DNA of 64,000 nucleotides, taken from assembly GCA_025153755.1 (NCBI GenBank), contig JAOALD010000003.1, forward strand, positions 248,001-312,000, read 5' to 3'. The stretch is from SAR92 clade bacterium H921. Its GTDB lineage: Bacteria > Pseudomonadota > Gammaproteobacteria > Pseudomonadales > Porticoccaceae. The notes under the pieces were generated by a model that saw nothing but the letters and a program-made list of their open reading frames with translations, ran no database searches and had not been told where the DNA came from. Below, one piece after another: positions 1 through 64,000 of the stretch (its first letter is position 1; each line of letters starts with the position of its first letter). Made by a program: the position numbers and the translations under genes.

Positions 1-1
1 C

Positions 2-736
2 TTTGCCGAAGATCGATTTGCCAGCCTTCCTGACAGTCACTGGACCTTATTGGTTCAGGCAGTCGACCTTTGGATTCCTGAGGTAGCAGAGATTCTCAAG
101 CACTTTGATTTTCTACCTCCTTGGCGTATCGATGACATCATGGTGAGTTATGCCGAAGATGGCGGTAGTGTTGGACCACATTTTGATTACTATGATGTTT
201 TTCTGATTCAGGGTGCAGGACAGCGCAGATGGCAAATTGGCGAGCTCTGCGATGCAGACACGCCGCTAATTCAGAATTCTGAACTTAAAATTCTTGAGCA
301 GTTCACTCCGCAGGATGAATGGGTCTTGGAAACCGGCGACATGCTCTATCTGCCGCCTAAAGTTTCCCATCATGGTATTGCTCTGGGCGATTGCACCACT
401 TTTTCGGTAGGTTTTCGCACCCCGGCAGCCACTGAAATGCTCGATGACCTGGCCACAGAGTTACTCACAGGCATAGTCGCGCCGAATCATCTTCTTGACC
501 CACCGTTGACTCCTGCAATGGCAGTGGATCAAATACCAAATGCCTATATCCAAAGGGTCAGGGCTTTACTATTGGATACCTTAGATGACGAGGCATTGTT
601 GGCTCAGTGGTTTGCCCAATTTATGACGGCGCCCAAGTATCCAATGCTGGTTGAGCAAACCGGAGAGCAACGCCGAGCCTCCATTGAGGATAAAAATGGC
701 GCTATTATCCAGTATGAAAACGGCCTACAAGAATAG
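2..736 (+). CDS. roxA: Ribosomal protein uL16 3-hydroxylase (RoxA/YcfD-type JmjC oxygenase), 5' end outside window
   Basis: The frame is open from base 2, and residues before the first in-window start codon (TTG at 50) already match the family (a segment reading WTLLVQAVDLW), so the gene begins upstream of the window. The stretch SVGPHFDYYDVFLIQ carries the H-x-D iron ligands of the JmjC/cupin core, followed by GAGQRRWQIG, a hallmark of RoxA/YcfD. A later His in PPKVSHHGIA is the probable third ligand. Family members are Fe(II)/2-oxoglutarate oxygenases that hydroxylate an arginine of ribosomal protein L16 in the cytoplasm. The C-terminal helical part is intact up to the stop. Convergent with the transpeptidase gene, 19 bp apart. 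Confidence 0.9.
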   Translation, partial: FAEDRFASLPDSHWTLLVQAVDLWIPEVAEILKHFDFLPPWRIDDIMVSYAEDGGSVGPHFDYYDVFLIQGAGQRRWQIGELCDADTPLIQNSELKILEQFTPQDEWVLETGDMLYLPPKVSHHGIALGDCTTFSVGFRTPAATEMLDDLATELLTGIVAPNHLLDPPLTPAMAVDQIPNAYIQRVRALLLDTLDDEALLAQWFAQFMTAPKYPMLVEQTGEQRRASIEDKNGAIIQYENGLQE

Positions 737-755
737 ACAGTTGGCCAATGGGTTT

Positions 756-2492
756 CTAGGGCTGAGACACCGCGCCTGAACCATGACGTCTAGGATCAGC
801 AGCCCCGAATAGCACACCGTTAGTATTCGATTGAATACTTTCGGTTGCTCCCAGCCTTCCGGGCTTCGCATTGACTATATGTCCCATCTCACGCAGTAAT
901 CCCATAGTGTCGGTAGAAATGCCCGACTCATAATAGACAGTATCTGGTAGCCATTGATGATGAATTCTCGCAGCAGCAGTGGCCTCTGCTATGCCCATAT
1001 CAAACTCAAGTACATTGAGTATTATCTGCATAACCACCGTAATAATGGTGCTGCCCCCCGGGCTGCCCGTCGCGAGGATTGGCGCACCAGATGAGTCAAA
1101 AACAATAGTTGGAGTCATAGAGGATAACGGTCGTTTACCTGGTTGTATTGAATTGGCGATACCGCCAACTAGGCCGTAACCATTGGGAGAGCCTGGTTTA
1201 GCCGAAAAGTCATCCATTTCATTGTTGAGTAGAAAACCTGCGCCAGCTACGGAAATGCCACTGCCGTAGGAAAAATTTAATGTGTAGGTATTACTAACCA
1301 GATTGCCCCACTGATCCCAGGTACTAAAGTGCGTAGTTTCAGTACTCTCACCGTTGTCACTAAGGCCGGGGTGAACATCCTCTGAGCGGCTGGCATGATC
1401 TAGATCTATTTGTTGGGCTAATGTCGCGGCATATTTTTTATCTATGAGCTGCGCCATTGGTACAGGAAAAAACTCTGGATCACCAAGATATAGACTGCGG
1501 TCTGCATAGGCTCTCCGCATAGACTCAACCAAACGATGGATATAGTCGGCGCTATTGTGACCTAGCGTCTGAAGATCCCAGCGCTCCAATATATTTAGCA
1601 TCTGTACCAAATGAATACCACCTGATGAGGGTGGGGGCATGGCACATATCCTATTACTGCGGTAGTCACCACAGACCGGAGCACGTTCTATTACTCTGTA
1701 GTTATTTAAATCAGTCTCAGTTATCAGACCACCGCTGCGCTCCATTTGAGCAACAATCAGATCCGCAGTTTTACCTTTGTAAAAGCCTGCCGCACCATCA
1801 GCCGCAATACGCCGCAGCGAGGCCGCCAAATCACGTTGACGTAATAGATCGCCGGGGGCATAGCCATTACCGTTTGCCTTAAAAAAGTATTCTTTGCTTC
1901 CAGGGTCAGACTGCAGTCGCTCACTGCGAGAGGCCAATGATTCCGCCAGAGAGACGCTCACAGGAATGCCATTGCGGGCTAGATTAATAGCGGGTTTAAT
2001 AACCTCTTTCAGACTTAGTTTACCGTAAGTTTCCTGCGCATAAACCAGGCCAGCAACTGTACCGGGAACCCCTGAAGACTGAATGCTAAAGCGGGCCTTT
2101 TTACTATCTACCTCGCCTTCAGAATCAAGAAACATATCCTTGTAAGCCTCAGCCGGAGCCATCTCTCGATAATCAATGGCAATGGTCTTATTCTCTTCGG
2201 CTAGGTGTACCATCATAAAACCACCCCCGCCTAAATTACCTGCACGCGGCAAGGTAACGGCCAGTGCAAAGCCTGTGGCTACAGCGGCATCAATAGCGTT
2301 ACCACCCTTAGCCAAAATATCAGCACCCACACGACTGGCAATAATCTCCTGAGACACAACCATACCGGTCTGACTGATCACCGGATGAAATCGCGCTTGA
2401 GAAGAAAGTAAAGGTTGACCAAAGCAGTAACTAGATAGCCAGAAACAGAGCAACAGTGCGGTGCCCACAGGGTTAACATTAAATTTATTCAT
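756..2492 (-). CDS. ggt: Gamma-glutamyltranspeptidase precursor
   Basis: 578 residues. I place the start at the ATG at 2492 because the protein then begins with a typical signal peptide (MNKFN, then a hydrophobic run TALLLCFWLSSYCFG); an in-frame upstream extension to 2600 would bury it. The family is an exported N-terminal nucleophile hydrolase that cuts and transfers the gamma-glutamyl group of glutathione and related peptides, maturing by self-cleavage before a Thr. Here that Thr lies in TETTHFSTWD. Glycine-rich GNLGGGGFMM and the C-terminal ATGSPGGSTI (oxyanion and substrate region) are present. Probable role: periplasmic glutathione or peptide scavenging. The gene stands alone, with a 160-bp gap to rraA. 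Confidence 0.93.
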   Translation of the reverse strand: MNKFNVNPVGTALLLCFWLSSYCFGQPLLSSQARFHPVISQTGMVVSQEIIASRVGADILAKGGNAIDAAVATGFALAVTLPRAGNLGGGGFMMVHLAEENKTIAIDYREMAPAEAYKDMFLDSEGEVDSKKARFSIQSSGVPGTVAGLVYAQETYGKLSLKEVIKPAINLARNGIPVSVSLAESLASRSERLQSDPGSKEYFFKANGNGYAPGDLLRQRDLAASLRRIAADGAAGFYKGKTADLIVAQMERSGGLITETDLNNYRVIERAPVCGDYRSNRICAMPPPSSGGIHLVQMLNILERWDLQTLGHNSADYIHRLVESMRRAYADRSLYLGDPEFFPVPMAQLIDKKYAATLAQQIDLDHASRSEDVHPGLSDNGESTETTHFSTWDQWGNLVSNTYTLNFSYGSGISVAGAGFLLNNEMDDFSAKPGSPNGYGLVGGIANSIQPGKRPLSSMTPTIVFDSSGAPILATGSPGGSTIITVVMQIILNVLEFDMGIAEATAAARIHHQWLPDTVYYESGISTDTMGLLREMGHIVNAKPGRLGATESIQSNTNGVLFGAADPRRHGSGAVSQP

Positions 2493-2656
2493 GATTTTGC
2501 TCAAACTTAACGAGGCGCGAGAATCCCTCGCGCTCAAAGGCCGGTATTTTTTCCTATTAGACAGAATATGACAAGAGTAACCATCAATATAGTCGTTCAT
2601 ATAGCATTAACTATTAGAACACTTATACCTAAATTGCCAGAAACTTGAACGGCGGG

Positions 2657-3133
2657 CTAGGTCAGATGCCGAGGGGCAACAATAACGCCATTGTTATCAG
2701 CGTAAACATAGTCGCCCACTCTAAAGGTAACACCGCCAAAGTTGACCGGCACACCAATCTCACCAATTCCTTTTTTTTCCGTTTTCATAGGGTGGACCCC
2801 CAGAGCTTGCACACCAATGTCTGTGGCCATTATTTCATCGACATCGCGGATACAGCCATAGATTAGCAATCCACTCCAGCCGTTAACTGACGCCTGCTCG
2901 GCCAACATGTCACCAAGGCAGGCGCGGCGCATGGAACCGCCACCGTCCACTACCATCACGCGACCCTTACCCGGCGTGGCGACAAGCTTTTTAACACAGC
3001 TGTTATCTTCAAAGCACTTCACTGTTTCTATGGGCCCGTAAAAGCGCTCCCGAGCACCAAAATTAGTGAATATAGGCTCCACGACCTGAATAGACTCAGG
3101 GTACTGGTCACAGAGATCGGGAGTAGACTTCAT
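2657..3133 (-). CDS. rraA: RraA-family protein (regulator of RNase E activity A)
   Basis: 158 residues, the usual RraA length and nearly collinear with E. coli RraA as I recall it ([48 protein letters not shown]). RraA trimers bind RNase E and mask its RNA-binding region; relatives with an intact metal site act as 4-hydroxy-4-methyl-2-oxoglutarate aldolase or oxaloacetate decarboxylase. The start overlaps the stop of malate synthase as TAATG, so the two are translationally coupled. That raises the alternative that this copy is a keto-acid lyase connected with glyoxylate or oxaloacetate metabolism; similarity to true RraA makes RNase E control at least as likely. Confidence 0.88.
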
Positions 3134-5301
3134 TAGTTTTTATCCTTCGCTTTCTGACGGTAGGCATGAAGCAAAGGCTCCGTATAACCACTGGGCTGAA
3201 CGCTACCCTCAAAAACCAGGTCACAGGCCGCTTTGAAGGCTAAACTAGAGTCAAAATCAGGACCCATCTTTACGTAATCATGATCACCGTCATTTTGGCC
3301 ATCTACTACAGCCGCCATACGGGTCAGTGTCTCCAACACCTGCTCACGACTGCATATTCCGTGATGCAACCAATTGGCCATATGCTGGCTAGAAATGCGC
3401 AGTGTCGCTCGATCTTCCATTAGCCCAACATTGCTTATATCTGGAACCTTAGAACAACCAACACCCTGCTCAATCCAGCGCACAACGTAGCCAAGCAAGC
3501 CCTGAGCGTTATTATCGAGTTCGAGCTGTATCTGCTTATCAGTTAGCTGACGATCACCCAACAATGGTATGGTCAAAATATCATCAATATTAGCGGCTGT
3601 TCTGGTCGCAATTTGATCTTGCAAGCTGGCGACATTGACCTGGTGATAATGCATAGCATGTAATGTTGCTGCTGTGGGTGAAGGCACCCAAGCGGTATTA
3701 GCTCCAGACTTAGGATGGCCAATTTTTACCTTCATCATGTCGGCCATATTATCTGGGATTGCCCACATACCCTTGCCAATCTGTGCCTTGCCCTTAAGAC
3801 CACAGGCTAGACCCACATCAACATTCTGGTCCTCGTAGGCCGATATCCAAGGCATAGATTTCAGATCAGCCTTTAAGGCAAAAGGACCAGCATGCATGCT
3901 GGTATGAATTTCGTCACCAGTGCGGTCTAAGAAGCCGGTATTTATAAACACTACTCGGCCTTTGGCCGCGCGAATACACTCTTTGAGATTGACTGATGTG
4001 CGGCGCTCCTCATCCATAATACCCACTTTAATGGTATGACGAGTTAAGCCCAGCGCGTCCTCAATAGCATCGAACAAATCATTGGTGAACGCCACCTCTT
4101 CGGGGCCGTGCATCTTCGGTTTTACAATATAGGTGCTACCGGCATTGGAATTGTTCAATGGGCTACTGCCGTTGTGGTCATGCAGGGAAATCAGGCTAGT
4201 GATAACGCCATCCATAATACCCTCAGGTATCTCATGGCCGTGACTATCAATTATCGCTGGATTGGTCATTAGGTGTCCGACATTACGCACAAACATGAGA
4301 CTGCGGCCATTTAATTTGAGCTCCGAACCATCTGCAGCCACATAGGTGCGGTCTGGATTCATTGAGCGAACAAAACTAGTGCCGCCGCGGCTAATGGTTT
4401 CCTGCAGCGAGCCGTTGATGAGCCCCAGCCAGTTACTGTAAGCCAGAGCTTTATCCTCAGCGTCAACAGCAGCAACTGAGTCTTCGCAGTCCATAATCGT
4501 GGTCAGCGCAGCCTCTAGCACTATATCTTTAACTCCAGCCCGGTCGGAAGCGCCGATCTGATGGCTAGAATCAATCTGAATTTCTATGTGCAAGCTATTG
4601 TTTTTTAACAATATTGAGGTTGGTTTATCCTCAGCACCTAGGAACCCAATAAACTGCTCTGGCATAGCTAAATTGATGCTAGCACCGCCATGCATGCACG
4701 CCAAAAGCTGCTGAGCCTCAACTCGGTATAACTCTACATCTCGATGGGAGCCGCTGGCCAGGGGTACAGATTCGTCGAGAAAATCGCGACCGTAGTCAAT
4801 CACCTTTTGACCCCTAACTGGATTGTAAGCACCAGCTTTCTCAACGCCTGGGTCTTCTGCAATGACATCATTACCATATAGAGCATCGTACAAGCTGCCC
4901 CAGCGAGCATTCACTGCGTTTAGAGCAAAACGTGCATTCATAATTGGCACTACAAGCTGCGGGCCGGCCTGCTGGGCTATTTCAACATCGACATTTTCAG
5001 GGCTAATGGCGAAATCTGGGCCCTCGGGCACCAAATACCCTATTTCCTCTAAGAAACTTTTGTAAGCTTCAAAGCTAAAAGATTTTGGATTATCATGGTG
5101 CCAGCGATCAATCTGCGACTGCAGTAATTCACGCTTTTCAAGAATTTCGCGGTTTTTAGGCGCAAATTCTGCAATTATCGCAGCAAAATTTTTCCAGAAG
5201 ATTTCAGGGTCAATACCAGTACCCGGCAAGATGTTCTCATTGACTAGCTGATAAATCGGACTGGCTATGGTTAGACCAGCTTGTTCGATAAATTTGCTCA
5301 T
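3133..5301 (-). CDS. glcB: Malate synthase G
   Basis: 722 residues, the standard length for malate synthase G, which condenses glyoxylate and acetyl-CoA to malate. Family stretches are clear: [71 protein letters not shown] (Arg and acidic Mg ligands) and [18 protein letters not shown]. With the divergent isocitrate lyase gene it completes the glyoxylate bypass, allowing growth on acetate or fatty acids. It is followed, with a 1-base overlap, by rraA. The LysR regulator lies 100 bp upstream on the same strand and is the likely controller. Confidence 0.96.
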
Positions 5302-5402
5302 TGGGTACTCTCCCCGTAAATCGTGAATTCGAGAGTCTATTGGCTAAGGTAAAATAAGCCAAATTTATGGTCTGTATTCTTGACATTCACCAAATCGATT
5401 AG

Positions 5403-6344
5403 CTATCTAAGAATCTCCTCAGACACCGATTTGATTATTTGACGCAGCCATTTGTGGCCGGGGTCATGCTGCAGCAAAGGACTCCACACCATTTTCAGGC
5501 GCATTCTAGGTATCTCAAACGGAGGTTCCAGAATAACTACCTTGGAGTTCCCCTCCATTCCTTTAGCTGTCATAGTGGGAATGGTAACAATTAGGTCATC
5601 TTGCTCTCCCAGCAAAAGCGCAGCCTGATAGTGCCGAGTGAAAAGCGTGATGTCGCGCTTGGCGTCAATTTTAGCGAGAGCCTCATCGACCCAACCGAGC
5701 CGCTGGACATCATCCGGAGTCATACCAACACCAACACCCATTCCAGTTTTACTAACCCATACATGTTTACTGGACAGATAACTTTGCAAACACCAGTTTT
5801 TGATAACTGGATTGTTAGCACTCATCACACAGGAAAAACTATCATCCCAGAGGTGAACCTGGTGAAAGGATTGAGGTAATGAATCGAAACGATTTATCAC
5901 CAGATCTACCTTGCCACGCTCTACATCATGAAAGCTGACATCGCTGGGAGTCATAATGTCCAAGCGGATACCAGGCGCTGCCTTGCGGAGATTGCGCAAC
6001 AGTACCGGCAACAGGGTGGACTCGGTATAATCACTGGCCATAATGCGGAATATACGATTTGACCCCATAGGATCAAAATCAGTCTTTGGCAAGATAGCCT
6101 GCTCTGCCGCAGCCAATACATTGCGCACCAGCGGTTGAAGCTCAAGCGCACGATCGGTGGGTGTCATACCATCGCTGGTGCGGACCAGGATAGGGTCATT
6201 GAACAGGTCTCTTAGGCGCCGCAAGCTATTGGAAAGAGCGGGCTGGCTAATACCAAGCTCCTCCGCTGCACGAGTGACATTACACTCTCTTAAAAGGACA
6301 TCCAGATAAACCAGAAGATTTAAATCAACTCTTGATATATTCAT
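5403..6344 (-). CDS. LysR-family transcriptional regulator of the glyoxylate shunt genes
   Basis: 313 residues. The N-terminal winged helix-turn-helix (residues about 5-65; RAAEELGISQPALSNSLRRL) is classical LysR, followed by a two-lobed effector domain. The gene is divergent from aceA with a 102-bp spacer and points toward glcB. LysR proteins usually act on the divergent promoter they share, so control of isocitrate lyase, and perhaps of glcB-rraA, is inferred. The co-inducer cannot be read from the sequence. Confidence 0.88.
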   Translation of the reverse strand: MNISRVDLNLLVYLDVLLRECNVTRAAEELGISQPALSNSLRRLRDLFNDPILVRTSDGMTPTDRALELQPLVRNVLAAAEQAILPKTDFDPMGSNRIFRIMASDYTESTLLPVLLRNLRKAAPGIRLDIMTPSDVSFHDVERGKVDLVINRFDSLPQSFHQVHLWDDSFSCVMSANNPVIKNWCLQSYLSSKHVWVSKTGMGVGVGMTPDDVQRLGWVDEALAKIDAKRDITLFTRHYQAALLLGEQDDLIVTIPTMTAKGMEGNSKVVILEPPFEIPRMRLKMVWSPLLQHDPGHKWLRQIIKSVSEEILR

Positions 6345-6446
6345 TTAAAAAATGCTCGCAATCAAAACTATCAATTAGATTAATGTGGCCATCATACCTA
6401 AACTTTGTCCTCAGTCAAACAAGTGGATTTATAACAGGATTAAAAA

Positions 6447-8027
6447 ATGTCTACATATTCAAATAACATTGCCCAAGTGACGAAAGTTTTAGAGGGGCAT
6501 TCCGGTAAGTGGAATGCTATCAACCCAGAATCTGCGGCACGCATGCGCGCTCAAAATCGGTTCCAAACCGGCATCGACATAGCCAAGTACACAGCGGGGA
6601 TCATGCGCGCAGACATGGCGCAGTATGATTCAGATACGTCGGCTTACACCCAATCGCTTGGTTGCTGGCACGGTTTTATCGGTCAGCAGAAACTGATTTC
6701 AATTAAAAAGCATTTTGGTACGACCGATAAAAAGTACCTGTATCTTTCCGGGTGGATGGTAGCAGCGCTGCGCTCTGAGTTCGGCCCACTTCCAGATCAG
6801 TCAATGCATGAAAAGACCTCAGTGGCTTCCTTGATCGCCGAGCTTTATACTTTCTTGCGCCAGGCGGATGCCAGGGAGTTAGGCGGTCTATTTCGTGAGT
6901 TAGATGCAGCTGAAGGGTCAGCTAAAGCGGCGATTCAAGATCAAATTGATAACTTCCAGACGCATGTTGTACCCATCATTGCAGATATCGATGCGGGCTT
7001 TGGTAATGCCGAAGCGACCTATTTGATGGCCAAACAGATGATTGAAGCCGGTGCCTGCTGTATTCAGATTGAAAACCAAGTGTCTGATGAAAAGCAATGT
7101 GGACACCAGGATGGTAAGGTTACGGTTCCTCATTCCGACTTCTTGGCTAAGATTAATGCAGTGCGTTACGCCTTTCTCGAACTAGGTGTGGATGATGGTG
7201 TGATAGTTGCGCGCACTGACTCCTTAGGCGCCGGACTAACCAAACAGATCGCTGTTACCGAACAGCCCGGTGACTTGGGCGATCAGTACAATAGCTTTCT
7301 CGATGTTGAAGAGATTGCTCCTGCAGATATGAAAAACGGCGATGTGGTAATCAACCAAAACGGCAAACTCGTTCGCCCTAAGCGCCTGCCTAGCAACCTC
7401 TTCCAGTTCAAGCCTGGAACTGGTGAAGCTCGCTGTATCCTCGATAGCATTACAAGCCTGCAAAACGGTGCGGATATGATTTGGATTGAAACCGAAAAAC
7501 CACATGTTGGCCAAATCGGTGCAATGATGGATGAGATTCGTAAAGTGGTACCCAATGCCAAACTAGTTTACAACAACAGTCCATCTTTCAACTGGACGTT
7601 GAACTTCCGACAGCAAGTCTTTGATGCGATGGCTGAAGCTGGCGATGACGTCTCCGCCTATGATCGAAGCGATCTGATGAATGTTAGCTATGATGACAGC
7701 GCTCTGGCTGCATCAGCTGATGAGAAGATTCGTACCTTCCAGGCTGACGCTGCCAAGCATGCGGGTATTTTCCATCATTTGATTACCCTGCCGACATACC
7801 ACACTGCAGCTCTGTCAACCGATAACCTGGCTAAAGAGTACTTTGGTGATCAGGGCATGCTCGGATATGTGGCCGGAGTGCAGCGTAAGGAAATCCGTCA
7901 GGGTATTGCCTGTGTTAAGCATCAGAATATGGCTGGTTCAGATATGGGCGATGACCATAAAGAGTACTTTGCCGGTGATGCAGCACTTAAGGCATCAGGT
8001 AAAGACAATACTATGAATCAGTTCTAA
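6447..8027 (+). CDS. aceA: Isocitrate lyase (long form)
   Basis: 526 residues, matching the longer isocitrate lyase class of pseudomonads and relatives rather than the roughly 435-residue E. coli form. It splits isocitrate to glyoxylate and succinate. The active-site stretch SDEKQCGHQDGKVTVPH contains the K-x-C-G-H signature with the catalytic Cys; IADIDAGFGNAEATYLM provides the Mg-binding Asp. The start ATG follows a ribosome-binding AGGA by 7 bp. It is divergent from the LysR gene and ends at a strong terminator. Confidence 0.96.
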   Translation: MSTYSNNIAQVTKVLEGHSGKWNAINPESAARMRAQNRFQTGIDIAKYTAGIMRADMAQYDSDTSAYTQSLGCWHGFIGQQKLISIKKHFGTTDKKYLYLSGWMVAALRSEFGPLPDQSMHEKTSVASLIAELYTFLRQADARELGGLFRELDAAEGSAKAAIQDQIDNFQTHVVPIIADIDAGFGNAEATYLMAKQMIEAGACCIQIENQVSDEKQCGHQDGKVTVPHSDFLAKINAVRYAFLELGVDDGVIVARTDSLGAGLTKQIAVTEQPGDLGDQYNSFLDVEEIAPADMKNGDVVINQNGKLVRPKRLPSNLFQFKPGTGEARCILDSITSLQNGADMIWIETEKPHVGQIGAMMDEIRKVVPNAKLVYNNSPSFNWTLNFRQQVFDAMAEAGDDVSAYDRSDLMNVSYDDSALAASADEKIRTFQADAAKHAGIFHHLITLPTYHTAALSTDNLAKEYFGDQGMLGYVAGVQRKEIRQGIACVKHQNMAGSDMGDDHKEYFAGDAALKASGKDNTMNQF

Positions 8028-8043
8028 CCTGTTACCCACAGTA

Positions 8044-8076
8044 AAAAAAGGGCGGCATTTATTGCCGCCCTTTTTT
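8044..8076 (+). terminator. Intrinsic terminator of aceA
   Basis: An 8-bp GC-rich stem (GGGCGGCA / TGCCGCCC) with a short loop is followed by six T residues, 17 bases after the aceA stop. The A-run before it also gives some terminator character on the opposite strand. Confidence 0.9.
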
Positions 8077-8173
8077 GTGCCCGACGGTAAATCTAAGCTG
8101 ATTAATTCTGTGGAATCGGTATAATCGGCGGCGACGTATACACTCCCAAACAAGACCTGTCGAGCGAAGTATT

Positions 8174-9805
8174 TTGAATACAAAATTTCTTGGTAAAACC
8201 CTTTCTGGCCCATTTACGGTTCCCTCCGGAGTTGTTACTACCGCTACTTCTATTATTCAGTATGTCTTTGATCATATGCCACAAGTTGGCGTGTTGACCA
8301 CCAAAAGTGTTGGGCCTGAGGTGCGTGCAGGTCAACGAGAGCCGGTCTATAGCCAGTATGCACCGGGTTGCTTTGTAAATGCCGTGGGGCTTACCAACCC
8401 AGGTGCCAAAGCCTCTGCCGAGGCAATGTCTAAGTTACGAATTCCTGAAGACCGCTTTTTATTGGTGTCGATCTTTGGTGGCAGTGTTGAGGAGTTTGTT
8501 GAGGTCGCAAAAATAATGGCCCCTGTGGCCAACGGCCTGGAGTTAAACCTCTCATGCCCGCATGCTAAAGGCTATGGCATGGCTATGGGCCAAGACCCTG
8601 AATTAGTGCGTGAGGTGACTGCTGCAGTAAAAGCAGTAGTTGATATACCGGTGATTCCCAAGCTGACGCCTAATACACCTAATATAGGTGAAATTGCATT
8701 AGCCGCAGTGGCCGGCGGTGCCGATGCCATCTGTGCGATTAATACAGTGGGTCCAGGTTATACTTCATCTCATGGCCACGCGGTTTTGAGCAATGGTGCA
8801 GGAGGTATGTCAGGCAAAGGGGTTCTGCCAATTGCACTTAAATGTGTGCGTGATATTGCCGCAGTCACCAATGTGCCCATTATTGGTTGTGGCGGCTCCA
8901 GCAGTGCTGCTGACGCGCGTGAGTTTATGAATGCTGGGGCAACCATTGTCGGCGTGGGTTCCGCTTTAACAGGCATGACCACAGATGATATAGCCAGCTA
9001 TTTCAACCAGCTTGAGTCTGATATTTGTTTTGATTCCAACAAGGCTGAGGCACATGTTCGCTACGACATTGATATGGACTTTAGTCCTGTGGTTCTGGTT
9101 GAAAATAAACGTGTCTGCGAGGACATCTGCGTACTGACATTTGATCGCAAGATAAATATTCAAGCAGGTGAGTTTGTCTTTCTGTGGGTGCCAGGACTGG
9201 GTGAAAAACCTTTCTCAGCACTTGCAGATGACCCATTTCAGCTCGCTGTAATTGATGTAGGTATCTTTACCCATGAATTGATGGATCTCGCAGTAGGTAC
9301 GGAAGTCTACGTTCGCGGTCCACATGGTATCGCCGCATCACCACCGGAAGGCGCTAAAATTATGGCAGTAGCTGGTGGAACTGGCTTGGCGGCTGTGTAT
9401 CAGCTCGCCAGAGATTTTGGCAATGCCGAGGTCTTTACCGGTGCACGTACCGCTGAGCGGCTCTATTACCTCGACGAGTGCAAAGAGATTGCTCAGGTGC
9501 ATGTTGCAACAGATGATGGCAGTGAGGGCTTTAAAGGCCTGGTAACCGAGCTTTTGCGCTCTCGCCTGCAGGAGATGTCCCAAGCTGAGCTAGAAAATGT
9601 AGTGTTCTACAACTGTGGGCCCGCGCCCATGGTTCATGCCGCCGCTGCGGTACAACGAGAGTTCTGCAGGGATGACCAGATCCACAGTGCTATAGACTAC
9701 CTTACCAAATGTGGTGTCGGTATTTGTGGAGCCTGCGCCTCCCCAGATGGCAAGCGTATCTGTGTGGACGGGCCGTTTATGCAAGGGACGCCTGAGCGCC
9801 CCTAA
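8174..9805 (+). CDS. Dihydroorotate dehydrogenase-like protein fused to a PyrK-type FAD/[2Fe-2S] electron-transfer module
   Basis: 543 residues starting at TTG. Residues 1 to about 285 form the TIM barrel of class 1 dihydroorotate dehydrogenase: LELNLSCPHAKGYGM holds the catalytic Cys typical of class 1, and VIPKLTPN and AICAINTVGPG are substrate/FMN motifs. Residues about 300-500 resemble a ferredoxin-reductase module (FAD then NAD binding, MAVAGGTGLAAVYQLA), and Cys 513, 518, 521 and 530 (CGVGICGAC...C) form a PyrK-like [2Fe-2S] site. In classical class 1B enzymes PyrD and PyrK are separate polypeptides; here they are joined. Most gammaproteobacteria use the membrane-bound class 2 PyrD, so this may be an alternative enzyme or act on a related substrate. 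Orotate formation is not proven. Confidence 0.8.
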   Translation: MNTKFLGKTLSGPFTVPSGVVTTATSIIQYVFDHMPQVGVLTTKSVGPEVRAGQREPVYSQYAPGCFVNAVGLTNPGAKASAEAMSKLRIPEDRFLLVSIFGGSVEEFVEVAKIMAPVANGLELNLSCPHAKGYGMAMGQDPELVREVTAAVKAVVDIPVIPKLTPNTPNIGEIALAAVAGGADAICAINTVGPGYTSSHGHAVLSNGAGGMSGKGVLPIALKCVRDIAAVTNVPIIGCGGSSSAADAREFMNAGATIVGVGSALTGMTTDDIASYFNQLESDICFDSNKAEAHVRYDIDMDFSPVVLVENKRVCEDICVLTFDRKINIQAGEFVFLWVPGLGEKPFSALADDPFQLAVIDVGIFTHELMDLAVGTEVYVRGPHGIAASPPEGAKIMAVAGGTGLAAVYQLARDFGNAEVFTGARTAERLYYLDECKEIAQVHVATDDGSEGFKGLVTELLRSRLQEMSQAELENVVFYNCGPAPMVHAAAAVQREFCRDDQIHSAIDYLTKCGVGICGACASPDGKRICVDGPFMQGTPERP

Positions 9806-9828
9806 CTGTTTCTTCCTCGAACCGTTGA

Positions 9829-11979
9829 TCAATAGAACGTCTCACCATTGGCCGCCATTGCGCGCAGTTTCTGGGTGGGACGATACAGTTCGCTAACAGA
9901 GGTATATTGATCGCCGCGATCACAGACCTCCTGTAGACCAATCTCATCCATCCAGCGACATATCCCGCCGCGAAATGCGGGAAAGCCAACACCATAAATC
10001 AGTGACATATCAGCCTCAGCTGGAGAAGCGACAACGCCCTCTTCTAGACAATGAACCATTTCCATGGCCATAGCGATCATCAGACGATCAATAATTTCGT
10101 CGCCATCAACTGTTTTAGCTTCCCCATAGAGATTTGCCAACATAGCAATAACATCAGAGTCTACGGACTTGCCTGGCTTACCTTTTTCGTTGAGCTCGTA
10201 ACGGTAGTAACCTAGGCTATTTTTCTGCCCTAGGCGCTCGGCATTGAAGATGGCCTCTGTTGGCCAAACATCCGCGGTCTTTTTAAAGCGCTCGGGCAAG
10301 CCATCGATCATTACTGGGTAACAATGGTTAATAGTATCTATTCCGATAACATCCATCAGATAGGCTGGGCCCATGGGCAGCCCCCAACTCTCCATCACCT
10401 TATCAACCTGCTGGAAGTCGGCACCTTCAGCAAGCATCATCTCAAGACCAAATAACATCGCAAATAAGACTCTGTTAACCAGAAAACCGGGGCAATCATT
10501 GACCACAATAGGCTTTTTCCCGAGCCCAAGAGCATAGGCGCAAACTGCTGCTATGGTGGCATCGGAGGTTTTTTCACCGCGGATGATCTCTACCAGAGGC
10601 ATGGCATGAACTGGATTAAAAAAGTGCATACCGCAGAAGTTTTCTGGACGCTGTAATGAGTCCGCTAATCGAGAAATCGATATAGTTGAGGTATTAGATG
10701 TAATCACCGCTGAGGCTGTCAACTGGGATTCTACGGCGGGCAGTACCTGCTTTTTAACGGCTTCCAACTCAACCACCGCCTCAACCAACATATCACATTT
10801 GGCAATGTCATCATCAACCAGTGTCGGGTGAATTTTGGCGAGAATTTTCTCGGCTTTTTGCTCATCAAACTTTCCGCGTTTAACAGATTTGGCAAGTAGT
10901 TTGCTGGCTTCCTTAGTACCTAGATCGAGGGCCGCATTGGCAATATCTTTCATTACAACGTCATAGCCTCTAATGGCATTTTGATAGGCAATGCCGCCAC
11001 CCATTATGCCGGCACCAATTACGCCAGCCGTATTAATCGGAGCCGGTTTATGCGCGATAGCTCGATTCTTCGCCTGCTTAACCACGTACTGATCATTTAG
11101 AAATAAGCCTACCATTGCACGGGCCTGAGGCGTTTGAGAGATCTCATAGAAAGCTTCATTTTCACACCTAATGGCATCATCGCGACCTAAACCAGCAGCC
11201 TTGGCGATCAGATCAACCACCATCAGAGGCGCTGGGTAATGGTTACCAACCCTGCCGAGAACTGCTGTTCTGAAATTAGATGAAGTAGCCTCTACTTCAG
11301 CCTCAGACATTGTCAATGCAGACAATTTTTGCTCACGGCGGGCCTGATATTCACGGTTTCCATCAACCATTTCTTGTAGTGCCTGCAATGCCTCAGTTCG
11401 TAATAAATCTGGCTCTACGACCATATCGACCGCACCGGCCGCCTGAGCATCCCTCGGGTTGTGCTGTCCCCCAGAGGTAATCCAATTGACAGCGGCTGTA
11501 TAACCAATGAGTCTCGGCAATCGCACTGTACCACCCCAACCTGGCAGTATTCCCAGGCTAGTTTCTGGCAGGCCAACCGCCGCTTTTGAAGAGATAACAC
11601 GAAGATCGCAGGCCATACAAATTTCAAAACCACCACCTAGAGCAAAACCATTAATAGCAGCCACCGTGGGGTAAGGCAGGTCTTCAATCTCGGAAAATAG
11701 CGCGTTAGCCACCTGAGCTCCCGCAATAAAGTCCTCTTTAGTTGATGAAAACATCGCTTTAAATTCAGTGATATCTGCACCCACCACGAACACCGACTTG
11801 CCACTAGAGAGCATCAACCCTCTAATACCAGTCTGTTGCTTGAGCGCATCTAATGCTTGTCGAAGTTCTCCCAGAGTTTCCTCATTAAACTTGTTGACTG
11901 AGCCGCTTTGGCAGTCGAATTTAATCTCTGCAAAATCATTGTCTAGTTTTGTTAGACTGAGTGTCTGTCCTTCAAACAT
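9829..11979 (-). CDS. fadB: Fatty acid oxidation complex alpha subunit (enoyl-CoA hydratase / 3-hydroxyacyl-CoA dehydrogenase)
   Basis: 716 residues in the FadB layout. The N-terminal crotonase domain (about 1-190) has FVVGADITEF and ALGGGFEICMACDLRV forming the oxyanion region. The dehydrogenase half begins at GAGIMGGGIAY (NAD-binding, near residue 320) and contains GMHFFNPVHAMPLVEII. The N-terminus (SVNKFNEETL...) resembles FadB more than FadJ. It carries out the middle two steps of beta-oxidation and normally works with thiolase FadA encoded just downstream. Here downstream is the convergent dehydrogenase gene, so fadA must lie elsewhere. Confidence 0.93.
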   Translation of the reverse strand: MFEGQTLSLTKLDNDFAEIKFDCQSGSVNKFNEETLGELRQALDALKQQTGIRGLMLSSGKSVFVVGADITEFKAMFSSTKEDFIAGAQVANALFSEIEDLPYPTVAAINGFALGGGFEICMACDLRVISSKAAVGLPETSLGILPGWGGTVRLPRLIGYTAAVNWITSGGQHNPRDAQAAGAVDMVVEPDLLRTEALQALQEMVDGNREYQARREQKLSALTMSEAEVEATSSNFRTAVLGRVGNHYPAPLMVVDLIAKAAGLGRDDAIRCENEAFYEISQTPQARAMVGLFLNDQYVVKQAKNRAIAHKPAPINTAGVIGAGIMGGGIAYQNAIRGYDVVMKDIANAALDLGTKEASKLLAKSVKRGKFDEQKAEKILAKIHPTLVDDDIAKCDMLVEAVVELEAVKKQVLPAVESQLTASAVITSNTSTISISRLADSLQRPENFCGMHFFNPVHAMPLVEIIRGEKTSDATIAAVCAYALGLGKKPIVVNDCPGFLVNRVLFAMLFGLEMMLAEGADFQQVDKVMESWGLPMGPAYLMDVIGIDTINHCYPVMIDGLPERFKKTADVWPTEAIFNAERLGQKNSLGYYRYELNEKGKPGKSVDSDVIAMLANLYGEAKTVDGDEIIDRLMIAMAMEMVHCLEEGVVASPAEADMSLIYGVGFPAFRGGICRWMDEIGLQEVCDRGDQYTSVSELYRPTQKLRAMAANGETFY

Positions 11980-12104
11980 AAAATACTTTTCCTTAATTGA
12001 TAATAAGATTTCTAGTAGAAGACGCTATTCTAGCTTTGTTAGTGGTCCAGTCTATGATTTACTGCCATTAAAAGTTGCCATACCCATCATTTGGATAGCC
12101 ATAT

Positions 12105-13499
12105 ATGACATTGCGCGAGAAAATGTACCGCGAACAACGCCTTAAAACGCTATTTGAGCAGGCTCAGCGGCATGGGTTTGACTATGCCGATGGAATATTA
12201 GAACGCAATGTTTTTCCCTCTGCTCAGGCGCTTACCAATCTTGATCGATTCGACGAACCCCTACCTGTTAAATCAGGTGATGCTGAATCAATACTGACAG
12301 AGCTACATAGCTACGGCTCCCCGGCCTCTGTCGCTCAGACTGGAGGACGCTACTTTGGCTTTGTTAATGGCGGTATTCTTCCCGTTACACTGGCAACCAA
12401 ATGGTTGACCGACTTTTGGGATCAAAATACTGCTCTGTATGCCATGTCACCAGTGACCTCAAAATTAGAGGAGATCTGTGAGCAGTGGCTGCGCCAACTA
12501 TTTAAACTTCCGGACAATACAGTTGCCGGATTCGTTAGTGGCACTTCGGCCGCTATCTTCTGCGGTCTTGCTGCAGCACGCTACCGTATCTTCAAGAACC
12601 AACACTGGGACTTTAATCAACGTGGCCATAACGGCGCGCCTCCCATTCGTATTATTGCCGGCCGCCATACCCATGGTGCTGTGATAAAAGCTGTCGCACT
12701 ACTGGGCTTTGGTGTCGACAATATCGAATGGGTAGACTGTGATGATCAGGGCAGGATCGTCCCCAGCGCTATGCCGCCAATCGACCATAGTTGTATTATT
12801 TTATTGCAGGCGGGCAATGTAAATTCTGGGGCCTTTGATCCATTACATGAGATCTGTGACAACGCCAATAGCGCTAATGCCTGGGTGCATATTGACGGTG
12901 CCTTTGGTCTTTGGGCTGGCGGCACCAAACGGCTATGCCACCTGACTGAGGGTATGGAAAAAGCACACTCCTGGTCGGTAGATGGTCATAAAACTCTAAA
13001 CACACCCTATGATAGCGGCATATTACTGTGCCGCGACAAAGATGCTTTGGTGGCGGCATTGCAGGCATCTGGCGCCTATTTAAACTTTAGCGAAAATCGT
13101 GACGGTATGCACTACACGCCTGAGATGTCCCGACGTGCCCGAGCTATTGAACTTTGGGCTGCGCTTAAGTATCTCGGCAGTGATGGTGTCGATGAACTTA
13201 TCTATGGTTTACACGAGCGAGCTGTCCAGTTTGCCTATGAGCTTAGCGCAGCCAACTTCAAGGTGGTTAACGAGGTGGTCTTTAATCAGATCATTGTTGC
13301 TCCCAGTGAGGAGGACGAAACCACCCAATCTATTATTGAAGCCATTCAGCAGTCTGGCGAATGCTGGGTAGGTGGCTCAATGTGGATGGGCAAAAAGGTG
13401 ATTCGTATTAGTGTTTGCTCATGGGTTACCAACAGTGAAGATATAAGTCGTTCAGTGCAGGCTTTTGTCCAAGCAAGACAGGCTATTTGCGGAAAATAA
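12105..13499 (+). CDS. PLP-dependent decarboxylase (group II amino acid decarboxylase family)
   Basis: 464 residues. SVDGHKTLNTPYDSG contains the Schiff-base Lys; AWVHIDGAFGLWA gives the Asp that contacts the pyridine nitrogen; FVSGTSAAIFCGLAAAR is the cofactor phosphate loop. This is the aspartate aminotransferase fold, group II decarboxylase branch (glutamate, aromatic, DABA and related decarboxylases). The substrate cannot be told. The ATG at 12105 is 125 bp from the divergent fadB start; a second ATG lies at 12123. The 3' end overlaps the convergent methyltransferase gene by 17 bp. Confidence 0.88.
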   Translation: MTLREKMYREQRLKTLFEQAQRHGFDYADGILERNVFPSAQALTNLDRFDEPLPVKSGDAESILTELHSYGSPASVAQTGGRYFGFVNGGILPVTLATKWLTDFWDQNTALYAMSPVTSKLEEICEQWLRQLFKLPDNTVAGFVSGTSAAIFCGLAAARYRIFKNQHWDFNQRGHNGAPPIRIIAGRHTHGAVIKAVALLGFGVDNIEWVDCDDQGRIVPSAMPPIDHSCIILLQAGNVNSGAFDPLHEICDNANSANAWVHIDGAFGLWAGGTKRLCHLTEGMEKAHSWSVDGHKTLNTPYDSGILLCRDKDALVAALQASGAYLNFSENRDGMHYTPEMSRRARAIELWAALKYLGSDGVDELIYGLHERAVQFAYELSAANFKVVNEVVFNQIIVAPSEEDETTQSIIEAIQQSGECWVGGSMWMGKKVIRISVCSWVTNSEDISRSVQAFVQARQAICGK

Positions 13500-14112
13500 T
13501 AACATCGGCGCCTATAAACTCTGGGGTTGAATCCCATTGCTGAGCAAGATAGGTAAAGGTCTTTTTGCTAAAAAAACTGATATGGGTCAGGTCATTTTTA
13601 TAGTGCCAACCGGCAAACGCTTCTGGGCCTATCACCTGCTTAGTCATCAAGCCCAAATAGCCGCCCGGCTCTAAAAGATCCCACAACCGCCATAACTCTG
13701 CACCAGGCTCAGCCATATGCTCGACGACTTCGGTACCAGTAATAAAGTCATACTGACGCTCTAAAACCGCGGGATCATTGGCATAATACAGATCGTAAAG
13801 GGTCATATTATGACCCTGCTCCTCTAATATCACTGACAGCGTTGGGCCCGGCCCGCAACCGAAGTCTAGACCCTGACTACCGCTTTTGAGGCGAGCTAAC
13901 AATGGTTTGGCAAGGCGCATTAAAAACTCACGGTAGCCCTGATCATCTGGTGTGTTTTGATGCTGATCATAGATGGCTTTTTCTTCCTGCTGGCTAAGCC
14001 GCTGATGAGAGGGTACAAAAATTAGCTCACAGATCGAACATTGCAGGTAGTCTCGGCGCACATCAGTGTAATAGGAGACAATCGAACGACCACCACACAA
14101 GGGGCAGCGCAT
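13483..14112 (-). CDS. Zinc-ribbon class I SAM-dependent methyltransferase
   Basis: 209 residues from the ATG at 14112, chosen because GAGGG lies at ribosome-binding distance and the protein then opens with MRCPLCGG. Four cysteines (CPLC near the start and C-x2-C in YLQCSICELIF) form a rubredoxin-like zinc knuckle. The Rossmann methyltransferase core follows: GLDFGCGPGPTLSVI is the SAM-binding glycine loop and FITGTEVVEHM the later acidic strand motif. Proteins of this shape methylate small molecules or sugar intermediates. The acceptor is unknown. Confidence 0.8.
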   Translation of the reverse strand: MRCPLCGGRSIVSYYTDVRRDYLQCSICELIFVPSHQRLSQQEEKAIYDQHQNTPDDQGYREFLMRLAKPLLARLKSGSQGLDFGCGPGPTLSVILEEQGHNMTLYDLYYANDPAVLERQYDFITGTEVVEHMAEPGAELWRLWDLLEPGGYLGLMTKQVIGPEAFAGWHYKNDLTHISFFSKKTFTYLAQQWDSTPEFIGADVIIFRK

Positions 14113-14278
14113 TATTTGTTTACCCTCAGCCTGATTTTTCACTATTTCCCCAAGAATTATGTATTGATTGAACAAGCCTGTTTAGACCTCAGGCAGGCGT
14201 CTCGTTTTGCTCTTGAGATCTACCTCAAAGTGTCAGACACTGACGCTTTAATATTGACAATAATACGTTGAATAGCCC

Positions 14279-16360
14279 ATGGATAATACTAGATACGACT
14301 GCCTATTCGAGCCTTTGCAAATCGGCCCAGTAACAGCACCCAACCGCTTTTATCAGGTTCCTCATTGCAATGGGATGGGTCATCTTCGTCCTCAGTCACT
14401 CGCAGCTATGCGCAGCGTTAAGGCTGAGGGTGGCTGGGGAGTTGTCTGCACAGAAATGATGGAAATACACCCCACTTCAGATGTTACCCCCTACCTAGAA
14501 GGCCGTCTATGGGACGATAGCGATATAGCAGGGCTAAGACTAATGACCGATGCTGTGCATCAGCATGGGTCGCTGGCAGGCGTTGAGTTGGCTCATAGTG
14601 GCTCATCAACTGGCAATCTATATTCGCGTGAAGTGCCACTGGCACCTAGTCATACAGCTTGCTATGACAACCTACCATTAAATGCGCGGGCCATGGACAA
14701 AAAAGATATTGCCAACTTTCGTCAATGGCATCGCCAAGCGGCCCTGCGCTCAAAGGCAGCCGGATTCGATATCATCTATGTTTATCTTGGCCACGACCTG
14801 ACACTACTGCAACATTTCTTATCGCCGCGCCATAATCGACGCAATGACGAATATGGCGGCAGTCTCATCAATCGCGTGAGACTGTTAAAGGAAGTACTTC
14901 AGGACACCAAAGAGGCGGTCGGCGACCGCTGTGCTGTAGCCTGTCGTTTTGCCGTGGATGAGTTAATCGCAGATGGTGGTCTGCGCTGTGGTGATGAAGG
15001 CCGTGAGGTCATCGAAATGCTGGCTGATATTCCCGACCTTTGGGATGTTAATATTTCCAACTGGTCAAATGATTCGCAAACCTCCAGATTTGCGGAAGAA
15101 GGCTATCAAGAGCCCTTCACGGCCTTTGTAAAGCAGATAACAAAAAAACCTGTTGTTGGGGTCGGTCGCTATACTAGCCCTGACAAAATGGTATCCCTTA
15201 TAAAAGGCGGGATGTTGGATATGATCGGCGCGGCTAGGCCATCGATTGCTGACCCTTTTTTACCCAATAAAATCCGCGAGGGTCGCTTTGAAGATATTCG
15301 TGAATGTATTGGTTGCAATATCTGTGTCACTGGCGACATGAATAGCTCGCCAATACGCTGTACACAGAACCCCACGATGGGCGAAGAGTGGCGCAAAGAT
15401 TGGCACCCTGAAATAATTCCGACAAAAAAAACAGATGATGCAGTACTGGTAGTTGGAGCTGGGCCTGCAGGGATGGAACTGGCTATGTCACTGGGCAAGC
15501 GCGGTTATCAGGTCACTGTTGCCGAGGCCTCTGCACAGCTTGGTGGCCGAGTGTTGCAAGAATCGGCCCTTCCAGGGCTAACGGCCTGGAAACGAGTCGC
15601 AGATTACCGTGAGCTATGGTTGCGTAAAGCGCCAAATGTGGAGCTCTACTTTGACAGCTCACTGAGTGCTCGTGAGCTGCTGAGCTTTGAGATCCCCCAT
15701 GTGTATCTAGCTACCGGTGCCGATTGGCGCCGCGATGGTATTAGTCGCTCAACGCCATTTTCGATTGAAGGCATAGATAGCAGCACCATTTTTACCCCAG
15801 ATGATATTTTTGCCGGCAACATGCCTAGGGGCAAAGTAACACTTTTTGATGATGATAACTTTTATATGGGCGGTGTTATTGCCGAGCAACTCGTAGCCGC
15901 CGGTTGCGAGGTCAGCCTTGTGACAAACGATGCACTAGTATCACCCTGGACAGTTTATACCATGGAGCAGCATCGCATACAGGCGCGACTAATGGAGCTT
16001 GGAGTCGCCATTTATACCCAGCAAAATCTCAGTCGCGTTGAATCAGACCACTGTGTTCTATGCTGCATCTATACAGGTAAAAAACAGCTTGTTGATACAG
16101 ATTCACTAGTAATGGTTACCGAGAAACTGCCTCGAGAACAGCTCTTCAAAACAGTGGCTGCAGAACAGGCCATTAACTCTGACCTCTGGCAGCAAAGTGG
16201 TATTCGTACGCTAACCACTGTGGGCGACTGCCATGCCCCAGGCACCATAGCCAATGCTATCTATTCTGGCCATCTGCATGCCCGTGAGCACGATGAAAAT
16301 AAGGCTCTTGCAATACCTTTTAATCGCGAACTCGGGCTAATCCAGAAAAGTGACGGATAA
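14279..16360 (+). CDS. Trimethylamine dehydrogenase-family iron-sulfur flavoprotein
   Basis: 693 residues: an old-yellow-enzyme TIM barrel (1 to about 335), a 4Fe-4S loop (Cys 343, 346, 349, 361), then a glutathione-reductase-like nucleotide domain (VVGAGPAGMELAMSL near 390). Alignment from memory with trimethylamine dehydrogenase is collinear: YQVPHC places a Cys at residue 30, the position that carries the covalent 6-S-cysteinyl FMN, and SVKAEGGW and VYVYLGHD match active-site strands. Residue 60, a cage Tyr in trimethylamine dehydrogenase, is Met here (TEM), so the substrate probably differs: dimethylamine, histamine and N-methylated osmolytes are possibilities. 2,4-dienoyl-CoA reductase is less likely given Cys30. 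Confidence 0.85.
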   Translation: MDNTRYDCLFEPLQIGPVTAPNRFYQVPHCNGMGHLRPQSLAAMRSVKAEGGWGVVCTEMMEIHPTSDVTPYLEGRLWDDSDIAGLRLMTDAVHQHGSLAGVELAHSGSSTGNLYSREVPLAPSHTACYDNLPLNARAMDKKDIANFRQWHRQAALRSKAAGFDIIYVYLGHDLTLLQHFLSPRHNRRNDEYGGSLINRVRLLKEVLQDTKEAVGDRCAVACRFAVDELIADGGLRCGDEGREVIEMLADIPDLWDVNISNWSNDSQTSRFAEEGYQEPFTAFVKQITKKPVVGVGRYTSPDKMVSLIKGGMLDMIGAARPSIADPFLPNKIREGRFEDIRECIGCNICVTGDMNSSPIRCTQNPTMGEEWRKDWHPEIIPTKKTDDAVLVVGAGPAGMELAMSLGKRGYQVTVAEASAQLGGRVLQESALPGLTAWKRVADYRELWLRKAPNVELYFDSSLSARELLSFEIPHVYLATGADWRRDGISRSTPFSIEGIDSSTIFTPDDIFAGNMPRGKVTLFDDDNFYMGGVIAEQLVAAGCEVSLVTNDALVSPWTVYTMEQHRIQARLMELGVAIYTQQNLSRVESDHCVLCCIYTGKKQLVDTDSLVMVTEKLPREQLFKTVAAEQAINSDLWQQSGIRTLTTVGDCHAPGTIANAIYSGHLHAREHDENKALAIPFNRELGLIQKSDG

Positions 16361-16384
16361 TTTGTCAGATAGTATGATTTCACA

Positions 16385-16413
16385 TTGACGCAAACCGGCA
16401 TGGTCAGTATCAT
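16385..16413 (+). promoter_or_regulatory. Candidate sigma70 promoter of tRNA-Pro
   Basis: TTGACG, a 17-bp spacer and TATCAT lie 36 bp before the tRNA 5' end. Because the tRNAs were presumably one cluster before integration, this promoter may once have driven the Arg and His tRNAs too, now 45 kb away. Confidence 0.6.
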
Positions 16414-16448
16414 GCGCGCTCTCGAAAGAGACCGCATGGTAAGACATT

Positions 16449-16525
16449 CGGGGATTAGCGCAGTCTGGTAGCGCGCCTGCTTTGGGAGCAGGATGTCGGG
16501 GGTTCGAATCCCTCATTCCCGACCA
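16449..16525 (+). tRNA. tRNA-Pro (anticodon TGG)
   Basis: 77 bases with encoded CCA end. The acceptor stem CGGGGAT pairs with ATTCCCG; the anticodon stem CCTGC/GCAGG encloses TTTGGGA; the T-loop is TTCGAAT. The 3' part is the phage attachment site. Position 5 now forms a G-U pair, whereas the displaced copy at 61352-61368 would give G-C. Confidence 0.97.
16509..16525 (+). other. attL core (3' end of tRNA-Pro)
   Basis: TCCCTCATTCCCGACCA, repeated at 61352-61368 with a single T/C difference at the ninth base. The true crossover core may extend further into the T-arm. Confidence 0.85.
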
Positions 16526-16598
16526 ACTTTCTGTAAAGTGGGTTTTATTATAAAAATCATAGACTTACAGGCCGCGCATTAATTGCAAATAGCTTTAA

Positions 16599-16619
16599 TG
16601 TAGACAGCATTGTAGACAG
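16599..16619. other. Integrase arm-type sites, left pair
   Basis: Two direct copies of TGTAGACAG spaced exactly 12 bp start to start, 74 bp inside the left att core. The identical pair with identical spacing occurs at 61267-61287. This is the layout expected for P and P' arm sites of a tyrosine integrase. Confidence 0.7.
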
Positions 16620-16620
16620 G

Positions 16621-16905
16621 TTATGGGGTATTTTCGAATAGGTTCACGACTGTTGCGAGCGGCTTGCGGGTCACGGACCACTCTGACTTCCAGCCTGATT
16701 GCTCAGCGTGTCGCAATTGCGCGATGGTTGTGTAGCACTGCCCTGATTTTTTAATTCGAGCAACACTCAAATTGACCAGCTTCGCAGTCCGACGGCGTTG
16801 CGCTCCGAGCTGGAGATTAAGTTCTAATTGAAATTCCATATTTTCCGAGTCCAATTTTGTCAAATTCATTAGCGCATAATGACTTGTTTTGGTTATTTGT
16901 TGCAA
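16621..16905 (-). CDS. Small unknown prophage protein next to attL, divergent from the XRE regulator
   Basis: Up to 94 residues if it begins at the TTG at 16905, or 82 from the ATG at 16869; no clear ribosome-binding site decides. Basic and without a recognisable domain. It faces away from the regulator gene across a 37-bp gap holding an operator-like site, the position of cro or an excisionase in other temperate phages. Function unknown. Confidence 0.45.
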   Translation of the reverse strand: MQQITKTSHYALMNLTKLDSENMEFQLELNLQLGAQRRRTAKLVNLSVARIKKSGQCYTTIAQLRHAEQSGWKSEWSVTRKPLATVVNLFENTP

Positions 16906-16936
16906 GACTTTTGTTGCATAACTTACTATTATTAAA
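16900..16936 (+). promoter_or_regulatory. Promoter of the XRE regulator with overlapping operator half-site
   Basis: TTGCAA and TACTAT with 18 bp between form a candidate promoter; the predicted transcript would start about 7 bases before the ATG, so the mRNA would be nearly leaderless. TAACTTACTA at 16919-16928 overlaps the -10 region and matches ten bases of the early-gene operator (AGTAACTTACTAA), in the same orientation relative to transcription. This suggests autoregulation. Confidence 0.5.
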
Positions 16937-16942
16937 AATTTA

Positions 16943-17356
16943 ATGAGTGACTCTGAGAATGTTCTCGGTTATACTCGGGAAAAACTGAATATTCAGTTTT
17001 GCAATTTTACTAACAAGCGGGGGGCAACTTTCATTAATAAACAGGGAACACGGACTGCTGAATCTCTCGCGTTGCGAAAGGAAGGCGGCAGCTTTTTAAA
17101 GAACTTACGACAGCACCGGGGTCTCACCCAGCGCGACGTCGCGGAGGCTTGCAACATAAACTACTACACGATGATCGCGCAGATAGAAGCGGGCTCGGCG
17201 CGTATGCCTCCCGATCATTTTGTGACATATGCGAAATGTCTCGGGGTGCGGTCCGATCTTTTTATCAAAAAACTGATGTCATATTATGACCCGATCACCT
17301 ACTCAGGCCTATTCGGCAATGAGCACATCACGATGGATGATCTGCTGATCGATTGA
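16943..17356 (+). CDS. XRE-family DNA-binding regulator, probable prophage repressor
   Basis: 137 residues. A helix-turn-helix of the Cro/CI (XRE) type spans about residues 48-105 (LRQHRGLTQRDVAEACNIN, then QIEAGSARMPP). An N-terminal arm of about 45 residues and a short C-terminal tail flank it. There is no LexA/CI-type peptidase domain, so RecA-driven self-cleavage is not expected. It is the only rightward gene of the prophage, next to attL, and its promoter contains a copy of the repeated operator. Repressor function is inferred from this context. Confidence 0.75.
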   Translation: MSDSENVLGYTREKLNIQFCNFTNKRGATFINKQGTRTAESLALRKEGGSFLKNLRQHRGLTQRDVAEACNINYYTMIAQIEAGSARMPPDHFVTYAKCLGVRSDLFIKKLMSYYDPITYSGLFGNEHITMDDLLID

Positions 17357-17360
17357 ATGA

Positions 17361-17383
17361 AAAAAAACCCTCTTTCGAGGGTT
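17361..17383 (-). terminator. Terminator of the leftward late operon
   Basis: On the minus strand AACCCTC-GAAA-GAGGGTT (a GNRA loop) is followed by a run of T. It lies between the last late gene and the convergent XRE gene, and protects each from the other's transcription. Confidence 0.85.
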
Positions 17384-17387
17384 AATC

Positions 17388-17615
17388 TTAAAACAATATT
17401 TTTATAAATGAAGCCAGCGAATCTCCGTGCATGTAACCTGCCGATGCTATTTGTAGCGCGATGATTAATTTCAAGAGTTTTTCATGCGATTTCTGACGTG
17501 AAGCAATCGCGGCGGCAGCGTCACGGAGTTGGTAATGGGCCTCGAGTTTATCGCGTAATTGATAGGCGTTTTGCTTTTCAATTTTCTCCACCAGCGAGGT
17601 GTAGTGATCGCTCAT
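17388..17615 (-). CDS. Small unknown protein at the end of the late operon
   Basis: 75 residues: a charged N-terminal helical part (QLRDKLEAHYQLRDAAAAI) and a more hydrophobic C-terminus (LLKLIIALQIASAGY). It lies 19 bp after the holin gene. A lysis accessory (spanin-like) is possible, but I see neither a signal peptide nor a lipobox. Confidence 0.55.
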   Translation of the reverse strand: MSDHYTSLVEKIEKQNAYQLRDKLEAHYQLRDAAAAIASRQKSHEKLLKLIIALQIASAGYMHGDSLASFIKILF

Positions 17616-17634
17616 AATTCAGCCACTTTAAAGG

Positions 17635-18003
17635 TTAAGATTTAGGGCCCAGAGCCTTGACGGATCTGAGGCCAAATGTCGCAGCAACACATCCCATGAA
17701 ACAAAATTGATACCATTCAGGCAGGGCACTCATAACCTCAAACGCGAGGTTCACCTGATTGATCATTTCCGGGTCGCCCCAGACGGCTGCATAAAACACA
17801 ACGATCAGCGGCGCGGTCAAAACCAATGTGAGAAACTCATCCTTCAAACTGGTGGCCATATCAGACGCGCTGGCAACATCTGCCGCACGCTCACCCAATA
17901 TGATTGCCAGATCCTTGGTCAACTTTGCCTCACTTTTGGCCTTGCGGTTCGACAACCAGTCAGATCCGAGGGATCTCACAGCATTTATTGCAATTCCCCA
18001 CAT
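17635..18003 (-). CDS. Holin, three-transmembrane-segment family
   Basis: 122 residues from the ATG at 18003, preceded by AAGGA at good distance; a longer reading would run into the endolysin gene. It has an amphipathic N-terminus (MWGIAINAVRSLGSDWLSNR), a charged linker, then LKDEFLTLVLTAPLIVVFYA and a second hydrophobic stretch. This resembles the holin family shared with gene transfer agents (the motif W/LKDE-x-L before the first membrane segment). It would form the inner-membrane pore that releases the adjacent endolysin. Confidence 0.72.
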   Translation of the reverse strand: MWGIAINAVRSLGSDWLSNRKAKSEAKLTKDLAIILGERAADVASASDMATSLKDEFLTLVLTAPLIVVFYAAVWGDPEMINQVNLAFEVMSALPEWYQFCFMGCVAATFGLRSVKALGPKS

Positions 18004-18013
18004 GTTAAAGTCC

Positions 18014-18430
18014 TTATATTTTGTTGTCGTGCATGACGCCCGACAGGGTGAGAGCTCTCTGCCCAACTTGCGTGGACCATTTCGAGTCCATCATTTCAAG
18101 GGCTGCGAGTTCATAGTTGCGGGCCTCCAGAGCTGCGTGCATCTTCTTAAATCCAGCGAGCCGGGTCGGTCCCATGTTCACCATCATGTCGATTAATACC
18201 GCCTTTCTCTCGCCACTTAGGTTCCAATAATACGGGTAATGGTGCAGCATCTCCTCGGCCTCAGCGATGTCATTGCTGAGCAGGTAGGACGCCTCTGGCT
18301 CCGAAATCCCTCGAGATTCAAGGTTTCGGCCATAGCCAATGGTTTGGATTCCTAGACTGTCGAGGTACGGAAACTGCCTGAACCCTTCGTGCTCTTGAAG
18401 TAGATCGAGAGCTTGTTTTTTGTATTGCAT
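18014..18430 (-). CDS. Endolysin, glycoside hydrolase family 24 (T4-type lysozyme)
   Basis: 138 residues. The catalytic Glu lies in LQEHEGFR, followed by the Asp and Thr of the family triad in YLDSLGIQTIGYGRN. It cleaves peptidoglycan N-acetylmuramyl bonds. No signal peptide or SAR domain is seen, so it depends on the holin, encoded 10 bp downstream, to reach the wall. Confidence 0.9.
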   Translation of the reverse strand: MQYKKQALDLLQEHEGFRQFPYLDSLGIQTIGYGRNLESRGISEPEASYLLSNDIAEAEEMLHHYPYYWNLSGERKAVLIDMMVNMGPTRLAGFKKMHAALEARNYELAALEMMDSKWSTQVGQRALTLSGVMHDNKI

Positions 18431-18431
18431 G

Positions 18432-18779
18432 TCAGTCCTTTGGGAATTGAGTTTTCACAGCGAGCAGCGCTTGATACAAGCCACCATCGGTGCTGAGGTT
18501 CCCGGTTGATATGTCGTGAAAAAGGAGGTCTAGCTGCTCCCCGATGTCGGGGTATGCCATGACGCGATTTTGCTGATATGTTAGGTCGGGCATTGACCCT
18601 ACTGAAACCCGGACAACAGCACCCAGCTCCTCGATGTAGCGATCGCCATCCATGTCGGTTGGTGCCATCGCAGGATTAGTGCCTATATAAGGCAACCAAT
18701 CGGGCTCCCCAGCCATTCCTGACTGGGGGCCCAGTGTCACCTGCTCGGTGTCGTGATCGTACTTTACAAATAAATCCAT
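18432..18779 (-). CDS. Tail-associated phage protein of unknown function
   Basis: 115 residues. A C-terminal segment reading YPDIGEQLDLLFHDISTG is a motif common in small proteins encoded just after tail-fibre or tip genes. It lies between the tip protein and endolysin genes with 1-3 bp gaps, so it is co-translated. No enzymatic motif is seen. Confidence 0.65.
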   Translation of the reverse strand: MDLFVKYDHDTEQVTLGPQSGMAGEPDWLPYIGTNPAMAPTDMDGDRYIEELGAVVRVSVGSMPDLTYQQNRVMAYPDIGEQLDLLFHDISTGNLSTDGGLYQALLAVKTQFPKD

Positions 18780-18781
18780 AA

Positions 18782-21700
18782 TTACCTCAAAGACATCATG
18801 ATGCCGGACACGTTATAGATCCGGTCGTTGACCCAATTTTGACTCGGTTGTGAGTTGGGGATTGCTCCGCTGCCAATTTGATTGAATAGTCGTACCTTCA
18901 CTTGACAGTCCACCGAGTATTGGGTGGCTTCATTGAGTGCGCCGTTGATCGCAAACTGATACGGGTCATAGTCAAAAGGCGACCGGAAAAAGAACTCATT
19001 CACCAGCGTATAGCCCGAAACAGGTGCAGGGGTGATTGCGTAGCGGCCCGCAGTGCTTAGGATTGGACCAATACCGCTGATACTATCTGCAAAATACGAC
19101 ATAGTGGTTGTATCAGTGGCTGCGTCATATATGGTATACCACACCTGCCCCAGCGTTCTTGGATTGCCGCCGCTTGCATACGGTGAGTCCTGCAGCACCG
19201 TCCCTGTTTGTATAAAAACATTCCCGGGGACTGTGAGCTGCCCAGTTGCTCCAAACCATGAATTGGGTCCAAAATACAGCGGGTTTGAGATAACGCCCGT
19301 GTTTGTACTTGCTGGCGCTGGGTCATTGACCCGCATCCAGAGCTCCAATTTATACACGTCATCGTTCTCAAACACGCCCCAGCCAGTCGCCGAGAAATAT
19401 GGCTTCCGCAAAATATCGGCGCTGCCAGACGCCGGGATCGTTCCTTCAAAAATTGTGAAACTCGTCGACGCCGTCAGAGACGGGATGGTCTGCGTTGTTT
19501 GCTTTCTAAAGGGGATGAGCGTATTCACGTCACCGCGTATCGAGCTCACATACAGATTGTCGGCTTCCACGTTTGTGAAATCGAGCGTCCCGCCCGAGAT
19601 AGTCCCAGCTGACAGGCTGCCCGTGACAATCCGCGAACCGTTGATCGTCGTTGTGTCAGTCTGAATGGCTGCAGCTACCTGCGCAGCTGTTTGCAGATCT
19701 GAGACGTCCGGGATGGCGCTACTCAAAGCAAAGCCGCTGTCGTTCGTCAGGTCCGAAATGTTTTTACCTGACAAACTGATCCGAGCGGCGTTGATGGTCC
19801 CCGTGGTAATACGAGCACCGTCGATCACCGTGGTGTCGGCTTCGAGTGCTGCAGTGACTTGCGCAGCTGTTTGCAGCCCAGTGGTTAGACCGTCGGCGTA
19901 GGTCTGCGCTGCTGCCTGTGCAGCTGTGACATCAGCCGTCGATGCGAGCCCAGAAATGTCAGGAATATCAGCCGGGACAGCGAACGCATCATTATTGAGC
20001 TCTGAGGCATCGAGTCCTGAGATGCTGATTCGTGCAGCCAAAATGGTGCCCGTGGTAATTCGGGCGCCATCAATGACCGTTGTGTCAGCTTCGATTGCGG
20101 CTGTAACATCCGCAGCTGTCTGCAGGTTTGTCGTGAGACCATCGGCATATAGTTCAGCAGCTGACTGCAATGCCGCGCCCTGCACTGTTGTGACGTAGCC
20201 CGCGAGATCTCCGTTTGCGACATACCCTGACAAGTCAATCCCACTGACTGCCGTGGCCACTTCGGTCCCGGTGGCGAACTCACTGTCGTTTTCGAGCTCT
20301 GAGATATTAAGGCCTGAAATTGAAACACGCGCAGCCTCAATGGTTCCCGTGGTTACCCGGGAGCCATCAATCACTGTAGAATTTGCATCGACAGCTGTGC
20401 TCACAGCGAGTGAGGACTTCAGGTTTGTGTCGAGTGCGTCTGCATAGGTTTCAGCAGCAGCCTGCGCGGCGTTTGCTTCAGCTTGTGTGATGAAGCCTGT
20501 GAGGTCCGGCAGATCAGTGGCTTCGAGATACGATGAAAAGTCCAGCGCGGCGACAGCGGCAGCGGCAGCAGCTGCATCAGTCACAGCCTGAGCAGCAACA
20601 ACAGCGGCTGCGTCTGCTGCTGCTTGAGCGGCCACTGCTGCGGCGTCGAGATTTGTCCCGGCTGTTAGCGTGCCAATATTGACCACCACTACATCCGAGA
20701 ACTTGCCGACCGTGTTGCGATAGCGTGCTGCTATGTTGTACAGCTGCACATCCTGCAGCCCGGTGATTGTGTGCGACAGTGATTCCGCTGGAAGTATTGC
20801 CCAGACATAGACAGTCTCGGCGTTTAATTTGTAGCCGATTTCAACGTAATCGATCGCGGAGGTTCCGGTTTCAATTTCATCCCATGTCACAGTCGCTTCC
20901 GTGAGAGCCGTTCCGTCATCGTTTAGCAGAGTGGCTGTCGATGCGGTGACGTTTTGCATCACAGCAGGCTGATCGAAAAGGCTGGGAGTCATGTTCAGGG
21001 TCACGGCCTCAGCGGCCTCGTCGCCCACACTCCACGGATAAATCGTCGCGTCATAGATCTGCGCCTTCACTGTGACAGTGAGGTCAGCATTCATTGAGGT
21101 CTCGCGAACCCGGTAGAGTTTGTTGACAATATCGAGCGCATCATTTGACACTGTTATGACATCACCGCATTCCAAAGCCATCGCCTGCGGCTGCGTTTTA
21201 AAAGTCACATATTCTTGTGACCGAGATTCGCGGACCGCAAACTCAGCCATGTCACGCGCTTGATAAAAGTCGGTGACACCTATCAGCTCAAACTCCGAGT
21301 GTAGATCCTCATCGTTGTCGGCGGCCTTGTAGGCAACATGCAGAGCACTGTGTGCTGCTGGCCAGCTGACAGTGTCGTCCTGATAGCCTTTATTTTCGTT
21401 CGGGAACTTTACAGTCACCCGGTTTGTTCTTTTCGAGCGATCAGCCCATCCGAGGTTGACACCTCCGAGGATGTTGTCGTCGTTGAAGGTCATCACCGAC
21501 GTGCCCTCTTCCTCCATTAGCAGCTTGTATTTACCATTGACGAAAGGGAGTGAGCCTTTCATTGTCTTCAGAATCTCGGCGCTGTTGTCGATCGTTGAGT
21601 TGTCGGATTCGAGGACGAGGTTTGTGGTGTAGCGTTTACGATTGCCCGATGGCTGCCCCACTCTATAGTCGGGATATAACCCGCCCGGTGGCACCTCAAC

Positions 21701-22525
21701 CATTTGGCCCAATATCTGCACATAAATCGTTTCCGATTCTGTGGCGACTGGAGCATCTGGGAGGCTGACACTCGTGTCACATGAATTTGCCGCTGCGATA
21801 AATGACGAAATATCAATATCTGCCAGCGCGAGCTCTCTGCCATAGTCGGCCAGAAGGTAATCGAGCAAACACAGCGCAGGGTTGTCTGACCACGACTTGA
21901 CCGTCGGATCATTGAGGTGCGTGCGAGGGTCCCAGACTTTCAGTCCTTGGACCTCAGCAGTGACATTCGGCTCGCCTTGATACTCTGGTTTCTCATCGTG
22001 GTAATAAAAGCGCGACCAGCTCCATGCAAGGCCCTCGCCTTTCATGCTTGCATCCACATCCGAGGTCTGCGCGCTCAATGCTGAGAACATCGTTTGGTTG
22101 GGGTTCCCGTGGTTTGTGAGGATACGGGCCCACGCCTTTGACCCATTTGCAAAGCGAGTGTGACTGGTTTTGTCGCCGTCGATTTTGTAGTTGCCAATCG
22201 AGTGGACTGGACCCTGACACCAGACGTCGAGTCTATGCAGGAAAACCTTTTTTTTGCTAGTTCCGAGCTGACTTTCCCTAAAGTGAATATACGCAGAATC
22301 CCATCCCGATGACTGGGCCATCGGATAATTGGAGACTCCTTTCCATGCGTTGTCCGTGCCGATGCGGCGTTTTCCGTAGACCATTTTGATTGGATTCGAC
22401 CCGCCCTCTTTGGCGATCATCATCCCGCCCTGCTTGCCCTGCATCTTTGCCTGCATTTTCTTCATCATCGCAGCAGCACCGACGACGACGGCAACTACTG
22501 CCGCAATTACCCATCCAATGATCAT
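18782..22525 (-). CDS. Tail tip / host-specificity protein (lambda gpJ-like)
   Basis: 1247 residues. It opens with a membrane-like helix (WVIAAVVAVVVGAAAM), continues into a gpJ-type region (IKMVYGKRRIGTDNAW; FRESQLGTSKKKVFLHRLDVWCQGPV), has a fibronectin-like part near residues 520-620, and a long Ala-rich coiled region. Residues about 680-970 contain four copies of a unit with T-x-I-D-G-[AS]-R-[IV]-T-T-G-T-I. The C-terminus is a distinct beta-rich domain, probably the receptor contact. It would sit at the tail end and determine host range. Confidence 0.85.
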   Translation of the reverse strand: MIIGWVIAAVVAVVVGAAAMMKKMQAKMQGKQGGMMIAKEGGSNPIKMVYGKRRIGTDNAWKGVSNYPMAQSSGWDSAYIHFRESQLGTSKKKVFLHRLDVWCQGPVHSIGNYKIDGDKTSHTRFANGSKAWARILTNHGNPNQTMFSALSAQTSDVDASMKGEGLAWSWSRFYYHDEKPEYQGEPNVTAEVQGLKVWDPRTHLNDPTVKSWSDNPALCLLDYLLADYGRELALADIDISSFIAAANSCDTSVSLPDAPVATESETIYVQILGQMVEVPPGGLYPDYRVGQPSGNRKRYTTNLVLESDNSTIDNSAEILKTMKGSLPFVNGKYKLLMEEEGTSVMTFNDDNILGGVNLGWADRSKRTNRVTVKFPNENKGYQDDTVSWPAAHSALHVAYKAADNDEDLHSEFELIGVTDFYQARDMAEFAVRESRSQEYVTFKTQPQAMALECGDVITVSNDALDIVNKLYRVRETSMNADLTVTVKAQIYDATIYPWSVGDEAAEAVTLNMTPSLFDQPAVMQNVTASTATLLNDDGTALTEATVTWDEIETGTSAIDYVEIGYKLNAETVYVWAILPAESLSHTITGLQDVQLYNIAARYRNTVGKFSDVVVVNIGTLTAGTNLDAAAVAAQAAADAAAVVAAQAVTDAAAAAAAVAALDFSSYLEATDLPDLTGFITQAEANAAQAAAETYADALDTNLKSSLAVSTAVDANSTVIDGSRVTTGTIEAARVSISGLNISELENDSEFATGTEVATAVSGIDLSGYVANGDLAGYVTTVQGAALQSAAELYADGLTTNLQTAADVTAAIEADTTVIDGARITTGTILAARISISGLDASELNNDAFAVPADIPDISGLASTADVTAAQAAAQTYADGLTTGLQTAAQVTAALEADTTVIDGARITTGTINAARISLSGKNISDLTNDSGFALSSAIPDVSDLQTAAQVAAAIQTDTTTINGSRIVTGSLSAGTISGGTLDFTNVEADNLYVSSIRGDVNTLIPFRKQTTQTIPSLTASTSFTIFEGTIPASGSADILRKPYFSATGWGVFENDDVYKLELWMRVNDPAPASTNTGVISNPLYFGPNSWFGATGQLTVPGNVFIQTGTVLQDSPYASGGNPRTLGQVWYTIYDAATDTTTMSYFADSISGIGPILSTAGRYAITPAPVSGYTLVNEFFFRSPFDYDPYQFAINGALNEATQYSVDCQVKVRLFNQIGSGAIPNSQPSQNWVNDRIYNVSGIMMSLR
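19560..20480 (-). repeat. Fourfold coding repeat in the tail tip gene
   Basis: Units of about 60-75 codons, each ending in a version of DTTVIDGARITTGTI followed by AARISISGLN and SELNND. They encode a shaft of alternating coiled coil and short beta turns, and are a likely site of recombination between related phages. Confidence 0.7.
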
Positions 22526-22534
22526 GGTGATTCC

Positions 22535-23077
22535 TTATTTTTTACCCCAGCCGATGTTGCTCATTTCGTCGTGGGCGTATTTGAAAAAACGGTCGCCAGC
22601 ATAGAGATCCTGCTGCAACCTGTCTGAGCTGTATCGCCCGGACATTTGATTGAAGCTCGCCCAGTGGCTCGTGAGTTTGATTGTTAGATTCGAGGAACGT
22701 CCGTTCTCTCGGACGCTGAAACTGTCGAGCGTTCCTTTGTATAAAATAACGGGATCACCCTGAATAACTCCATCAACCAAAACGGCCAGCTTGATGACTG
22801 CGCTCAGTCCGCGATAGTTTCCTGCGGCGTAGGCCTTGGCCAGAGTGTTCGTGACGTTGCTCAGCTCGAGGCTGTACGTTGCGAGGTTGAGCTCTTGGGT
22901 CTGGTCGATGTTTGCAAATTTGACCAGCAATCCATTCGAGAGGTAGGTGGAAGTGCCGACGGTCAGGTCATAGCCGTGGTTGGTGTAGTGCTGACCGACT
23001 GGCAGGTCCACCAGAAATGCGTATTCAAAATGGTCGGCATTGAGCGCGTTGAGAAACGCTGTCGAGAATGTCTGCAT
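22535..23077 (-). CDS. Minor tail protein (tail tip module)
   Basis: 180 residues; the start overlaps the stop of the previous gene as TGATG. FEYAFLVDLPVGQHYTNHG and the C-terminal HWASFNQMSGRYSSDRLQQ resemble minor tail proteins encoded just before gpJ in lambda-like and gene-transfer-agent-like clusters (DUF2163-like position and length). It probably connects tail tube and tip. Confidence 0.65.
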   Translation of the reverse strand: MQTFSTAFLNALNADHFEYAFLVDLPVGQHYTNHGYDLTVGTSTYLSNGLLVKFANIDQTQELNLATYSLELSNVTNTLAKAYAAGNYRGLSAVIKLAVLVDGVIQGDPVILYKGTLDSFSVRENGRSSNLTIKLTSHWASFNQMSGRYSSDRLQQDLYAGDRFFKYAHDEMSNIGWGKK

Positions 23078-23547
23078 CAGAGCCGCTCCATCACATCAAC
23101 CTCAAATCGGACCAGACCGTCCCGGCCATATTCGATCGACTGGATGTCGCTTTTTAAACTCACCCGCATATAGACCGGGTCAATCTCGGGTGTGCCACCT
23201 GCCACCAGCTTTGGTGGATAGTCGCCACCATCACTCGCGCACATGTAGACTTTGGTGTGTGTGTCATAGGTGTAATATTCACCGACACCCCCGGCAGCCG
23301 TTCCGAATACTGGGATCTTGATATAAAACAACCCGGACATCCCGGCTTGCTCCATTAAAAATGCGTGGATCGGCGCAAACTGCGTCCGGGTCATCGGTGG
23401 ATAAACCAAAGTCGCCTCGAATCTCTGGCCTCCGATTTTGCGTGTTAGGATCTTTCCCGACAGCGACTCCGAGCTGAGAGTTTTCACTTTGGATGTGATT
23501 CTGAAGGAGACCGGGTCGGGATAGATTGGGAGTAATGGTGCAGGCAT
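23077..23547 (-). CDS. Minor tail protein
   Basis: 156 residues from the ATG at 23547, which follows AAGGAG by 7 bases; an upstream in-frame extension would run through a hairpin and is rejected. The stretch FEATLVYPPMTRTQFAPIHAFL is typical of small tail proteins that precede the tip. It may help assemble the tip complex. Confidence 0.65.
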   Translation of the reverse strand: MPAPLLPIYPDPVSFRITSKVKTLSSESLSGKILTRKIGGQRFEATLVYPPMTRTQFAPIHAFLMEQAGMSGLFYIKIPVFGTAAGGVGEYYTYDTHTKVYMCASDGGDYPPKLVAGGTPEIDPVYMRVSLKSDIQSIEYGRDGLVRFEVDVMERL

Positions 23548-23570
23548 TGTGTGCTCCTTGTTTAGGGTAT

Positions 23571-23588
23571 GGGGCCCCGGAGGGCCCC
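23571..23588 (-). terminator. UCCG-tetraloop hairpin before the minor tail gene
   Basis: On the transcribed strand GGGGCCC-UCCG-GGGCCCC sits just upstream of the ribosome-binding site at 23547. No U-run follows, so it is more likely an RNA-stability or processing element, or a weak terminator, than a full terminator. It belongs to a repeated family in this prophage. Confidence 0.6.
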
Positions 23589-23600
23589 TCGTTTTTGATA

Positions 23601-24134
23601 TTAAGTATCTCGAGGACTGATGGTTATATGGACGTTGGCATAGGGATAGAGACCGTCTGCCCATGGGTATTTAGACCCACTTTTAAGTCCATAGAGTTTG
23701 AAGCTGTCGATCTTAAAATATTGACCTATAAAGTCTCGCCACCATGGAGCTTCTCGCAACATTATGTGAGCATTCCTGCCATCGCTTAATGTTGTGAAGG
23801 CAGGGACCAGCGACACGACAAGATAGCCGTGCTGTATGACGACGCGTTTCAGGTCTTCCATGACATTGCGCAAACACTCAGGCTCGATGTGCTCGAGTAC
23901 ATCCAGACAGACAACAAAGTCGCAGGGGTCGGGCGTCATACTTATTTTAGAAATGGCAGGGTCATACTCATGCACGGTGTACCCCTGCAGTTCTGGGGCA
24001 TTCTTTAATGTGCCCTTTCCTGCACCATAATCGAGGAGCTCCCTGCTGCCACTCTCTATGAGTAGCGGTAAGACGCAAGGGGTCAGCAAATGTGACGTAG
24101 TACCCCAGCCTGTGTGAGTGTGTTGGTGTTCCAT
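23601..24134 (-). CDS. SAM-dependent methyltransferase within the tail operon
   Basis: 177 residues from the ATG at 24134 (an upstream TTG lacks support). LLDYGAGKGTLKNA is the SAM-binding loop and CDFVVCLDVLEHIEPECL the acidic and post-II motif of class I methyltransferases. No DNA methyltransferase catalytic motif (such as DPPY or PC) is seen, so a small-molecule, sugar or protein acceptor is likelier. It lies between tape measure and tail tip genes, an unusual place. Confidence 0.75.
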   Translation of the reverse strand: MEHQHTHTGWGTTSHLLTPCVLPLLIESGSRELLDYGAGKGTLKNAPELQGYTVHEYDPAISKISMTPDPCDFVVCLDVLEHIEPECLRNVMEDLKRVVIQHGYLVVSLVPAFTTLSDGRNAHIMLREAPWWRDFIGQYFKIDSFKLYGLKSGSKYPWADGLYPYANVHITISPRDT

Positions 24135-24214
24135 TATGGTTAAATAGTTAGCTGTTATTAGTAGGGAGGTGTGCAATTTAGAACTCCTAAAGCGGGCCAA
24201 ATAGTTGCAGCTGT

Positions 24215-26722
24215 TTAAAACGGAGAGTTTTGTGCTGATTCGTTGTAAATTTCTCGAATCATGCCTTCAAATTGTCCGCGATTATTTCGCAGCATTGCCT
24301 CGACGCTGTCGGCGTCTGCGCCATTCACGTTGAAGTTGAGCGTCGGATTGTTGGTGACGTTGTTGCTGCTGCTGTTTTGGTTTGCCAAGAATTGCGACAT
24401 GTCTTTGTTCAGGCGCTTATCGACCACACGCTCACCAGACTCGAGCAAATAGGTGCCCGTTCGTGGTACGTTGTCAATGCCATCATGAAACTGCGCGAGG
24501 GCCGCTCCTTTGGCGACTGCTGTCGTGGCAATAATACCTGCGGACGCTGGGATGGAGTTTGCACCAAATGACGCGAGCGATGCCATTGCAGCAGCCGGAG
24601 CCATTGCGGCCGCCATCGTCGTTCCTGCAGCGACAGTCGTTGCGATACTGGTTGCGATTCCAGCCATTTCCATTGCTTTCATCAGAGCCAGCTGGACCAG
24701 ATAGCTGACACCCATTTCGACAAACGAACTGATCACCTTGTCGAGGATCATGGTCCCGATCTCTTTTAAGCCGTCAGTGACTGAGGTTGTGCCCTTGACG
24801 ATCGAGGAGAACACGTTGGAGATAGGTTTGACCATGCTCTCGAAGGCGCCGCGCATCCCTTCGGCTGCGGTCTGCATGTTGGCCAGCTGCTCTGGCGTGA
24901 AGTCTTCAGGCAACCCAGTGCCCGCGAGACCACCAGCGCCGTCACCCATTCCACCGATGCCTCCCTCCTCTTCTTCTCCCGGGGTGAACACCTCGGGAAC
25001 AAAAATAGAATCTGTGAACGTGTTGGCTTTTTGCTCCAGTGCATCGAGCTCGGCCTGCATCGTCTTGATTTTTAAGATGGCGCCTGACGTGTCGATCGTG
25101 AACTCGATCGGTGTGGAGTCGTCGAGGAATGGGATCTTGTTGTAGATTTCAAGCAGAGCATTGACCTTTTCCAGAGACTCTCTGATCAGATCATTCAAAA
25201 TCTCGATAACTTTCACCCGGAACTTGTCAGCCCCGATTTTCATTTTGAGCCACATCTTGGCGATGGAGTCGGTGGTGTTCTGGGCGAACACTTCAACATG
25301 ACCCGCCATATTTCTCAGCGCGTTCATTGTGGAGCCAACCAGATTGCGCCAGCCCACCATGAGCTCGTCGATGTTTTGAACGACCTTATAAATGCCGACG
25401 GCTAATGCGGCGAGGCCAAGAACGATCCAAGTGATGGGGTTTGCTAACATTGCGAGAGTGAGTCCCATCATGGCCGATGTCAGGGCGACAATGCCGCCAA
25501 TAACAATGGCACCGCCGATCGTCATTAATACGATTGCGAGCTCATCAAATGCTGGGGCCATGAATCGAAGGATCGGTTCGATTGCCTTCATGAAACTCGT
25601 GGCAGTCTGCGTCATCGATCGAAACAGGTCATTGATACCGTTCTCGGCGACTATCATCTGCAGCTCTTCTAGCTGAGAATTAAACAGCAGCAGGTCGCCA
25701 TTAAGACTGTCCATCTGGGTGGCAGCCATGCGCTCGGCAGCAAATCGGGCTTGGTCCAGCTTTTGCTTGAGCTGGTCAGCACCGAGGAGTCCCTCGTTCA
25801 TGAACTGCATCATCGAGGAGCCAGCGCGTCGACCGAAGATCGCGATCATGTCCTCTTCATTGCCGCCTGCGGCCTTCAGGTCCTTCAGGATTTCAACAAG
25901 GTTGCGAATCTTACCCTCAGCGGTCCGGGTGTGGACGCCTAGTTTGCGCAGAGCTTTTGTTTGCGTTGTCATCTGCCCGGTTGATTCGGCCAGCATTTTC
26001 TCAGTCAGACTGCCTGTCGACGATAACGATGCGAACGTGGCTCGCAGCGAGATGCCTGCCTTCGATCCTTTTATGCCTGCGTTGGCCATAGCGCCCAGCA
26101 GCGAGGCTGTCTGCTCTATAGACATACCAAAGGCGCGAGCGGATGGCGCAGCGTCTGACATAGCTGTCGCGAGGTCCGTGAGGTTTGTGTTCGATTTGGC
26201 AGTTGTTACAGCGAGAACGTCAGCAGCACGCTGCAGATCGTCTGTGCTCATGCCCATGCCCTTCATGATGTTGGTCATGAAATCGGCGGTATTTTGGACG
26301 GAGGTTTTTGTCGCAGCTGCGAGGTTGAGTGTGGGTCGCAATGCTGCATTAATTTCGGTGATGTTCAATCCGGCCTGAGCCAAAAAGGTTCCCGCCTCGG
26401 CGGTCTGTGTTGCTGTGAACTTGGTTGCTTTTGCAGCAGCACGCATGGACTGTGAGAGCGCGTTGATCTCTTTCGTGGTCGCGCCCGTCTTTGCCTTTAC
26501 GTCCTGCAGTGCTTCAGTAAAATTCGCGTATGTCTTGGCTGATTTGATAAATATGGCGCCCGCTGCGACACCGACTGCAGCAAATGCAGCGGTTGCCTTT
26601 TTTGCGCTTTTCATCATGGAGCCGAACGACTTGTCCGCAGACTTCGAGGCTCGCTCGAGGTCCTTGCGAAATCTTGCACTGTTTGCAACCAAATCAACAG
26701 AGAGTCTGCTGATTGTGGCCAT
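24215..26722 (-). CDS. Tail tape measure protein
   Basis: 835 residues. The N-terminal 350 residues match the phage tape-measure core (FTEALQDVKAKTGATTKEI; AGTFLAQAGLNITEINAAL; SMSIEQTASLLGAMANAG-type). Strongly hydrophobic segments around 390-450 (LAIVLMTIGGAIVIGGIVAL) are probable membrane-inserting parts. At roughly 1.5 angstrom per residue a tail of about 125 nm is predicted. Its presence shows a long-tailed virion rather than a T7-like podovirus. Confidence 0.92.
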   Translation of the reverse strand: MATISRLSVDLVANSARFRKDLERASKSADKSFGSMMKSAKKATAAFAAVGVAAGAIFIKSAKTYANFTEALQDVKAKTGATTKEINALSQSMRAAAKATKFTATQTAEAGTFLAQAGLNITEINAALRPTLNLAAATKTSVQNTADFMTNIMKGMGMSTDDLQRAADVLAVTTAKSNTNLTDLATAMSDAAPSARAFGMSIEQTASLLGAMANAGIKGSKAGISLRATFASLSSTGSLTEKMLAESTGQMTTQTKALRKLGVHTRTAEGKIRNLVEILKDLKAAGGNEEDMIAIFGRRAGSSMMQFMNEGLLGADQLKQKLDQARFAAERMAATQMDSLNGDLLLFNSQLEELQMIVAENGINDLFRSMTQTATSFMKAIEPILRFMAPAFDELAIVLMTIGGAIVIGGIVALTSAMMGLTLAMLANPITWIVLGLAALAVGIYKVVQNIDELMVGWRNLVGSTMNALRNMAGHVEVFAQNTTDSIAKMWLKMKIGADKFRVKVIEILNDLIRESLEKVNALLEIYNKIPFLDDSTPIEFTIDTSGAILKIKTMQAELDALEQKANTFTDSIFVPEVFTPGEEEEGGIGGMGDGAGGLAGTGLPEDFTPEQLANMQTAAEGMRGAFESMVKPISNVFSSIVKGTTSVTDGLKEIGTMILDKVISSFVEMGVSYLVQLALMKAMEMAGIATSIATTVAAGTTMAAAMAPAAAMASLASFGANSIPASAGIIATTAVAKGAALAQFHDGIDNVPRTGTYLLESGERVVDKRLNKDMSQFLANQNSSSNNVTNNPTLNFNVNGADADSVEAMLRNNRGQFEGMIREIYNESAQNSPF

Positions 26723-26732
26723 TGTTTTTACC

Positions 26733-27227
26733 TTATAGGGTTTTAGAGTTTCTGCGGTTTCGTTTCATCTGGGTCCGCGCAGTTTTTTCGATGTGGACGC
26801 CGAGCAATCGACGGAAGTGCATGAATACGACCTTCTCTTTGCCTTGGATAGCTGGGCGCATGAATGGCTGTGCGGCCATCGTTCGCTTGCCGTGCAGTCC
26901 ATACTCGATGTTGAGGGCTTGGTGACCTGTTAGGCCGTCGCGCCTTTTTGTCGTACCTGCTGAAACCCGGGCGACCATTGCGGCCTTTTTGCTGATCTTG
27001 CGCAGCGTCCGGACGTCACTGGTCGAGGTGAGTTTGATTGTGGACTTCAGGCCCCCGGTCTCACCGACGACCACGTTGTTCAGCACCCGGGTATAAACTG
27101 GGCGCATGGCTTCCTTGCCTGCGGTCTTGAGCGCTTTCTTGTGGAGGTCGTGGTCGAGCGCGTTGAGTGCCTGCTCGAGCTCTTTCAGACCGCTGACCTT
27201 GACGGTCAACATCTTAGGTCTTGCCAT
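26733..27227 (-). CDS. HK97 gp10-family tail completion / tail terminator-related protein
   Basis: 164 residues with the family signature (KVSGLKELEQALNALDHDL; KAGKEAMRPV-like; later IEYGLHGKRTMAAQPFMRPA). It overlaps the end of the gpT-like frame by 14 bp. In other siphophages gp10-like genes usually lie before the major tail protein; here the gene comes after the chaperone and before the tape measure. Confidence 0.75.
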   Translation of the reverse strand: MARPKMLTVKVSGLKELEQALNALDHDLHKKALKTAGKEAMRPVYTRVLNNVVVGETGGLKSTIKLTSTSDVRTLRKISKKAAMVARVSAGTTKRRDGLTGHQALNIEYGLHGKRTMAAQPFMRPAIQGKEKVVFMHFRRLLGVHIEKTARTQMKRNRRNSKTL

Positions 27228-27501
27228 TGGTCTGCTCCGATAGATTTTTAAACATAGCCATCTGGCTCGCCTGCTGCTGCCTGCGGTCGATGTAGCTCAT
27301 TTGTTTTGTTTGGGAATAGATGTGAATGAAGTCAGTCGGTTGGAGAGCTTTCTTGCTGCCAGCGCAGTTGGCCACAGTTGCAGCCAATAGCCCTGCCCTG
27401 TAATCATCTCGGGCGGCTCCGAAGGGTTCAATGGACCAGTAGGCCATCCACTCAGCAAGTTCCTGAGAGGACAACCTGTTTTCCATTTCCCGGACGGTCA
27501 T
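27214..27501 (-). CDS. Tail assembly chaperone, gpT-like frameshift part
   Basis: 95 residues if read from the ATG at 27501. The frame is open upstream to the gpG stop and reads FKFRLAGHLGMTVREMENRL before SSQELAEWMAYWSIEPFG, the lambda gpT-type motif. The protein is therefore probably made mainly as a gpG-T fusion by a -1 frameshift at 27555-27561. It would help coat the tape measure during tail assembly. Confidence 0.85.
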   Translation of the reverse strand: MTVREMENRLSSQELAEWMAYWSIEPFGAARDDYRAGLLAATVANCAGSKKALQPTDFIHIYSQTKQMSYIDRRQQQASQMAMFKNLSEQTNGKT

Positions 27502-27551
27502 CCCGAGGTGGCCCGCAAGTCTAAATTTGAACCTGCGGGTCGGGTCTCGTT

Positions 27552-27887
27552 TCAGTTTTTTTCGAGTTCCTTGACGTCAGCGTCCGACATTCCGGACATG
27601 TTCCGACATATATCGAACAGACGATTGACGACCATTGCGTTTTTCTTGCCGAGCTCTGTCGCGTCGCTGTCTTTGAATACACGCTCCCCAGTCTCATCGC
27701 ATATTGACAGGACCACCAGCCGAGCTCGAAGGTTTTCAAGGTTGGCCGACTGGCCGATTGATGCCTCGAAATGATCACGCTCTCGAGCTGTTAGGCCTCG
27801 GATGCAAATGTCGCCGCCCCATTCCGGGACGGGCACGTTTTGAATGTCGAGGTCGACGGCTTTAAATATTGATTTTCTATCTAGCAT
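27552..27887 (-). CDS. Tail assembly chaperone, gpG-like
   Basis: 111 residues from the ATG at 27887 after GGAG. It reads FKAVDLDIQNVPVPEWGGDI and LTARERDHFEAS, common in gpG-like chaperones of long-tailed phages. It ends in ELEKN and a stop immediately after a perfect -1 slippery heptamer. Confidence 0.85.
   Translation of the reverse strand: MLDRKSIFKAVDLDIQNVPVPEWGGDICIRGLTARERDHFEASIGQSANLENLRARLVVLSICDETGERVFKDSDATELGKKNAMVVNRLFDICRNMSGMSDADVKELEKN
27555..27561 (-). promoter_or_regulatory. Programmed -1 ribosomal frameshift site (A AAA AAC)
   Basis: On the coding strand the zero frame reads GAA AAA AAC TGA. Slipping one base back gives GAA AAA AAA CTG AAA CGA and continues without a stop into the gpT-like frame. 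The heptamer fits X XXY YYZ, sits directly before the gpG stop, and is at the conserved location of the G/GT shift in lambda-like tails. Confidence 0.85.
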
Positions 27888-27906
27888 TTTTGTCTCCAAA
27901 TATTAA

Positions 27907-27937
27907 AAATAAATAGAAGCCCACCCGGAGGTGGACT
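27907..27937 (-). terminator. UCCG-tetraloop terminator after the major tail gene
   Basis: On the minus strand a stem of about 8 bp (AGTCCACC / GGTGGGCT, one mismatch) encloses UCCG and is followed by a T-rich tract. It probably lowers expression of downstream tail assembly genes relative to the abundant tail tube protein. Confidence 0.75.
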
Positions 27938-27951
27938 TTTATTTTTAGTGG

Positions 27952-28398
27952 TTAAACAGTGTCGAGGGCGAAGGCGACAGAGCCGTCGATGGCGATCTCG
28001 ATGTTTGCAGAAACGACATCTTCGACGGGTGTGTCGATTGAATAGCCTGAAATGTAGCCAGTAAAAGTTGCCTTGGCATTCTCAGATCCGGACACCCATT
28101 TGATTGCGAAAATCTGCGAGGCGCCGCTGTCGTATTTTGTTTTTAGAGCGGTGTGGCTTGCTTCACCAGCGACCCAGTTGATCGTCAGAGACAATGTGCC
28201 AGAGTCTTTTTGACCGACCAGCTTTTGCTTGTAGTCTGAGCCATACTTGTTGTACTCGATAATGTTTGCAGATAGCTCCAGCGTACCGACTGAGGAAACC
28301 TCGGCAACTTTGGTGGAGGCGTCGAGAGCTGTGTCAGCGGCTGCCAGCATGTGGAGTTCGGTAGCTAGACCGTGAAAAGGAGATGCGATATTGCTCAT
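27952..28398 (-). CDS. Major tail (tube) protein
   Basis: 148 residues, beta-rich, with YKQKLVGQKDSGTLSLTINW and FTGYISGYSIDTPVEDVVSA, as expected for tube subunits. Its position between connector genes and the gpG chaperone, and the terminator directly after it, support the assignment. Confidence 0.82.
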   Translation of the reverse strand: MSNIASPFHGLATELHMLAAADTALDASTKVAEVSSVGTLELSANIIEYNKYGSDYKQKLVGQKDSGTLSLTINWVAGEASHTALKTKYDSGASQIFAIKWVSGSENAKATFTGYISGYSIDTPVEDVVSANIEIAIDGSVAFALDTV

Positions 28399-28408
28399 GG
28401 TTTTACCC

Positions 28409-28789
28409 TTAGTTGGAATAAATGGTTAAATTAATTATATTTCGATAGAGCTGAAGCTCTTCTTCATATGTGTTGATCGACGAGTCGATTTGAGACCCGG
28501 TGACACTGGTGGACCCCATTGGTCCCGTCATGCCGTTTAAAAGATTGGTGATGTTCTCGGATAGAACCCTCAGCGTCTGATAGCTGGGGCTATACGCGAA
28601 CAGCGTCACCGTGTGTCTGATGACTGTTTCCATCGACCCAATTTGAGGAGCACTGTGTCCGGCACCGATCTCATAAACGATCGCGCTGCTGGTTGTGTCC
28701 TGCGGTAGCCGGAGGGCGTAAACACCCGCGACAGTTGAGCTGATTGCTGTATCGGCGAGGAGATGCGCCCGCAGGTCAATATCAATCAT
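28409..28789 (-). CDS. Tail terminator / completion protein (DUF3168-like)
   Basis: 126 residues; DIDLRAHLLADTAISSTVAGVY and the following LRLPQDTTSSAIVYEIG resemble the small proteins that cap the tail tube before head joining. It overlaps the upstream gene by ATGA. Length and position agree. Confidence 0.75.
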   Translation of the reverse strand: MIDIDLRAHLLADTAISSTVAGVYALRLPQDTTSSAIVYEIGAGHSAPQIGSMETVIRHTVTLFAYSPSYQTLRVLSENITNLLNGMTGPMGSTSVTGSQIDSSINTYEEELQLYRNIINLTIYSN

Positions 28790-29112
28790 GATCGCTCCTC
28801 GCAGATCATCTGGATCTCGCGGTTGTTTAATTGGACGTTAGCCACAGAGTTGATCTCGAGTGTGAGACCATTGAGGATGATATAAGCGGACCGGGGGAGA
28901 CTGGCCAGCGCTGCGTAATATCTGAACCGAAGGTCGAATTCTGTCTTTGAGACTGAGGACTCGTCAGTGGTGCTCTCTCTGCGCGGTTTCGTCGTGGCGC
29001 TGCAGGCAAACACACCGAGGCACACGAATGTGCTCTCAACTTCTCCGAATGAGTTTTGCGCTGTGGCGGGGATGAATATCTCAGCCTTGTTGTTTAATTT
29101 TCCAGCTCGCAT
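28786..29112 (-). CDS. Head closure / head-tail adaptor protein
   Basis: 108 residues. The opening MRAGKLNNKAEIFIPA and the T-x-F-D-L-R-F-R-Y stretch are characteristic of head-tail joining proteins (SPP1 gp16 / HK97 gp7 type). It follows the gp6-like connector directly. Confidence 0.8.
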   Translation of the reverse strand: MRAGKLNNKAEIFIPATAQNSFGEVESTFVCLGVFACSATTKPRRESTTDESSVSKTEFDLRFRYYAALASLPRSAYIILNGLTLEINSVANVQLNNREIQMICEERS

Positions 29113-29116
29113 GTCA

Positions 29117-30019
29117 TCACCTCAACTTGTATGGATGGAGGAGATCCTTTGCAGCGATCACTGGTTTCAGGGCCTTGATATTATTCCCGACGATCTCATT
29201 TTCGCGGTTTTCCCACATACTTGCTGCGATCAATAGGATGGCCATTTTGATTGCGCCGGGTACTGCTGGAGCTGCTGTTCCTACAATGTAAGTGACACTG
29301 AGGGAGTCCACTTCGTTGGCGACATCGACGGGCCATTCCTTACCGAGTGCCGGATAAATCTGGGTGCGGCCATTACGTTCGAGGACCCTGTATTTGTCAG
29401 CTGGTAGAGTATGAGATGCAAACAGGCTATCCAGATAATCGATAGACGTGACGCTCCCACTGATCCCTCCTTTCAAAATGATAGGCAGCTTTGTGCTTTT
29501 TGTTGATGGCGGGAACCTGTCAAAAAACTGAGTCACGCTGCGGCTGATGAACATTCGCCCTGTATATCTCTCAGCAAAATTTGTTGCTGCCTCAATCATG
29601 ATTGTCATCTGATTCAGCTCAGCGACATCCGTGGTGGAATAGACAATGTGGCTCAAAAAATCATCAGTGGTGACAGGGTATTCCCCGAGAATCCCTTGGA
29701 TCGGAGTGGGCACTGTGTTTGCTTGGACCCATTCTGTCGTGTAGAACTTTAATTGGGACGTTGAAAGATCAAACCACAGGTCTCCCTGCAGCGCTGCTGT
29801 TGGCGCAGTTTCTGAGACTGTAGTCTCACGGCTTTCAGCCTGCAGGGTTGCGATCTGTGCAGCGATTACGAGAGGATTGTCACTTACTAGGGTCGGAGTG
29901 TTGCTGATGTCTCCGATATACAACTTTGCGTCGGCTGAGTTGTAGAACATCGCTCCGGAGAGCAGGGTTGCCGGGACGTGTCCGACGACACCCGACCTGT
30001 TTAATTGTACTTGTGACAT
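29117..30019 (-). CDS. Head-tail connector (gp6-like) with an extra N-terminal fibre-like domain
   Basis: 300 residues. Residues about 110-300 are a gp6-type connector (MTIMIEAATNFAERYTGRMF; GAIKMAILLIAASMWENREN). Residues 1-100 are not part of that family: AMFYNSADAKLYIGDIS and GDLWFDLSTSQLKFYT are two YNxxxxKLY-like motifs found in tail and collar fibre proteins. A fusion that would display a fibre-like domain at the neck is inferred. The start follows AAAGGA. Confidence 0.78.
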   Translation of the reverse strand: MSQVQLNRSGVVGHVPATLLSGAMFYNSADAKLYIGDISNTPTLVSDNPLVIAAQIATLQAESRETTVSETAPTAALQGDLWFDLSTSQLKFYTTEWVQANTVPTPIQGILGEYPVTTDDFLSHIVYSTTDVAELNQMTIMIEAATNFAERYTGRMFISRSVTQFFDRFPPSTKSTKLPIILKGGISGSVTSIDYLDSLFASHTLPADKYRVLERNGRTQIYPALGKEWPVDVANEVDSLSVTYIVGTAAPAVPGAIKMAILLIAASMWENRENEIVGNNIKALKPVIAAKDLLHPYKLR

Positions 30020-30042
30020 TGTTTGTCCTTTCGTTGGTTACC

Positions 30043-30567
30043 TTACCAGCCGAATGGGCCGTGTAAGACTCTGAAGTCATCCTCATCCTGACTGACGTCC
30101 ACAAAACCTTGCTCCAATAGGTATGGCGGTAGGTCCTGCGGTCTATTCGCACCACACAACCACCGCAAACATCCGAGCTCTACATACTGCGAAATAAGAG
30201 CCTCGTCAATAAAGTCTGGCTCGTAGACATATGCAGTAGAGCCATTGTCGTCGGTGTTATAAAGGGAGACGAGCACTGTGAATGTGCCGTCCTTGTCTAA
30301 TGCGCCGCTGAGGATTGCCATTGGCCGACCTTCGGCTGTTGTTGTTAAATAATGGTCTGTGCACATGCCTGCGAGTACGGCCTTCACATAACTTTCTATG
30401 CTAGTAAATCCGTCCTTTTCCTCAATTGCAGTGCAACCAAATCCGTCCAAATCTGGCGTGCGAGTCAATAGCAGCTGCTCTGCCAGTTTTCCTTTGCAGG
30501 CCTGAATCAATGTGTCGACGATGTCGACTGGAGGTGTTTCCGGTTTACTTAAAATGACACCATTCAT
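30043..30567 (-). CDS. Unknown protein of the capsid-connector cassette
   Basis: 174 residues, start after GAGGG, overlapping the upstream gene by 23 bp. Acidic; DGFTSIESYVKAVLAGMCTD and VELGCLRWLCGANRPQDL are notable but not recognised. It is the last of three tightly linked unknown genes, so it probably works with them. Confidence 0.65.
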   Translation of the reverse strand: MNGVILSKPETPPVDIVDTLIQACKGKLAEQLLLTRTPDLDGFGCTAIEEKDGFTSIESYVKAVLAGMCTDHYLTTTAEGRPMAILSGALDKDGTFTVLVSLYNTDDNGSTAYVYEPDFIDEALISQYVELGCLRWLCGANRPQDLPPYLLEQGFVDVSQDEDDFRVLHGPFGW

Positions 30568-31258
30568 CTGTGAACCCTCGGGCTATTGAAAGCCGTTGTC
30601 GTAGTTTGGTTATGCTCGGCTTTAGTGCCAGGATTTTTATTTCTGGGTCGTCAGAATATTCTGCGAGCTTGTCGAGCCTGTAGGCATAGCCCTCAATCGT
30701 TGTGGCGCTGCCTTTTTGCAGAATGTCCAGATAATTGAAAGCCGACGCCATATAACCGAGCATCCCGTACTTCAGGGCCTCATATGGACTGAGACAACTA
30801 CTGACGAGGGTGTCGGTTTTGTGGTTCATATAGCGGGGCATCTTCATCAGTTTTTTGTCGCGCAATGCTCCGGCGTCTCTGTCCGGGATCGTGGTCCACA
30901 ACTTTGGATTGATGATGAAAATGCCGAGATCAACCTGACCCTGATTGCAGGGGCTCTCGGTGTAGCTATAAAATCGAGACAGTGTCGGGTGGTCCGAATA
31001 GACCTGAGAACGTGCCGCGCAAATATGAAACTCTGAGAGCTTTTGCAGCGGCGGGATGTCGCCCGGTCCCAGTTCAAGAATGACACCACCCATCACAACC
31101 AGTGTGAGCTCGTTGTCACACTCCTCCAGTGCTGTGCGTATGATCCCACCATTCAGACCGACGATCGTGTAGCCCTTGCCCGGCATGTTTTTTTTAATTG
31201 AGGCCTCAGTGATTGCCGTGAATGGCGTGTCAATGATTAGGAGATTTAGGTTTAACAT
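30545..31258 (-). CDS. Unknown protein, possible glycosyltransferase-like fold
   Basis: 237 residues from the ATG at 31258 (GGAG 8 bases upstream). It starts LNLNLLIIDTPFTAITEASI and continues with alternating strands and helices; GQVDLGIFIINPKLW recalls the F/D-x-G-x-x-x-I-N-x-x-x-W motif of GT8-type sugar transferases, and HPTLSRFYSYTESPCNQ precedes it. A DxD metal motif is not obvious (the closest is IPDRDAG). This is weak evidence. A role in modifying the neighbouring Thr/Ser-rich fibre is speculation. Confidence 0.55.
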   Translation of the reverse strand: MLNLNLLIIDTPFTAITEASIKKNMPGKGYTIVGLNGGIIRTALEECDNELTLVVMGGVILELGPGDIPPLQKLSEFHICAARSQVYSDHPTLSRFYSYTESPCNQGQVDLGIFIINPKLWTTIPDRDAGALRDKKLMKMPRYMNHKTDTLVSSCLSPYEALKYGMLGYMASAFNYLDILQKGSATTIEGYAYRLDKLAEYSDDPEIKILALKPSITKLRQRLSIARGFTDEWCHFK

Positions 31259-32102
31259 GTTCCAGATCTCCATATTCTGCAAAAAATTGGTCGACGTATT
31301 CCTGCGGGTTTGTTGTATGTGCCGGGATCAGTCCGCTCCATTTTGTGGACAAAATCCGCAGCAGTGCATCACGTTGAGCGTGCGGGCTGTTACAGATAGC
31401 GGTATAAATCGCGCTGTATGTGAGCTGCTTGTTGCCACACCCAATGTCGTGCAGGGTCTTACCTTTTGCAATCCCAATCAGTCCCATCTCGGAATTTTCA
31501 GCGCAGCCAATTTGGCTGGCGGTTTCCAGTAGATCATAGCCCGATAGATTTTTGTCGAGGACATTGTCCCGGCCATATCGCTTGTGAAGCAGAGCGACCA
31601 GATCTCGTGAGCTCAGCGGGTGGCATTTTATTTTGGCCCCTTGAATCACGCAGGCCTCAATCTTTTCCCAGTCGACAGCCTTGTTGAGAATGTTTGCTCC
31701 AGCCAAAAACAAAACAAAATCGTGTTTTGCTCGAGCCTTTCTCAGCTTGTATTTGTCTGTCGAGGTGTTTTTTAAATCGGTAAGAATAGCCCGCCCCTCG
31801 TCGCTGATCGGACTTGTGGCGGCCTTTTCCATTATTGCGTGCGTGCGGGACACATCGCCTACCCGTAGATAAACGAACTTCCCCATCGCGTCGGTGTACA
31901 TATACCCGTGGACACGGTCCGGGTCTGCCATGTCATACCAGAGGTCGTATTCAACCCGCGTGCTGTTCGGACCCTCTTTTGGTAGCAGGGCCCGAACGGC
32001 GACGAGCGCGTCGTCTGGGTTTCGTAGCAGTGATCCAGTTTTAAAAAAGTGCGTCGTTTTATTCCCGAGAGACTCGTTTGTCGACATCGGTTTTAGTGCC
32101 AT
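31230..32102 (-). CDS. Unknown protein of the capsid-connector cassette
   Basis: 290 residues, start after GAGGAG. Segments include VEYDLWYDMADPDRVHGYM, ISDEGRAILTDLKNTSTDKY and YVDQFFAEYGDLEHV. It appears globular and cytoplasmic. No family recognised. It overlaps the following gene by 29 bp and a small coiled-coil gene at its own 5' end by 44 bp. Confidence 0.65.
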   Translation of the reverse strand: MALKPMSTNESLGNKTTHFFKTGSLLRNPDDALVAVRALLPKEGPNSTRVEYDLWYDMADPDRVHGYMYTDAMGKFVYLRVGDVSRTHAIMEKAATSPISDEGRAILTDLKNTSTDKYKLRKARAKHDFVLFLAGANILNKAVDWEKIEACVIQGAKIKCHPLSSRDLVALLHKRYGRDNVLDKNLSGYDLLETASQIGCAENSEMGLIGIAKGKTLHDIGCGNKQLTYSAIYTAICNSPHAQRDALLRILSTKWSGLIPAHTTNPQEYVDQFFAEYGDLEHVKPKSPNH

Positions 32103-32205
32103 TTTTTAACTCCTCAATCTGGTTTTCCAGCTCCTCAATACGCTGATCAGTATCGTGAAAGTGGTCCATTATTATCTCGAGAGTGTTCTCGAGTTTAGTG
32201 GTCAT
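32059..32205 (-). CDS. Small coiled-coil protein between the repeat fibre and the unknown cassette
   Basis: 48 residues, mostly one amphipathic helix (DQRIEELENQIEELKNGT). It starts 5 bp after the repeat-fibre stop. Too short for ordinary gene calls, but it fills the only gap between two tightly packed genes. It could trimerise or chaperone the fibre. Confidence 0.5.
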   Translation of the reverse strand: MTTKLENTLEIIMDHFHDTDQRIEELENQIEELKNGTKTDVDKRVSRE

Positions 32206-32210
32206 CAGTG

Positions 32211-35177
32211 CTATGTCTCCGTCCATTGTGATCCGTCCCAGTAACGTGCATTGTCAGCGCCAGCCGATCCGACCTCAGTGTCCACAGCTGTCCCGGTGAC
32301 CCTCTCATAAACGACGGAGCTCGTTGTGCGAGCTGTACCTTGAGAGGTTGTGCGGTTGGTTGTGTTGCTGGTGTTGAATATTGTGGCTGTGGCGTTGGTG
32401 GTCCCAAATATTGTGGAAGTATCCAGCGAAGTATTAAACACAGTGTCTGTGAGTGTGCTGGTCCCAAATATTGTGGAAGTGTCGAGGCTTGTAGCGAATA
32501 CAGAGTTTGTCGAACGACTGGTCCCGAACGTGGTGCTCGTTGTTTGATTGGTTGCAAACGTGGTGACTGTTGCTCTAGCGGTTCCAAACACAGTGGCGGT
32601 GGTAACCGTTGTTGCGTAGGTCGTGGCCGTATTGTGCGACGTTCCGAAAACGCTGGTCGTGCTGCGACTTGTTGCCCATACCGAATTGGTGGCCCGGCTG
32701 GTTCCATAGGTCGTGGTCGTGGCGAACGCTGTTGTCGTCGCTCGTGACGTACCTGTGGCCCTGCTGGTCACCTTATTGGTGTTGTACGCTGTCACCGTTG
32801 CTCGTGACGTATTGAAGCCCGTCGTCGTGGTGAAACCCGTCGTCGTTGCACGAGCTGTAGGGATGAACGTGTCAAACGTCGTTGTCGTGTTATAAGCCGT
32901 CGTCGTACCCTTGGCCGTGTTATATACGGTCGAAGTGCTGAACAGTGTAGTCGTGGCTCTGGTCGTGTTGAATCCAGTAGTGGTGTTGAACGACGTTGTC
33001 GTGGCTCTGGCCGTGTTGAATCCAGTGATAGTGTTGAACGACGTTGTCGTAGCTTTCGACGTGACATGCGACGTGTTGAAGCTGGTCGTGGTGTTGAACG
33101 ACGTTGTCGTAGCCTTCGAAGTGACATGCGACGTGTTGAAGCTGGTCGTGGTGTTGAACGACGTTGTCGTAGCCTTCGAAGTGACATGCGACGTGTTGAA
33201 GCCGGTCGTGGTGTTGAACGACGTTGTCGTAGCTTTCGACGTGACATGCGACGTGTTGAAGCTGGTCGTGGTGTTGAACGACGTTGTCGTAGCCTTCGAA
33301 GTGACATGCGACGTGTTGAAGCTGGTCGTGGTGTTGAACGACGTTGTCGTAGCCTTCGAAGTGACATGCGACGTGTTGAAGCCTGTAGTCGTGTTAAACG
33401 ACGTTGTCGTAGCCTTCGACGTGCCATGCGACGTGTTGAAGCTGGTCGTGGTGTTGAACGACGTGGTCCACGCTGTCGTTGTTGCCTTCGAGGTTCCGCG
33501 CAGTGTCGTCCATGATGTTATATAGCCACCACCTGTGCTGCCCGCAGTTGTCGTAGTTCGAGAGGTGTTATAAGTGCCAGAAACTCGGCGTCGTATTTGA
33601 TACCTGTGGTTTAGAACACCCTTGAAGTCAAAGGTCCCAATTAATGCGCCACGCTGGTAAAAATAACCACCTACCTCGTGTGTTGTTGCAGACGGCGATA
33701 ATCCGGTGGCGATGCTTACGTCGTAGGGCCAATTAATAAAGGCAGCCCCGGTGCTCGAAACTGACCACCCATTATTGTCTAGGACAATTCCGACAGTGGT
33801 CGCAAACCATCCGGTGTACGCATGCGTCGTGCCGAAAGTTGTGGTCGTACTCTTTTGAGTTGCTCCCGACCAGTATGTGGCGCGAGAGGTCGTAACCCCT
33901 GTGTTATAGGACGTCGTGGTGCTGCGAGACGTTCCTCTTGAGGTTCCCGTCGCCCTACTCGTTCCATAGGTGGTTGTGTAGGCCGTCGTCGTCGCCCGAG
34001 AGGTCCCCGTCGCCTTACTCGTTCCATAGGTGGTTGTGTAGGCCGTCGTCGTCGCCCGAGAGGTCCCTGTAGCCTTACTCGTTCCATAGGTGGTTGTGTA
34101 GGCCGTCGTCGTCGCCCGAGAGGTCCCCGTCGCCTTACTCGTTCCATAGGTGGTTGTGTAGGCCGTCGTCGTCGCCCGAGAGGTCCCTGTAGCCTTACTC
34201 GTTCCATAGGTGGTTGTGTAGGCCGTCGTCGTCGCCCGAGAGGTCCCCGTCGCCTTACTCGTTCCATAGGTGGTTGTGTAGGCCGTCGTCGTCGCCCGTG
34301 ATGTTCCGGTTGCGCGGTTTGTTCCGAAGGTTGTCGTGGTGCTGCGGCTTGTTCCTGTCGCCCTCGAGGTGCCATAGGTCGTCGTCGTCACCCGTGAGGT
34401 TCCTGTGGCGTGCGCTGTGGCGAATGTTGTAGTCGTTGAACGTGCTGTGCCCGTGGCTCGGCTCGTTGCAAAAACGCTATTGTACGCCGTCGTTGTGCTG
34501 CGGCTTGTTCCCGTAGCCCGGCTAGTTCCGAACGTGGTGGTCGTGCTGTGCGCCGTTCCAGTTGCAGTGTTGAAGCTGGTCGTGGTGTTGAATGCAGTCG
34601 TCGTCGCCTTGGATGTGCCCGTGGCGTGCGCTGTATTAAACGCGGTGACAGTCGACTGCGACGTGTTGAAAGTCGTCGTTGTCGCGAGCTGTGTGTTGTA
34701 ACCCGTGACAGTTGTGTGAGCGGTGTTGAATGTTGAAACAGTAGATCGAGAGGTGTTGAAACCTGTCGTCGTCGATCTGGCTGTGTTCCATGTGCTCACA
34801 GTATCCCGTGCCGTGTTGAAAGCTGTCACTGTGTCGATCGAGGTGTTGAACGTCGAGACAGTTGTCCGGGCGGTGTTGAACGCTGAGGTCGTTTCGCGCT
34901 GTGTTGCAAATGTCGAAACAGTCAACCTCGACGTGTTGAAGGCTGTAGTGGTAGATCGCGACGTAGCATACGTCGTGCCGAATGCTGTATTAAATGCAGT
35001 CGTGAAGGCCGTCGTCGTTGCCCGGCTTGTGTCATAGATAGCGGACCACGCAGTGTTTAGCGACGAGCCATTCCAGACGATGATGTTATTCACCGCCCGT
35101 AATGTGCCCGCTGCTGCCTTGACCACAATTTGATTGGCCTCAGCAAGGCCTGAACTTGTGCGAACTCTTAAAGTCAT
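32211..35177 (-). CDS. Giant Thr/Ser-rich decapeptide-repeat fibre protein
   Basis: 988 residues. After a short N-terminal domain ([20 protein letters not shown]) most of the chain is a ten-residue repeat, [FYW]-N-T-x-x-x-T-x-T-x, for example [10 protein letters not shown] then [10 protein letters not shown]. Two blocks are amplified as exact 20-residue units (60-bp tandem DNA repeats). A non-repetitive island near residues 455-540 ([34 protein letters not shown]) looks like a folded domain. The C-terminus is [14 protein letters not shown]. An aromatic every ten residues and the Thr ladders suggest a beta-solenoid or amyloid-like rod. The gene overlaps the collagen-like gene by ATGA and lies between capsid and connector genes, so a virion fibre, possibly on head or neck, is inferred. 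Confidence 0.75.
33061..33480 (-). repeat. 60-bp tandem repeats, block 1 (seven units)
   Basis: Seven nearly identical 60-bp units in phase with the reading frame, each encoding [20 protein letters not shown] or a close variant. Single-base differences (CTTCGAA versus TTTCGAC) alternate among copies, showing amplification of multi-unit segments. Confidence 0.95.
33961..34320 (-). repeat. 60-bp tandem repeats, block 2 (six units)
   Basis: Six 60-bp units encoding [20 protein letters not shown]. Units alternate between two synonymous variants, so the duplicated segment was probably 120 bp. Confidence 0.95.
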
Positions 35178-36025
35178 ACAACATACCAGATGTGTCCTAC
35201 CGGGTAGCCGGAGCCACTTGTCGGAATGGATGTAACCACTGAGTGTAGAACTGGGGCTGCAGCTCCGGTGGCACCTTGGGGCCCTGTGTTTCCTTGTGGG
35301 CCTTGAGGGCCTTGGCTGCCGGTGGGCCCGGTTGCTCCCGTGTTACCTTGGGGACCAGTAGCGCCATCGTCACCATCAGCACCTGCGGCACCTGTAGCAC
35401 CTTGGGGACCAGCGGCTCCAGTGTTGCCTTGTGGACCAGTAGCGCCATCGTCACCATCAGCACCTGCGGCACCTGTAGCACCTGTAGCACCTGTAGCACC
35501 TGTAGCACCTGTAGCACCTTGTGGGCCAGTGGCTCCAGTGTTGCCTTGTGGACCAGTAGCGCCATCGTCACCAGCAGCACCTGCGGCACCTGTAGCACCT
35601 TGTGGGCCAGTGGCTCCAGTGTTGCCTTGTGGACCAGTAGCGCCATCGTCACCATCAGCACCTGCGGCACCTGTAGCACCTTGTGGGCCAGTGGCTCCAG
35701 TGTTGCCTTGTGGACCAGTAGCGCCATCATCACCATCAGCTCCTGCGGCACCTGTAGCACCTTGTGGACCTTGTGGGCCTTGGCTGCCAGTAGAACCATC
35801 AGCACCTGCAGGTCCTTGTGGTCCTGCAACGGTTGAGGACGAGCCAGCAGGTCCTTGCGGTCCTTGTGGACCTGTGGCTCCCTCTGTTAAATATCCACTG
35901 TCATTCGTCAGCTGCGATACTGCACTCGGAATCGTAGGCGTGCCCACTAGGTCTGAATAGTTACCACTGAAAGCAGCATCGTCGAGGTCGTTGCGTAAAT
36001 CCGCATAGTCGCGTGCTTTACTCAT
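35174..36025 (-). CDS. Collagen-like fibre protein
   Basis: 283 residues. Residues 1-50 form an N-terminal module ([20 protein letters not shown]) shared with the next upstream gene; residues about 55-255 are Gly-x-y triplets ([15 protein letters not shown] type) expected to form a collagen triple helix; the C-terminal 26 residues are a cap ([20 protein letters not shown]). Trimeric virion fibre; translationally coupled to the decapeptide-repeat fibre. Confidence 0.85.
35330..35760 (-). repeat. 81-bp collagen-coding repeats
   Basis: Five imperfect copies of a 27-residue unit ([20 protein letters not shown] then QGATGAA). The third carries an inserted run of GAT triplets (an 18-bp CTGTAGCAC-type microsatellite on the plus strand), a hotspot for length variation. 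Confidence 0.9.
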
Positions 36026-36067
36026 AATTATTCCCTATTATTCGAGGCACTATTTGCACCTGCTAAA

Positions 36068-36691
36068 TTAAATTTTCCACGCAACCAGTTCAAACACATC
36101 ACCGACGACTGCGGCTTCGTTTAATGTGACGGTTGATGTCCCGCCAGCATATGCACTGCTGAAATCTGATGACGCGAGTCGGATGCCATTCATGAACACC
36201 TCCAAATCGGTGGGAGCTGCTGTGAGGTTGGCGATGGCCATCTGAGTTTGTCCAGCCGTGGCTGTGTGCTCGGCTGTCATTCTGAAATTGGCTTCGAGAG
36301 TGGTGATTCGACCGCCCTGCGTTGATTGTGTGCCAGAGATTGTGTTGACTTGTGTCTGATTGGCTTTTAGCCCGATCGCCGTTGCAGTGCTTGCTGCAAA
36401 GTCTGCGTCGTCGCCGAGCGCTGCGGCCAGCTCATTCAGTGTATCCAGTGCCGCTGGGGAGCTGTCAATTAGATCGGAGACAGCCGTTGCCACCTGCGTG
36501 GTGGTTGCGTAGCTGCTGTCGTTAGTCAGCTGCGACACATTAGTCGGCAGCGCGGCGCTAGTTATATAGCCACTGTCGTTTGTAAATGTGGAAACAGTTG
36601 TCGGGTTTCCTGCTAGATCTGCGTACTGCCCAGAGGTGGCGACGTTGTCTAGGTCTGCCAATAGATCGGCAATTTGTCTTGCTTTTGACAT
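36068..36691 (-). CDS. Fibre-like structural protein sharing the MSKAR N-terminal module
   Basis: 207 residues. The N-terminus (MSKARQIADLLADLDNVATS) is paralogous to that of the collagen-like protein. FTNDSGYITS and [10 protein letters not shown] repeats follow, then a coiled part, and a C-terminal domain with LEVFMNGIRLASSDF, the V/F-x-N-G-x-x-L motif of many marine phage fibres. Probably a trimeric fibre or adaptor component. Confidence 0.72.
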   Translation of the reverse strand: MSKARQIADLLADLDNVATSGQYADLAGNPTTVSTFTNDSGYITSAALPTNVSQLTNDSSYATTTQVATAVSDLIDSSPAALDTLNELAAALGDDADFAASTATAIGLKANQTQVNTISGTQSTQGGRITTLEANFRMTAEHTATAGQTQMAIANLTAAPTDLEVFMNGIRLASSDFSSAYAGGTSTVTLNEAAVVGDVFELVAWKI

Positions 36692-36710
36692 AATTTGTGG
36701 GCCTTGTTTG

Positions 36711-37301
36711 TTAGATTAAAGATGAGACATCGATGGTCACATTTGTGCCATCTGTCATATACAAAACCAGATTGCTGTCAACTATTTCGCCAGAGCTGAG
36801 GGCTGCCGAACTGCCGCCCTGATGCGAGGTTGAAAGTGACAGCACATCACCTGCGGTAGCGCTTGCGGTGAGTGTAATTTTGAGGGTGTTGGCGTTGCCT
36901 AAATATTGGGCGCTATAGTCTGCGCCTGCCAACTTCACACCGTTTAAATAAACGTGAATATTGAACGGCGTGCCGCTGACCCCGGTCAGGTTGAAAACGG
37001 TCTGACCCTGTGTTGAGATAGTCTCACCATTCGCAATTTGAGGCGTGTTGATGATGCTGGTGTATTGGACGTCGAGATCACTGATCTCCCCTGCGAACGT
37101 GTTGCCGCTTAGTGGGGGGACATTGAAAATAATGTCGCTTCCTGCGATCGTGTAGTCCGTTCCCTCATAGTTGAGCACCCCGCCGACTGAAATATCGAGT
37201 GTGCGTTGTACTGGGAAGGCGTAGGGGGACCCACCGACGGCGAGGGCGAATGTTGTCTGCACCCCATTGAACGACGACGCAATGTTGTCGAAAGTGGCCA
37301 T
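36711..37301 (-). CDS. Fibre-like structural protein downstream of the capsid gene
   Basis: 196 residues from the ATG at 37301 (GGAGG upstream). Two related beta domains: FNGVQTTFALAVGG near the N-terminus and FNIHVYLNGVKLAGADYSAQ at about residue 120. Same domain type as the end of the next protein. Likely the base of the fibre assembly. Confidence 0.7.
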   Translation of the reverse strand: MATFDNIASSFNGVQTTFALAVGGSPYAFPVQRTLDISVGGVLNYEGTDYTIAGSDIIFNVPPLSGNTFAGEISDLDVQYTSIINTPQIANGETISTQGQTVFNLTGVSGTPFNIHVYLNGVKLAGADYSAQYLGNANTLKITLTASATAGDVLSLSTSHQGGSSAALSSGEIVDSNLVLYMTDGTNVTIDVSSLI

Positions 37302-37371
37302 GTGGGCCTCCATAATTTTTGTGATTCGGTAGAGAGCTGCCCGGCTGCGGGTCTTATGCTTAATAAGAGGC

Positions 37372-37390
37372 CGACCCCGAAGGGTCGACC
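37372..37390 (-). terminator. UUCG-tetraloop terminator after the capsid gene
   Basis: On the minus strand GGTCGACCC-TTCG-GGGTCGGCC is followed by TCTTATT. It lies 19 bp after the major capsid stop and would set capsid expression above the fibre genes. Confidence 0.75.
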
Positions 37391-37408
37391 AATTTTGAGC
37401 GTCTAAAA

Positions 37409-38641
37409 TTAAGCTGCGATTGCAACTACTTTCAGAGCTTCGGTGTTCAATAACATTGAGCCAACACGCTTGCGAGTGTAGAAGCTGATTGCACCGTGGG
37501 CGCTGTATGGGTCGCGCAGCATAGAAACGCCAACACGGTCCACAACCTGATAGCCAGCAGCGAAGTCGCCAAACACGATAGGCATGTTGCCAGCACCGAT
37601 CTCGGCCATATCTTCGTTGATCACAATCTCGTATCCGAAAATGCGACCAGCAGCAGCCTCAGTGATGTCACGCTGTAGGAAGTATTCACCGTCGGTGGTC
37701 TTTAGATCGACCAGCACGTTGTGAGTAGCGCGGCTCATCATCCACTTGGCGTTGCCAAGATAGCCAGTTTTGGTGTTCAAAACTACTGAGCGCAGCAAGT
37801 TGATCACAGCGTCAGAAGTAGCACCCAAAGAGGACGCCTGACCTGATTTGATGACCTGATACTTGCCAAAGTCACGAGTCGCATCGCCTGCGATGTATGC
37901 TGCAGTTGTGTCCAGACCATTCAGGATTCCGACAGGCTTGTTGGTGCCGTTGCCGTTCAAGAATGCGCTGTTCTCTTGCTCAGAGAATTCACGAGCAACC
38001 TCACCCGCCAACCATGCTTCGACGTTGAAGAATGAATCTTCAAGGACGTGCTGGTATGCTTTGGGAGATGCGTATACCTCACCAAATACTGCAGAGATCT
38101 TGGCGAGCTCGGGGCTGCCAGTGTTCGGACGTGCTGCAGTCTCACCGACCCAACCAGAAGCAGAACCACCGATAGAAACCAGCTGGCTGTAGTCAGTTGT
38201 TGAAGTGGAGATGCCGCCAACTAGCTGACGAATCGGGCTTGACTCGTGCTGCAGCTGGATAATGTTGCTGGCCACTTCAGTTGGCAGAGCGAATCCACCT
38301 TGTGCGTCTACTGAGATTTGTACGTCAGCAGCTTTTGCGCGAAGTCCTTCGACGCCTTTGCGAGCGAATGTCGCAAGCATGTCTTTGTTGTCCATTGTGT
38401 TGGATTCCTTAATTGATGAGGTTTTGAGTGCTGGGCGGTCGGCTTTTGCTTCGAGCGCTTCCACTTTGTCATTCAGAGATTTGATCTGAGCTTCGGAGTC
38501 GGCTTTGACTTGGTCGAGTGCTTCAGTTGATACCTTTGAGTCGATCAGGGCGTCAGTTGCCACTGTCTTTGCTTCCAATGCGTCTGCAACTTGCTTCAGA
38601 CTTACATCCTCGGCGATCACGTTTTCGATTTGGTCGGTCAT
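37409..38641 (-). CDS. Major capsid protein, HK97 fold with N-terminal delta domain
   Basis: 410 residues from the ATG at 38641. Residues 1 to about 105 are a charged coiled-coil scaffold domain normally removed by the protease. The mature part has SVDAQGGFALPTEVASNII and FLNGNGTNKPVGIL, both diagnostic of HK97-type capsids. It is packed directly behind the protease gene. Confidence 0.93.
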   Translation of the reverse strand: MTDQIENVIAEDVSLKQVADALEAKTVATDALIDSKVSTEALDQVKADSEAQIKSLNDKVEALEAKADRPALKTSSIKESNTMDNKDMLATFARKGVEGLRAKAADVQISVDAQGGFALPTEVASNIIQLQHESSPIRQLVGGISTSTTDYSQLVSIGGSASGWVGETAARPNTGSPELAKISAVFGEVYASPKAYQHVLEDSFFNVEAWLAGEVAREFSEQENSAFLNGNGTNKPVGILNGLDTTAAYIAGDATRDFGKYQVIKSGQASSLGATSDAVINLLRSVVLNTKTGYLGNAKWMMSRATHNVLVDLKTTDGEYFLQRDITEAAAGRIFGYEIVINEDMAEIGAGNMPIVFGDFAAGYQVVDRVGVSMLRDPYSAHGAISFYTRKRVGSMLLNTEALKVVAIAA

Positions 38642-38642
38642 T

Positions 38643-39317
38643 TTATTTCCCATTTATGATTTGTAACATCCGCTTCAGCTCGAATTGAGCGTCTTCGTCT
38701 GTAGATTTTGAGTCGATTTCTGGAGCATCACGCGCCTCGTCCATCGCGGAGAAACCTTTGGCCAGAATGGCCTTGGCGTCCTTTCGAGAAACACCTGCAT
38801 CACGCAGGGCCTTCTCTAGCGATCGAATGTCGTGGTCCGATTTTACGGCGGTCACGACAGACTCTTGGTTTGCCGGTATTGCTACCAGAGATATTTCATG
38901 AAGGTCTATTTCATGAAGTAAATTTGCGCCGGATTTCCGGTCGTACTCTTCGCGCACAACCCGGTATCCGATGGACATCGCATCGAGTGCTCCGTCCTTT
39001 AATAGTGCATAGGCCTCATCGGCATCGCGCACGCCTTTGGTCAAACGACCCTCAACATAGAGACCCTTGTCGTCCTCGCGCATCGACGTCCAGACCCCGA
39101 TGGGTCGAGTGGTGTCATGGTGAGCGAGCATTTTGACTTTGGTCCCGGCTGCCGAGTGGTTGGCGATGGACTTAATGAATGCGCCGCGCTGGGTAATGTC
39201 CCCGGCACGGTCCTGATGATCGAACGTGTTCGCATATCCTGAGAACTTTCGCTCGTCTGATTCATCGAGAGCAAATGACTTGTGATCAAATGCTATTACC
39301 ATTTTTTTAACTGTCAT
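38643..39317 (-). CDS. Prohead protease (HK97 family, peptidase U35)
   Basis: 224 residues from the ATG at 39317, overlapping the portal stop by 11 bp. The catalytic His is in VKMLAHHDTTRPIG and the Ser in GALDAMSIGYRV. It cleaves the capsid delta domain during head maturation. Confidence 0.9.
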   Translation of the reverse strand: MTVKKMVIAFDHKSFALDESDERKFSGYANTFDHQDRAGDITQRGAFIKSIANHSAAGTKVKMLAHHDTTRPIGVWTSMREDDKGLYVEGRLTKGVRDADEAYALLKDGALDAMSIGYRVVREEYDRKSGANLLHEIDLHEISLVAIPANQESVVTAVKSDHDIRSLEKALRDAGVSRKDAKAILAKGFSAMDEARDAPEIDSKSTDEDAQFELKRMLQIINGK

Positions 39318-40524
39318 CAACTTGTTCCTGTGGTTGATCGTCGGGCTCTTCTCCGAACTGTAAATTGTTGGACTGGGTGACAAACTCATCGCCGCCGTCT
39401 CTCGGGTTGTAGCCGAGCTCGGTGCGTGCTTCGTTTGGTGACATCACGCCCGCTGTGATCAAGGTGTTGTAGGTAGCCACCCGGGTGGTCATGTCCGTGC
39501 GCAGCAGGTTGGAGACGTCAAATTTAAAGCACTGCGTGGCCACATTTAAAAGGGCCTTATTAAGCCGGGCCTCGATCAGCATCAGATAGGGGAGCATCGT
39601 TGCTTTGTAGAATGCGAGATCCTGATGCTCGATGTTTGAGAAGGTGGCTCGGTCCAGATCGCCAATCATGTGAGGCGGCACCCGGAACATTGCGCAGATC
39701 TCAGATCGAGTGTATTTCCGAGAGTCCAGCAGCTGCACTTGGTCAGGCGTCATCGATACAGGTGAGAACTTCAGACCTTGCTCCAAGATGGCGACTTTGT
39801 GCGAATTACCGACACCACCGTGGCTGGCGTTCCAGCTGGCTTTGATGTTTTCAAATGAGTCATCGTCGAGAATGCCGTCAGTGTGGAGAACACCTCGAGG
39901 CGTTGCGTCGTTTGTGAATACGTTGGCCGCGTAGTCCCGGGCATCGATCCCAGCGCCAATTGTGTTGGCGTTGTATTGGATAGGTGAGACGCCTGTCACA
40001 CCATCGAGGGACATGCCCCGGATGTGCAGGATCTGGTCAGGGCTCATCACGTCTTGATCGCCATTGTCGAAGGTGACGACATAAACGACGTTATATTTCG
40101 AGTCCTGCTGGACCGATACGTTCTCAGTCTTCAGCGGTAGAATCTCGACGACCTTCCCGGAGCTCGTGCGGTTTATGTAGCCATAGAAGTTGCCCGACAG
40201 GCAGAGATTTACCATGACATAGCTGAAAAACTCAGAGCCAGTCTGGTAGTCGTTGGGGCTGCTCATCATTAGGGTATAAAGCGGCGCGGAGATGTGCGCC
40301 TCCCGTCCTGCTGGTGTGTCCCGGTAGAGATGACACGGCAGCGTCGCCATCGTGTCAGAGAGGACCTTCACGCAGCTGTAAACGGTATTCATGCGCATTG
40401 CCTGCTCATTGGTCACCGATCTTGTGGCTCCTGAAACACTGCCAAAAAAGTCCGACAGGGCCGAACTGTTAAACGGTAGTGATATTGGCGCGGCTTTCTC
40501 TTTGCGCCAGTTAAATAAAGCCAT
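39307..40524 (-). CDS. Portal protein (HK97 family)
   Basis: 405 residues; the ATG at 40524 lies 5 bases after AGGAGG, better placed than a GTG one codon before. RMNTVYSCVKVLSDTMATLP and MFRVPPHMIGDLDRATFSN are typical of siphophage portals. It forms the dodecameric ring for DNA entry. Confidence 0.92.
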   Translation of the reverse strand: MALFNWRKEKAAPISLPFNSSALSDFFGSVSGATRSVTNEQAMRMNTVYSCVKVLSDTMATLPCHLYRDTPAGREAHISAPLYTLMMSSPNDYQTGSEFFSYVMVNLCLSGNFYGYINRTSSGKVVEILPLKTENVSVQQDSKYNVVYVVTFDNGDQDVMSPDQILHIRGMSLDGVTGVSPIQYNANTIGAGIDARDYAANVFTNDATPRGVLHTDGILDDDSFENIKASWNASHGGVGNSHKVAILEQGLKFSPVSMTPDQVQLLDSRKYTRSEICAMFRVPPHMIGDLDRATFSNIEHQDLAFYKATMLPYLMLIEARLNKALLNVATQCFKFDVSNLLRTDMTTRVATYNTLITAGVMSPNEARTELGYNPRDGGDEFVTQSNNLQFGEEPDDQPQEQVDDS

Positions 40525-40542
40525 CACGGCCTCCTGTAGTCG

Positions 40543-42225
40543 TTATAAGGTGCGAATCCCTCGAGATCGATAAACATCTAGCTGCAGGCCTCCGTTTACC
40601 TTGAGCCTGCCCAGAGCCATCACCAGAGCGATGACGCCGTCGATCTTGTTTTTGTCGCTGTCCTTTTTTATTTTGATATTGTCGTTCGGGTCGATAAACA
40701 GAACGCAATTGCTGATCATCCAAGACAGAACTGGATCACCACCGTGAATAATATTGCGGCCCTTGACGGCCTTCTCGAGCTCTTTTGAGGGATCTGACAT
40801 TGACATGATTCCCTGCGCGAACTTGACCATCGGGGCCCCCTTTTCAATTAGGGAGGCGGATAGTTGTGTTGCGCCATAGGCGTCATATGCAATTTCGCGC
40901 ACGTTATAAGTTCCCATAGCTTTCAACACATCCTCTTCGATATAACTGAGATCTGTGATGTTGCCCTCGGTCGTTGTAATGTGTCCGGCGTCTGTCCACT
41001 CACGATATTTGTTGCCGATGAACCCGGTGGCGTTTGCCACGGTGTCCTCCGGTAGATAGTGCTGGAGATATGGGTATAGCTTGCCGTCCTCGACGAAAAT
41101 AATGGCCATCGAGGCAAAGTCAGAAACCGACGCAAGGTCCAGACCTATGTAGCAGGGTTTACCCTTGAAGTGACTGATCGGTGGCCGCTCGCCTTTGGAC
41201 TGCTCCCAGTCATGCGACGTGATCCATGCAGCTGAGCTCGACATCCATTGATTCAGTCGTTTTGTCCGAAAATTGGTTTCAGCGGTTGGCGACTCTTTAG
41301 CCTGCAGAGCCATTCTCTCGAGATCGTCCGGGAACACGCTGATCCCATAGGATGGATTTGCTTTTTTCCAGACCTCGGGGTCTGTCCAGTCATCGTCGGC
41401 ATCGATGGTCCAGATCGACGCGAAAAATGTGTCGTCATGAACATCGAGAGACGGGTCGAGGACTTTCACGCAGTATTCGCGCAGCTCGTAGCAAATGCCC
41501 TCGCGATTGGTCCCTGCAGTTGTGATTGCAAAAATTATCGGCTGGGCTCTTGCACCACTGGCCACGTTCAACACGTCCCAGATCTCGGAGCTCTTGTGGA
41601 CGTGTAATTCGTCGACCACTGAGAAACTAGGGTTCCGGCCTTCCAGAGATCCAGCATCTGACGACAGGGGTTCGAATTTTGACCCGGAGGCATCGTGAAG
41701 AATTGCGGATCTGTGGACCTTGAGGTGCTGCAGTAGATCTGGCGATTTTTTGACCATCGCCTGAGCATCACCGTGGACGATACGACTCTGATCACGGGTC
41801 GTCGCTGCTGAGTATATTTCGGCAGCAGATTCTCGATCGGCAATCAGACCGTAGAGCGCGAGGCCTGAGCAGAATGTTGATTTCCCAGACTTTCGCGGGA
41901 CCTCGATATAAGCGGTCCGGAATCTTCGGTATCCGTCGGACGTTCTCATCCAGCCATAGAGCTGCGTGATAATAAAGATCTGCCAGTCGGCAATCGCGAG
42001 AGGCTTTCCAGCCAGTGGACCCTTGAGGTGTTTCAGGAATCCGAAAAATTTAATCACCCGGTTTGCGGCTTCGCCGTCGTAGTAAAATTGGGAGTCTTTG
42101 TTTTTGTGTTTGCGTCGATCCTCAACGGCGCGGGTGCAGGCATGGACGAGCGGCTGCGCTGCTGGTTGTTCACCAGATACAACACGTTCCGCATAGGCCC
42201 AGCCCGACGAATCATGTTGCAGCAT
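40543..42225 (-). CDS. terL: Terminase large subunit
   Basis: 560 residues. The ATPase domain carries Walker A in EVPRKSGKSTFCSGL and Walker B near PSFSVVDELHVHKS; the C-terminal nuclease has the acidic residues of YIGLDLASVSDFASM. It belongs to the HK97-like terminase_1 group, whose members commonly cut at cos sites and work with a P27-type small subunit and an HNH protein, both present upstream. A membrane-protein gene and an independently expressed gene separate it from terS. Confidence 0.93.
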   Translation of the reverse strand: MLQHDSSGWAYAERVVSGEQPAAQPLVHACTRAVEDRRKHKNKDSQFYYDGEAANRVIKFFGFLKHLKGPLAGKPLAIADWQIFIITQLYGWMRTSDGYRRFRTAYIEVPRKSGKSTFCSGLALYGLIADRESAAEIYSAATTRDQSRIVHGDAQAMVKKSPDLLQHLKVHRSAILHDASGSKFEPLSSDAGSLEGRNPSFSVVDELHVHKSSEIWDVLNVASGARAQPIIFAITTAGTNREGICYELREYCVKVLDPSLDVHDDTFFASIWTIDADDDWTDPEVWKKANPSYGISVFPDDLERMALQAKESPTAETNFRTKRLNQWMSSSAAWITSHDWEQSKGERPPISHFKGKPCYIGLDLASVSDFASMAIIFVEDGKLYPYLQHYLPEDTVANATGFIGNKYREWTDAGHITTTEGNITDLSYIEEDVLKAMGTYNVREIAYDAYGATQLSASLIEKGAPMVKFAQGIMSMSDPSKELEKAVKGRNIIHGGDPVLSWMISNCVLFIDPNDNIKIKKDSDKNKIDGVIALVMALGRLKVNGGLQLDVYRSRGIRTL

Positions 42226-42253
42226 GGCTGTCTCCTTGTGCTTGGGTCGATCT

Positions 42254-42691
42254 TTAGATAATTAAATTAATGACGATATAGCCGAGAAAAGTGACGACGG
42301 GAACGGCGACCAGCACGGTGCAGAGTGCTGTGAAAAAATATAAAATCCGTCGCTTAATCGCTGCAGACTTTTGGGCACGGAGACGCTCGGCCTCTTGGCG
42401 TGCCCTTTTGGCTTTCGCTTGATATTGAAGCCAGTCGTCATAGAGTCCGGGGCGGCCCGCATAAATAAAGACCTGTTTTAAATGCGCTTCCTGCTCCCGT
42501 AGCTTTTCCAAAGCCATGAAGGCTTCGAGCTCGCTTTTGCCGCCGTTTTTGTTGGCTTTTTTGCTAATGCTGGACTTGTTGTCAAAATATGTCTGCGCGT
42601 CCTTGGCGACATCGTGCAGCTCTTTGCCATTTGAAATTGCTTTCGAGATAATTGCAAAAGCCGCATTTGCAGCCTGAATTTCTAGCAGCAT
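42254..42691 (-). CDS. Coiled-coil protein with C-terminal membrane anchor
   Basis: 145 residues: an N-terminal helix (LEIQAANAAFAIISKAISNG), a long charged coil (KAKRARQEAERLRAQK), and a C-terminal transmembrane segment (ILYFFTALCTVLVAVPVVTF). It lies just before terL. A lysis or virion role is conceivable; none is shown. Confidence 0.65.
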   Translation of the reverse strand: MLLEIQAANAAFAIISKAISNGKELHDVAKDAQTYFDNKSSISKKANKNGGKSELEAFMALEKLREQEAHLKQVFIYAGRPGLYDDWLQYQAKAKRARQEAERLRAQKSAAIKRRILYFFTALCTVLVAVPVVTFLGYIVINLII

Positions 42692-42703
42692 AATCCTCTC
42701 ACT

Positions 42704-42823
42704 TTATTTCCCGGCTGGTTTGGCTGGCTTGCGCTCAGGCTCTGGCTTTTTAGGTGCAGCAGGTGCTGGGGCGACATAGCGCCGGGCGGTTTCGCACCAC
42801 TGATAAACTATTGGCTTTTTCAT
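42704..42823 (-). CDS. Very small Pro/Lys/Ala-rich protein
   Basis: 39 residues (MKKPIVYQWCETARRYVAPA, then a Pro/Lys-rich tail), below usual length cut-offs. AAGGA stands at good distance from the ATG and the stop lies 13 bp before the next gene. Similar micro-proteins occur beside terminase genes in marine phages, by my recollection. Function unknown. Confidence 0.6.
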   Translation of the reverse strand: MKKPIVYQWCETARRYVAPAPAAPKKPEPERKPAKPAGK

Positions 42824-42847
42824 GTTTGATCCTTTATTTTTAAAACG

Positions 42848-42868
42848 AAAAAACCGCAACATGTGCGG
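42848..42868 (-). terminator. Intrinsic terminator after the independently expressed gene
   Basis: On the minus strand CCGCA-CATGT-TGCGG is followed by six T and then CGTTTT. With the promoter at 43570-43598 it brackets a single gene. Confidence 0.85.
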
Positions 42869-42886
42869 CTCTTGGGGAAGGCGTAA

Positions 42887-42900
42887 GGCCCCGGAGGGCC
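42887..42900 (-). terminator. UCCG-tetraloop hairpin, copy within the same 3' region
   Basis: GGCCC-UCCG-GGGCC on the transcribed strand, 9 bp after the gene's stop and before the intrinsic terminator. A second, perhaps phage-polymerase-specific, punctuation signal. Confidence 0.55.
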
Positions 42901-42909
42901 GTTTGGTAA

Positions 42910-43530
42910 TTAGTTGCTGTAGAATTCGCTGATCTGGTCGCAGCTCCAGCCTTTCATGTGGGGCTGACCTTTAAATTTCCAGACTTTTAGGTCTTCGCTG
43001 ATAACACCCATGCACTCGTGAAAAGCTGTGCGGTAGCCTTGTAGGTACCAGTCGATCCGTACCCACTGGGTGCCTAATTCGTTCTGACAGCCGACCCAGT
43101 TGTTGGTAACGAAGTTGTTAGTGCGGAAGCCGTTGTCCTTAACCGCTGTAGCTACTACAGCCTCTAACTCGGCAGCGAGCTGCTCTTCGGTCTTAGGCTT
43201 GATGCCAATCTCGGAGGCCTTGATCTGGTCGCGTATGTCTAGGATCTCGTGAAGGGTGGCCACCGACTGCTCAGTACCTGCGAAAGCGAGGTAGAAGTCG
43301 GCGTGGACAGGCTTAAAGTGGTGCAACTGTTTTAAACCATTTTCAAATGAACCCACCACCTCAACACCTGTGGCAGCAACTTGGGCGTATACGGCCTGCT
43401 TCGCTTCCTGCTTAATAGTGTCGAAGGCGTTGCTCAGTGTAAACATAGCGTCCTTTTTACCCGACTTAGAGGTAAATCCTGCATCAATGGCTGACTTGAC
43501 TTGTGCGATTCTGTCGGCTGCTGTTTTCAT
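42910..43530 (-). CDS. Independently transcribed unknown gene between terS and terL (moron-like)
   Basis: 206 residues from the ATG at 43530; an in-frame extension upstream would translate the operator and is rejected. ADRIAQVKSAIDAGFTSKSG, a middle helical part (ASEIGIKPKTEEQLAAELEA) and a Trp/Cys-containing C-terminus (WKFKGQPHMKGWSCDQ). It has its own near-consensus host promoter with the phage operator, and its own terminator, inside the late packaging block. It is therefore expressed early or on derepression, not with its neighbours. Function unknown; anti-defence or host takeover would fit this layout. Confidence 0.75.
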   Translation of the reverse strand: MKTAADRIAQVKSAIDAGFTSKSGKKDAMFTLSNAFDTIKQEAKQAVYAQVAATGVEVVGSFENGLKQLHHFKPVHADFYLAFAGTEQSVATLHEILDIRDQIKASEIGIKPKTEEQLAAELEAVVATAVKDNGFRTNNFVTNNWVGCQNELGTQWVRIDWYLQGYRTAFHECMGVISEDLKVWKFKGQPHMKGWSCDQISEFYSN

Positions 43531-43544
43531 GTTGTTGCTCTGGG

Positions 43545-43598
43545 TTAGTAAGTTACTGAATATGCGCACATATTAGGTGAACTAAGGGGACCTGTCAA
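43545..43598 (-). promoter_or_regulatory. Early promoter with operator (copy C)
   Basis: Minus strand: TTGACA (43598-43593), 17-bp spacer, TAATAT (43575-43570), then TTCAGTAACTTACTAA at 43560-43545. AGTAACTTACT is a perfect 11-bp palindrome. The -35 region shares AGTTGTTGACAGG with the two other early promoters. Confidence 0.85.
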
Positions 43599-43643
43599 CA
43601 ACTGTGTAATATGGAATTTAACAACTGTGTAATATGGAATTTA
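43598..43643. repeat. Two tandem 23-bp repeats upstream of the early promoter
   Basis: Two exact copies of a 23-bp unit (plus-strand core CAACTGTGTAATATGGAATT) abut at 43620/43621 and run into the terS stop. Their position directly upstream of the -35 box suggests a further regulatory or AT-rich upstream element. Confidence 0.85.
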
Positions 43644-44111
43644 CCCGGCGAGAAACGAGTCAAAGGAATCTATCTCGATCGGTTTTGTTGCGTCGACTTT
43701 CGTCCGTGCAGATGCGGTGAGTCCATATTCGCCCATCATTTTCACGATGTTTGAGTAGCTGATATTCATCTGCGCTAGTGCCGGGTGAGGTCTGTTTTTT
43801 GTTTGTCCCTGAGAGCCTTCGCTTTGGACCATTAGGCCCTCGCTGTTCACGACGGCTCTCAGCCTGAGATACATCGACAGCTGGTCCGACAGTAACGCGA
43901 AGCCGATGGAATCAACCTCGGTCCCGACGCCCATGCTGTAGCAGTGGGCCGCGACTTGGTCGTAGAGCGCCGACGCGATTGGATCATGGTCTGTCCATGC
44001 TGGTTTGGTGGGTATTCCTGCCGGGACGGTGACGCTGTCCTGCGCCCGGTCCTTCCTGAATGTTCCCTCGAGTTTTTTGAGTGCCTCGGGCTTTCGTTTA
44101 CGTCCTGCCAT
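43641..44111 (-). CDS. terS: Terminase small subunit (P27 family)
   Basis: 156 residues: MAGRKRKPEALKKLEGTFRK is the typical basic N-terminus of P27-type small subunits; RLRAVVNSEGLMVQSEGSQG and KNRPHPALAQMN follow. It recognises the packaging site for TerL. ATG after GAGGAG. Confidence 0.88.
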   Translation of the reverse strand: MAGRKRKPEALKKLEGTFRKDRAQDSVTVPAGIPTKPAWTDHDPIASALYDQVAAHCYSMGVGTEVDSIGFALLSDQLSMYLRLRAVVNSEGLMVQSEGSQGQTKNRPHPALAQMNISYSNIVKMMGEYGLTASARTKVDATKPIEIDSFDSFLAG

Positions 44112-44581
44112 TTTATGCTCCTCAGCGTTGGCTAAATTAGGGCGGTTTTAGCCGGGGAGACGGTCCGGCACCTAGTGAGGAGGTCTAGGCTGTGCGAGAT
44201 CCGCAAACTCGCGATTGTTGCAAACTCTGTGTGAGCGCGATGCGCTGAGCTCCAAGGCTCTCAGGTTTATGGGCTGTCTCTGGTCCCACATTGCTGATGA
44301 TCGGAGTCTTTCACAGATTTGCCCTCTGTCGGGTAAGTCCTGACGGACTCGGGGAAAATTTGGAATATTTCATGATTTATCATGATTTTTGGGCTGATCA
44401 AAAAATGATCACATACTGACATTAAAAGAGATCGACTGGGCGGCGCTGCCCAGAGGGCCAGCCGTCAGGTATTGGACCACCCCCCCTCCCCTCAGAGTCC
44501 CCTGAGAGGCCGCCTGCTGGACGCTATATTTTTGTGTGTAATCGTCGACGTCAACTATAGATCTGCATAGAACGCAGCACA
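44112..44581. other. 470-bp non-coding region, candidate cos / packaging site
   Basis: I see no convincing gene here. It holds clustered short repeats: CATGATTT twice (44371-44388), TGATCA twice separated by AAAAA (44395-44411), and a pyrimidine tract CCCCCCCTCCCC near 44481-44492. Its place between an HNH gene and terS is where cos lies in HK97-like phages. A weak leftward promoter (TTGACG at 44554-44549, AATATA at 44530-44525) and a degenerate phage-promoter-like sequence near 44131-44156 could drive packaging and head genes. Confidence 0.5.
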
Positions 44582-44947
44582 CTAGCTCCTATGGCGTCTG
44601 TCCTTGGCGGTCTTGGCGTTGTGGCACGGGTGGCATAGAGCCTGCAGGTTTTTCGAGTCGTGCCTCAGCTCCCACTGCACACGCACCGGGATGATGTGAT
44701 CCACCATGTCGGCAGGGGTGGCCCTGCCTGCAGCCACACAGTGGGCGCATACAGGGTAGCGCCTGCGGTAGGCCTTACTGATTGAGCGCCACACCTTGCC
44801 CTGATAGAACTTGTTGAGGGCCTGACGTTCCTCTGTCTGGCTGTAGGCGGTCTTGGCCTCCTGTGTACAGTCGGGGCATCTGGTGCCCTTGATTGCCTTA
44901 CCTGCACACATAGGGGTGCTACATGCAGCAGGGGCTGCTCTAGGCAT
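44582..44947 (-). CDS. HNH endonuclease (packaging-associated)
   Basis: 121 residues from the ATG at 44947, which lies inside the last codons of the upstream kinase gene (8-bp overlap). Zinc-binding Cys pairs (YPVCAHC and LCHPCHN) frame the HNH core DMVDHIIPVRVQWELR and KNLQALCHPCHNAKT. HNH proteins next to terminase genes assist cos cleavage in HK97-like phages. Confidence 0.88.
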   Translation of the reverse strand: MPRAAPAACSTPMCAGKAIKGTRCPDCTQEAKTAYSQTEERQALNKFYQGKVWRSISKAYRRRYPVCAHCVAAGRATPADMVDHIIPVRVQWELRHDSKNLQALCHPCHNAKTAKDRRHRS

Positions 44948-45578
44948 TACTGGCCGCCCGGTCCCACTCTGCAGGGGTGACGTCGTTGAGCGAACGAGGC
45001 ACCACAACAGGCTGTAAGATCTTGACGATCTCTAGGGACTGCAAACATAGATCGTTGAGGCTGCCGTTGTTGTTTATCTTATAGCAGGCAGGACGTGAGA
45101 GACCTGCCTCAGAGGCATGCTCTGAGATGGGGGCAGCTGCTTCTCTATCAATACCAATGACACTGCCACCATTATTGAGCACAAACTGCTGCTCGTTGTC
45201 ATATCTGAGATCGGTGATAAACACAAAATCAATAGAATCCTGCTTGAACTCGTTGAGCTTGTTCAGAGCCAGTTTGATCCAGATTTCTGGGTCTATCAAT
45301 TGGCGTCCCCATTCGTCGCCGAGCAGTTGCATCATTTGGCGAGGGCTGGCCAGCAGATCGTGAGATTCGCTGAGATTTGATTCTTTAAATGTACGTTGTT
45401 CAAAATCAGAAACATCGCAGTCCAATATCATTGCGACGGCTGCTTTTATCGGGTCAGCGAATGATAATATTCGGATCTGTGCGTCTGGATTGCGATGCTC
45501 AATTTGCGACATCATTTTTGCAGCTGTGATGTCTTTTCCTGAACCTGCTGGTCCAGTAAGTGCGATTATTTGTGTCAA
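44940..45578 (-). CDS. Deoxynucleoside monophosphate kinase (T4 gp1-like)
   Basis: 212 residues starting at TTG six bases after GAGGAGA. The P-loop is GPAGSGKDITAAK near the N-terminus; FITDLRYDNEQQFV and SVIGIDREAA are later nucleotide-kinase motifs. It would phosphorylate dNMPs released from host DNA and feeds the same nucleotide pool as the phage's ribonucleotide reductase. Confidence 0.8.
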   Translation of the reverse strand: MTQIIALTGPAGSGKDITAAKMMSQIEHRNPDAQIRILSFADPIKAAVAMILDCDVSDFEQRTFKESNLSESHDLLASPRQMMQLLGDEWGRQLIDPEIWIKLALNKLNEFKQDSIDFVFITDLRYDNEQQFVLNNGGSVIGIDREAAAPISEHASEAGLSRPACYKINNNGSLNDLCLQSLEIVKILQPVVVPRSLNDVTPAEWDRAASNA

Positions 45579-45602
45579 TGTAATCTCCTCAGATTCTGAC
45601 TG

Positions 45603-45634
45603 AAAAAAAGCCCGAGGCTTTGAGGTCTCGGGCT
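45603..45634 (-). terminator. Intrinsic terminator downstream of the phage-type promoter
   Basis: Minus strand: AGCCCGAG, 10-base loop, CTCGGGCT, then seven T. It lies between the phage-type promoter (+1 at 45794) and the kinase gene, so it would end a transcript of about 190 nt unless read through. Confidence 0.85.
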
Positions 45635-45794
45635 GCTTTTGTATAAAGTCGGTCAGACTCCATGCAAGTCTGGCCTATTCGGCGAAGGTTGGGTGTAGCG
45701 GGGTTCTCTGTGGAATACAGGCTCCGAATTAGGTTCCGTGGCAGTCACTTAGGACATCGACGTGGTTGCAACATGTAAAATCGATTCCTCCTTC
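45603..45794 (-). ncRNA. Candidate phage small RNA or structured leader
   Basis: A 192-base interval bounded by a phage-type promoter and an intrinsic terminator, containing no normal gene. It opens with GAAGGAGGAATCG, a strong ribosome-binding sequence, followed 12 bases later by a nine-codon reading frame (MLQPRRCPK). A stable hairpin (CCAGACT / AGTCTGA, plus-strand 45652-45676) precedes the terminator. It may be a small RNA, a leader peptide with attenuator, or simply a 5' leader of the kinase gene. Confidence 0.45.
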
Positions 45795-45819
45795 TATAGG
45801 GAGGGTTTGTGTGACCGAT
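45794..45819 (-). promoter_or_regulatory. Candidate phage RNA polymerase promoter, copy 1
   Basis: Minus strand begins ATCGGTCACACAAACCC and ends CTCCCTATAG, with +1 at G45794 and initial transcript GAAGGAG. Aligned without gaps to copy 2 (55043-55069) it is identical at 23 of 26 positions. The CTATAG ending and the GAAG start are those of T7/SP6-family promoters. Directed leftward like the phage genes. Confidence 0.8.
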
Positions 45820-46601
45820 CAGACGTCCGGGAGGTACAACCACTGTTCCTCGTCCGGGTTGAAGAGCCGGATGGCTCTGTTCAGGCTGTCGTAATCGCCC
45901 TCGCGGAGAATACGAGCCATCTGCGCCTGCTCGAGGTAGTTGGTTTGTCCTTTTGCTTTGTAGGCTGCCACAACAGCGCCCCATGCTTCCTCAAAATCAA
46001 AATACCCACCGACCCAATAGTCCTTGAGCAGCGCGTGCGCACCTTTGGGACCGCAGCCCATCAGGCCTTTGTAGCCATCCGTGCTGTCGCCCACGAGAAC
46101 CTGAGTGAGCCAGAAATGATTGGCGTCAGACTCGGTGGTGTACTGGGGCCACGCCATGACATGGGGCCGAAGATATTCAGCATCCGGGAGCGTGTACATG
46201 TCCTTGTCGATAGACACGATCACACTGTTCGGGATCTTTCGATGTAACATATGAAACAGATCGTCGCCCTCGAGCCAGTCGATGGATATGTGGTCATAAC
46301 GTGCCTCGAGTGCTGTGCGAAGCTCCCCATAACAAACAGGCTTCGGCTTTGCTTTACGATTCATTTTGTAGGCAGGCATGACCAGCTTGCGCCAGTTGGT
46401 TGATGTTTTTGGTGAGTAGATCAGGATGACCGAGTTGCAGCCAGCCTGTCGCATTTCCTTCTCAATTTGTTCCTCAGCGTCGGCAATTGCAGAGCTGATG
46501 TCGGTCCAGATCTCACCACCAAAATCCCGCTGTGCTGATGAGCTCGCAACATAATTGATGACGTCTGCGTCGAGCAGCGCCACTTTGTCGATTGGTTCCA
46601 T
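45819..46601 (-). CDS. 5'-3' exonuclease (T7 gp6 / FEN family)
   Basis: 260 residues. Acidic metal ligands are visible in VALLDADVINYV, DWLEGDDLFHM, VSIDKDMYTLP and VLVGDSTDGYKGL, and the helix-hairpin-helix follows in GCGPKGAHALL. Removes RNA primers and degrades duplex DNA from 5' ends, supplying nucleotides and recombination ends. Starts 9 bp after the polymerase stop. Confidence 0.88.
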   Translation of the reverse strand: MEPIDKVALLDADVINYVASSSAQRDFGGEIWTDISSAIADAEEQIEKEMRQAGCNSVILIYSPKTSTNWRKLVMPAYKMNRKAKPKPVCYGELRTALEARYDHISIDWLEGDDLFHMLHRKIPNSVIVSIDKDMYTLPDAEYLRPHVMAWPQYTTESDANHFWLTQVLVGDSTDGYKGLMGCGPKGAHALLKDYWVGGYFDFEEAWGAVVAAYKAKGQTNYLEQAQMARILREGDYDSLNRAIRLFNPDEEQWLYLPDV

Positions 46602-46610
46602 TTTTGTCTC

Positions 46611-48503
46611 CTAGTGAGTGTCAGCCCATGAGCTTCCGACCATATGTTCGCCAGCGAGTGGGCACCTGAGCTTCAGAGTGACTCCCGCCATTTCGATTGC
46701 TTTTGAGAATGAGCTGCCGAGGGTTTCGGCGATGTCCGGATGTGCAGTCATTTGGACCTCATCGTGGACGTTGGCGACGTAATTCCAGCCGACAGGCATG
46801 TGGTCAGCATCGACCAGACCGAGAGCAGGCAGGACGTTGAAATGGAACTCCACGAGCGCCTGCTTCATTACGACGGCACCAGCACCCTGCAGCAGAGTAT
46901 TGAGAGCGGAGTGCTGTCCGTTGGTTGCTATCTTGCGACCGTCCAGACCCTTGAGCCACTTCTGCCGTTTGTCCCGTTCCTGACTGACAGCGATGATGTT
47001 CTCGAGCCCGGTGATACCTCTGAGCAATTTGTCCCGGACGACCTTCCCGTTCTTGTGGTTGATTGCCTTGGGGGATTGCCCTGCTCTTTTCGCATCGTCT
47101 GACAATATCTCGGCGAGCTTGAGATTTCCTGCACCATACAAATAGGCGTAGATCAGAGATTTCGCGCTGTTTCTGTCATAGAGCCCGGCGAGTCTTTGGG
47201 TCCTTGAGTGCGCATCAGTGCCCTCCGCGTTGTTCCCGTGGATGACCGCCTCGGCATAGCTGCCACCGTCCCAGATTGCAAGAAATGAGGCCAGCATTCG
47301 CAGTTCGAGCCCGGAGGCATCACAGCCGACCAGCTTGTGACCGTGGTCCGGCACCCAGACCTGTCGCATCCGAATGTCCTTCTTCTCGACCTGAGCCATG
47401 TTCGGATAAAAATGCGACATCCTGTGAGTCCGACAGCCAACCGATTTGACCCGGCCATGAACCCGTCCATCCTTCTCGAGCTTGAGCCAACCGTTCTTGC
47501 CATCGGCGAGCTGCGAGAGGCTCTTGGTCACCGTGAAATAACGACTCAGCGGCGTGGCCTCGGGGACCCGCATGTTCTTCAGGACCGACTCATCGATCTG
47601 AGCCATGCCGCTGGGGGTGAACTTGCTGGGTTTCCATTTTTGGTACTTGCTCGATAATCGATAAACGATCTGCAGCCTCGACCCGGCATTGAATACCTGC
47701 AGCGCAATTTTGGTGTAGGGTGCGCCCGCGACAATCCCCCGAGTCTTGTTGCCGACCTTGGGTGTCGTTGTTTCAATGTTGGCCCAGCGATGCTCCTCGT
47801 GCGTCCAGTTGCCTTTGGCCGGGATGTACTTCGGCGGGAACGTGTCCTGCAGATCACGCTCGAGCATGATTGACTCCTCTCGGAGCTTGCCCTCGAGATC
47901 TCTGGCAGCATCGAGGTCCAGTCGAAACCCGTGAGCACTCTGCAGCGATAGACACCAGCAGGTTTTGTGCTCGAGATCGATGGCCTGTCGCCAGTCGATT
48001 TTGTTGTGGACCAGATCGGCCTTGAGCTGTTTCTGCAGCTCCCGGTAGATCCGGATATTGATCTCGACGTCGATCTCACAATAATCGAACATCTCTTTAA
48101 ACACCTCGGCCCGTGTTTTGTCGGGCTCAGGCTCCATCAGGAAATTTTTGAAGTCGCCCTTCGGTGCGCCGTACTCGGCCCCGAATGATTTGATCGCGTG
48201 TGAGCGACGCTCAGGGTCCAGCAGCTGGCTGACGATTAATGTGTCCCAGCATTTATTGAGCGTGATGACGTCCGGGTGCAGTTTCCGCAGTGCCCAGAAA
48301 TCAAACCCGATGAGATTGTGTGCAACTACCCTGTCGGCATCTTTGAGCCGCTGCAGGCCTTCGGCCAGCGAGGGGTAATCGTCCGAATAGTCGGTGTACG
48401 TTGTCACCTCTCCGGTGACCGGGCAGCCGATACCGCAGGACCAGATCGTGGTCATGGTGTCGACGAAACCGTCTGTCTCTAGGTCAAATATTAATGTCTT
48501 CAT
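46611..48503 (-). CDS. Family A DNA polymerase (T7 gp5-like) with 3'-5' exonuclease
   Basis: 630 residues. Exonuclease motif FDLETDGF at the N-terminus; polymerase motif A VGCDASGLELRMLAS, motif B RNSAKSLIYAYLYGAG, motif C YVANVHDEVQM. The residue equivalent to E. coli Pol I 762 is Tyr452, as in T7. Replicates the phage genome with the adjoining helicase-primase and SSB. Leader shares AAACCGCC with the helicase-primase leader. Confidence 0.93.
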   Translation of the reverse strand: MKTLIFDLETDGFVDTMTTIWSCGIGCPVTGEVTTYTDYSDDYPSLAEGLQRLKDADRVVAHNLIGFDFWALRKLHPDVITLNKCWDTLIVSQLLDPERRSHAIKSFGAEYGAPKGDFKNFLMEPEPDKTRAEVFKEMFDYCEIDVEINIRIYRELQKQLKADLVHNKIDWRQAIDLEHKTCWCLSLQSAHGFRLDLDAARDLEGKLREESIMLERDLQDTFPPKYIPAKGNWTHEEHRWANIETTTPKVGNKTRGIVAGAPYTKIALQVFNAGSRLQIVYRLSSKYQKWKPSKFTPSGMAQIDESVLKNMRVPEATPLSRYFTVTKSLSQLADGKNGWLKLEKDGRVHGRVKSVGCRTHRMSHFYPNMAQVEKKDIRMRQVWVPDHGHKLVGCDASGLELRMLASFLAIWDGGSYAEAVIHGNNAEGTDAHSRTQRLAGLYDRNSAKSLIYAYLYGAGNLKLAEILSDDAKRAGQSPKAINHKNGKVVRDKLLRGITGLENIIAVSQERDKRQKWLKGLDGRKIATNGQHSALNTLLQGAGAVVMKQALVEFHFNVLPALGLVDADHMPVGWNYVANVHDEVQMTAHPDIAETLGSSFSKAIEMAGVTLKLRCPLAGEHMVGSSWADTH

Positions 48504-48536
48504 GGTGCCTCCAGTTTTGGGCGGTTTCGTAATGGT

Positions 48537-48560
48537 AAAAAAGGGCCCCGGAGGGCCCTT
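48537..48560 (-). terminator. UCCG-tetraloop intrinsic terminator after the reductase gene
   Basis: Minus strand AAGGGCCC-UCCG-GGGCCCTT followed by TTTT, 7 bp after the ribonucleotide reductase stop and just upstream of the DNA polymerase leader. The strongest member of the UNCG hairpin family. Confidence 0.88.
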
Positions 48561-48566
48561 CAGTGG

Positions 48567-50459
48567 TCAGCTGCCGATGTCGACCATCTCGCAGACGCTG
48601 CCTGTGCATGCGAGGGTCTGGCTGCTGGTCGTGGTGTCTTCCATTTCGAACTCTTGGAGTCCGGTCCAGTCGATCCCTGTCGGCATTTTTGCCAATGCGG
48701 TCTCATAGACTTCCTGAGTGCATTCTTGATATGGCGCTTGTTTGTAGCTGTGATCAGAGTGAGGCAGGAATGACACGCCCGACATCTCATCGAAGTGCTC
48801 AAACACCCACGCGCCGACTTTCATCCATTCGTCATTGCGGACCGTGATGGTCACTGAGGGTTTGTGCTCACACCAGTGGCGCTGATACATCAGCCAGATC
48901 TCCAGCTGTTTGATTGCATCGACGTCGTCCCTCGTGACTGCTCCCTCCGGTGCTTTGGTGGGGAAACTGAACACGGTGGTCGTGCCGCCCATCGCGCAGG
49001 GCTCGTTGGGGATACCGCTGGCAGCGAGGAACTGAGTGAGTGGGTCCTTGTTGTCACCACGCACGGTCCGGATGTAATAGTCCGAATGCCGCGTGTGGAT
49101 ACCTGACGAGCTGTCGACCAGTTGGCTGACAGTGCCGCTCGGTTTCACGGCGGTAATCGCCGCAGACACGGGAATCCCGAACTCATAGGCCCACACCTTG
49201 TTGGTGTCGATGGCCACCTCCTTCAGCTCCTCGAGAATAGACTCAGCATTGGCACCGAGACTGATCGCCCGGTTGTCCATGATCCCAGTCAGTGACACAC
49301 CGAGCAGCCGCTCCTCAGCGGTGTTGTCGGTCCAGCACTTTCGGAGATAGGGGAAATAGACCAGCGTCGACTGGATGGTGCCCAGTATTGCTGCGAGCCT
49401 GACCTTTTCGGCGAGAGTCCCACGGGTGTCGTCTGGACGTGCCACGACCTCGGTGAGATTACAGAACTGATATGGTCTGAGGATTATCTCGCTGCAGGGG
49501 TTGGTCCCGAAGTCTCGATTTGCGTCCCGGCGTCCATTCTTGGCTGCCTGCTTTTGAGATGCCGGGCGACTGAATAGACCACGCTCTCCAGATTTAGACT
49601 CAACCAGTGCAGACCATTCGCGCAGGAATGTCTCCATGTCTGGCTTTTCGGTGTAGCAGACTGAATTGTTTGCGAGAGCACGCTGCGGGTCCGTGTTGTA
49701 CCACTGGCCCGACTTGGCGTGACGCATACGATCATCACTGAGGTTCGACAGGGAGATCATCGCAGAACGACGCACCCCACCGCAGACAACAACCTCACCA
49801 ATTTTGCACATGATGTCGTGACACTGGATCGAGGTGAGCTTTGTGCCGACCGCTGCTTTGAATGTCTCGCAGGTGAATCGGAACAGGTCCTCGAGGGGCT
49901 CAGGGCCACTCGCTCTGCCGCCGAATGTCTTCAGCTTAGCGCCAGCCGGGCGAACCTGCGAAACGTCCCACAATGGCACCTCGCCTGCATAGAGCAGAGA
50001 GATCAATTGACGGTAGGCCTTGGCCCAGCCCTCTTTGGAGTCTCGGACCACGATGGTGCTCTGGCTTTCAAACATAGCGTCCGGCACGTCCGGCAGCTTT
50101 GAGACATATTGACGCTCGACACTGAAGCCGACGCCCGTCCCGCATAGCAGGATGAACATCGCCTCGTCGAATGACTTCGGGTCATCGATAGGCAAATAGC
50201 TGCAGTTATAGGCGCAGGTGTTGTCCCGGTCCATTGCGTCGCCTGCAGTCATTAGGCCGCGCATCGAGGGCATGACATTTAGGGTGACGATGGCAGTGCG
50301 CAGCTCGTCGAATGTTACTTGGTCGACTTTCCCAGCGACCACGTTCTCCATGTAGCGGTCAACGGTCTCATCCCATGACTCCCTGCGATTCTCTGCAGGT
50401 ATCCATCGGGCGTACCGGCTCAGGGCGATATATTTTTGATATTCAGACATTTGTGTCAT
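48567..50459 (-). CDS. nrdJ: Adenosylcobalamin-dependent ribonucleoside-triphosphate reductase (monomeric class II)
   Basis: 630 residues, shorter than the Lactobacillus enzyme (about 740). NTCAYNCSYLPIDDPKSF holds the first redox Cys; FGTNPCSEIILRPYQFCNLTEVV the thiyl-radical Cys and catalytic Asn/Glu; VSAAITAVKPSGTVSQLVDS the substrate phosphate loop. The C-terminal pair C-x4-C (LACTGSVCEM) supplies reducing equivalents. Converts NTPs to dNTPs without oxygen, needing host or environmental B12. Confidence 0.92.
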   Translation of the reverse strand: MTQMSEYQKYIALSRYARWIPAENRRESWDETVDRYMENVVAGKVDQVTFDELRTAIVTLNVMPSMRGLMTAGDAMDRDNTCAYNCSYLPIDDPKSFDEAMFILLCGTGVGFSVERQYVSKLPDVPDAMFESQSTIVVRDSKEGWAKAYRQLISLLYAGEVPLWDVSQVRPAGAKLKTFGGRASGPEPLEDLFRFTCETFKAAVGTKLTSIQCHDIMCKIGEVVVCGGVRRSAMISLSNLSDDRMRHAKSGQWYNTDPQRALANNSVCYTEKPDMETFLREWSALVESKSGERGLFSRPASQKQAAKNGRRDANRDFGTNPCSEIILRPYQFCNLTEVVARPDDTRGTLAEKVRLAAILGTIQSTLVYFPYLRKCWTDNTAEERLLGVSLTGIMDNRAISLGANAESILEELKEVAIDTNKVWAYEFGIPVSAAITAVKPSGTVSQLVDSSSGIHTRHSDYYIRTVRGDNKDPLTQFLAASGIPNEPCAMGGTTTVFSFPTKAPEGAVTRDDVDAIKQLEIWLMYQRHWCEHKPSVTITVRNDEWMKVGAWVFEHFDEMSGVSFLPHSDHSYKQAPYQECTQEVYETALAKMPTGIDWTGLQEFEMEDTTTSSQTLACTGSVCEMVDIGS

Positions 50460-50486
50460 GCGTTGCGTTTCCTCATTGGTTTTGTT

Positions 50487-52142
50487 TTAAAAGGGGACGT
50501 CGTCGAAGGGGTCAAACCCGTCGACTGATTGGGGTGGTGCGTCTTGTTTGTCGTAGTGTTTCTGGCGGCCAGTCGCGACGTCGTACATCAGGTGGCCTGC
50601 TGGTCCCACTTGCCCGAATGGGCGGTTTTTGAGTAGCCGGATCTGGGCGACATCGCCTTCCGTCTCAGATTGCTGATCACGCTCGAGAGCAATGCAGACA
50701 TCACTCAGCTGCTCGAGAGCTGCGGAGCCTCTCAGGCTGGTCAGTGAAATCTGTGCGCCCTCGTTGTAGGACTTGTCCCCGGAGCCGCGCTTGATGTGCG
50801 ACACGGCGATCAGTCCGATCCCGGTGTTTTCCACCAGTGACCGCGCCTTGACCATTAATTCGTCGAGGCTCTTCCGCTCGTCTGCGTGCCCCGCTGCCGT
50901 GACCATGCTGACGTGATCGAGGACCACGAAATCGCAGCCCAGCCCGACAGCTAGATAGCGAACTTTCGACATGAGTTTGTCGATCTCGGACGATCCGAAA
51001 CTGTCGTAAAACGCCGAAGGCTTGACGACCTTTTCGAATGAGGTGTCCCACTGGTCCTGAGTCAGGATCGTGGGGTCCTCCATGAGGTCACCGAGGGGCA
51101 CGTTGTTGTCGATGGCGATCATTGCCTGCGCTGTCTTGGCGACACTCTCCTCGAGCATCACATAGCCAACCTTCTGGCCGTGCTCGACTGCGAGGTGGTA
51201 GCCCAGCTCCCGGGTGAATGTAGACTTTCCGATACCGGACCCGGCGCAGACCATCACCAGCTCCCGCTTGCGCAGTCCTCGGATCATTGACTGCAGCTGC
51301 GGGAATGGAATCGAGCACCCTTTGGGGGTGACAGCTTGCAAATCCGCGACGGTTAGCTCATGCCCTTGGACGATGCCCTCGGGACTGAATAGCTTGGCGT
51401 TGTAGACCGCGTGCTTCAGGTCCGAGACCCTTCCGGCCACCAGCATCTCGTTGGCGTCCTTGAGGGGCAGCTCGGCGATCTTGCATTTACCCGGCGACAG
51501 CAGCGCTGCGATTTCCAAGGCTGCAGCACGTCCCGGCTCATCAGAATCCAGCAGCAGGACAACCTCGTCGAAGCCCTCGCAGAACTCGAGGGACTTCTTG
51601 ACAGCCTTGACGCCACCAGCGCAGCCGTTTGGCAGACTGACGACAGGCCAGTCCGGGGCGACCGTTGCATAGCTGAGGGCATCGATCTCGCCCTCGGTGA
51701 TGACCAGCCGCTTCCCGGATGATTTGCATTTGTTTTGGAATACCAGACCGCCAGCCTTGAGGTCGCCGAGGACCCTGAAGTCCTTGCCCGGCAGCCTGAG
51801 CTTTTGGGCAACCAGTCGACCCTTGCTGTCGGTGATTGGGGCGATGTGGCACGGCTTGCCCTGATACTCGCCGACGGAATACCCGAGGGCCCGACAGGTC
51901 TGCTCGGAGATGCCCCGCTTTCTCAGGGCCTGATAGTCGCCTTTGATAAAGTTGACGCCCGACGTCGTCGTGTTTTGAGCCGTTTGGATTGGTGTAATCG
52001 GCTCACCCGAATCGGTGAGATTGATGTGCTTCTCGCACGCGAAACAGAATGAGTGGTCTGAGTAAATTGCGTTCGCGTCCGATGAGTTGCATGAGCTGCA
52101 GCTGCTGTGCTCGATAAATAGTGATTCGGTTGATGTCTCCAT
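50487..52142 (-). CDS. Primase-helicase (T7 gp4-like)
   Basis: 551 residues. Zinc-binding domain at residues about 12-40 (CSSCNSSDANAIYSDHSFCF); TOPRIM region with VITEGEIDALSYATV and VVLLLDSDEPGR; DnaB-type helicase with Walker A CAGSGIGKSTFTRELG and GCDFVVLDHVSMV. Unwinds DNA and lays primers at the fork. ATG follows AAGGAGG. Confidence 0.92.
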   Translation of the reverse strand: METSTESLFIEHSSCSSCNSSDANAIYSDHSFCFACEKHINLTDSGEPITPIQTAQNTTTSGVNFIKGDYQALRKRGISEQTCRALGYSVGEYQGKPCHIAPITDSKGRLVAQKLRLPGKDFRVLGDLKAGGLVFQNKCKSSGKRLVITEGEIDALSYATVAPDWPVVSLPNGCAGGVKAVKKSLEFCEGFDEVVLLLDSDEPGRAAALEIAALLSPGKCKIAELPLKDANEMLVAGRVSDLKHAVYNAKLFSPEGIVQGHELTVADLQAVTPKGCSIPFPQLQSMIRGLRKRELVMVCAGSGIGKSTFTRELGYHLAVEHGQKVGYVMLEESVAKTAQAMIAIDNNVPLGDLMEDPTILTQDQWDTSFEKVVKPSAFYDSFGSSEIDKLMSKVRYLAVGLGCDFVVLDHVSMVTAAGHADERKSLDELMVKARSLVENTGIGLIAVSHIKRGSGDKSYNEGAQISLTSLRGSAALEQLSDVCIALERDQQSETEGDVAQIRLLKNRPFGQVGPAGHLMYDVATGRQKHYDKQDAPPQSVDGFDPFDDVPF

Positions 52143-52152
52143 TGGTGCCTCC

Positions 52153-52605
52153 TTAGTTTTGGCGGTTTGCTTTTTGGTTTCGATATTTGGCCCAGCGTCG
52201 GTGTTGAGCGTCGGCTGACTTTTTTCGGCAGGCTGCGGATCTCTTTCGCCCGAAATTGGGATTGTTCTCGCCGCTGTGCTTTGCGCTCATCAGTCGTTTG
52301 CTTTCCTCGGTGTGAATGAGCCCGGCTGTGCCGCCGTGTGCGCTGGTGATCAGGTTGTACATTTGCGGATTTCTGGCAGCATCGAGGGCCAGCAGCAGCC
52401 GCTCCTCTTCCATCTGGTGGTCGGCGCAGTAGTGCAGGATTTCTTTGTAGAAGTTGTGGCGACCATATTTTTTGATCGCCCTTCTGAGGGCAGTGCCCGA
52501 ACCAAAATAGTGAGGCTGATTGCCGCAATGGCTGCCGACATAAAATTTGTGAGTGATGCGGTTGGTGATGCAGTAGACATAGCTGATCGGTTTTGCGTCA
52601 GACAT
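52153..52605 (-). CDS. GIY-YIG homing-type endonuclease
   Basis: 150 residues from the ATG at 52605 (GGAGGG nine bases upstream). SYVYCITNRITHKFYVGSH is the GIY-YIG core; AIKKYGRHNFYKEIL follows; HSGENNPNFGRKRS is a NUMOD3 DNA-binding motif. Typical free-standing homing endonuclease, 10 bp ahead of the primase-helicase start. A CTCCAA/TTGGAG hairpin (plus 52613-52632 region) precedes its start. Confidence 0.88.
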   Translation of the reverse strand: MSDAKPISYVYCITNRITHKFYVGSHCGNQPHYFGSGTALRRAIKKYGRHNFYKEILHYCADHQMEEERLLLALDAARNPQMYNLITSAHGGTAGLIHTEESKRLMSAKHSGENNPNFGRKRSAACRKKSADAQHRRWAKYRNQKANRQN

Positions 52606-52655
52606 GGGGAAGCCCTCCAAGGGCTTGGAGCCCTGAGAGGGTTCGCGGTGTTTAC

Positions 52656-52844
52656 TTAGTGGATCGAGGGGATCGGGTTTGTGAACTCGTCGCGAGCTTC
52701 AAATTCCTGATTGCGCCAAATAGCAAACTCCCAGAGCGTTGGACGCTCGGGGTTCTTTAGCTCCTCGAGGTGCTTGATAAAATTGACGTAATCAATAGAG
52801 AGCTCCTCGACCTCGCAACTTTGATCAAATATCGACTCAGTCAC
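52656..52844 (-). CDS. Small acidic unknown protein
   Basis: 62 residues, GTG start overlapping the upstream stop as GTGA. FIKHLEELKNPERPTLWEFA is notable. No family recognised; part of the replication operon. Confidence 0.6.
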   Translation of the reverse strand: MTESIFDQSCEVEELSIDYVNFIKHLEELKNPERPTLWEFAIWRNQEFEARDEFTNPIPSIH

Positions 52845-53050
52845 GGGCCCTCCTTGTCGCGATCCATTTGCTCGCGATAGTATTTTTTGAGGTCCTCAGT
52901 CGACAGGTCCTCGACCGACACTTTGAACGGTGAGCCTGCAAACCATGCGCCGACATACAAAACAGCAGTGCCGATCAGTAGGACCAAAATCGCAAAGCCC
53001 ATGAGCAGGCTGCCCAGAATCCGGCGCAGCTTATGAGTGAAGTCCAGCAT
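52841..53050 (-). CDS. Small single-span membrane protein
   Basis: 69 residues: basic N-terminus, transmembrane segment LGSLLMGFAILVLLIGTAVL, then an acidic cytoplasmic or periplasmic tail (EDLSTEDLKKYYREQM). It overlaps the upstream winged-helix gene by 20 bp. Possible superinfection or lysis-timing factor, unproven. Confidence 0.65.
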   Translation of the reverse strand: MLDFTHKLRRILGSLLMGFAILVLLIGTAVLYVGAWFAGSPFKVSVEDLSTEDLKKYYREQMDRDKEGP

Positions 53051-53255
53051 CGTTGTCTCCTTTAAATAAATACCGGGCGTACTTCTGCCCCGTGATGTCT
53101 CGCTTGAAATCCGTCACGATCTCCATGCCTGCGCGACGCAGTCTGTGGATGTTGCTGGTGATCGATCTGACCTTGTAAAGGGTCGCCGCTTCGACTGCGG
53201 TAATTGAGCCGATTCGACGGAGGTGGTTCTCGAGGCTTGAATCTTGTGGTGTCAT
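53031..53255 (-). CDS. Small winged-helix DNA-binding protein
   Basis: 74 residues. RIGSITAVEAATLYKVRSIT is a helix-turn-helix and NIHRLRRAGMEIVTDF the wing, as in phage proteins with a winged-helix domain. Could be an early-to-middle regulator. The start follows AAGGA. Confidence 0.7.
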   Translation of the reverse strand: MTPQDSSLENHLRRIGSITAVEAATLYKVRSITSNIHRLRRAGMEIVTDFKRDITGQKYARYLFKGDNDAGLHS

Positions 53256-53273
53256 GATGGAATCCTTTTTGGT

Positions 53274-53381
53274 TCATATAAGTTGGTGAAAGGTAGAGCT
53301 CAGGGTGATAAAAGAGGCGACGGCCAACATGTAGGCCAGCGCCCTGATGTGCTTGGGAGCTCTGTGATCTTGATTGTTCAA
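53274..53381 (-). CDS. Candidate 35-residue membrane peptide
   Basis: TTG start overlapping the RusA stop as TTGA. NNQDHRAPKHIRALAYMLAV continues into a hydrophobic segment ending at TFHQLI. It fills the only gap between two packed genes. Short and with a weak ribosome-binding site, so tentative. Confidence 0.4.
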   Translation of the reverse strand: MNNQDHRAPKHIRALAYMLAVASFITLSSTFHQLI

Positions 53382-53839
53382 TGTTTCTCTGTGACCTCGT
53401 ATAAATAGACGTGAGACCCGGGGGCCTCATTGGTTAGGGGGTCGCAATAGCGCTTGAATGCGTGGAGGCTGACCACCTGCACGTCGTCATTCCAAAATGT
53501 TCCCGACTTGGTCATGACGTCCATGACGCCCTTGACGTAGTTGTCCACATCTCCCCGGGGGTGTTTTAGCTTCCCGCTTTTGGGTTTTGTGCAGACGGTT
53601 TCGATCAGGATGGCGACAGGTCCCGTGATGGGTGGCCTCGCGTGGTAGGCGTTTGCGTAGGGTTGCGCCAGTTGACGGAACTCGGTGTAAGGTTTCCCGA
53701 AATAGGTCCCCCACTTGGTGACCCTCGGCCTTGACGCTGGCCGGGGCTCCACCGGGATCGCGAAGTAGCGGACATCGTCCGACTGCCTTCGCATTGCTTT
53801 CAACATTGTGGCGACTGCTTTTTTGACAGCCTGAGACAT
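53378..53839 (-). CDS. rusA: RusA-family Holliday junction resolvase
   Basis: 153 residues from the ATG at 53839. IPVEPRPASRPRVTKWG and PRGDVDNYVKGVMDVM (metal-binding Asp pair), then WNDDVQVVSLHAFKRYC, are the RusA core. Resolves branched DNA before packaging, a role filled by gp3 in T7. Confidence 0.9.
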   Translation of the reverse strand: MSQAVKKAVATMLKAMRRQSDDVRYFAIPVEPRPASRPRVTKWGTYFGKPYTEFRQLAQPYANAYHARPPITGPVAILIETVCTKPKSGKLKHPRGDVDNYVKGVMDVMTKSGTFWNDDVQVVSLHAFKRYCDPLTNEAPGSHVYLYEVTEKH

Positions 53840-53846
53840 CCCGGAC

Positions 53847-54440
53847 CTATAGGTCGTCGATGTCGATCGGGCTGCCGCTGGGGACTTCGGCCTCGAGGGC
53901 TGCAGGCTCGTCGTCGGCGGTGAAACCTTCGTCCTCGCCAAACACTGAGGCAGCGTTGCCGGGACCAGTGCCACCTGAGTTGTTCTTAGCGATTAGCTTG
54001 ACCATGTCGAGATAAAAGCTGACACCTTTCTGGGCTCCGTTGTAAGCCTTGGCAGCACCTGCCACCCGAATGGTGTCGCCGCCCATGATGATGATGTTCT
54101 CGGGGAGCGGTTGGTTCTTAGCGTCGACCATGCTGGGCTGTCGGACTGACTTCATGGTCATGTAGACCATTCCGAGATACTGCTCTTTCCCAGATTCGTC
54201 GCCGTCTTTTAACGGGTTGTGAAATCCTGGGGGGATCTTGTCGCCGAACTCGCGCTGCGCGGCGTCTTTAATAGTGGCCTTGAGCGTTCCGACCATTGGG
54301 TCGTCCTTTTGAAATGCGACGGTGACTTTATATTTGCCGTCTGAGTATTCCGACCCGGTGTCGGGCTTGTTGAGCCATGCGAAATGAGCGGTGCCAACAG
54401 TGGTGGCGAAATTGACATACAGCGATTTTTTGGTAGACAT
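53847..54440 (-). CDS. Single-stranded DNA-binding protein (T7 gp2.5 / DUF2815-like)
   Basis: 197 residues from the ATG at 54440 after GAGGAGA. YKVTVAFQKDDPMVGTLKAT and NIIIMGGDTIRVAGAAKAY are OB-fold family segments; the C-terminus is strongly acidic (SGSPIDIDDL), as needed to contact polymerase and helicase. An in-frame upstream extension is Arg/Gln-rich and rejected. Confidence 0.87.
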   Translation of the reverse strand: MSTKKSLYVNFATTVGTAHFAWLNKPDTGSEYSDGKYKVTVAFQKDDPMVGTLKATIKDAAQREFGDKIPPGFHNPLKDGDESGKEQYLGMVYMTMKSVRQPSMVDAKNQPLPENIIIMGGDTIRVAGAAKAYNGAQKGVSFYLDMVKLIAKNNSGGTGPGNAASVFGEDEGFTADDEPAALEAEVPSGSPIDIDDL

Positions 54441-54502
54441 AGAGAATCTCCTCAATGGTGTCTGAGTGGTTGGGTTTTGGGTTGGGGGTTGTTGCGGTTT
54501 GG

Positions 54503-54697
54503 TTAGTCCTTGGACGGACCTTTTTCGACGAGCTCGGTGACTGTGTTTTGATAGATGTCGAGCAGTGCGCTGATCTCTTTCAGCCTCATTTCGCACGCTC
54601 TGAATTCCGCAGTCAGGTCGTCGGCTCTGGCTATAAGAAACTGAACTTCAGGTTCTAGGTCCGCGAGCTCGTAGTCTTTCTCATTAATAGTGACGAT
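54503..54697 (-). CDS. Small phage protein (DUF6447-like) with an apparent AUC start codon
   Basis: 64 residues beginning (I/M)VTINEKDYELADLEPEVQF, a pattern common in small phage proteins, followed by a coiled helix (EFRACEMRLKEISALLDIYQ). The reading frame has a perfect ribosome-binding site, AAGGAG-ACAACC, but the next codon is ATC. No ATG, GTG or TTG lies between the upstream in-frame stop and a Met deep in the frame. A neighbouring gene (55598) has the same leader, AGGAGACAACC, followed by ATG. Either rare AUC initiation or a start lost by one substitution. Confidence 0.6.
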   Translation of the reverse strand: MVTINEKDYELADLEPEVQFLIARADDLTAEFRACEMRLKEISALLDIYQNTVTELVEKGPSKD

Positions 54698-54742
54698 GGT
54701 TGTCTCCTTGGTTTGGTTGGTGGTAGTAGTCGATGGAGGTGA

Positions 54743-54826
54743 CTAGCAGAGCAGGGCCTTCAGTAGCATCAGCAGCACAAAGGCTGGGGGTATCAAGCTC
54801 AGGTCTGACGTCGTCGACTTCTTCAT
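54743..54826 (-). CDS. Candidate 27-residue membrane peptide
   Basis: MKKSTTSDLSLIPPAFVLLM then LLKALLC; basic N-terminus and one hydrophobic segment. The ATG overlaps the upstream stop (ATGA) and follows GGAG. Very short, so tentative. Confidence 0.4.
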   Translation of the reverse strand: MKKSTTSDLSLIPPAFVLLMLLKALLC

Positions 54827-54987
54827 TGCTTCTCCATCTCGATGGTCCCATCGGGTCTGACCCAATAGGGTCCAGCTCTAGGCCTAGACAAAGAGCGCAC
54901 ATATTCATCAACCGTGCTGATCTTCGCCTTCCTGTCGATCTCTGCATTCGTCATGTCCATCATTCGGGGGCTGCTTGGTTTGTTCAT
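54823..54987 (-). CDS. Small unknown early protein, first gene after phage-type promoter copy 2
   Basis: 54 residues from the ATG at 54987, six bases after AAGGAG. KISTVDEYVRSLSRPRAGPY and the C-terminal VRPDGTIEMEKQ. No family recognised. Confidence 0.6.
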   Translation of the reverse strand: MNKPSSPRMMDMTNAEIDRKAKISTVDEYVRSLSRPRAGPYWVRPDGTIEMEKQ

Positions 54988-55013
54988 GATTGCTCCTTGA
55001 CACATCGGGTGTG

Positions 55014-55028
55014 TCTTAGTGACTTAGA
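55014..55028. promoter_or_regulatory. Operator-like site downstream of phage-type promoter copy 2
   Basis: Plus strand CTTAGTGACTTAGAG; its complement contains TAAGTCACT, nine bases of the early operator, 15-29 bases after the predicted start of transcription. Weaker match than the four main copies. Confidence 0.4.
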
Positions 55029-55042
55029 GACTGGGGGGTCCT

Positions 55043-55069
55043 CTATAGGGCGGGGTTTTGTGACCGATT
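55043..55069 (-). promoter_or_regulatory. Candidate phage RNA polymerase promoter, copy 2
   Basis: Minus strand begins ATCGGTCACAAAACCCC and ends CGCCCTATAG, +1 at G55043, initial transcript GAGGACC. It lies just downstream of a terminator, so it restarts transcription toward the replication genes. Confidence 0.8.
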
Positions 55070-55105
55070 GCTGCAGGCCGCATTCTGGCTGGGTTTTAGC
55101 GAGGC

Positions 55106-55128
55106 AAAAAAAAGGCCCACGAGGGGCC
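55106..55128 (-). terminator. Intrinsic terminator of the small early-gene operon
   Basis: Minus strand GGCCC-CTCGT-GGGCC followed by eight T. It lies 25 bp after the stop of the 45-residue gene and upstream of the phage-type promoter, separating host-polymerase from phage-polymerase transcription. Confidence 0.87.
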
Positions 55129-55152
55129 AAAGGGGGGGATTGCTAGGGGTAA

Positions 55153-55290
55153 TCAGTTACAGCGACGCAGGGCCTCTGTGAGGCACGCTTCGTGCATCGG
55201 AGTGTCAGGCATTAAGTCAGCGAGCATGTCTCTCAGCTCCAAATCTGAGAACGATCGGACCATCTCCATGCGGATCTCGTGGATGCTCAT
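55153..55290 (-). CDS. 45-residue unknown early protein
   Basis: Starts at 55290 (ATGA overlap with the upstream stop). MEMVRSFSDLELRDMLADLM and a Cys-containing helix (MHEACLTEALRRCN). Unknown. Confidence 0.55.
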   Translation of the reverse strand: MSIHEIRMEMVRSFSDLELRDMLADLMPDTPMHEACLTEALRRCN

Positions 55291-55598
55291 GCTGCACCGA
55301 CCTTGATGCTCAAAGCATCCAAAGGTGTGGGGCACGGATTGCCTTTTTGTGGGCGCCCTTCCCACGCCACAGACTGGTCGACCAAAATCTTCAACCAGCG
55401 CAGCGTCAGGCCGTAATAGCTCACAGATCTGTAGTCGCCCTCGCCGTGGACGTCGTCGCTGGCGATGATATTGAGGGCGCTGGTGCCGTTTGGCATGGTG
55501 TACTCGATGAGGGCCTTGTGCTTCCAGACAGCGAGCACGATGGCCTCACGGTCCAGCTGGTTGCGGTATACATTTAATTCGTCGTCTATCTGTAGCAT
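55287..55598 (-). CDS. Unknown early protein
   Basis: 103 residues after AGGAG. YRSVSYYGLTLRWLKILVDQ and AIVLAVWKHKALIEYTMPNG; no recognised domain. A UCCG hairpin stands directly before its ribosome-binding site. Confidence 0.65.
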   Translation of the reverse strand: MLQIDDELNVYRNQLDREAIVLAVWKHKALIEYTMPNGTSALNIIASDDVHGEGDYRSVSYYGLTLRWLKILVDQSVAWEGRPQKGNPCPTPLDALSIKVGAA

Positions 55599-55612
55599 GG
55601 TTGTCTCCTGAT

Positions 55613-55626
55613 GGCCCCGGAGGGCC
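55613..55626 (-). terminator. UCCG-tetraloop hairpin in the early operon
   Basis: GGCCC-UCCG-GGGCC between the 58-residue gene and the ribosome-binding site of the 103-residue gene. No U-run, so processing or mRNA stability is likelier than termination by host polymerase. Confidence 0.55.
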
Positions 55627-55636
55627 GTTTGGTTGA

Positions 55637-55813
55637 TTAGCAGAATTTTGCGAGGTAGTTTGAAGTCGAGCGAACTGCTGCAGCCTCAGTCTTAAAGTGG
55701 CGGCCTTTATAGTGATGGATCACTGTTTTGTAGCCATCTCTCTCGATGCGAACGATTAGGGCATAAAAGCTGCCGTCTGAGTCTTTGCTTATTGCTGCTT
55801 GGTGGTTGCTCAT
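55637..55813 (-). CDS. 58-residue unknown protein directly behind early promoter B
   Basis: MSNHQAAISKDSDGSFYALI then RIERDGYKTVIHHYKGRHF; GGAGAG precedes the ATG. Below the usual length cut-off but it fills the interval and is first in its operon. The beta-rich pattern resembles a small DNA- or protein-binding domain. Unknown. Confidence 0.65.
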   Translation of the reverse strand: MSNHQAAISKDSDGSFYALIVRIERDGYKTVIHHYKGRHFKTEAAAVRSTSNYLAKFC

Positions 55814-55828
55814 TTTGTCTCTCCGGGG

Positions 55829-55909
55829 TTAGTAAGTCACTGTAGTATGGCCCTCATTATAGTGATATTGAGGGACCTGTCAACAACTTTGCATTATTAA
55901 GTCACTGTA
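55829..55909 (-). promoter_or_regulatory. Early promoter with two flanking operators (copy B)
   Basis: Minus strand TTGACA (55883-55878), 16-bp spacer, consensus TATAAT (55861-55856). TACAGTGACTTACTAA (55844-55829) lies downstream and TACAGTGACTTAATAA (55909-55894) upstream, so the promoter is bracketed by two operators 65 bp apart, a layout suited to looping or cooperative repression. Confidence 0.87.
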
Positions 55910-55910
55910 T

Positions 55911-56126
55911 TTAGGAATAAAAAAAAGTCCGTACAGGTAGCAGATTGACGCCCGACTCACCAGCCTGTCGGAACATACGGTCCCGGACCAGATCCCGGTG
56001 AGCAGACTGAGCTGCAACGTCCCTGCCCTGCCCTTCGATGCTGCGGATGGTCAGCAGGTCCAGCTGCGCATCGACGTCCCTGAGCTCTCTGGCGAGCTGC
56101 AGCAGCGCCTCGGTCATCTTATTCAT
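55911..56126 (-). CDS. 71-residue helical unknown early protein
   Basis: Start at 56126, inside the last codons of the upstream gene. MTEALLQLARELRDVDAQLD is a long amphipathic helix. Its stop abuts operator B2. Confidence 0.55.
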   Translation of the reverse strand: MNKMTEALLQLARELRDVDAQLDLLTIRSIEGQGRDVAAQSAHRDLVRDRMFRQAGESGVNLLPVRTFFYS

Positions 56127-56388
56127 TAGGGTCGAGCTCCTCATCACATTCGTTGCAGTGGTTGATGTAGGACTTCTCCCACACTGTCTGATCGCCGATG
56201 TCATATGAGTCCTGATGTTCTACGCTGTAGAACTCGCCGTCGAAGCGAGAAACGTCACATCGGGGACAATGGCCCTCGGGTTTCGGTTCGCCCTTCCTGC
56301 CGAATATTGCGTCCCAGTTGTTAGCGAACGCGACGCGATCGCCTGTGCGTTGTGCGGAACCCTTCCCGCCATGGTTTTGTCCGTGCAT
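56119..56388 (-). CDS. Zinc-ribbon-like unknown early protein
   Basis: 89 residues from the ATG at 56388 (GGGAG upstream; TAATG overlap with the preceding stop). Two Cys pairs, HCPRCDVSRF and HCNECDEELD, likely bind zinc; DAIFGRKGEPKPEGH precedes. DNA-, RNA- or RNA-polymerase-binding zinc proteins of this size are common phage early products; no specific role shown. Confidence 0.65.
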   Translation of the reverse strand: MHGQNHGGKGSAQRTGDRVAFANNWDAIFGRKGEPKPEGHCPRCDVSRFDGEFYSVEHQDSYDIGDQTVWEKSYINHCNECDEELDPNE

Positions 56389-56510
56389 TAGCAAACTCCC
56401 AAATTAATGCAATCGTGAAAGGCCATTTCGCTGGCCCAGAAATAAAGGCCCGCGAGTAGCGTGCCGAGAATTACCCGGGGAATTACCGGGGACTTTGTTT
56501 GGTATTTCAT
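56388..56510 (-). CDS. 40-residue membrane protein
   Basis: KYQTKSPVIPRVILGTLLAG then LYFWASEMAF; one membrane span. AAGGA precedes the ATG, and the stop overlaps the next start (TAATG), supporting translation. Confidence 0.6.
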   Translation of the reverse strand: MKYQTKSPVIPRVILGTLLAGLYFWASEMAFHDCINLGVC

Positions 56511-56519
56511 TGCTGATCC

Positions 56520-56693
56520 TTATGCTGAAATGCGGCGACCGCATGATCGACAGCCAGTCACCCAGTCACCGCTGCGGTTGTTGCATTTGCAGATCTTGGT
56601 CCGTACTTCATCCGGGCCCATTTTGTAGCCCCCAGAGGTTTTGGGGCCGTTTGCTGGTCTTCTTCTGGTTTGTTCATAGATTGTGAACTTCAT
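56520..56693 (-). CDS. 57-residue Cys-rich early protein
   Basis: Starts at 56693 (ATGA overlap). Cys residues C-x-C and C-x2-C (ICKCNN, TGCRSCGR) suggest a small zinc knuckle. Basic. Unknown. Confidence 0.6.
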   Translation of the reverse strand: MKFTIYEQTRRRPANGPKTSGGYKMGPDEVRTKICKCNNRSGDWVTGCRSCGRRISA

Positions 56694-57061
56694 GCTGCTG
56701 CCCCTGTGATGCGTGCAGTTTGATCGGCTGACAGCTGACCCCATCCAGTTCGACCGCACATGTAAGCTGTGCCAGTGGCCGTGTTGTGTACGATGTCGCC
56801 GACAGACAGTGAGTGCAGCGGGCGAAGTCTAGTGATTTTTGCCTCGCTCTCATCTGTCCACATGTTCATCCCTTGAAAGGCCTGTTCAAGTTCGGTGAAA
56901 GTGGTCTCGCAAACTTTGTTATAAAACTGCTCGTGCTTGTCTTCAAAATGATCGACGCCGAAAACCGAGGTCTCCTGCTGCGCGACAAATTTGGGAGAGT
57001 CCCATGCGTTGCGTGGATCCATTTCGTTTTCGAGGATTACGATTTGGTAAATGTTCAACAT
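56690..57061 (-). CDS. Unknown early protein with YodL-like C-terminus
   Basis: 123 residues from the ATG at 57061; the frame runs further upstream through the operator and promoter, which is rejected. LHSLSVGDIVHNTATGTAYM then CGRTGWGQL resembles the HSLSVGD-x-I...G-x-x-Y motif of YodL-type and related small proteins of mobile elements. First gene behind promoter A. Confidence 0.68.
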   Translation of the reverse strand: MLNIYQIVILENEMDPRNAWDSPKFVAQQETSVFGVDHFEDKHEQFYNKVCETTFTELEQAFQGMNMWTDESEAKITRLRPLHSLSVGDIVHNTATGTAYMCGRTGWGQLSADQTARITGAAA

Positions 57062-57081
57062 TGTGTAGGCCTTTTTGGTGG

Positions 57082-57161
57082 TTAGTAAGTCACTGAATGT
57101 GCGTGTATAAAACCACACACCCAGCGACCTGTCAACAACTTTATAATGCAAAGTTACTGTA
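57082..57161 (-). promoter_or_regulatory. Early promoter with operators (copy A)
   Basis: Minus strand AGTTGTTGACAGG with TTGACA at 57135-57130; a weak -10 (TTTATA, 57111-57106). TTCAGTGACTTACTAA lies at 57097-57082, and a second partial operator, TACAGTAACTT, at 57161-57151 upstream of the -35. Confidence 0.8.
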
Positions 57162-57165
57162 CTTT

Positions 57166-59685
57166 TCAACTAAAAAAATAGGGAGCCTCTTCAATCTCCT
57201 CGATCCGGTACACACCACGCGCTGGTGGCTCTGGAAGGTCCAGACCGCTGAGCTCAACCATTTGCTCGTGGAACGCTTGGATCTGGTCCTCCTGAAAGAT
57301 CTCCAGAGCTGAGAGTCTCAGGGCTGCATTGAGGTCCTCGATCGCGCTGGCGTGCATTCCATAGCTGTCGTGTATCATCGCAAAATCCGTGTGCCCTTGG
57401 TTCGCCATTTTCTCAACGGTGAGCTGCAGCAGCGCCCCATCGAAGCTGTGGATTATGTTCGGGGCACTCGATTGAGCCTGTCGACGCGCATCGAGCCCGA
57501 GTTTCTGGTCCTCCATGTGCAGAATCACATCACCGAGGACAGTCTTGATCTCGCGCTTCGACGTTTTGTTGTAGGCCTGAGTCACTCGAAGCCCCATCGG
57601 GGTCGTCCATGAAAGTGGCAGCTCAGCCTTGGCAATGATTCCGCTCACTTTTTGGAAATAGCTCATAATCTCGACGGCCTTTCCATTGACCGACGTCATC
57701 GCCTCGAGGATGCAATCTGTCATGTAAACGCTCGCATCCGCCCGACTCGCGCACTCAAAATCGTTGCAGTGCTTATCACCGACCAGCTGCTCGGCAATGC
57801 CTCGAGGTGTCACACCATAGGGGACACACATCACAGCACGTTTGACCAGTCCACGACTTTTGCCCGGGTTATCCTGCAGCCTTTCGAGCCACTCTGCGGC
57901 GATCTCAGACCCTCCAGCCTCGCGTGATAGGATCGATAGGACCGACGCAGCAACCGTCGCATACAGGTCAAAACGCTCGTCCTTGGCCGTGCAATTGGTC
58001 GCCTCAGCGCCGACCTGATCTTTGCCCAACATACTCAAAATCTGCATTCCGTTGGTCGTGCCATCGATGGCGACCGGGATGTGTGAAACGAACGTCGTCG
58101 GGTCCCCAGATTCATGAGCTCGGGCGAGCTCTTTGGCAGCGGCGAGAAACAGCAGGGGCTCGGCAGCGGCTGTCCACTCCTCGTTGGTCAGCGGGTCAGA
58201 AGCCACACGGATCATCAGGTCGAGGTTGAAAGTTGCCCACAGCTCCCGATTAAAGAGAGTCTCTTTGTCCTTGCCATAGCAGTTGGCTGCGTGAATCTTG
58301 AGCCACTTGAGGCCAGACGTCCCGAGCTGTTTTCCTTTGGCGAACATGAGCAGAGCCTTTGCAACCTGATCACCTTGGGGCGTGAGCTCCTTGGGGTACG
58401 GATACAAGCGACCGCGAAAATCTGCAAAATGTGGAAACGCAAATTCAGAGTGCTGCGCCATTTTGTGAGCTATCTCGATCTTTCGACGGAATGCTCCATG
58501 CTTTCCCCGGGCGCTTGCGATCTTCTCGATGGCGTCCTTTCTTTTTGAATGGTATGCGCTGCGCTCTTTTTTACTCAGTGCGGCGTAGGCGTCAGAGTTA
58601 AGCGCCGGGGTCACCTGATGGCAGGCCTGAGTCACACCGCCGACCTCCGCTCCGGTCCCATAGAGCATGTCGACGACCATCAAAATGAACGGGTTAATTT
58701 TCCACATCGTCGCCTGCACATTATTGACGGCGCTCAGGAATCGCTCCGACGCCGCTGTTTTATCAGCTGAGGTGTGTTGCATTTGGTGGTTGCTGAATAA
58801 TGGCGACTCGATATGGTGATAGCCTCCCCGAACCTTTGCGTCGACATATGCAAACGGGACCGGAGCGATCAACGTCGGAAGCATGTACGGGCTCTGAAGC
58901 TCTGCAAAATCTTCACAGCTCTGGTATTCCGACCACGCCTCCTCGGTCAAATAGAAAAACCTCTGCGTTTTCCCGAGCTCCCTTTTCGTTTCATAGTTAA
59001 ATAGGCCCGGGTTGGCTGCGACCAGAATGTCGATTATCTTGAAGCCAATCTTCACGACGTCTGTCCCCCAGTCAATGTTGGCGTAGTTGTCGAATTTCTT
59101 TTCCCAGCGCGCCAGCTTGCGGTTGTTTATTTGACCCTTTGCTCGTGCAATTAACAGCTCGGCGTATGACTTTTTGACTTGGTCCCCGTTGTCGTTTAAA
59201 ACTCCAATCGATTCCGCTTTGGACTTTGCTTTCCAGTTTTCAAATTTCAGTTGCTGGCGCAGAGCTTGCCCGATGCTTTTGGCTAATCGGTTGAGCCCGG
59301 CCTTTCGGGTCAGCATCGAGGTCTGTTTGCGTGATAATCCTGACACGGTGTCAGATGAACCCTCGGAGCAAAAAGCGAAGGCTTTATTTAGGGCGATCAC
59401 TGCGGTCTGCTCAGCAGAGACCAGCCCGATCATATAGACCCAATTATCAACACCACCGCCGTGCGTGTTGTTGAACATTAAATCGTCGACCTCGAGGTAC
59501 GCCTCATTGATTGCAGCGATGGTCCGAGGCAATGCGTTGCTGATTAAACGCTGGCCACCTGTCGTGCCGTTCATGGACTTCTCGGCCATTGCTTTCTGGT
59601 ACTTGGCAACACCCTCCTCGACTTGGTGGTTTTCCCATCGGATTTGCTTTTCCAGCATTTCATTGCTGATTGCTTTCTGGTTCAT
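57166..59685 (-). CDS. Single-subunit T7-type DNA-directed RNA polymerase
   Basis: 839 residues from the ATG at 59685 (GAGGAG eight bases upstream); an in-frame ATG at 59763 would translate the operator and lacks a ribosome-binding site. Catalytic features are intact: DFRGRLYPYP; Asp541 in VAIDGTTNGMQ (T7 Asp537); Lys615 and Tyr623 in VKRAVMCVPYG (T7 Lys631 and Tyr639); Asp773 in MIHDSYG (T7 Asp812). T7 RNAP has 883 residues, so this is slightly shorter. It should transcribe phage genes from dedicated promoters, of which two candidates are seen. Its own leader contains the repressor operator, so it is presumably silent in the lysogen. Confidence 0.95.
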   Translation of the reverse strand: MNQKAISNEMLEKQIRWENHQVEEGVAKYQKAMAEKSMNGTTGGQRLISNALPRTIAAINEAYLEVDDLMFNNTHGGGVDNWVYMIGLVSAEQTAVIALNKAFAFCSEGSSDTVSGLSRKQTSMLTRKAGLNRLAKSIGQALRQQLKFENWKAKSKAESIGVLNDNGDQVKKSYAELLIARAKGQINNRKLARWEKKFDNYANIDWGTDVVKIGFKIIDILVAANPGLFNYETKRELGKTQRFFYLTEEAWSEYQSCEDFAELQSPYMLPTLIAPVPFAYVDAKVRGGYHHIESPLFSNHQMQHTSADKTAASERFLSAVNNVQATMWKINPFILMVVDMLYGTGAEVGGVTQACHQVTPALNSDAYAALSKKERSAYHSKRKDAIEKIASARGKHGAFRRKIEIAHKMAQHSEFAFPHFADFRGRLYPYPKELTPQGDQVAKALLMFAKGKQLGTSGLKWLKIHAANCYGKDKETLFNRELWATFNLDLMIRVASDPLTNEEWTAAAEPLLFLAAAKELARAHESGDPTTFVSHIPVAIDGTTNGMQILSMLGKDQVGAEATNCTAKDERFDLYATVAASVLSILSREAGGSEIAAEWLERLQDNPGKSRGLVKRAVMCVPYGVTPRGIAEQLVGDKHCNDFECASRADASVYMTDCILEAMTSVNGKAVEIMSYFQKVSGIIAKAELPLSWTTPMGLRVTQAYNKTSKREIKTVLGDVILHMEDQKLGLDARRQAQSSAPNIIHSFDGALLQLTVEKMANQGHTDFAMIHDSYGMHASAIEDLNAALRLSALEIFQEDQIQAFHEQMVELSGLDLPEPPARGVYRIEEIEEAPYFFS

Positions 59686-59732
59686 GGTGGAGCTCCTCGT
59701 GGTTGCTTTGTGGTTCGAAATTTGCGCCGAAC

Positions 59733-59748
59733 TTAGCAAGTTACTGAA
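59733..59748 (-). promoter_or_regulatory. Operator in the RNA polymerase leader (copy D)
   Basis: Minus strand TTCAGTAACTTGCTAA, one base from copy C. A poor promoter candidate precedes it (TTGAAA, 17 bp, TCTTGC), with the same promoter-operator spacing as in the other copies. Confidence 0.75.
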
Positions 59749-59894
59749 CATCGGTCTAGGCAAGATCCAGACTGATTTGGGGTTTCAAAAAAATAAATTT
59801 CTGTCAAGGCGGGATAAGTAAATATACTTATAAAAAATCTATGTATTTCAAGGTTTGCAGGTTGCGCTTTTTAATAGAGTAGTTTAAGCAAGAC

Positions 59895-59934
59895 AAAAAA
59901 AACCCCGAGGTCTTTCGATCTCAGGGTAGGGGTT
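59895..59934 (-). terminator. Terminator between integrase and RNA polymerase genes
   Basis: Minus strand AACCCC ... GGGGTT stem, with an inner GAG/CTC helix, followed by a run of T. Ends integrase transcripts and insulates the polymerase gene. Confidence 0.8.
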
Positions 59935-59983
59935 TTGTACATGTTTACATTTATATGTACACTAAAACGTACTTTCTATACAT

Positions 59984-61237
59984 TTAGCTGGACTTAAAAG
60001 TGGCAGCGGCCTCGATGATCTCCTTCATGAGCTGCAGCCTGTACCCTTTAAAATACAGCTTCCCTGTCATCGCGTCGCCCTTCCCGGCCTCATGGCCAAC
60101 CAGCCACGCAACCTGCTGCTCAGTGTATCCAGCTCGCTGGGCCTCTGTGATAAAACTCACCCGGAGGGAATGAAACACGGTCTGGCGACAGTTGATGACT
60201 TTGGCCTTCGCTTTGCCGAATCGTTTTGAATAGGCCCCGTGCTCGGACCATCCGGGTTGCTGCTCGAGGACGTCGGCGAGTAGGTGGTCGGGTATTGGGA
60301 CAATTCGATTTCCGGCTTCGGTCTTCGCTCCTTTATAGCTCGCGCTCTCCTCGAGGACCAGACAGTGGATTCCCTCGTGGATCTGCAGCTGCGCGTTGAA
60401 CACCTCAGACAGGCGCATCCCGGTGTTTATAGCGAGGACAGCTGGCAGGTGATCTTTGGGTTTTAATAGGCTCAGAATGGACCTGAGCGTCTCGTGCGGC
60501 ATCATCTTGTAGCTCTTAGTGTCTTTCTTGCCGAGCTTGATTCCTTTGAAGGGATTCACCAGCTGGTCATTTATGAGCTCCCGGTCCTGCGCGTACTGAT
60601 AGACAGAACCGAGACAGCTGAGGTAGGTGTTTTTCGTGCTGTTGCTTTGGGTCAGTGTGTCGATCCACCGAACGACTGCGCCCTTCCGGATTGCCTCGAG
60701 AGAGCCATCGACACCCGGACCCATAAACAGGTCGACGGCGACGGTGTATTTGTCGAGGTGAAGGTCGGTGATCGTTCCCCGCTTGTGTGGAATCACTGCC
60801 GCCAGTGCGTCGCGGATCGAGTAGGCATATTCCTCGGGCGGTGTCTCGGACTTGGTGGCCTTACGCCACGCCCAAAAAGCAGCGCGGTCCTCAGCTGTGA
60901 AATCACGGAGGACATCGCTTGCCTCGCTCTGAGTTTGGGCCCTGCTTTCAGATAGGGCGTCAATGAGCTTTTCGTTGACGAACCGCAAACTGTCGGACAG
61001 GTCCATCCCGTTGAGTGAGGCGCGCTGTTGTTCAAAGCGGTCAAAAGAACTTTGATCAGTAGAGAGTCCGGCCCACTCGCCGAGAATCTGGTCGCGCTTG
61101 ATGAGCGCGGTGGTCCAGTCGGTGGTGTGCAGGTTGATGCTTATTGTTTTACTGCCCAGCTGGTCGTGGAGCTTTTTTGGTGGTCGCCGTTGGAACCAGT
61201 AGACATTGTGACGGCGTTTTAGGTATGATGCGCGCAT
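59984..61237 (-). CDS. int: Tyrosine recombinase, phage integrase
   Basis: 417 residues after AGGAGA. N-terminal arm- and core-binding parts (SYLKRRHNVYWFQRRPPKKL); catalytic Arg in INTGMRLSEVFNAQL; HSLRVSF with the His-x-x-Arg pair; GHEAGKGDAM with the second His; nucleophile Tyr in TGKLYFKGY. Starts 115 bp inside attR and directs integration into tRNA-Pro. Confidence 0.95.
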   Translation of the reverse strand: MRASYLKRRHNVYWFQRRPPKKLHDQLGSKTISINLHTTDWTTALIKRDQILGEWAGLSTDQSSFDRFEQQRASLNGMDLSDSLRFVNEKLIDALSESRAQTQSEASDVLRDFTAEDRAAFWAWRKATKSETPPEEYAYSIRDALAAVIPHKRGTITDLHLDKYTVAVDLFMGPGVDGSLEAIRKGAVVRWIDTLTQSNSTKNTYLSCLGSVYQYAQDRELINDQLVNPFKGIKLGKKDTKSYKMMPHETLRSILSLLKPKDHLPAVLAINTGMRLSEVFNAQLQIHEGIHCLVLEESASYKGAKTEAGNRIVPIPDHLLADVLEQQPGWSEHGAYSKRFGKAKAKVINCRQTVFHSLRVSFITEAQRAGYTEQQVAWLVGHEAGKGDAMTGKLYFKGYRLQLMKEIIEAAATFKSS

Positions 61238-61266
61238 TCGAGATCTCCTGTCAGATTTCGAGTCAT

Positions 61267-61287
61267 TGTAGACAGCTGTGTAGACAG
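61267..61287. other. Integrase arm-type sites, right pair
   Basis: TGTAGACAG twice, 12 bp apart start to start, as in the left pair; 65 bp from the right att core and just upstream of the integrase gene. Confidence 0.7.
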
Positions 61288-61351
61288 TTGCAAGTGCATG
61301 ATATGCCCGGTTTTAGTGGGTTTGCGGGGTTCAGGTCAAATTTGTTGAGGG

Positions 61352-61368
61352 TCCCTCATCCCCGACCA
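61352..61368 (+). other. attR core
   Basis: TCCCTCATCCCCGACCA, the displaced original 3' end of the host tRNA-Pro, one base different from attL. Confidence 0.85.
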
Positions 61369-61386
61369 CTTTCCGGCTTGTAAAAT

Positions 61387-61463
<77 letters not shown>

Positions 61464-61510
61464 GTTTCCAGTAGAGCCCTTTTTGCAAGCGCTTAGTTAA
61501 GAGTATCAAT

Positions 61511-61587
61511 GGTGGACGTAGCTCAGTTGGTAGAGCCCCGGATTGTGATTCCGGTGGTCGCGGGTTCAATCCCCGTCGTCCACCCCA
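61511..61587 (+). tRNA. tRNA-His (anticodon GTG)
   Basis: 77 bases including the extra 5' G typical of tRNA-His; anticodon loop TTGTGAT; encoded CCA. Confidence 0.97.
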
Positions 61588-62501
61588 TTTTTTACTTTCA
61601 AATTAATCCAGCCCATATATAGTCGTAGGCTCTTTCCCGCAACGTCGGTTTATACTGCTTTTACAGACTCAATTGAAGCCTTAACTCCATGTCATTTTTG
61701 CTCCGCTTACAGTGACCATGCTACTTTTAACGGTTAGACCTACCTACTAAGCAAACAGCTTAGTCGTCCATCTTTGCAAGAAATAGCACATCGAGAGAAT
61801 CTGAAATAGCGCGAGCAATGCAGGTCCCGCCGACCCGTAACGCCCTGGCCAGACAAGAGTCTCGATAAAACTATGAGATATGAGCGGTAGCAGACCATCC
61901 GTAGTAGTCCGTTATGCTCTGATAATATGGTGTGTGGACCTAATAGTGGCCGCGATCATTGTATACATTGCATTATGGTCAGCCTTAGCAACCGCATTGA
62001 AATAGTATCGCGATGAAGGTGGCTATGGTCAGGCCTGGTAGGCCAGCAATATCGACCAACCCGGTGAGCCCAAAAGTCTGGAAGCCCTCTAATAAGACAG
62101 CACAGCCAAGACCTAGGTAATACCGAGCGACCAATAAAATAAGCTCAACCCCAGCTAAGCTATTTAGAATTATCACTAGCCTGATAAGTATAGGAATTAG
62201 GACGTAAAAAATGCACTGAACATCTGGCCTAACAATTCTATTCACTTTTACGGGTCGTAAATCTATGCGGGCTAATGACCTCTCGAACTTGGTTAACTCA
62301 ACACGCACGGTACTTTGAACCACGGAGGTGACCATGAAAAGTCAGAGACCCTTTTATCACTTTCCCTTTGAGTATTTTATCGACATGACTAACATAAGAG
62401 TTTCTTATTATTGGTGAAATCAGCGAAAAAAGGTTGCGTTAATCCCTTTCCTTGCCTATGTTGTCGGCCGAAATAATTCTCAACTTTTTAAAGGTATTCA
62501 C
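61588..62501. other. 914-bp host intergenic region without a convincing gene
   Basis: A leftward open frame of 116 codons (61985-62335) has hydrophobic stretches (CIFYVLIPILIRLVIILNSL) but no ribosome-binding site and no known family; it may be chance or a decayed membrane-protein gene. The tail of the region holds the folD leader (AAAGG before the ATG). Confidence 0.6.
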
Positions 62502-63347
62502 ATGTCCGCTTTGATTCTTGATGGCAAGTCACTCTCTGCAACAACTGAGGCTGACCTGAGTGAGCGCGTAGCCGCCCTGAAAGCAAAAAATGGTGGTCAA
62601 GCGCCTATTTTGGCCACTATTTTAGTCGGTGGCGACCCAGCCTCGGCGACCTATGTGAAAATGAAGCAAAATGCCTGCAAACGCATTGGTATGGACAGTA
62701 CCAAGGTGGAGATGGGAGAAGACACTACGACTGCACAGTTATTGGAGAAAATTCACCAATTAAATGCTAACCCAGATTGCCACGGGATTTTGCTTCAGCA
62801 CCCAGTGCCCTCGCAGATTGATGAGCGGGCCTGTTTTGACGCTATCGCGTTAGAAAAAGATGTCGACGGCGTTACCTGTCTCGGTTTTGGTCGCATGGCC
62901 ATGGGTGAAGAGGCCTTTGGCTCTGCCACACCACAGGGCATCATGCGCATTTTGGAAGCCTATAATATTGAACTGTCGGGCAAGCACGCCGTTGTCGTTG
63001 GCCGCAGTCCTATTCTGGGCAAACCAATGTCTCTGATGCTATTAAACGCCGATGCCACAGTGACTACTTGTCACTCGAGAACCAAGAATCTACCTGACCT
63101 TATTAGGCAGGCAGATATTTTGGTAGGTGCTGTGGGCCGACCTGAGTTTATTAAAGCCGAATGGATTAAAGACGGCGCAGTTGTGGTTGATGCCGGTTAC
63201 CACCCCGGCGGCCTCGGCGATATTGAGCTAGAACCTTTACTTGATCGAGCCAGTGCCTATACCCCAGTACCAGGCGGTGTTGGGCCCATGACGATTAACA
63301 CACTGATCCTGCAGTGCGTTGTCGCAGCAGAACGAAGTCTGGCCTAG
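62502..63347 (+). CDS. folD: Bifunctional methylenetetrahydrofolate dehydrogenase / methenyltetrahydrofolate cyclohydrolase
   Basis: 281 residues. The substrate-binding Tyr and Lys are in [49 protein letters not shown] and [11 protein letters not shown] are FolD signatures. Interconverts one-carbon folates using NADP. In pseudomonads folD also lies next to a tRNA cluster. Confidence 0.96.
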
Positions 63348-63365
63348 CTCTGAATCCACTTTAAT

Positions 63366-64000
63366 TTATGGCTTACTGCTGATTTTCGCCATCATGGCGG
63401 CAATAGAGTCTCGCGCATAGGGTTGATTTATCGACCAGATCTGCTCAGTGGTTTCCAGCTCCAGTATCTCTTTATGACTATTGGTACCGCCGGCCTTTCG
63501 CAAGGTTTGTTTAGTACGCAGTAATAGTTCTTTGGGCAGATCACGGATATGTGCGGTGAACGCAATAGCTTCCGCAACCAGACTATCAGCCTCGACACAT
63601 TTCCATGCCAGCCCCTTTTCAACTGCCTCTACGCCACTGACTGACTGGGAAAACAGCAGCATACCCGCCGCTGTGTTCCAATTCGCTAGCTGCCGCAACA
63701 TCCAAGTATTACCTCCGCCAGGGTGTAACCCGAGACCGAAGAAACGGGGCTCAAACCTCGCACTTTCAGTAACTATGCGTACATCACAACCCACAGCCAT
63801 GTTAAAACCCGCCCCCACAGCTGGACCATTAATAGCACCTATGGTGGGTAAGCTGCAGTTGGCGATACTTAAAAAACCACTGTATATAGCCTCCAGTACC
63901 GGTTGATTAGGAGTGAGATCTTTCAATTGCCCACCCGCGCAAAAGGCCTTGCCCACGCCAGTTACAATTAATGCCTTAACATCGGGATCCTGTTCAGCCT
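63366..64000 (-). CDS. Enoyl-CoA hydratase/isomerase family protein, 5' end outside window
   Basis: The frame is open to the right edge: residues upstream of the first GTG read DPDVKALIVTG, so the start lies beyond 64000. VGKAFCAGGQL and GPAVGAGFNMAVGCD form the oxyanion hole and ARFEPRFFGLGLHPGGGN the active-site region; a Glu at the usual catalytic position is not evident, so isomerase or another crotonase activity is possible. Probably a fatty- or amino-acid catabolism enzyme. Confidence 0.88.
   Translation of the reverse strand, partial: AEQDPDVKALIVTGVGKAFCAGGQLKDLTPNQPVLEAIYSGFLSIANCSLPTIGAINGPAVGAGFNMAVGCDVRIVTESARFEPRFFGLGLHPGGGNTWMLRQLANWNTAAGMLLFSQSVSGVEAVEKGLAWKCVEADSLVAEAIAFTAHIRDLPKELLLRTKQTLRKAGGTNSHKEILELETTEQIWSINQPYARDSIAAMMAKISSKP

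Follow-up and report, generated by a model that had tools for sequence, protein, structure and literature searches.

Near-palindromic sites dispersed over a SAR92 prophage with a T7-like RNA polymerase are probable operators of a lysogeny repressor

A 16-mer recurs over 16 kb of a prophage of SAR92 clade bacterium H921 (43545..59748), at promoters and ahead of the phage RNA polymerase gene, within its leader, raising the question of whether these sites are the operators through which a single repressor maintains lysogeny. We analysed a window of 64,000 nt (JAOALD010000003.1, positions 248,001 to 312,000), to which the coordinates below refer. The prophage is bounded by an attL core (16510..16525) at the 3' end of a tRNA-Pro gene (16449-16525) and an attR core (61353..61368), with 15 of 16 bases in common, and it encodes a tyrosine integrase (59984..61237, minus strand; PHROG 1, E 1.1e-27). 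Several traits of the Autographiviridae are present: a T7-like RNA polymerase, a family A DNA polymerase and a T7-type primase-helicase. In the structural frames scanned, no T7-type head with a short tail (connector, tubular tail proteins, internal virion proteins) was recognised; the portal, protease and capsid are of the HK97 type, and there is a tape measure protein.

A phage-specific family of near-palindromes

A search of both strands of the window for TTAGYAAGTYACTGWA, with up to three mismatches, yielded nine matches (shuffle mean 1.63, largest 5): four exact, one with a single mismatch (55894) and four with three mismatches. Likewise, CAGTRACTTRCTAA gave eight matches with up to two mismatches, against 0.99 expected (four exact, one with one mismatch and three with two). 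The four exact 16-mers lie where they had first been noted, at 43545, 55829, 57082 and 59733. Two further copies had been proposed: that at 55894 stands, with its one mismatch, whereas the other, placed at 57151, is a partial site whose in-register position is 57146-57161 (TACAGTAACTTTGCAT, with an intact left and a degenerate right arm). All six copies point toward the genes, which lie on the minus strand, as originally claimed. The core had also been described as a perfect palindrome; this is true, around an odd centre, only at 43545, each of the other three exact copies having one unmatched pair.

The expectation that matches in the host genome (2.57 Mb) would be confined to the prophage was borne out for exact matches, all four of which lie there. 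Fourteen matches were found with up to two mismatches: the four exact, two with one mismatch, one of them a prophage O2 site (see below) and the other a host site that falls within a reading frame of 727 aa or more, and eight with two mismatches, all in the host. A reversed control pattern gave eight matches in the same genome, indicating that the host matches are at chance level. A host regulator whose site the phage has borrowed is therefore extremely improbable. Two intergenic copies of TRAGTAAGTTACTTTA in the host, with two mismatches each, would fit such an origin, but there is no exact copy outside the prophage and the inexact copies are about as frequent as those of the reversed control. 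With a scoring matrix built from relatives only (25 distinct sites from 14 contigs), five of the six sites ranked top (scores of 30.5-20.9; next best 11.3), the partial site at 57146 scoring just 5.9.

Promoter units and the polymerase leader

Five of the six near-palindromic sites lie at promoters, either just downstream of the -10 box (hereafter referred to as O1) or upstream of the -35 box (O2), all on the minus strand. The unit preceding a 123-aa early gene (56690-57061) consists of an exact O1 (57082..57097; score 30.5) just past the -10, a sigma-70-like promoter (57107..57135; TTGACA-17-TTTTAT) and the partial O2 (57146..57161), 64 bp from O1; this promoter was missed by the consensus scan and read by eye, with the -10 placed at 57112-57107, and the unit is conserved in relatives. 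The unit preceding a 58-aa early gene (55637-55813) combines an exact O1 (55829..55844; score 30.2), a promoter with 12 of 12 consensus bases (55856..55883; TTGACA-16-TATAAT) and an O2 with one mismatch (55894..55909; score 20.9), 65 bp from O1. The third unit, with an exact O1 (43545..43560; score 29.3) and a promoter matching 10 of 12 consensus bases (43570..43598; TTGACA-17-TAATAT), precedes a gene for a 206-aa product (42910-43530) that occupies the slot between the terminase subunits; the unit lacks O2, the place of which is occupied by a 23-bp tandem duplication. The stated distance of 9-13 bp downstream of the -10 was confirmed at all three promoters (9 bp at 57082, 11 bp at 55829 and 9 bp at 43545), as was their common -35 context, AGTTGTTGACAGG.

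An RNA element of the 5' leader that controls translation or decay would account for the location of O1 at the transcript start, with an ATG 15-21 nt further on at the three promoters. We regard this explanation as very improbable, because O2 lies outside the transcript. An RNA hairpin was considered and rejected: the five-base arms surround a single base, so no loop can close.

The remaining site (59733..59748, minus strand; exact, score 23.4) lies about 48 nt before the ATG of the T7-like single-subunit RNA polymerase gene (57166..59685, minus strand; PHROG 414, E 6.2e-176). Its stated location in the polymerase leader was correct, but it is not accompanied by a recognisable promoter: a consensus scan detected no sigma-70-like promoter near 59733 on the strand of the operator. 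In an alignment with five close relatives, the site forms a conserved island between diverged flanks; it was not seen in this form in the more distant contigs G199-G201. Promoters specific to the phage polymerase were considered and rejected: k-mers sought ahead of the genes of the window and of G195 revealed no clear motif, and the TTGACA block preceding the polymerase gene has no second copy with less than three mismatches across the six sequences that were scanned. Repressor bound at this site could possibly block elongation.

The candidate repressor and its rivals

The likely binder is a small XRE protein encoded at the left end of the prophage (16943..17356, plus strand, open frame from the ATG at 16943), with matches to PHROG repressors and to the Pfam families HTH_3 (28.3 bits, cut-off 23) and HTH_19 (30.4 bits, cut-off 30.2). 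The closer relatives start at the codon matching 17033, which is ATT in this prophage, and a structure model of the residues from 17033 contained the XRE helices (pLDDT 87.6); the best Foldseek match was no better than E 0.013. Over a length of 107-137 residues, Pfam detected only the helix-turn-helix, with about 30 residues beyond it and no S24 peptidase domain for RecA-stimulated cleavage. PADLOC matched the repressor to the models HTH_VI and RmrA only, and gave no match for three gated genes. Autoregulation through a seventh site, AACTTACTATT at about 16920, was rejected (p=0.057 in the window; Fisher combined p=0.15 over eight phages).

The same regulon could be bound by another phage protein, for which there are two candidates. 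The first, a winged-helix protein (53031-53255), has an HTH_39 domain match (E 2e-11) and also co-occurs, being present in 10 of the 15 relatives' contigs, with the other five ending, by gene order, before its region. Its gene, however, is embedded among the replication genes, on the strand that the gated promoters would transcribe, and should therefore be silent in the lysogen. The second, gene X (16621..16905, minus strand), is small, lies between the repressor and the attachment site, diverges from the repressor gene and recurs in five of the 15 relatives' contigs (39-51% identity), but it has no known domain (no Pfam or PHROG match). In addition, it is the XRE gene that occupies the position ascribed, in PMC10134795, to the MarR-like regulator of temperate T7-like phages. 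We consider either alternative binder unlikely. The sites are thus probably operators of the lysogeny repressor, which is most likely to be the XRE protein (16943-17356).

An XRE dimer would bind O1 (about +5 to +19) and O2, upstream of the -35. The 64-65 bp between them, about six helical turns, would place both on the same face of the helix, so that clamping or looping of the promoter would exclude host RNA polymerase. The lone site in the polymerase leader would halt read-through transcription or silence a weak promoter there; the lysogen would then make no phage polymerase and hence none of the middle and late transcripts. If the repressor were lost, all units would open together; as no cleavage domain was found, the trigger is more likely to be an antirepressor or a falling repressor level than RecA cleavage. 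The original prediction of one repressor acting on three early operons and the polymerase is retained as a phage-specific operator family common to promoters and the polymerase gene, but not for the "three early operons": two are in the early region, and the third lies between the terminase subunits, with genes that vary between phages.

Recurrence in related phages and implications

Viruses related to the prophage, which come from environmental samples, retain the operator switch but differ in the genes behind it. The operator sites recur along with the conserved XRE gene where the contig extends that far, and the repressor, integrase and polymerase genes occur together in 10 of the 15 relatives' contigs. 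In a listing restricted to promoters having O1, O2 preceded the -35 in 21 of 22, from seven phages; the O1-O2 spacing in these 21 was 65 bp in 13, 64 bp in seven and 62 bp in one. The core relatives are close (84-99% polymerase identity), and this common spacing may therefore reflect descent. In total, 30 O2-promoter-O1 units head nine unrelated gene families, suggesting that the unit outlives its gene, and the content of the slot between the small and large terminase subunits differs from phage to phage.

Two contigs outside the matrix set, G206 and G207, encode a repressor 61-65% identical and have five and four distinct places, respectively, scoring at least 14, a score that is not rare, single shuffles having reached 16.7-21.8. 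Some of these high-scoring places lie beside the polymerase gene, the two phages have other promoters, and two of the five in G206 are reversed relative to the genes. Four contigs with a 53-59% identical repressor and the recognition helix MISQ had zero or one such place. The 13-mer, within one mismatch, was absent from 12 of the 18 contigs carrying the repressor family (eight of the MISQ type, three also without a visible polymerase gene and one 33% outlier). No isolated phage with the XRE repressor was found at E 0.01, and isolated phages with a polymerase match had less than 60% identity. None of the genome contigs matched P0001; an alignment search gave seven, weak matches.

The units have clearly been copied and shuffled, and the repeats might accordingly be promoter parts spread by recombination and independent of any repressor. 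They could be UP-like or initial-transcribed elements or, in the case of O2, the site of an activator, for which a position near -55 would be suitable. This is improbable: the near-palindrome is found again at the polymerase gene, where there is no promoter match, and in G206 and G207, which have other promoters, and an initial-transcribed element would not be expected upstream of the -35 as well.

Under repressor control, a broader reading, to which we give rather less than even credence, is that O2-promoter-O1 is a self-contained, exchangeable gate, the small gene behind it being silent in the lysogen and switched on at induction, such that early and accessory genes could be swapped freely without disturbing immunity. 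The polymerase-leader operator would act as a roadblock instead of controlling a promoter, allowing one repressor to govern transcription by both host and phage polymerases, and sister phages with the same layout, but an altered downstream site and recognition helix, would constitute distinct immunity groups.

Repressors of the lambda/434 CI type have an XRE-type helix-turn-helix and a near-palindromic operator of about 14-17 bp. The system described here shares both features, but its sites are dispersed, and neither a divergent CI/Cro operator cluster nor a cleavage domain was found. In temperate T7-like phages such as LUZ100, as described in PMC10134795, a MarR-like regulator adjoins the integrase and RNA polymerase genes; its sites are said to flank a promoter upstream of the polymerase gene, through which lysogeny would be controlled, a model proposed by Boeckman et al. 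2022, as cited therein. The position of the regulator gene is similar here, but the protein belongs to the XRE rather than the MarR family, its sites would gate several further genes, and the phage has an HK97-type head and a tape measure protein. The stoperators of Cluster A mycobacteriophages, as presented in PMC6550527, also combine a single repressor with dispersed sites mainly in one orientation relative to transcription, but they are asymmetric 13-bp sites, mostly outside promoters and numbering up to 30 per lysogen, whereas there are six near-palindromic sites here, five at promoters, paired or single. Like the start-associated sequences (SAS) of Cluster K mycobacteriophages, which lie at the translation start and were proposed to act there (PMC3203893), the unit is a short conserved element preceding many genes, with no exact host copy; unlike the SAS, it comprises a promoter and operators.

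No description of these operator sites was found in the open-access literature. Dispersed repressor operators are themselves of a known kind; here they would serve a temperate phage whose polymerase is T7-like. For the temperate lifestyle of phages with such polymerases, the proposals found rest on a MarR-like regulator. The prophage provides a second solution open to testing: its sites are defined, it encodes a candidate protein and natural variants exist. It suggests a modular route by which phages may add genes that are silent in the lysogen, and immunity groups that would be predictable from sequence.

Operator matches in the prophage and host genome

The prophage extends from the 3' end of a tRNA-Pro gene, where the attL core lies (16510–16525), to 61368, the end of the attR core (61353–61368), which matches attL at 15 of 16 bases. 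A candidate repressor of the XRE family (16943–17356, plus strand) is located at its left end, with a small divergent gene (16621–16905; hereafter referred to as X) between it and the attachment site, and an integrase and a T7-like RNA polymerase are located at its right end. These four genes adjoin one another in the related viral contigs G193, G194 and G195; they are far apart in the window because integration fell between X and the integrase. The prophage (16510–61368) is a mosaic that combines T7-type genes for transcription and replication with HK97-type genes for the capsid and with a tape measure protein: it encodes a T7-type primase-helicase, a family A DNA polymerase, a ribonucleotide reductase, and an HK97-type portal, protease and capsid.

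The putative operator is a near-palindromic 16-mer, present just downstream of the -10 box (O1) and, as a second copy, upstream of the -35 box (O2). Exact copies were found, as originally predicted, at 43545, 55829, 57082 and 59733, and the copy at 55894 has one mismatch. The partial copy placed at 57151 does exist, but its register is 57146–57161 and its right arm is degenerate. All six copies face the minus-strand genes, consistent with the single orientation predicted. With up to three mismatches allowed, the window contains nine matches, versus 1.63 expected; a shorter core pattern has eight, versus 0.99. In the whole genome (2,574,135 bases, 13 contigs), no exact copy was found beyond the four in the prophage, where the prediction had confined them. 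Two matches carry a single mismatch: the prophage O2, and a site within a reading frame of the host. Host DNA also contains eight matches with two mismatches, and the inexact host matches were about as numerous as those of a reversed control pattern (eight in total). The sequence TRAGTAAGTTACTTTA occurs in two near-identical host intergenic stretches located 3.6 kb apart (around position 1501 of L010 and L011, host contig C1).

A conserved regulatory unit before changing genes

For the window and six related contigs from environmental samples, we listed promoters with an O1, accepting AGTTGTTGACAGG with up to three changes followed by an O1 with at least 11 of 13 letters. Twenty-one of the 22 promoters obtained carry CAGTRACTT (7–9 of 9 bases) at a constant upstream offset, with an O1–O2 spacing of 65 (13 promoters), 64 (seven) or 62 (one). 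The only promoter without an O2 is that at 43603 in the window. A 23-bp tandem duplication (43597–43640) takes the place of the O2 present in relatives. We derived a matrix from 25 distinct sites in 14 relatives, leaving out the window; it gave scores of 30.5, 30.2, 29.3, 23.4 and 20.9 for window sites, 5.9 for the partial O2 (57146–57161) and 11.3 for the best other place, in host DNA. As the relatives are close, these sites and units are not independent events.

When the viral collection was scanned for TTGACAGG followed by O1, 18 stretches in 17 contigs were obtained. Fourteen of these contigs can be assigned to the phage group of the prophage on the basis of shared genes (polymerase, terminase, portal or DNA polymerase). 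The other three (L069, L074 and L077), which may be fragments, look unrelated to this group on gene content, with no polymerase, none of eight window genes and no repressor match. They carry TTGACAGGG followed by TAGTAACTTACTA (at 5114, 3524 and 3108, respectively), ahead of a 221-aa gene in L069.

A readable gene follows 30 units, drawn from the window and 14 contigs, some of which are almost identical; the pattern failed to pick up one unit in G194. These genes form nine families that share no BLASTP similarity at 1e-5. In the interval separating the terminase genes, this same unit precedes a gene of 206 aa in the window, 242–243 aa in six contigs and 142 aa in two. It is thus the regulatory unit, rather than the gene behind it, that is conserved. 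This variable slot, between the terminase small and large subunits (42910–43530 in the window), holds three unrelated genes across phages.

The polymerase leader

The integrase–polymerase gap of the window and five relatives contains TTCAGTRACTTGCTA (TGCAG in G198), within flanking sequence that varies between subgroups; G197 is cut short at this gap. The motif is absent from the gap of the more distant G199, and is replaced in G200 and G201 by TACAGTACTTACTGTA (ACAGTACTTACTGTA in G201). As a consensus scan of the operator's strand in the window revealed no sigma-70-like promoter preceding the polymerase-leader site, this site may act as a roadblock. In G207, the polymerase of which is 49–52% identical over the part present, a TTGACG-16-TATACT promoter and then an O1-like site with two changes directly precede the polymerase gene. 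In G206, an exact core lies about 190 bp upstream of this gene, reversed.

Candidate binding proteins

The XRE family is present in 18 viral contigs, and its recognition helix, YYTMI[AS]Q, hardly varies. A helical fold containing a standard HTH is predicted (pLDDT 87.6), and the nearest solved folds, restriction-modification C-proteins, are weak matches (E 0.013 and above). In contigs kept out of matrix building, the distinct places scoring at least 14 numbered five in G206 and four in G207, both with MIAQ-type repressors, and, for MISQ-type repressors, one each in G199, G208 and G210 and none in G200. Shuffled maxima averaged 9–13, with single shuffles reaching 16.7–21.8, so one such place is unremarkable, whereas four or five are remarkable. 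Two of the five places in G206 are reversed, and a clear promoter is missing at some. No strong site was found in G202 (repressor 84% identical), a contig ending in the integrase and showing no polymerase. The MISQ phage G210 instead carries five copies of CAGTAACTTT before early genes and one similar copy ahead of the polymerase; the sequence at the O1 place is different. This pattern fits a co-change of repressor and operator, as judged from two helix groups.

In the sister phage G210 (L089, 12615–14749), the polymerase gene is followed by five occurrences of CAGTAACTTTGAGTTAAAT or a near copy, and a hairpin resembling a terminator was recognised by eye ahead of four of them. Three of these units continue into the same promoter-like stretch, the O1 place being occupied by a different sequence; one has no such stretch and another is truncated by the end of the contig.

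A winged-helix protein of the HTH_39 type (53031–53255) is conserved in relatives, within the replication region. It also co-occurs (10 of 15 contigs), and co-occurrence alone cannot, therefore, designate the binder. The XRE protein would be favoured by the position of its gene and by the requirement that the binder be expressed in the lysogen, and it seems improbable that the HTH_39 protein or X binds the sites instead. Gene X changes rapidly (39–51% identity in five contigs) and, in related contigs, lies on the integrase's strand, upstream of the integrase; by position, it is a possible excisionase.

Autoregulation through an operator at the repressor's own gene was not supported. The aligned repressor start in ten closer relatives is ATG (M[NH]KQG), and the matching window codon (17033) is ATT. 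Thirty codons further upstream, the frame contains an alternative ATG; a single promoter-like match was found on the plus strand (16947–16975), and it begins after this ATG. The lysogen may make little repressor or an N-extended one.

In LUZ100, which is T7-like and shows temperate features, a MarR-like regulator is located with the integrase ahead of the polymerase, and has been proposed, after Boeckman et al., to bind on either side of the promoter that precedes the polymerase (PMC10134795). A similar MarR proposal appears in a Helicobacter prophage paper (PMC11321410). Searches of the open-access literature (listings and opening lines of abstracts) revealed neither a description of these sites nor an XRE protein acting in this way. 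As regards the lysogeny regulon originally predicted, the phage-specific site family stands, but we infer both the mechanism and the identity of the XRE protein as the binding protein. The operator family is real and phage-specific, and very probably defines the lysogeny regulon.
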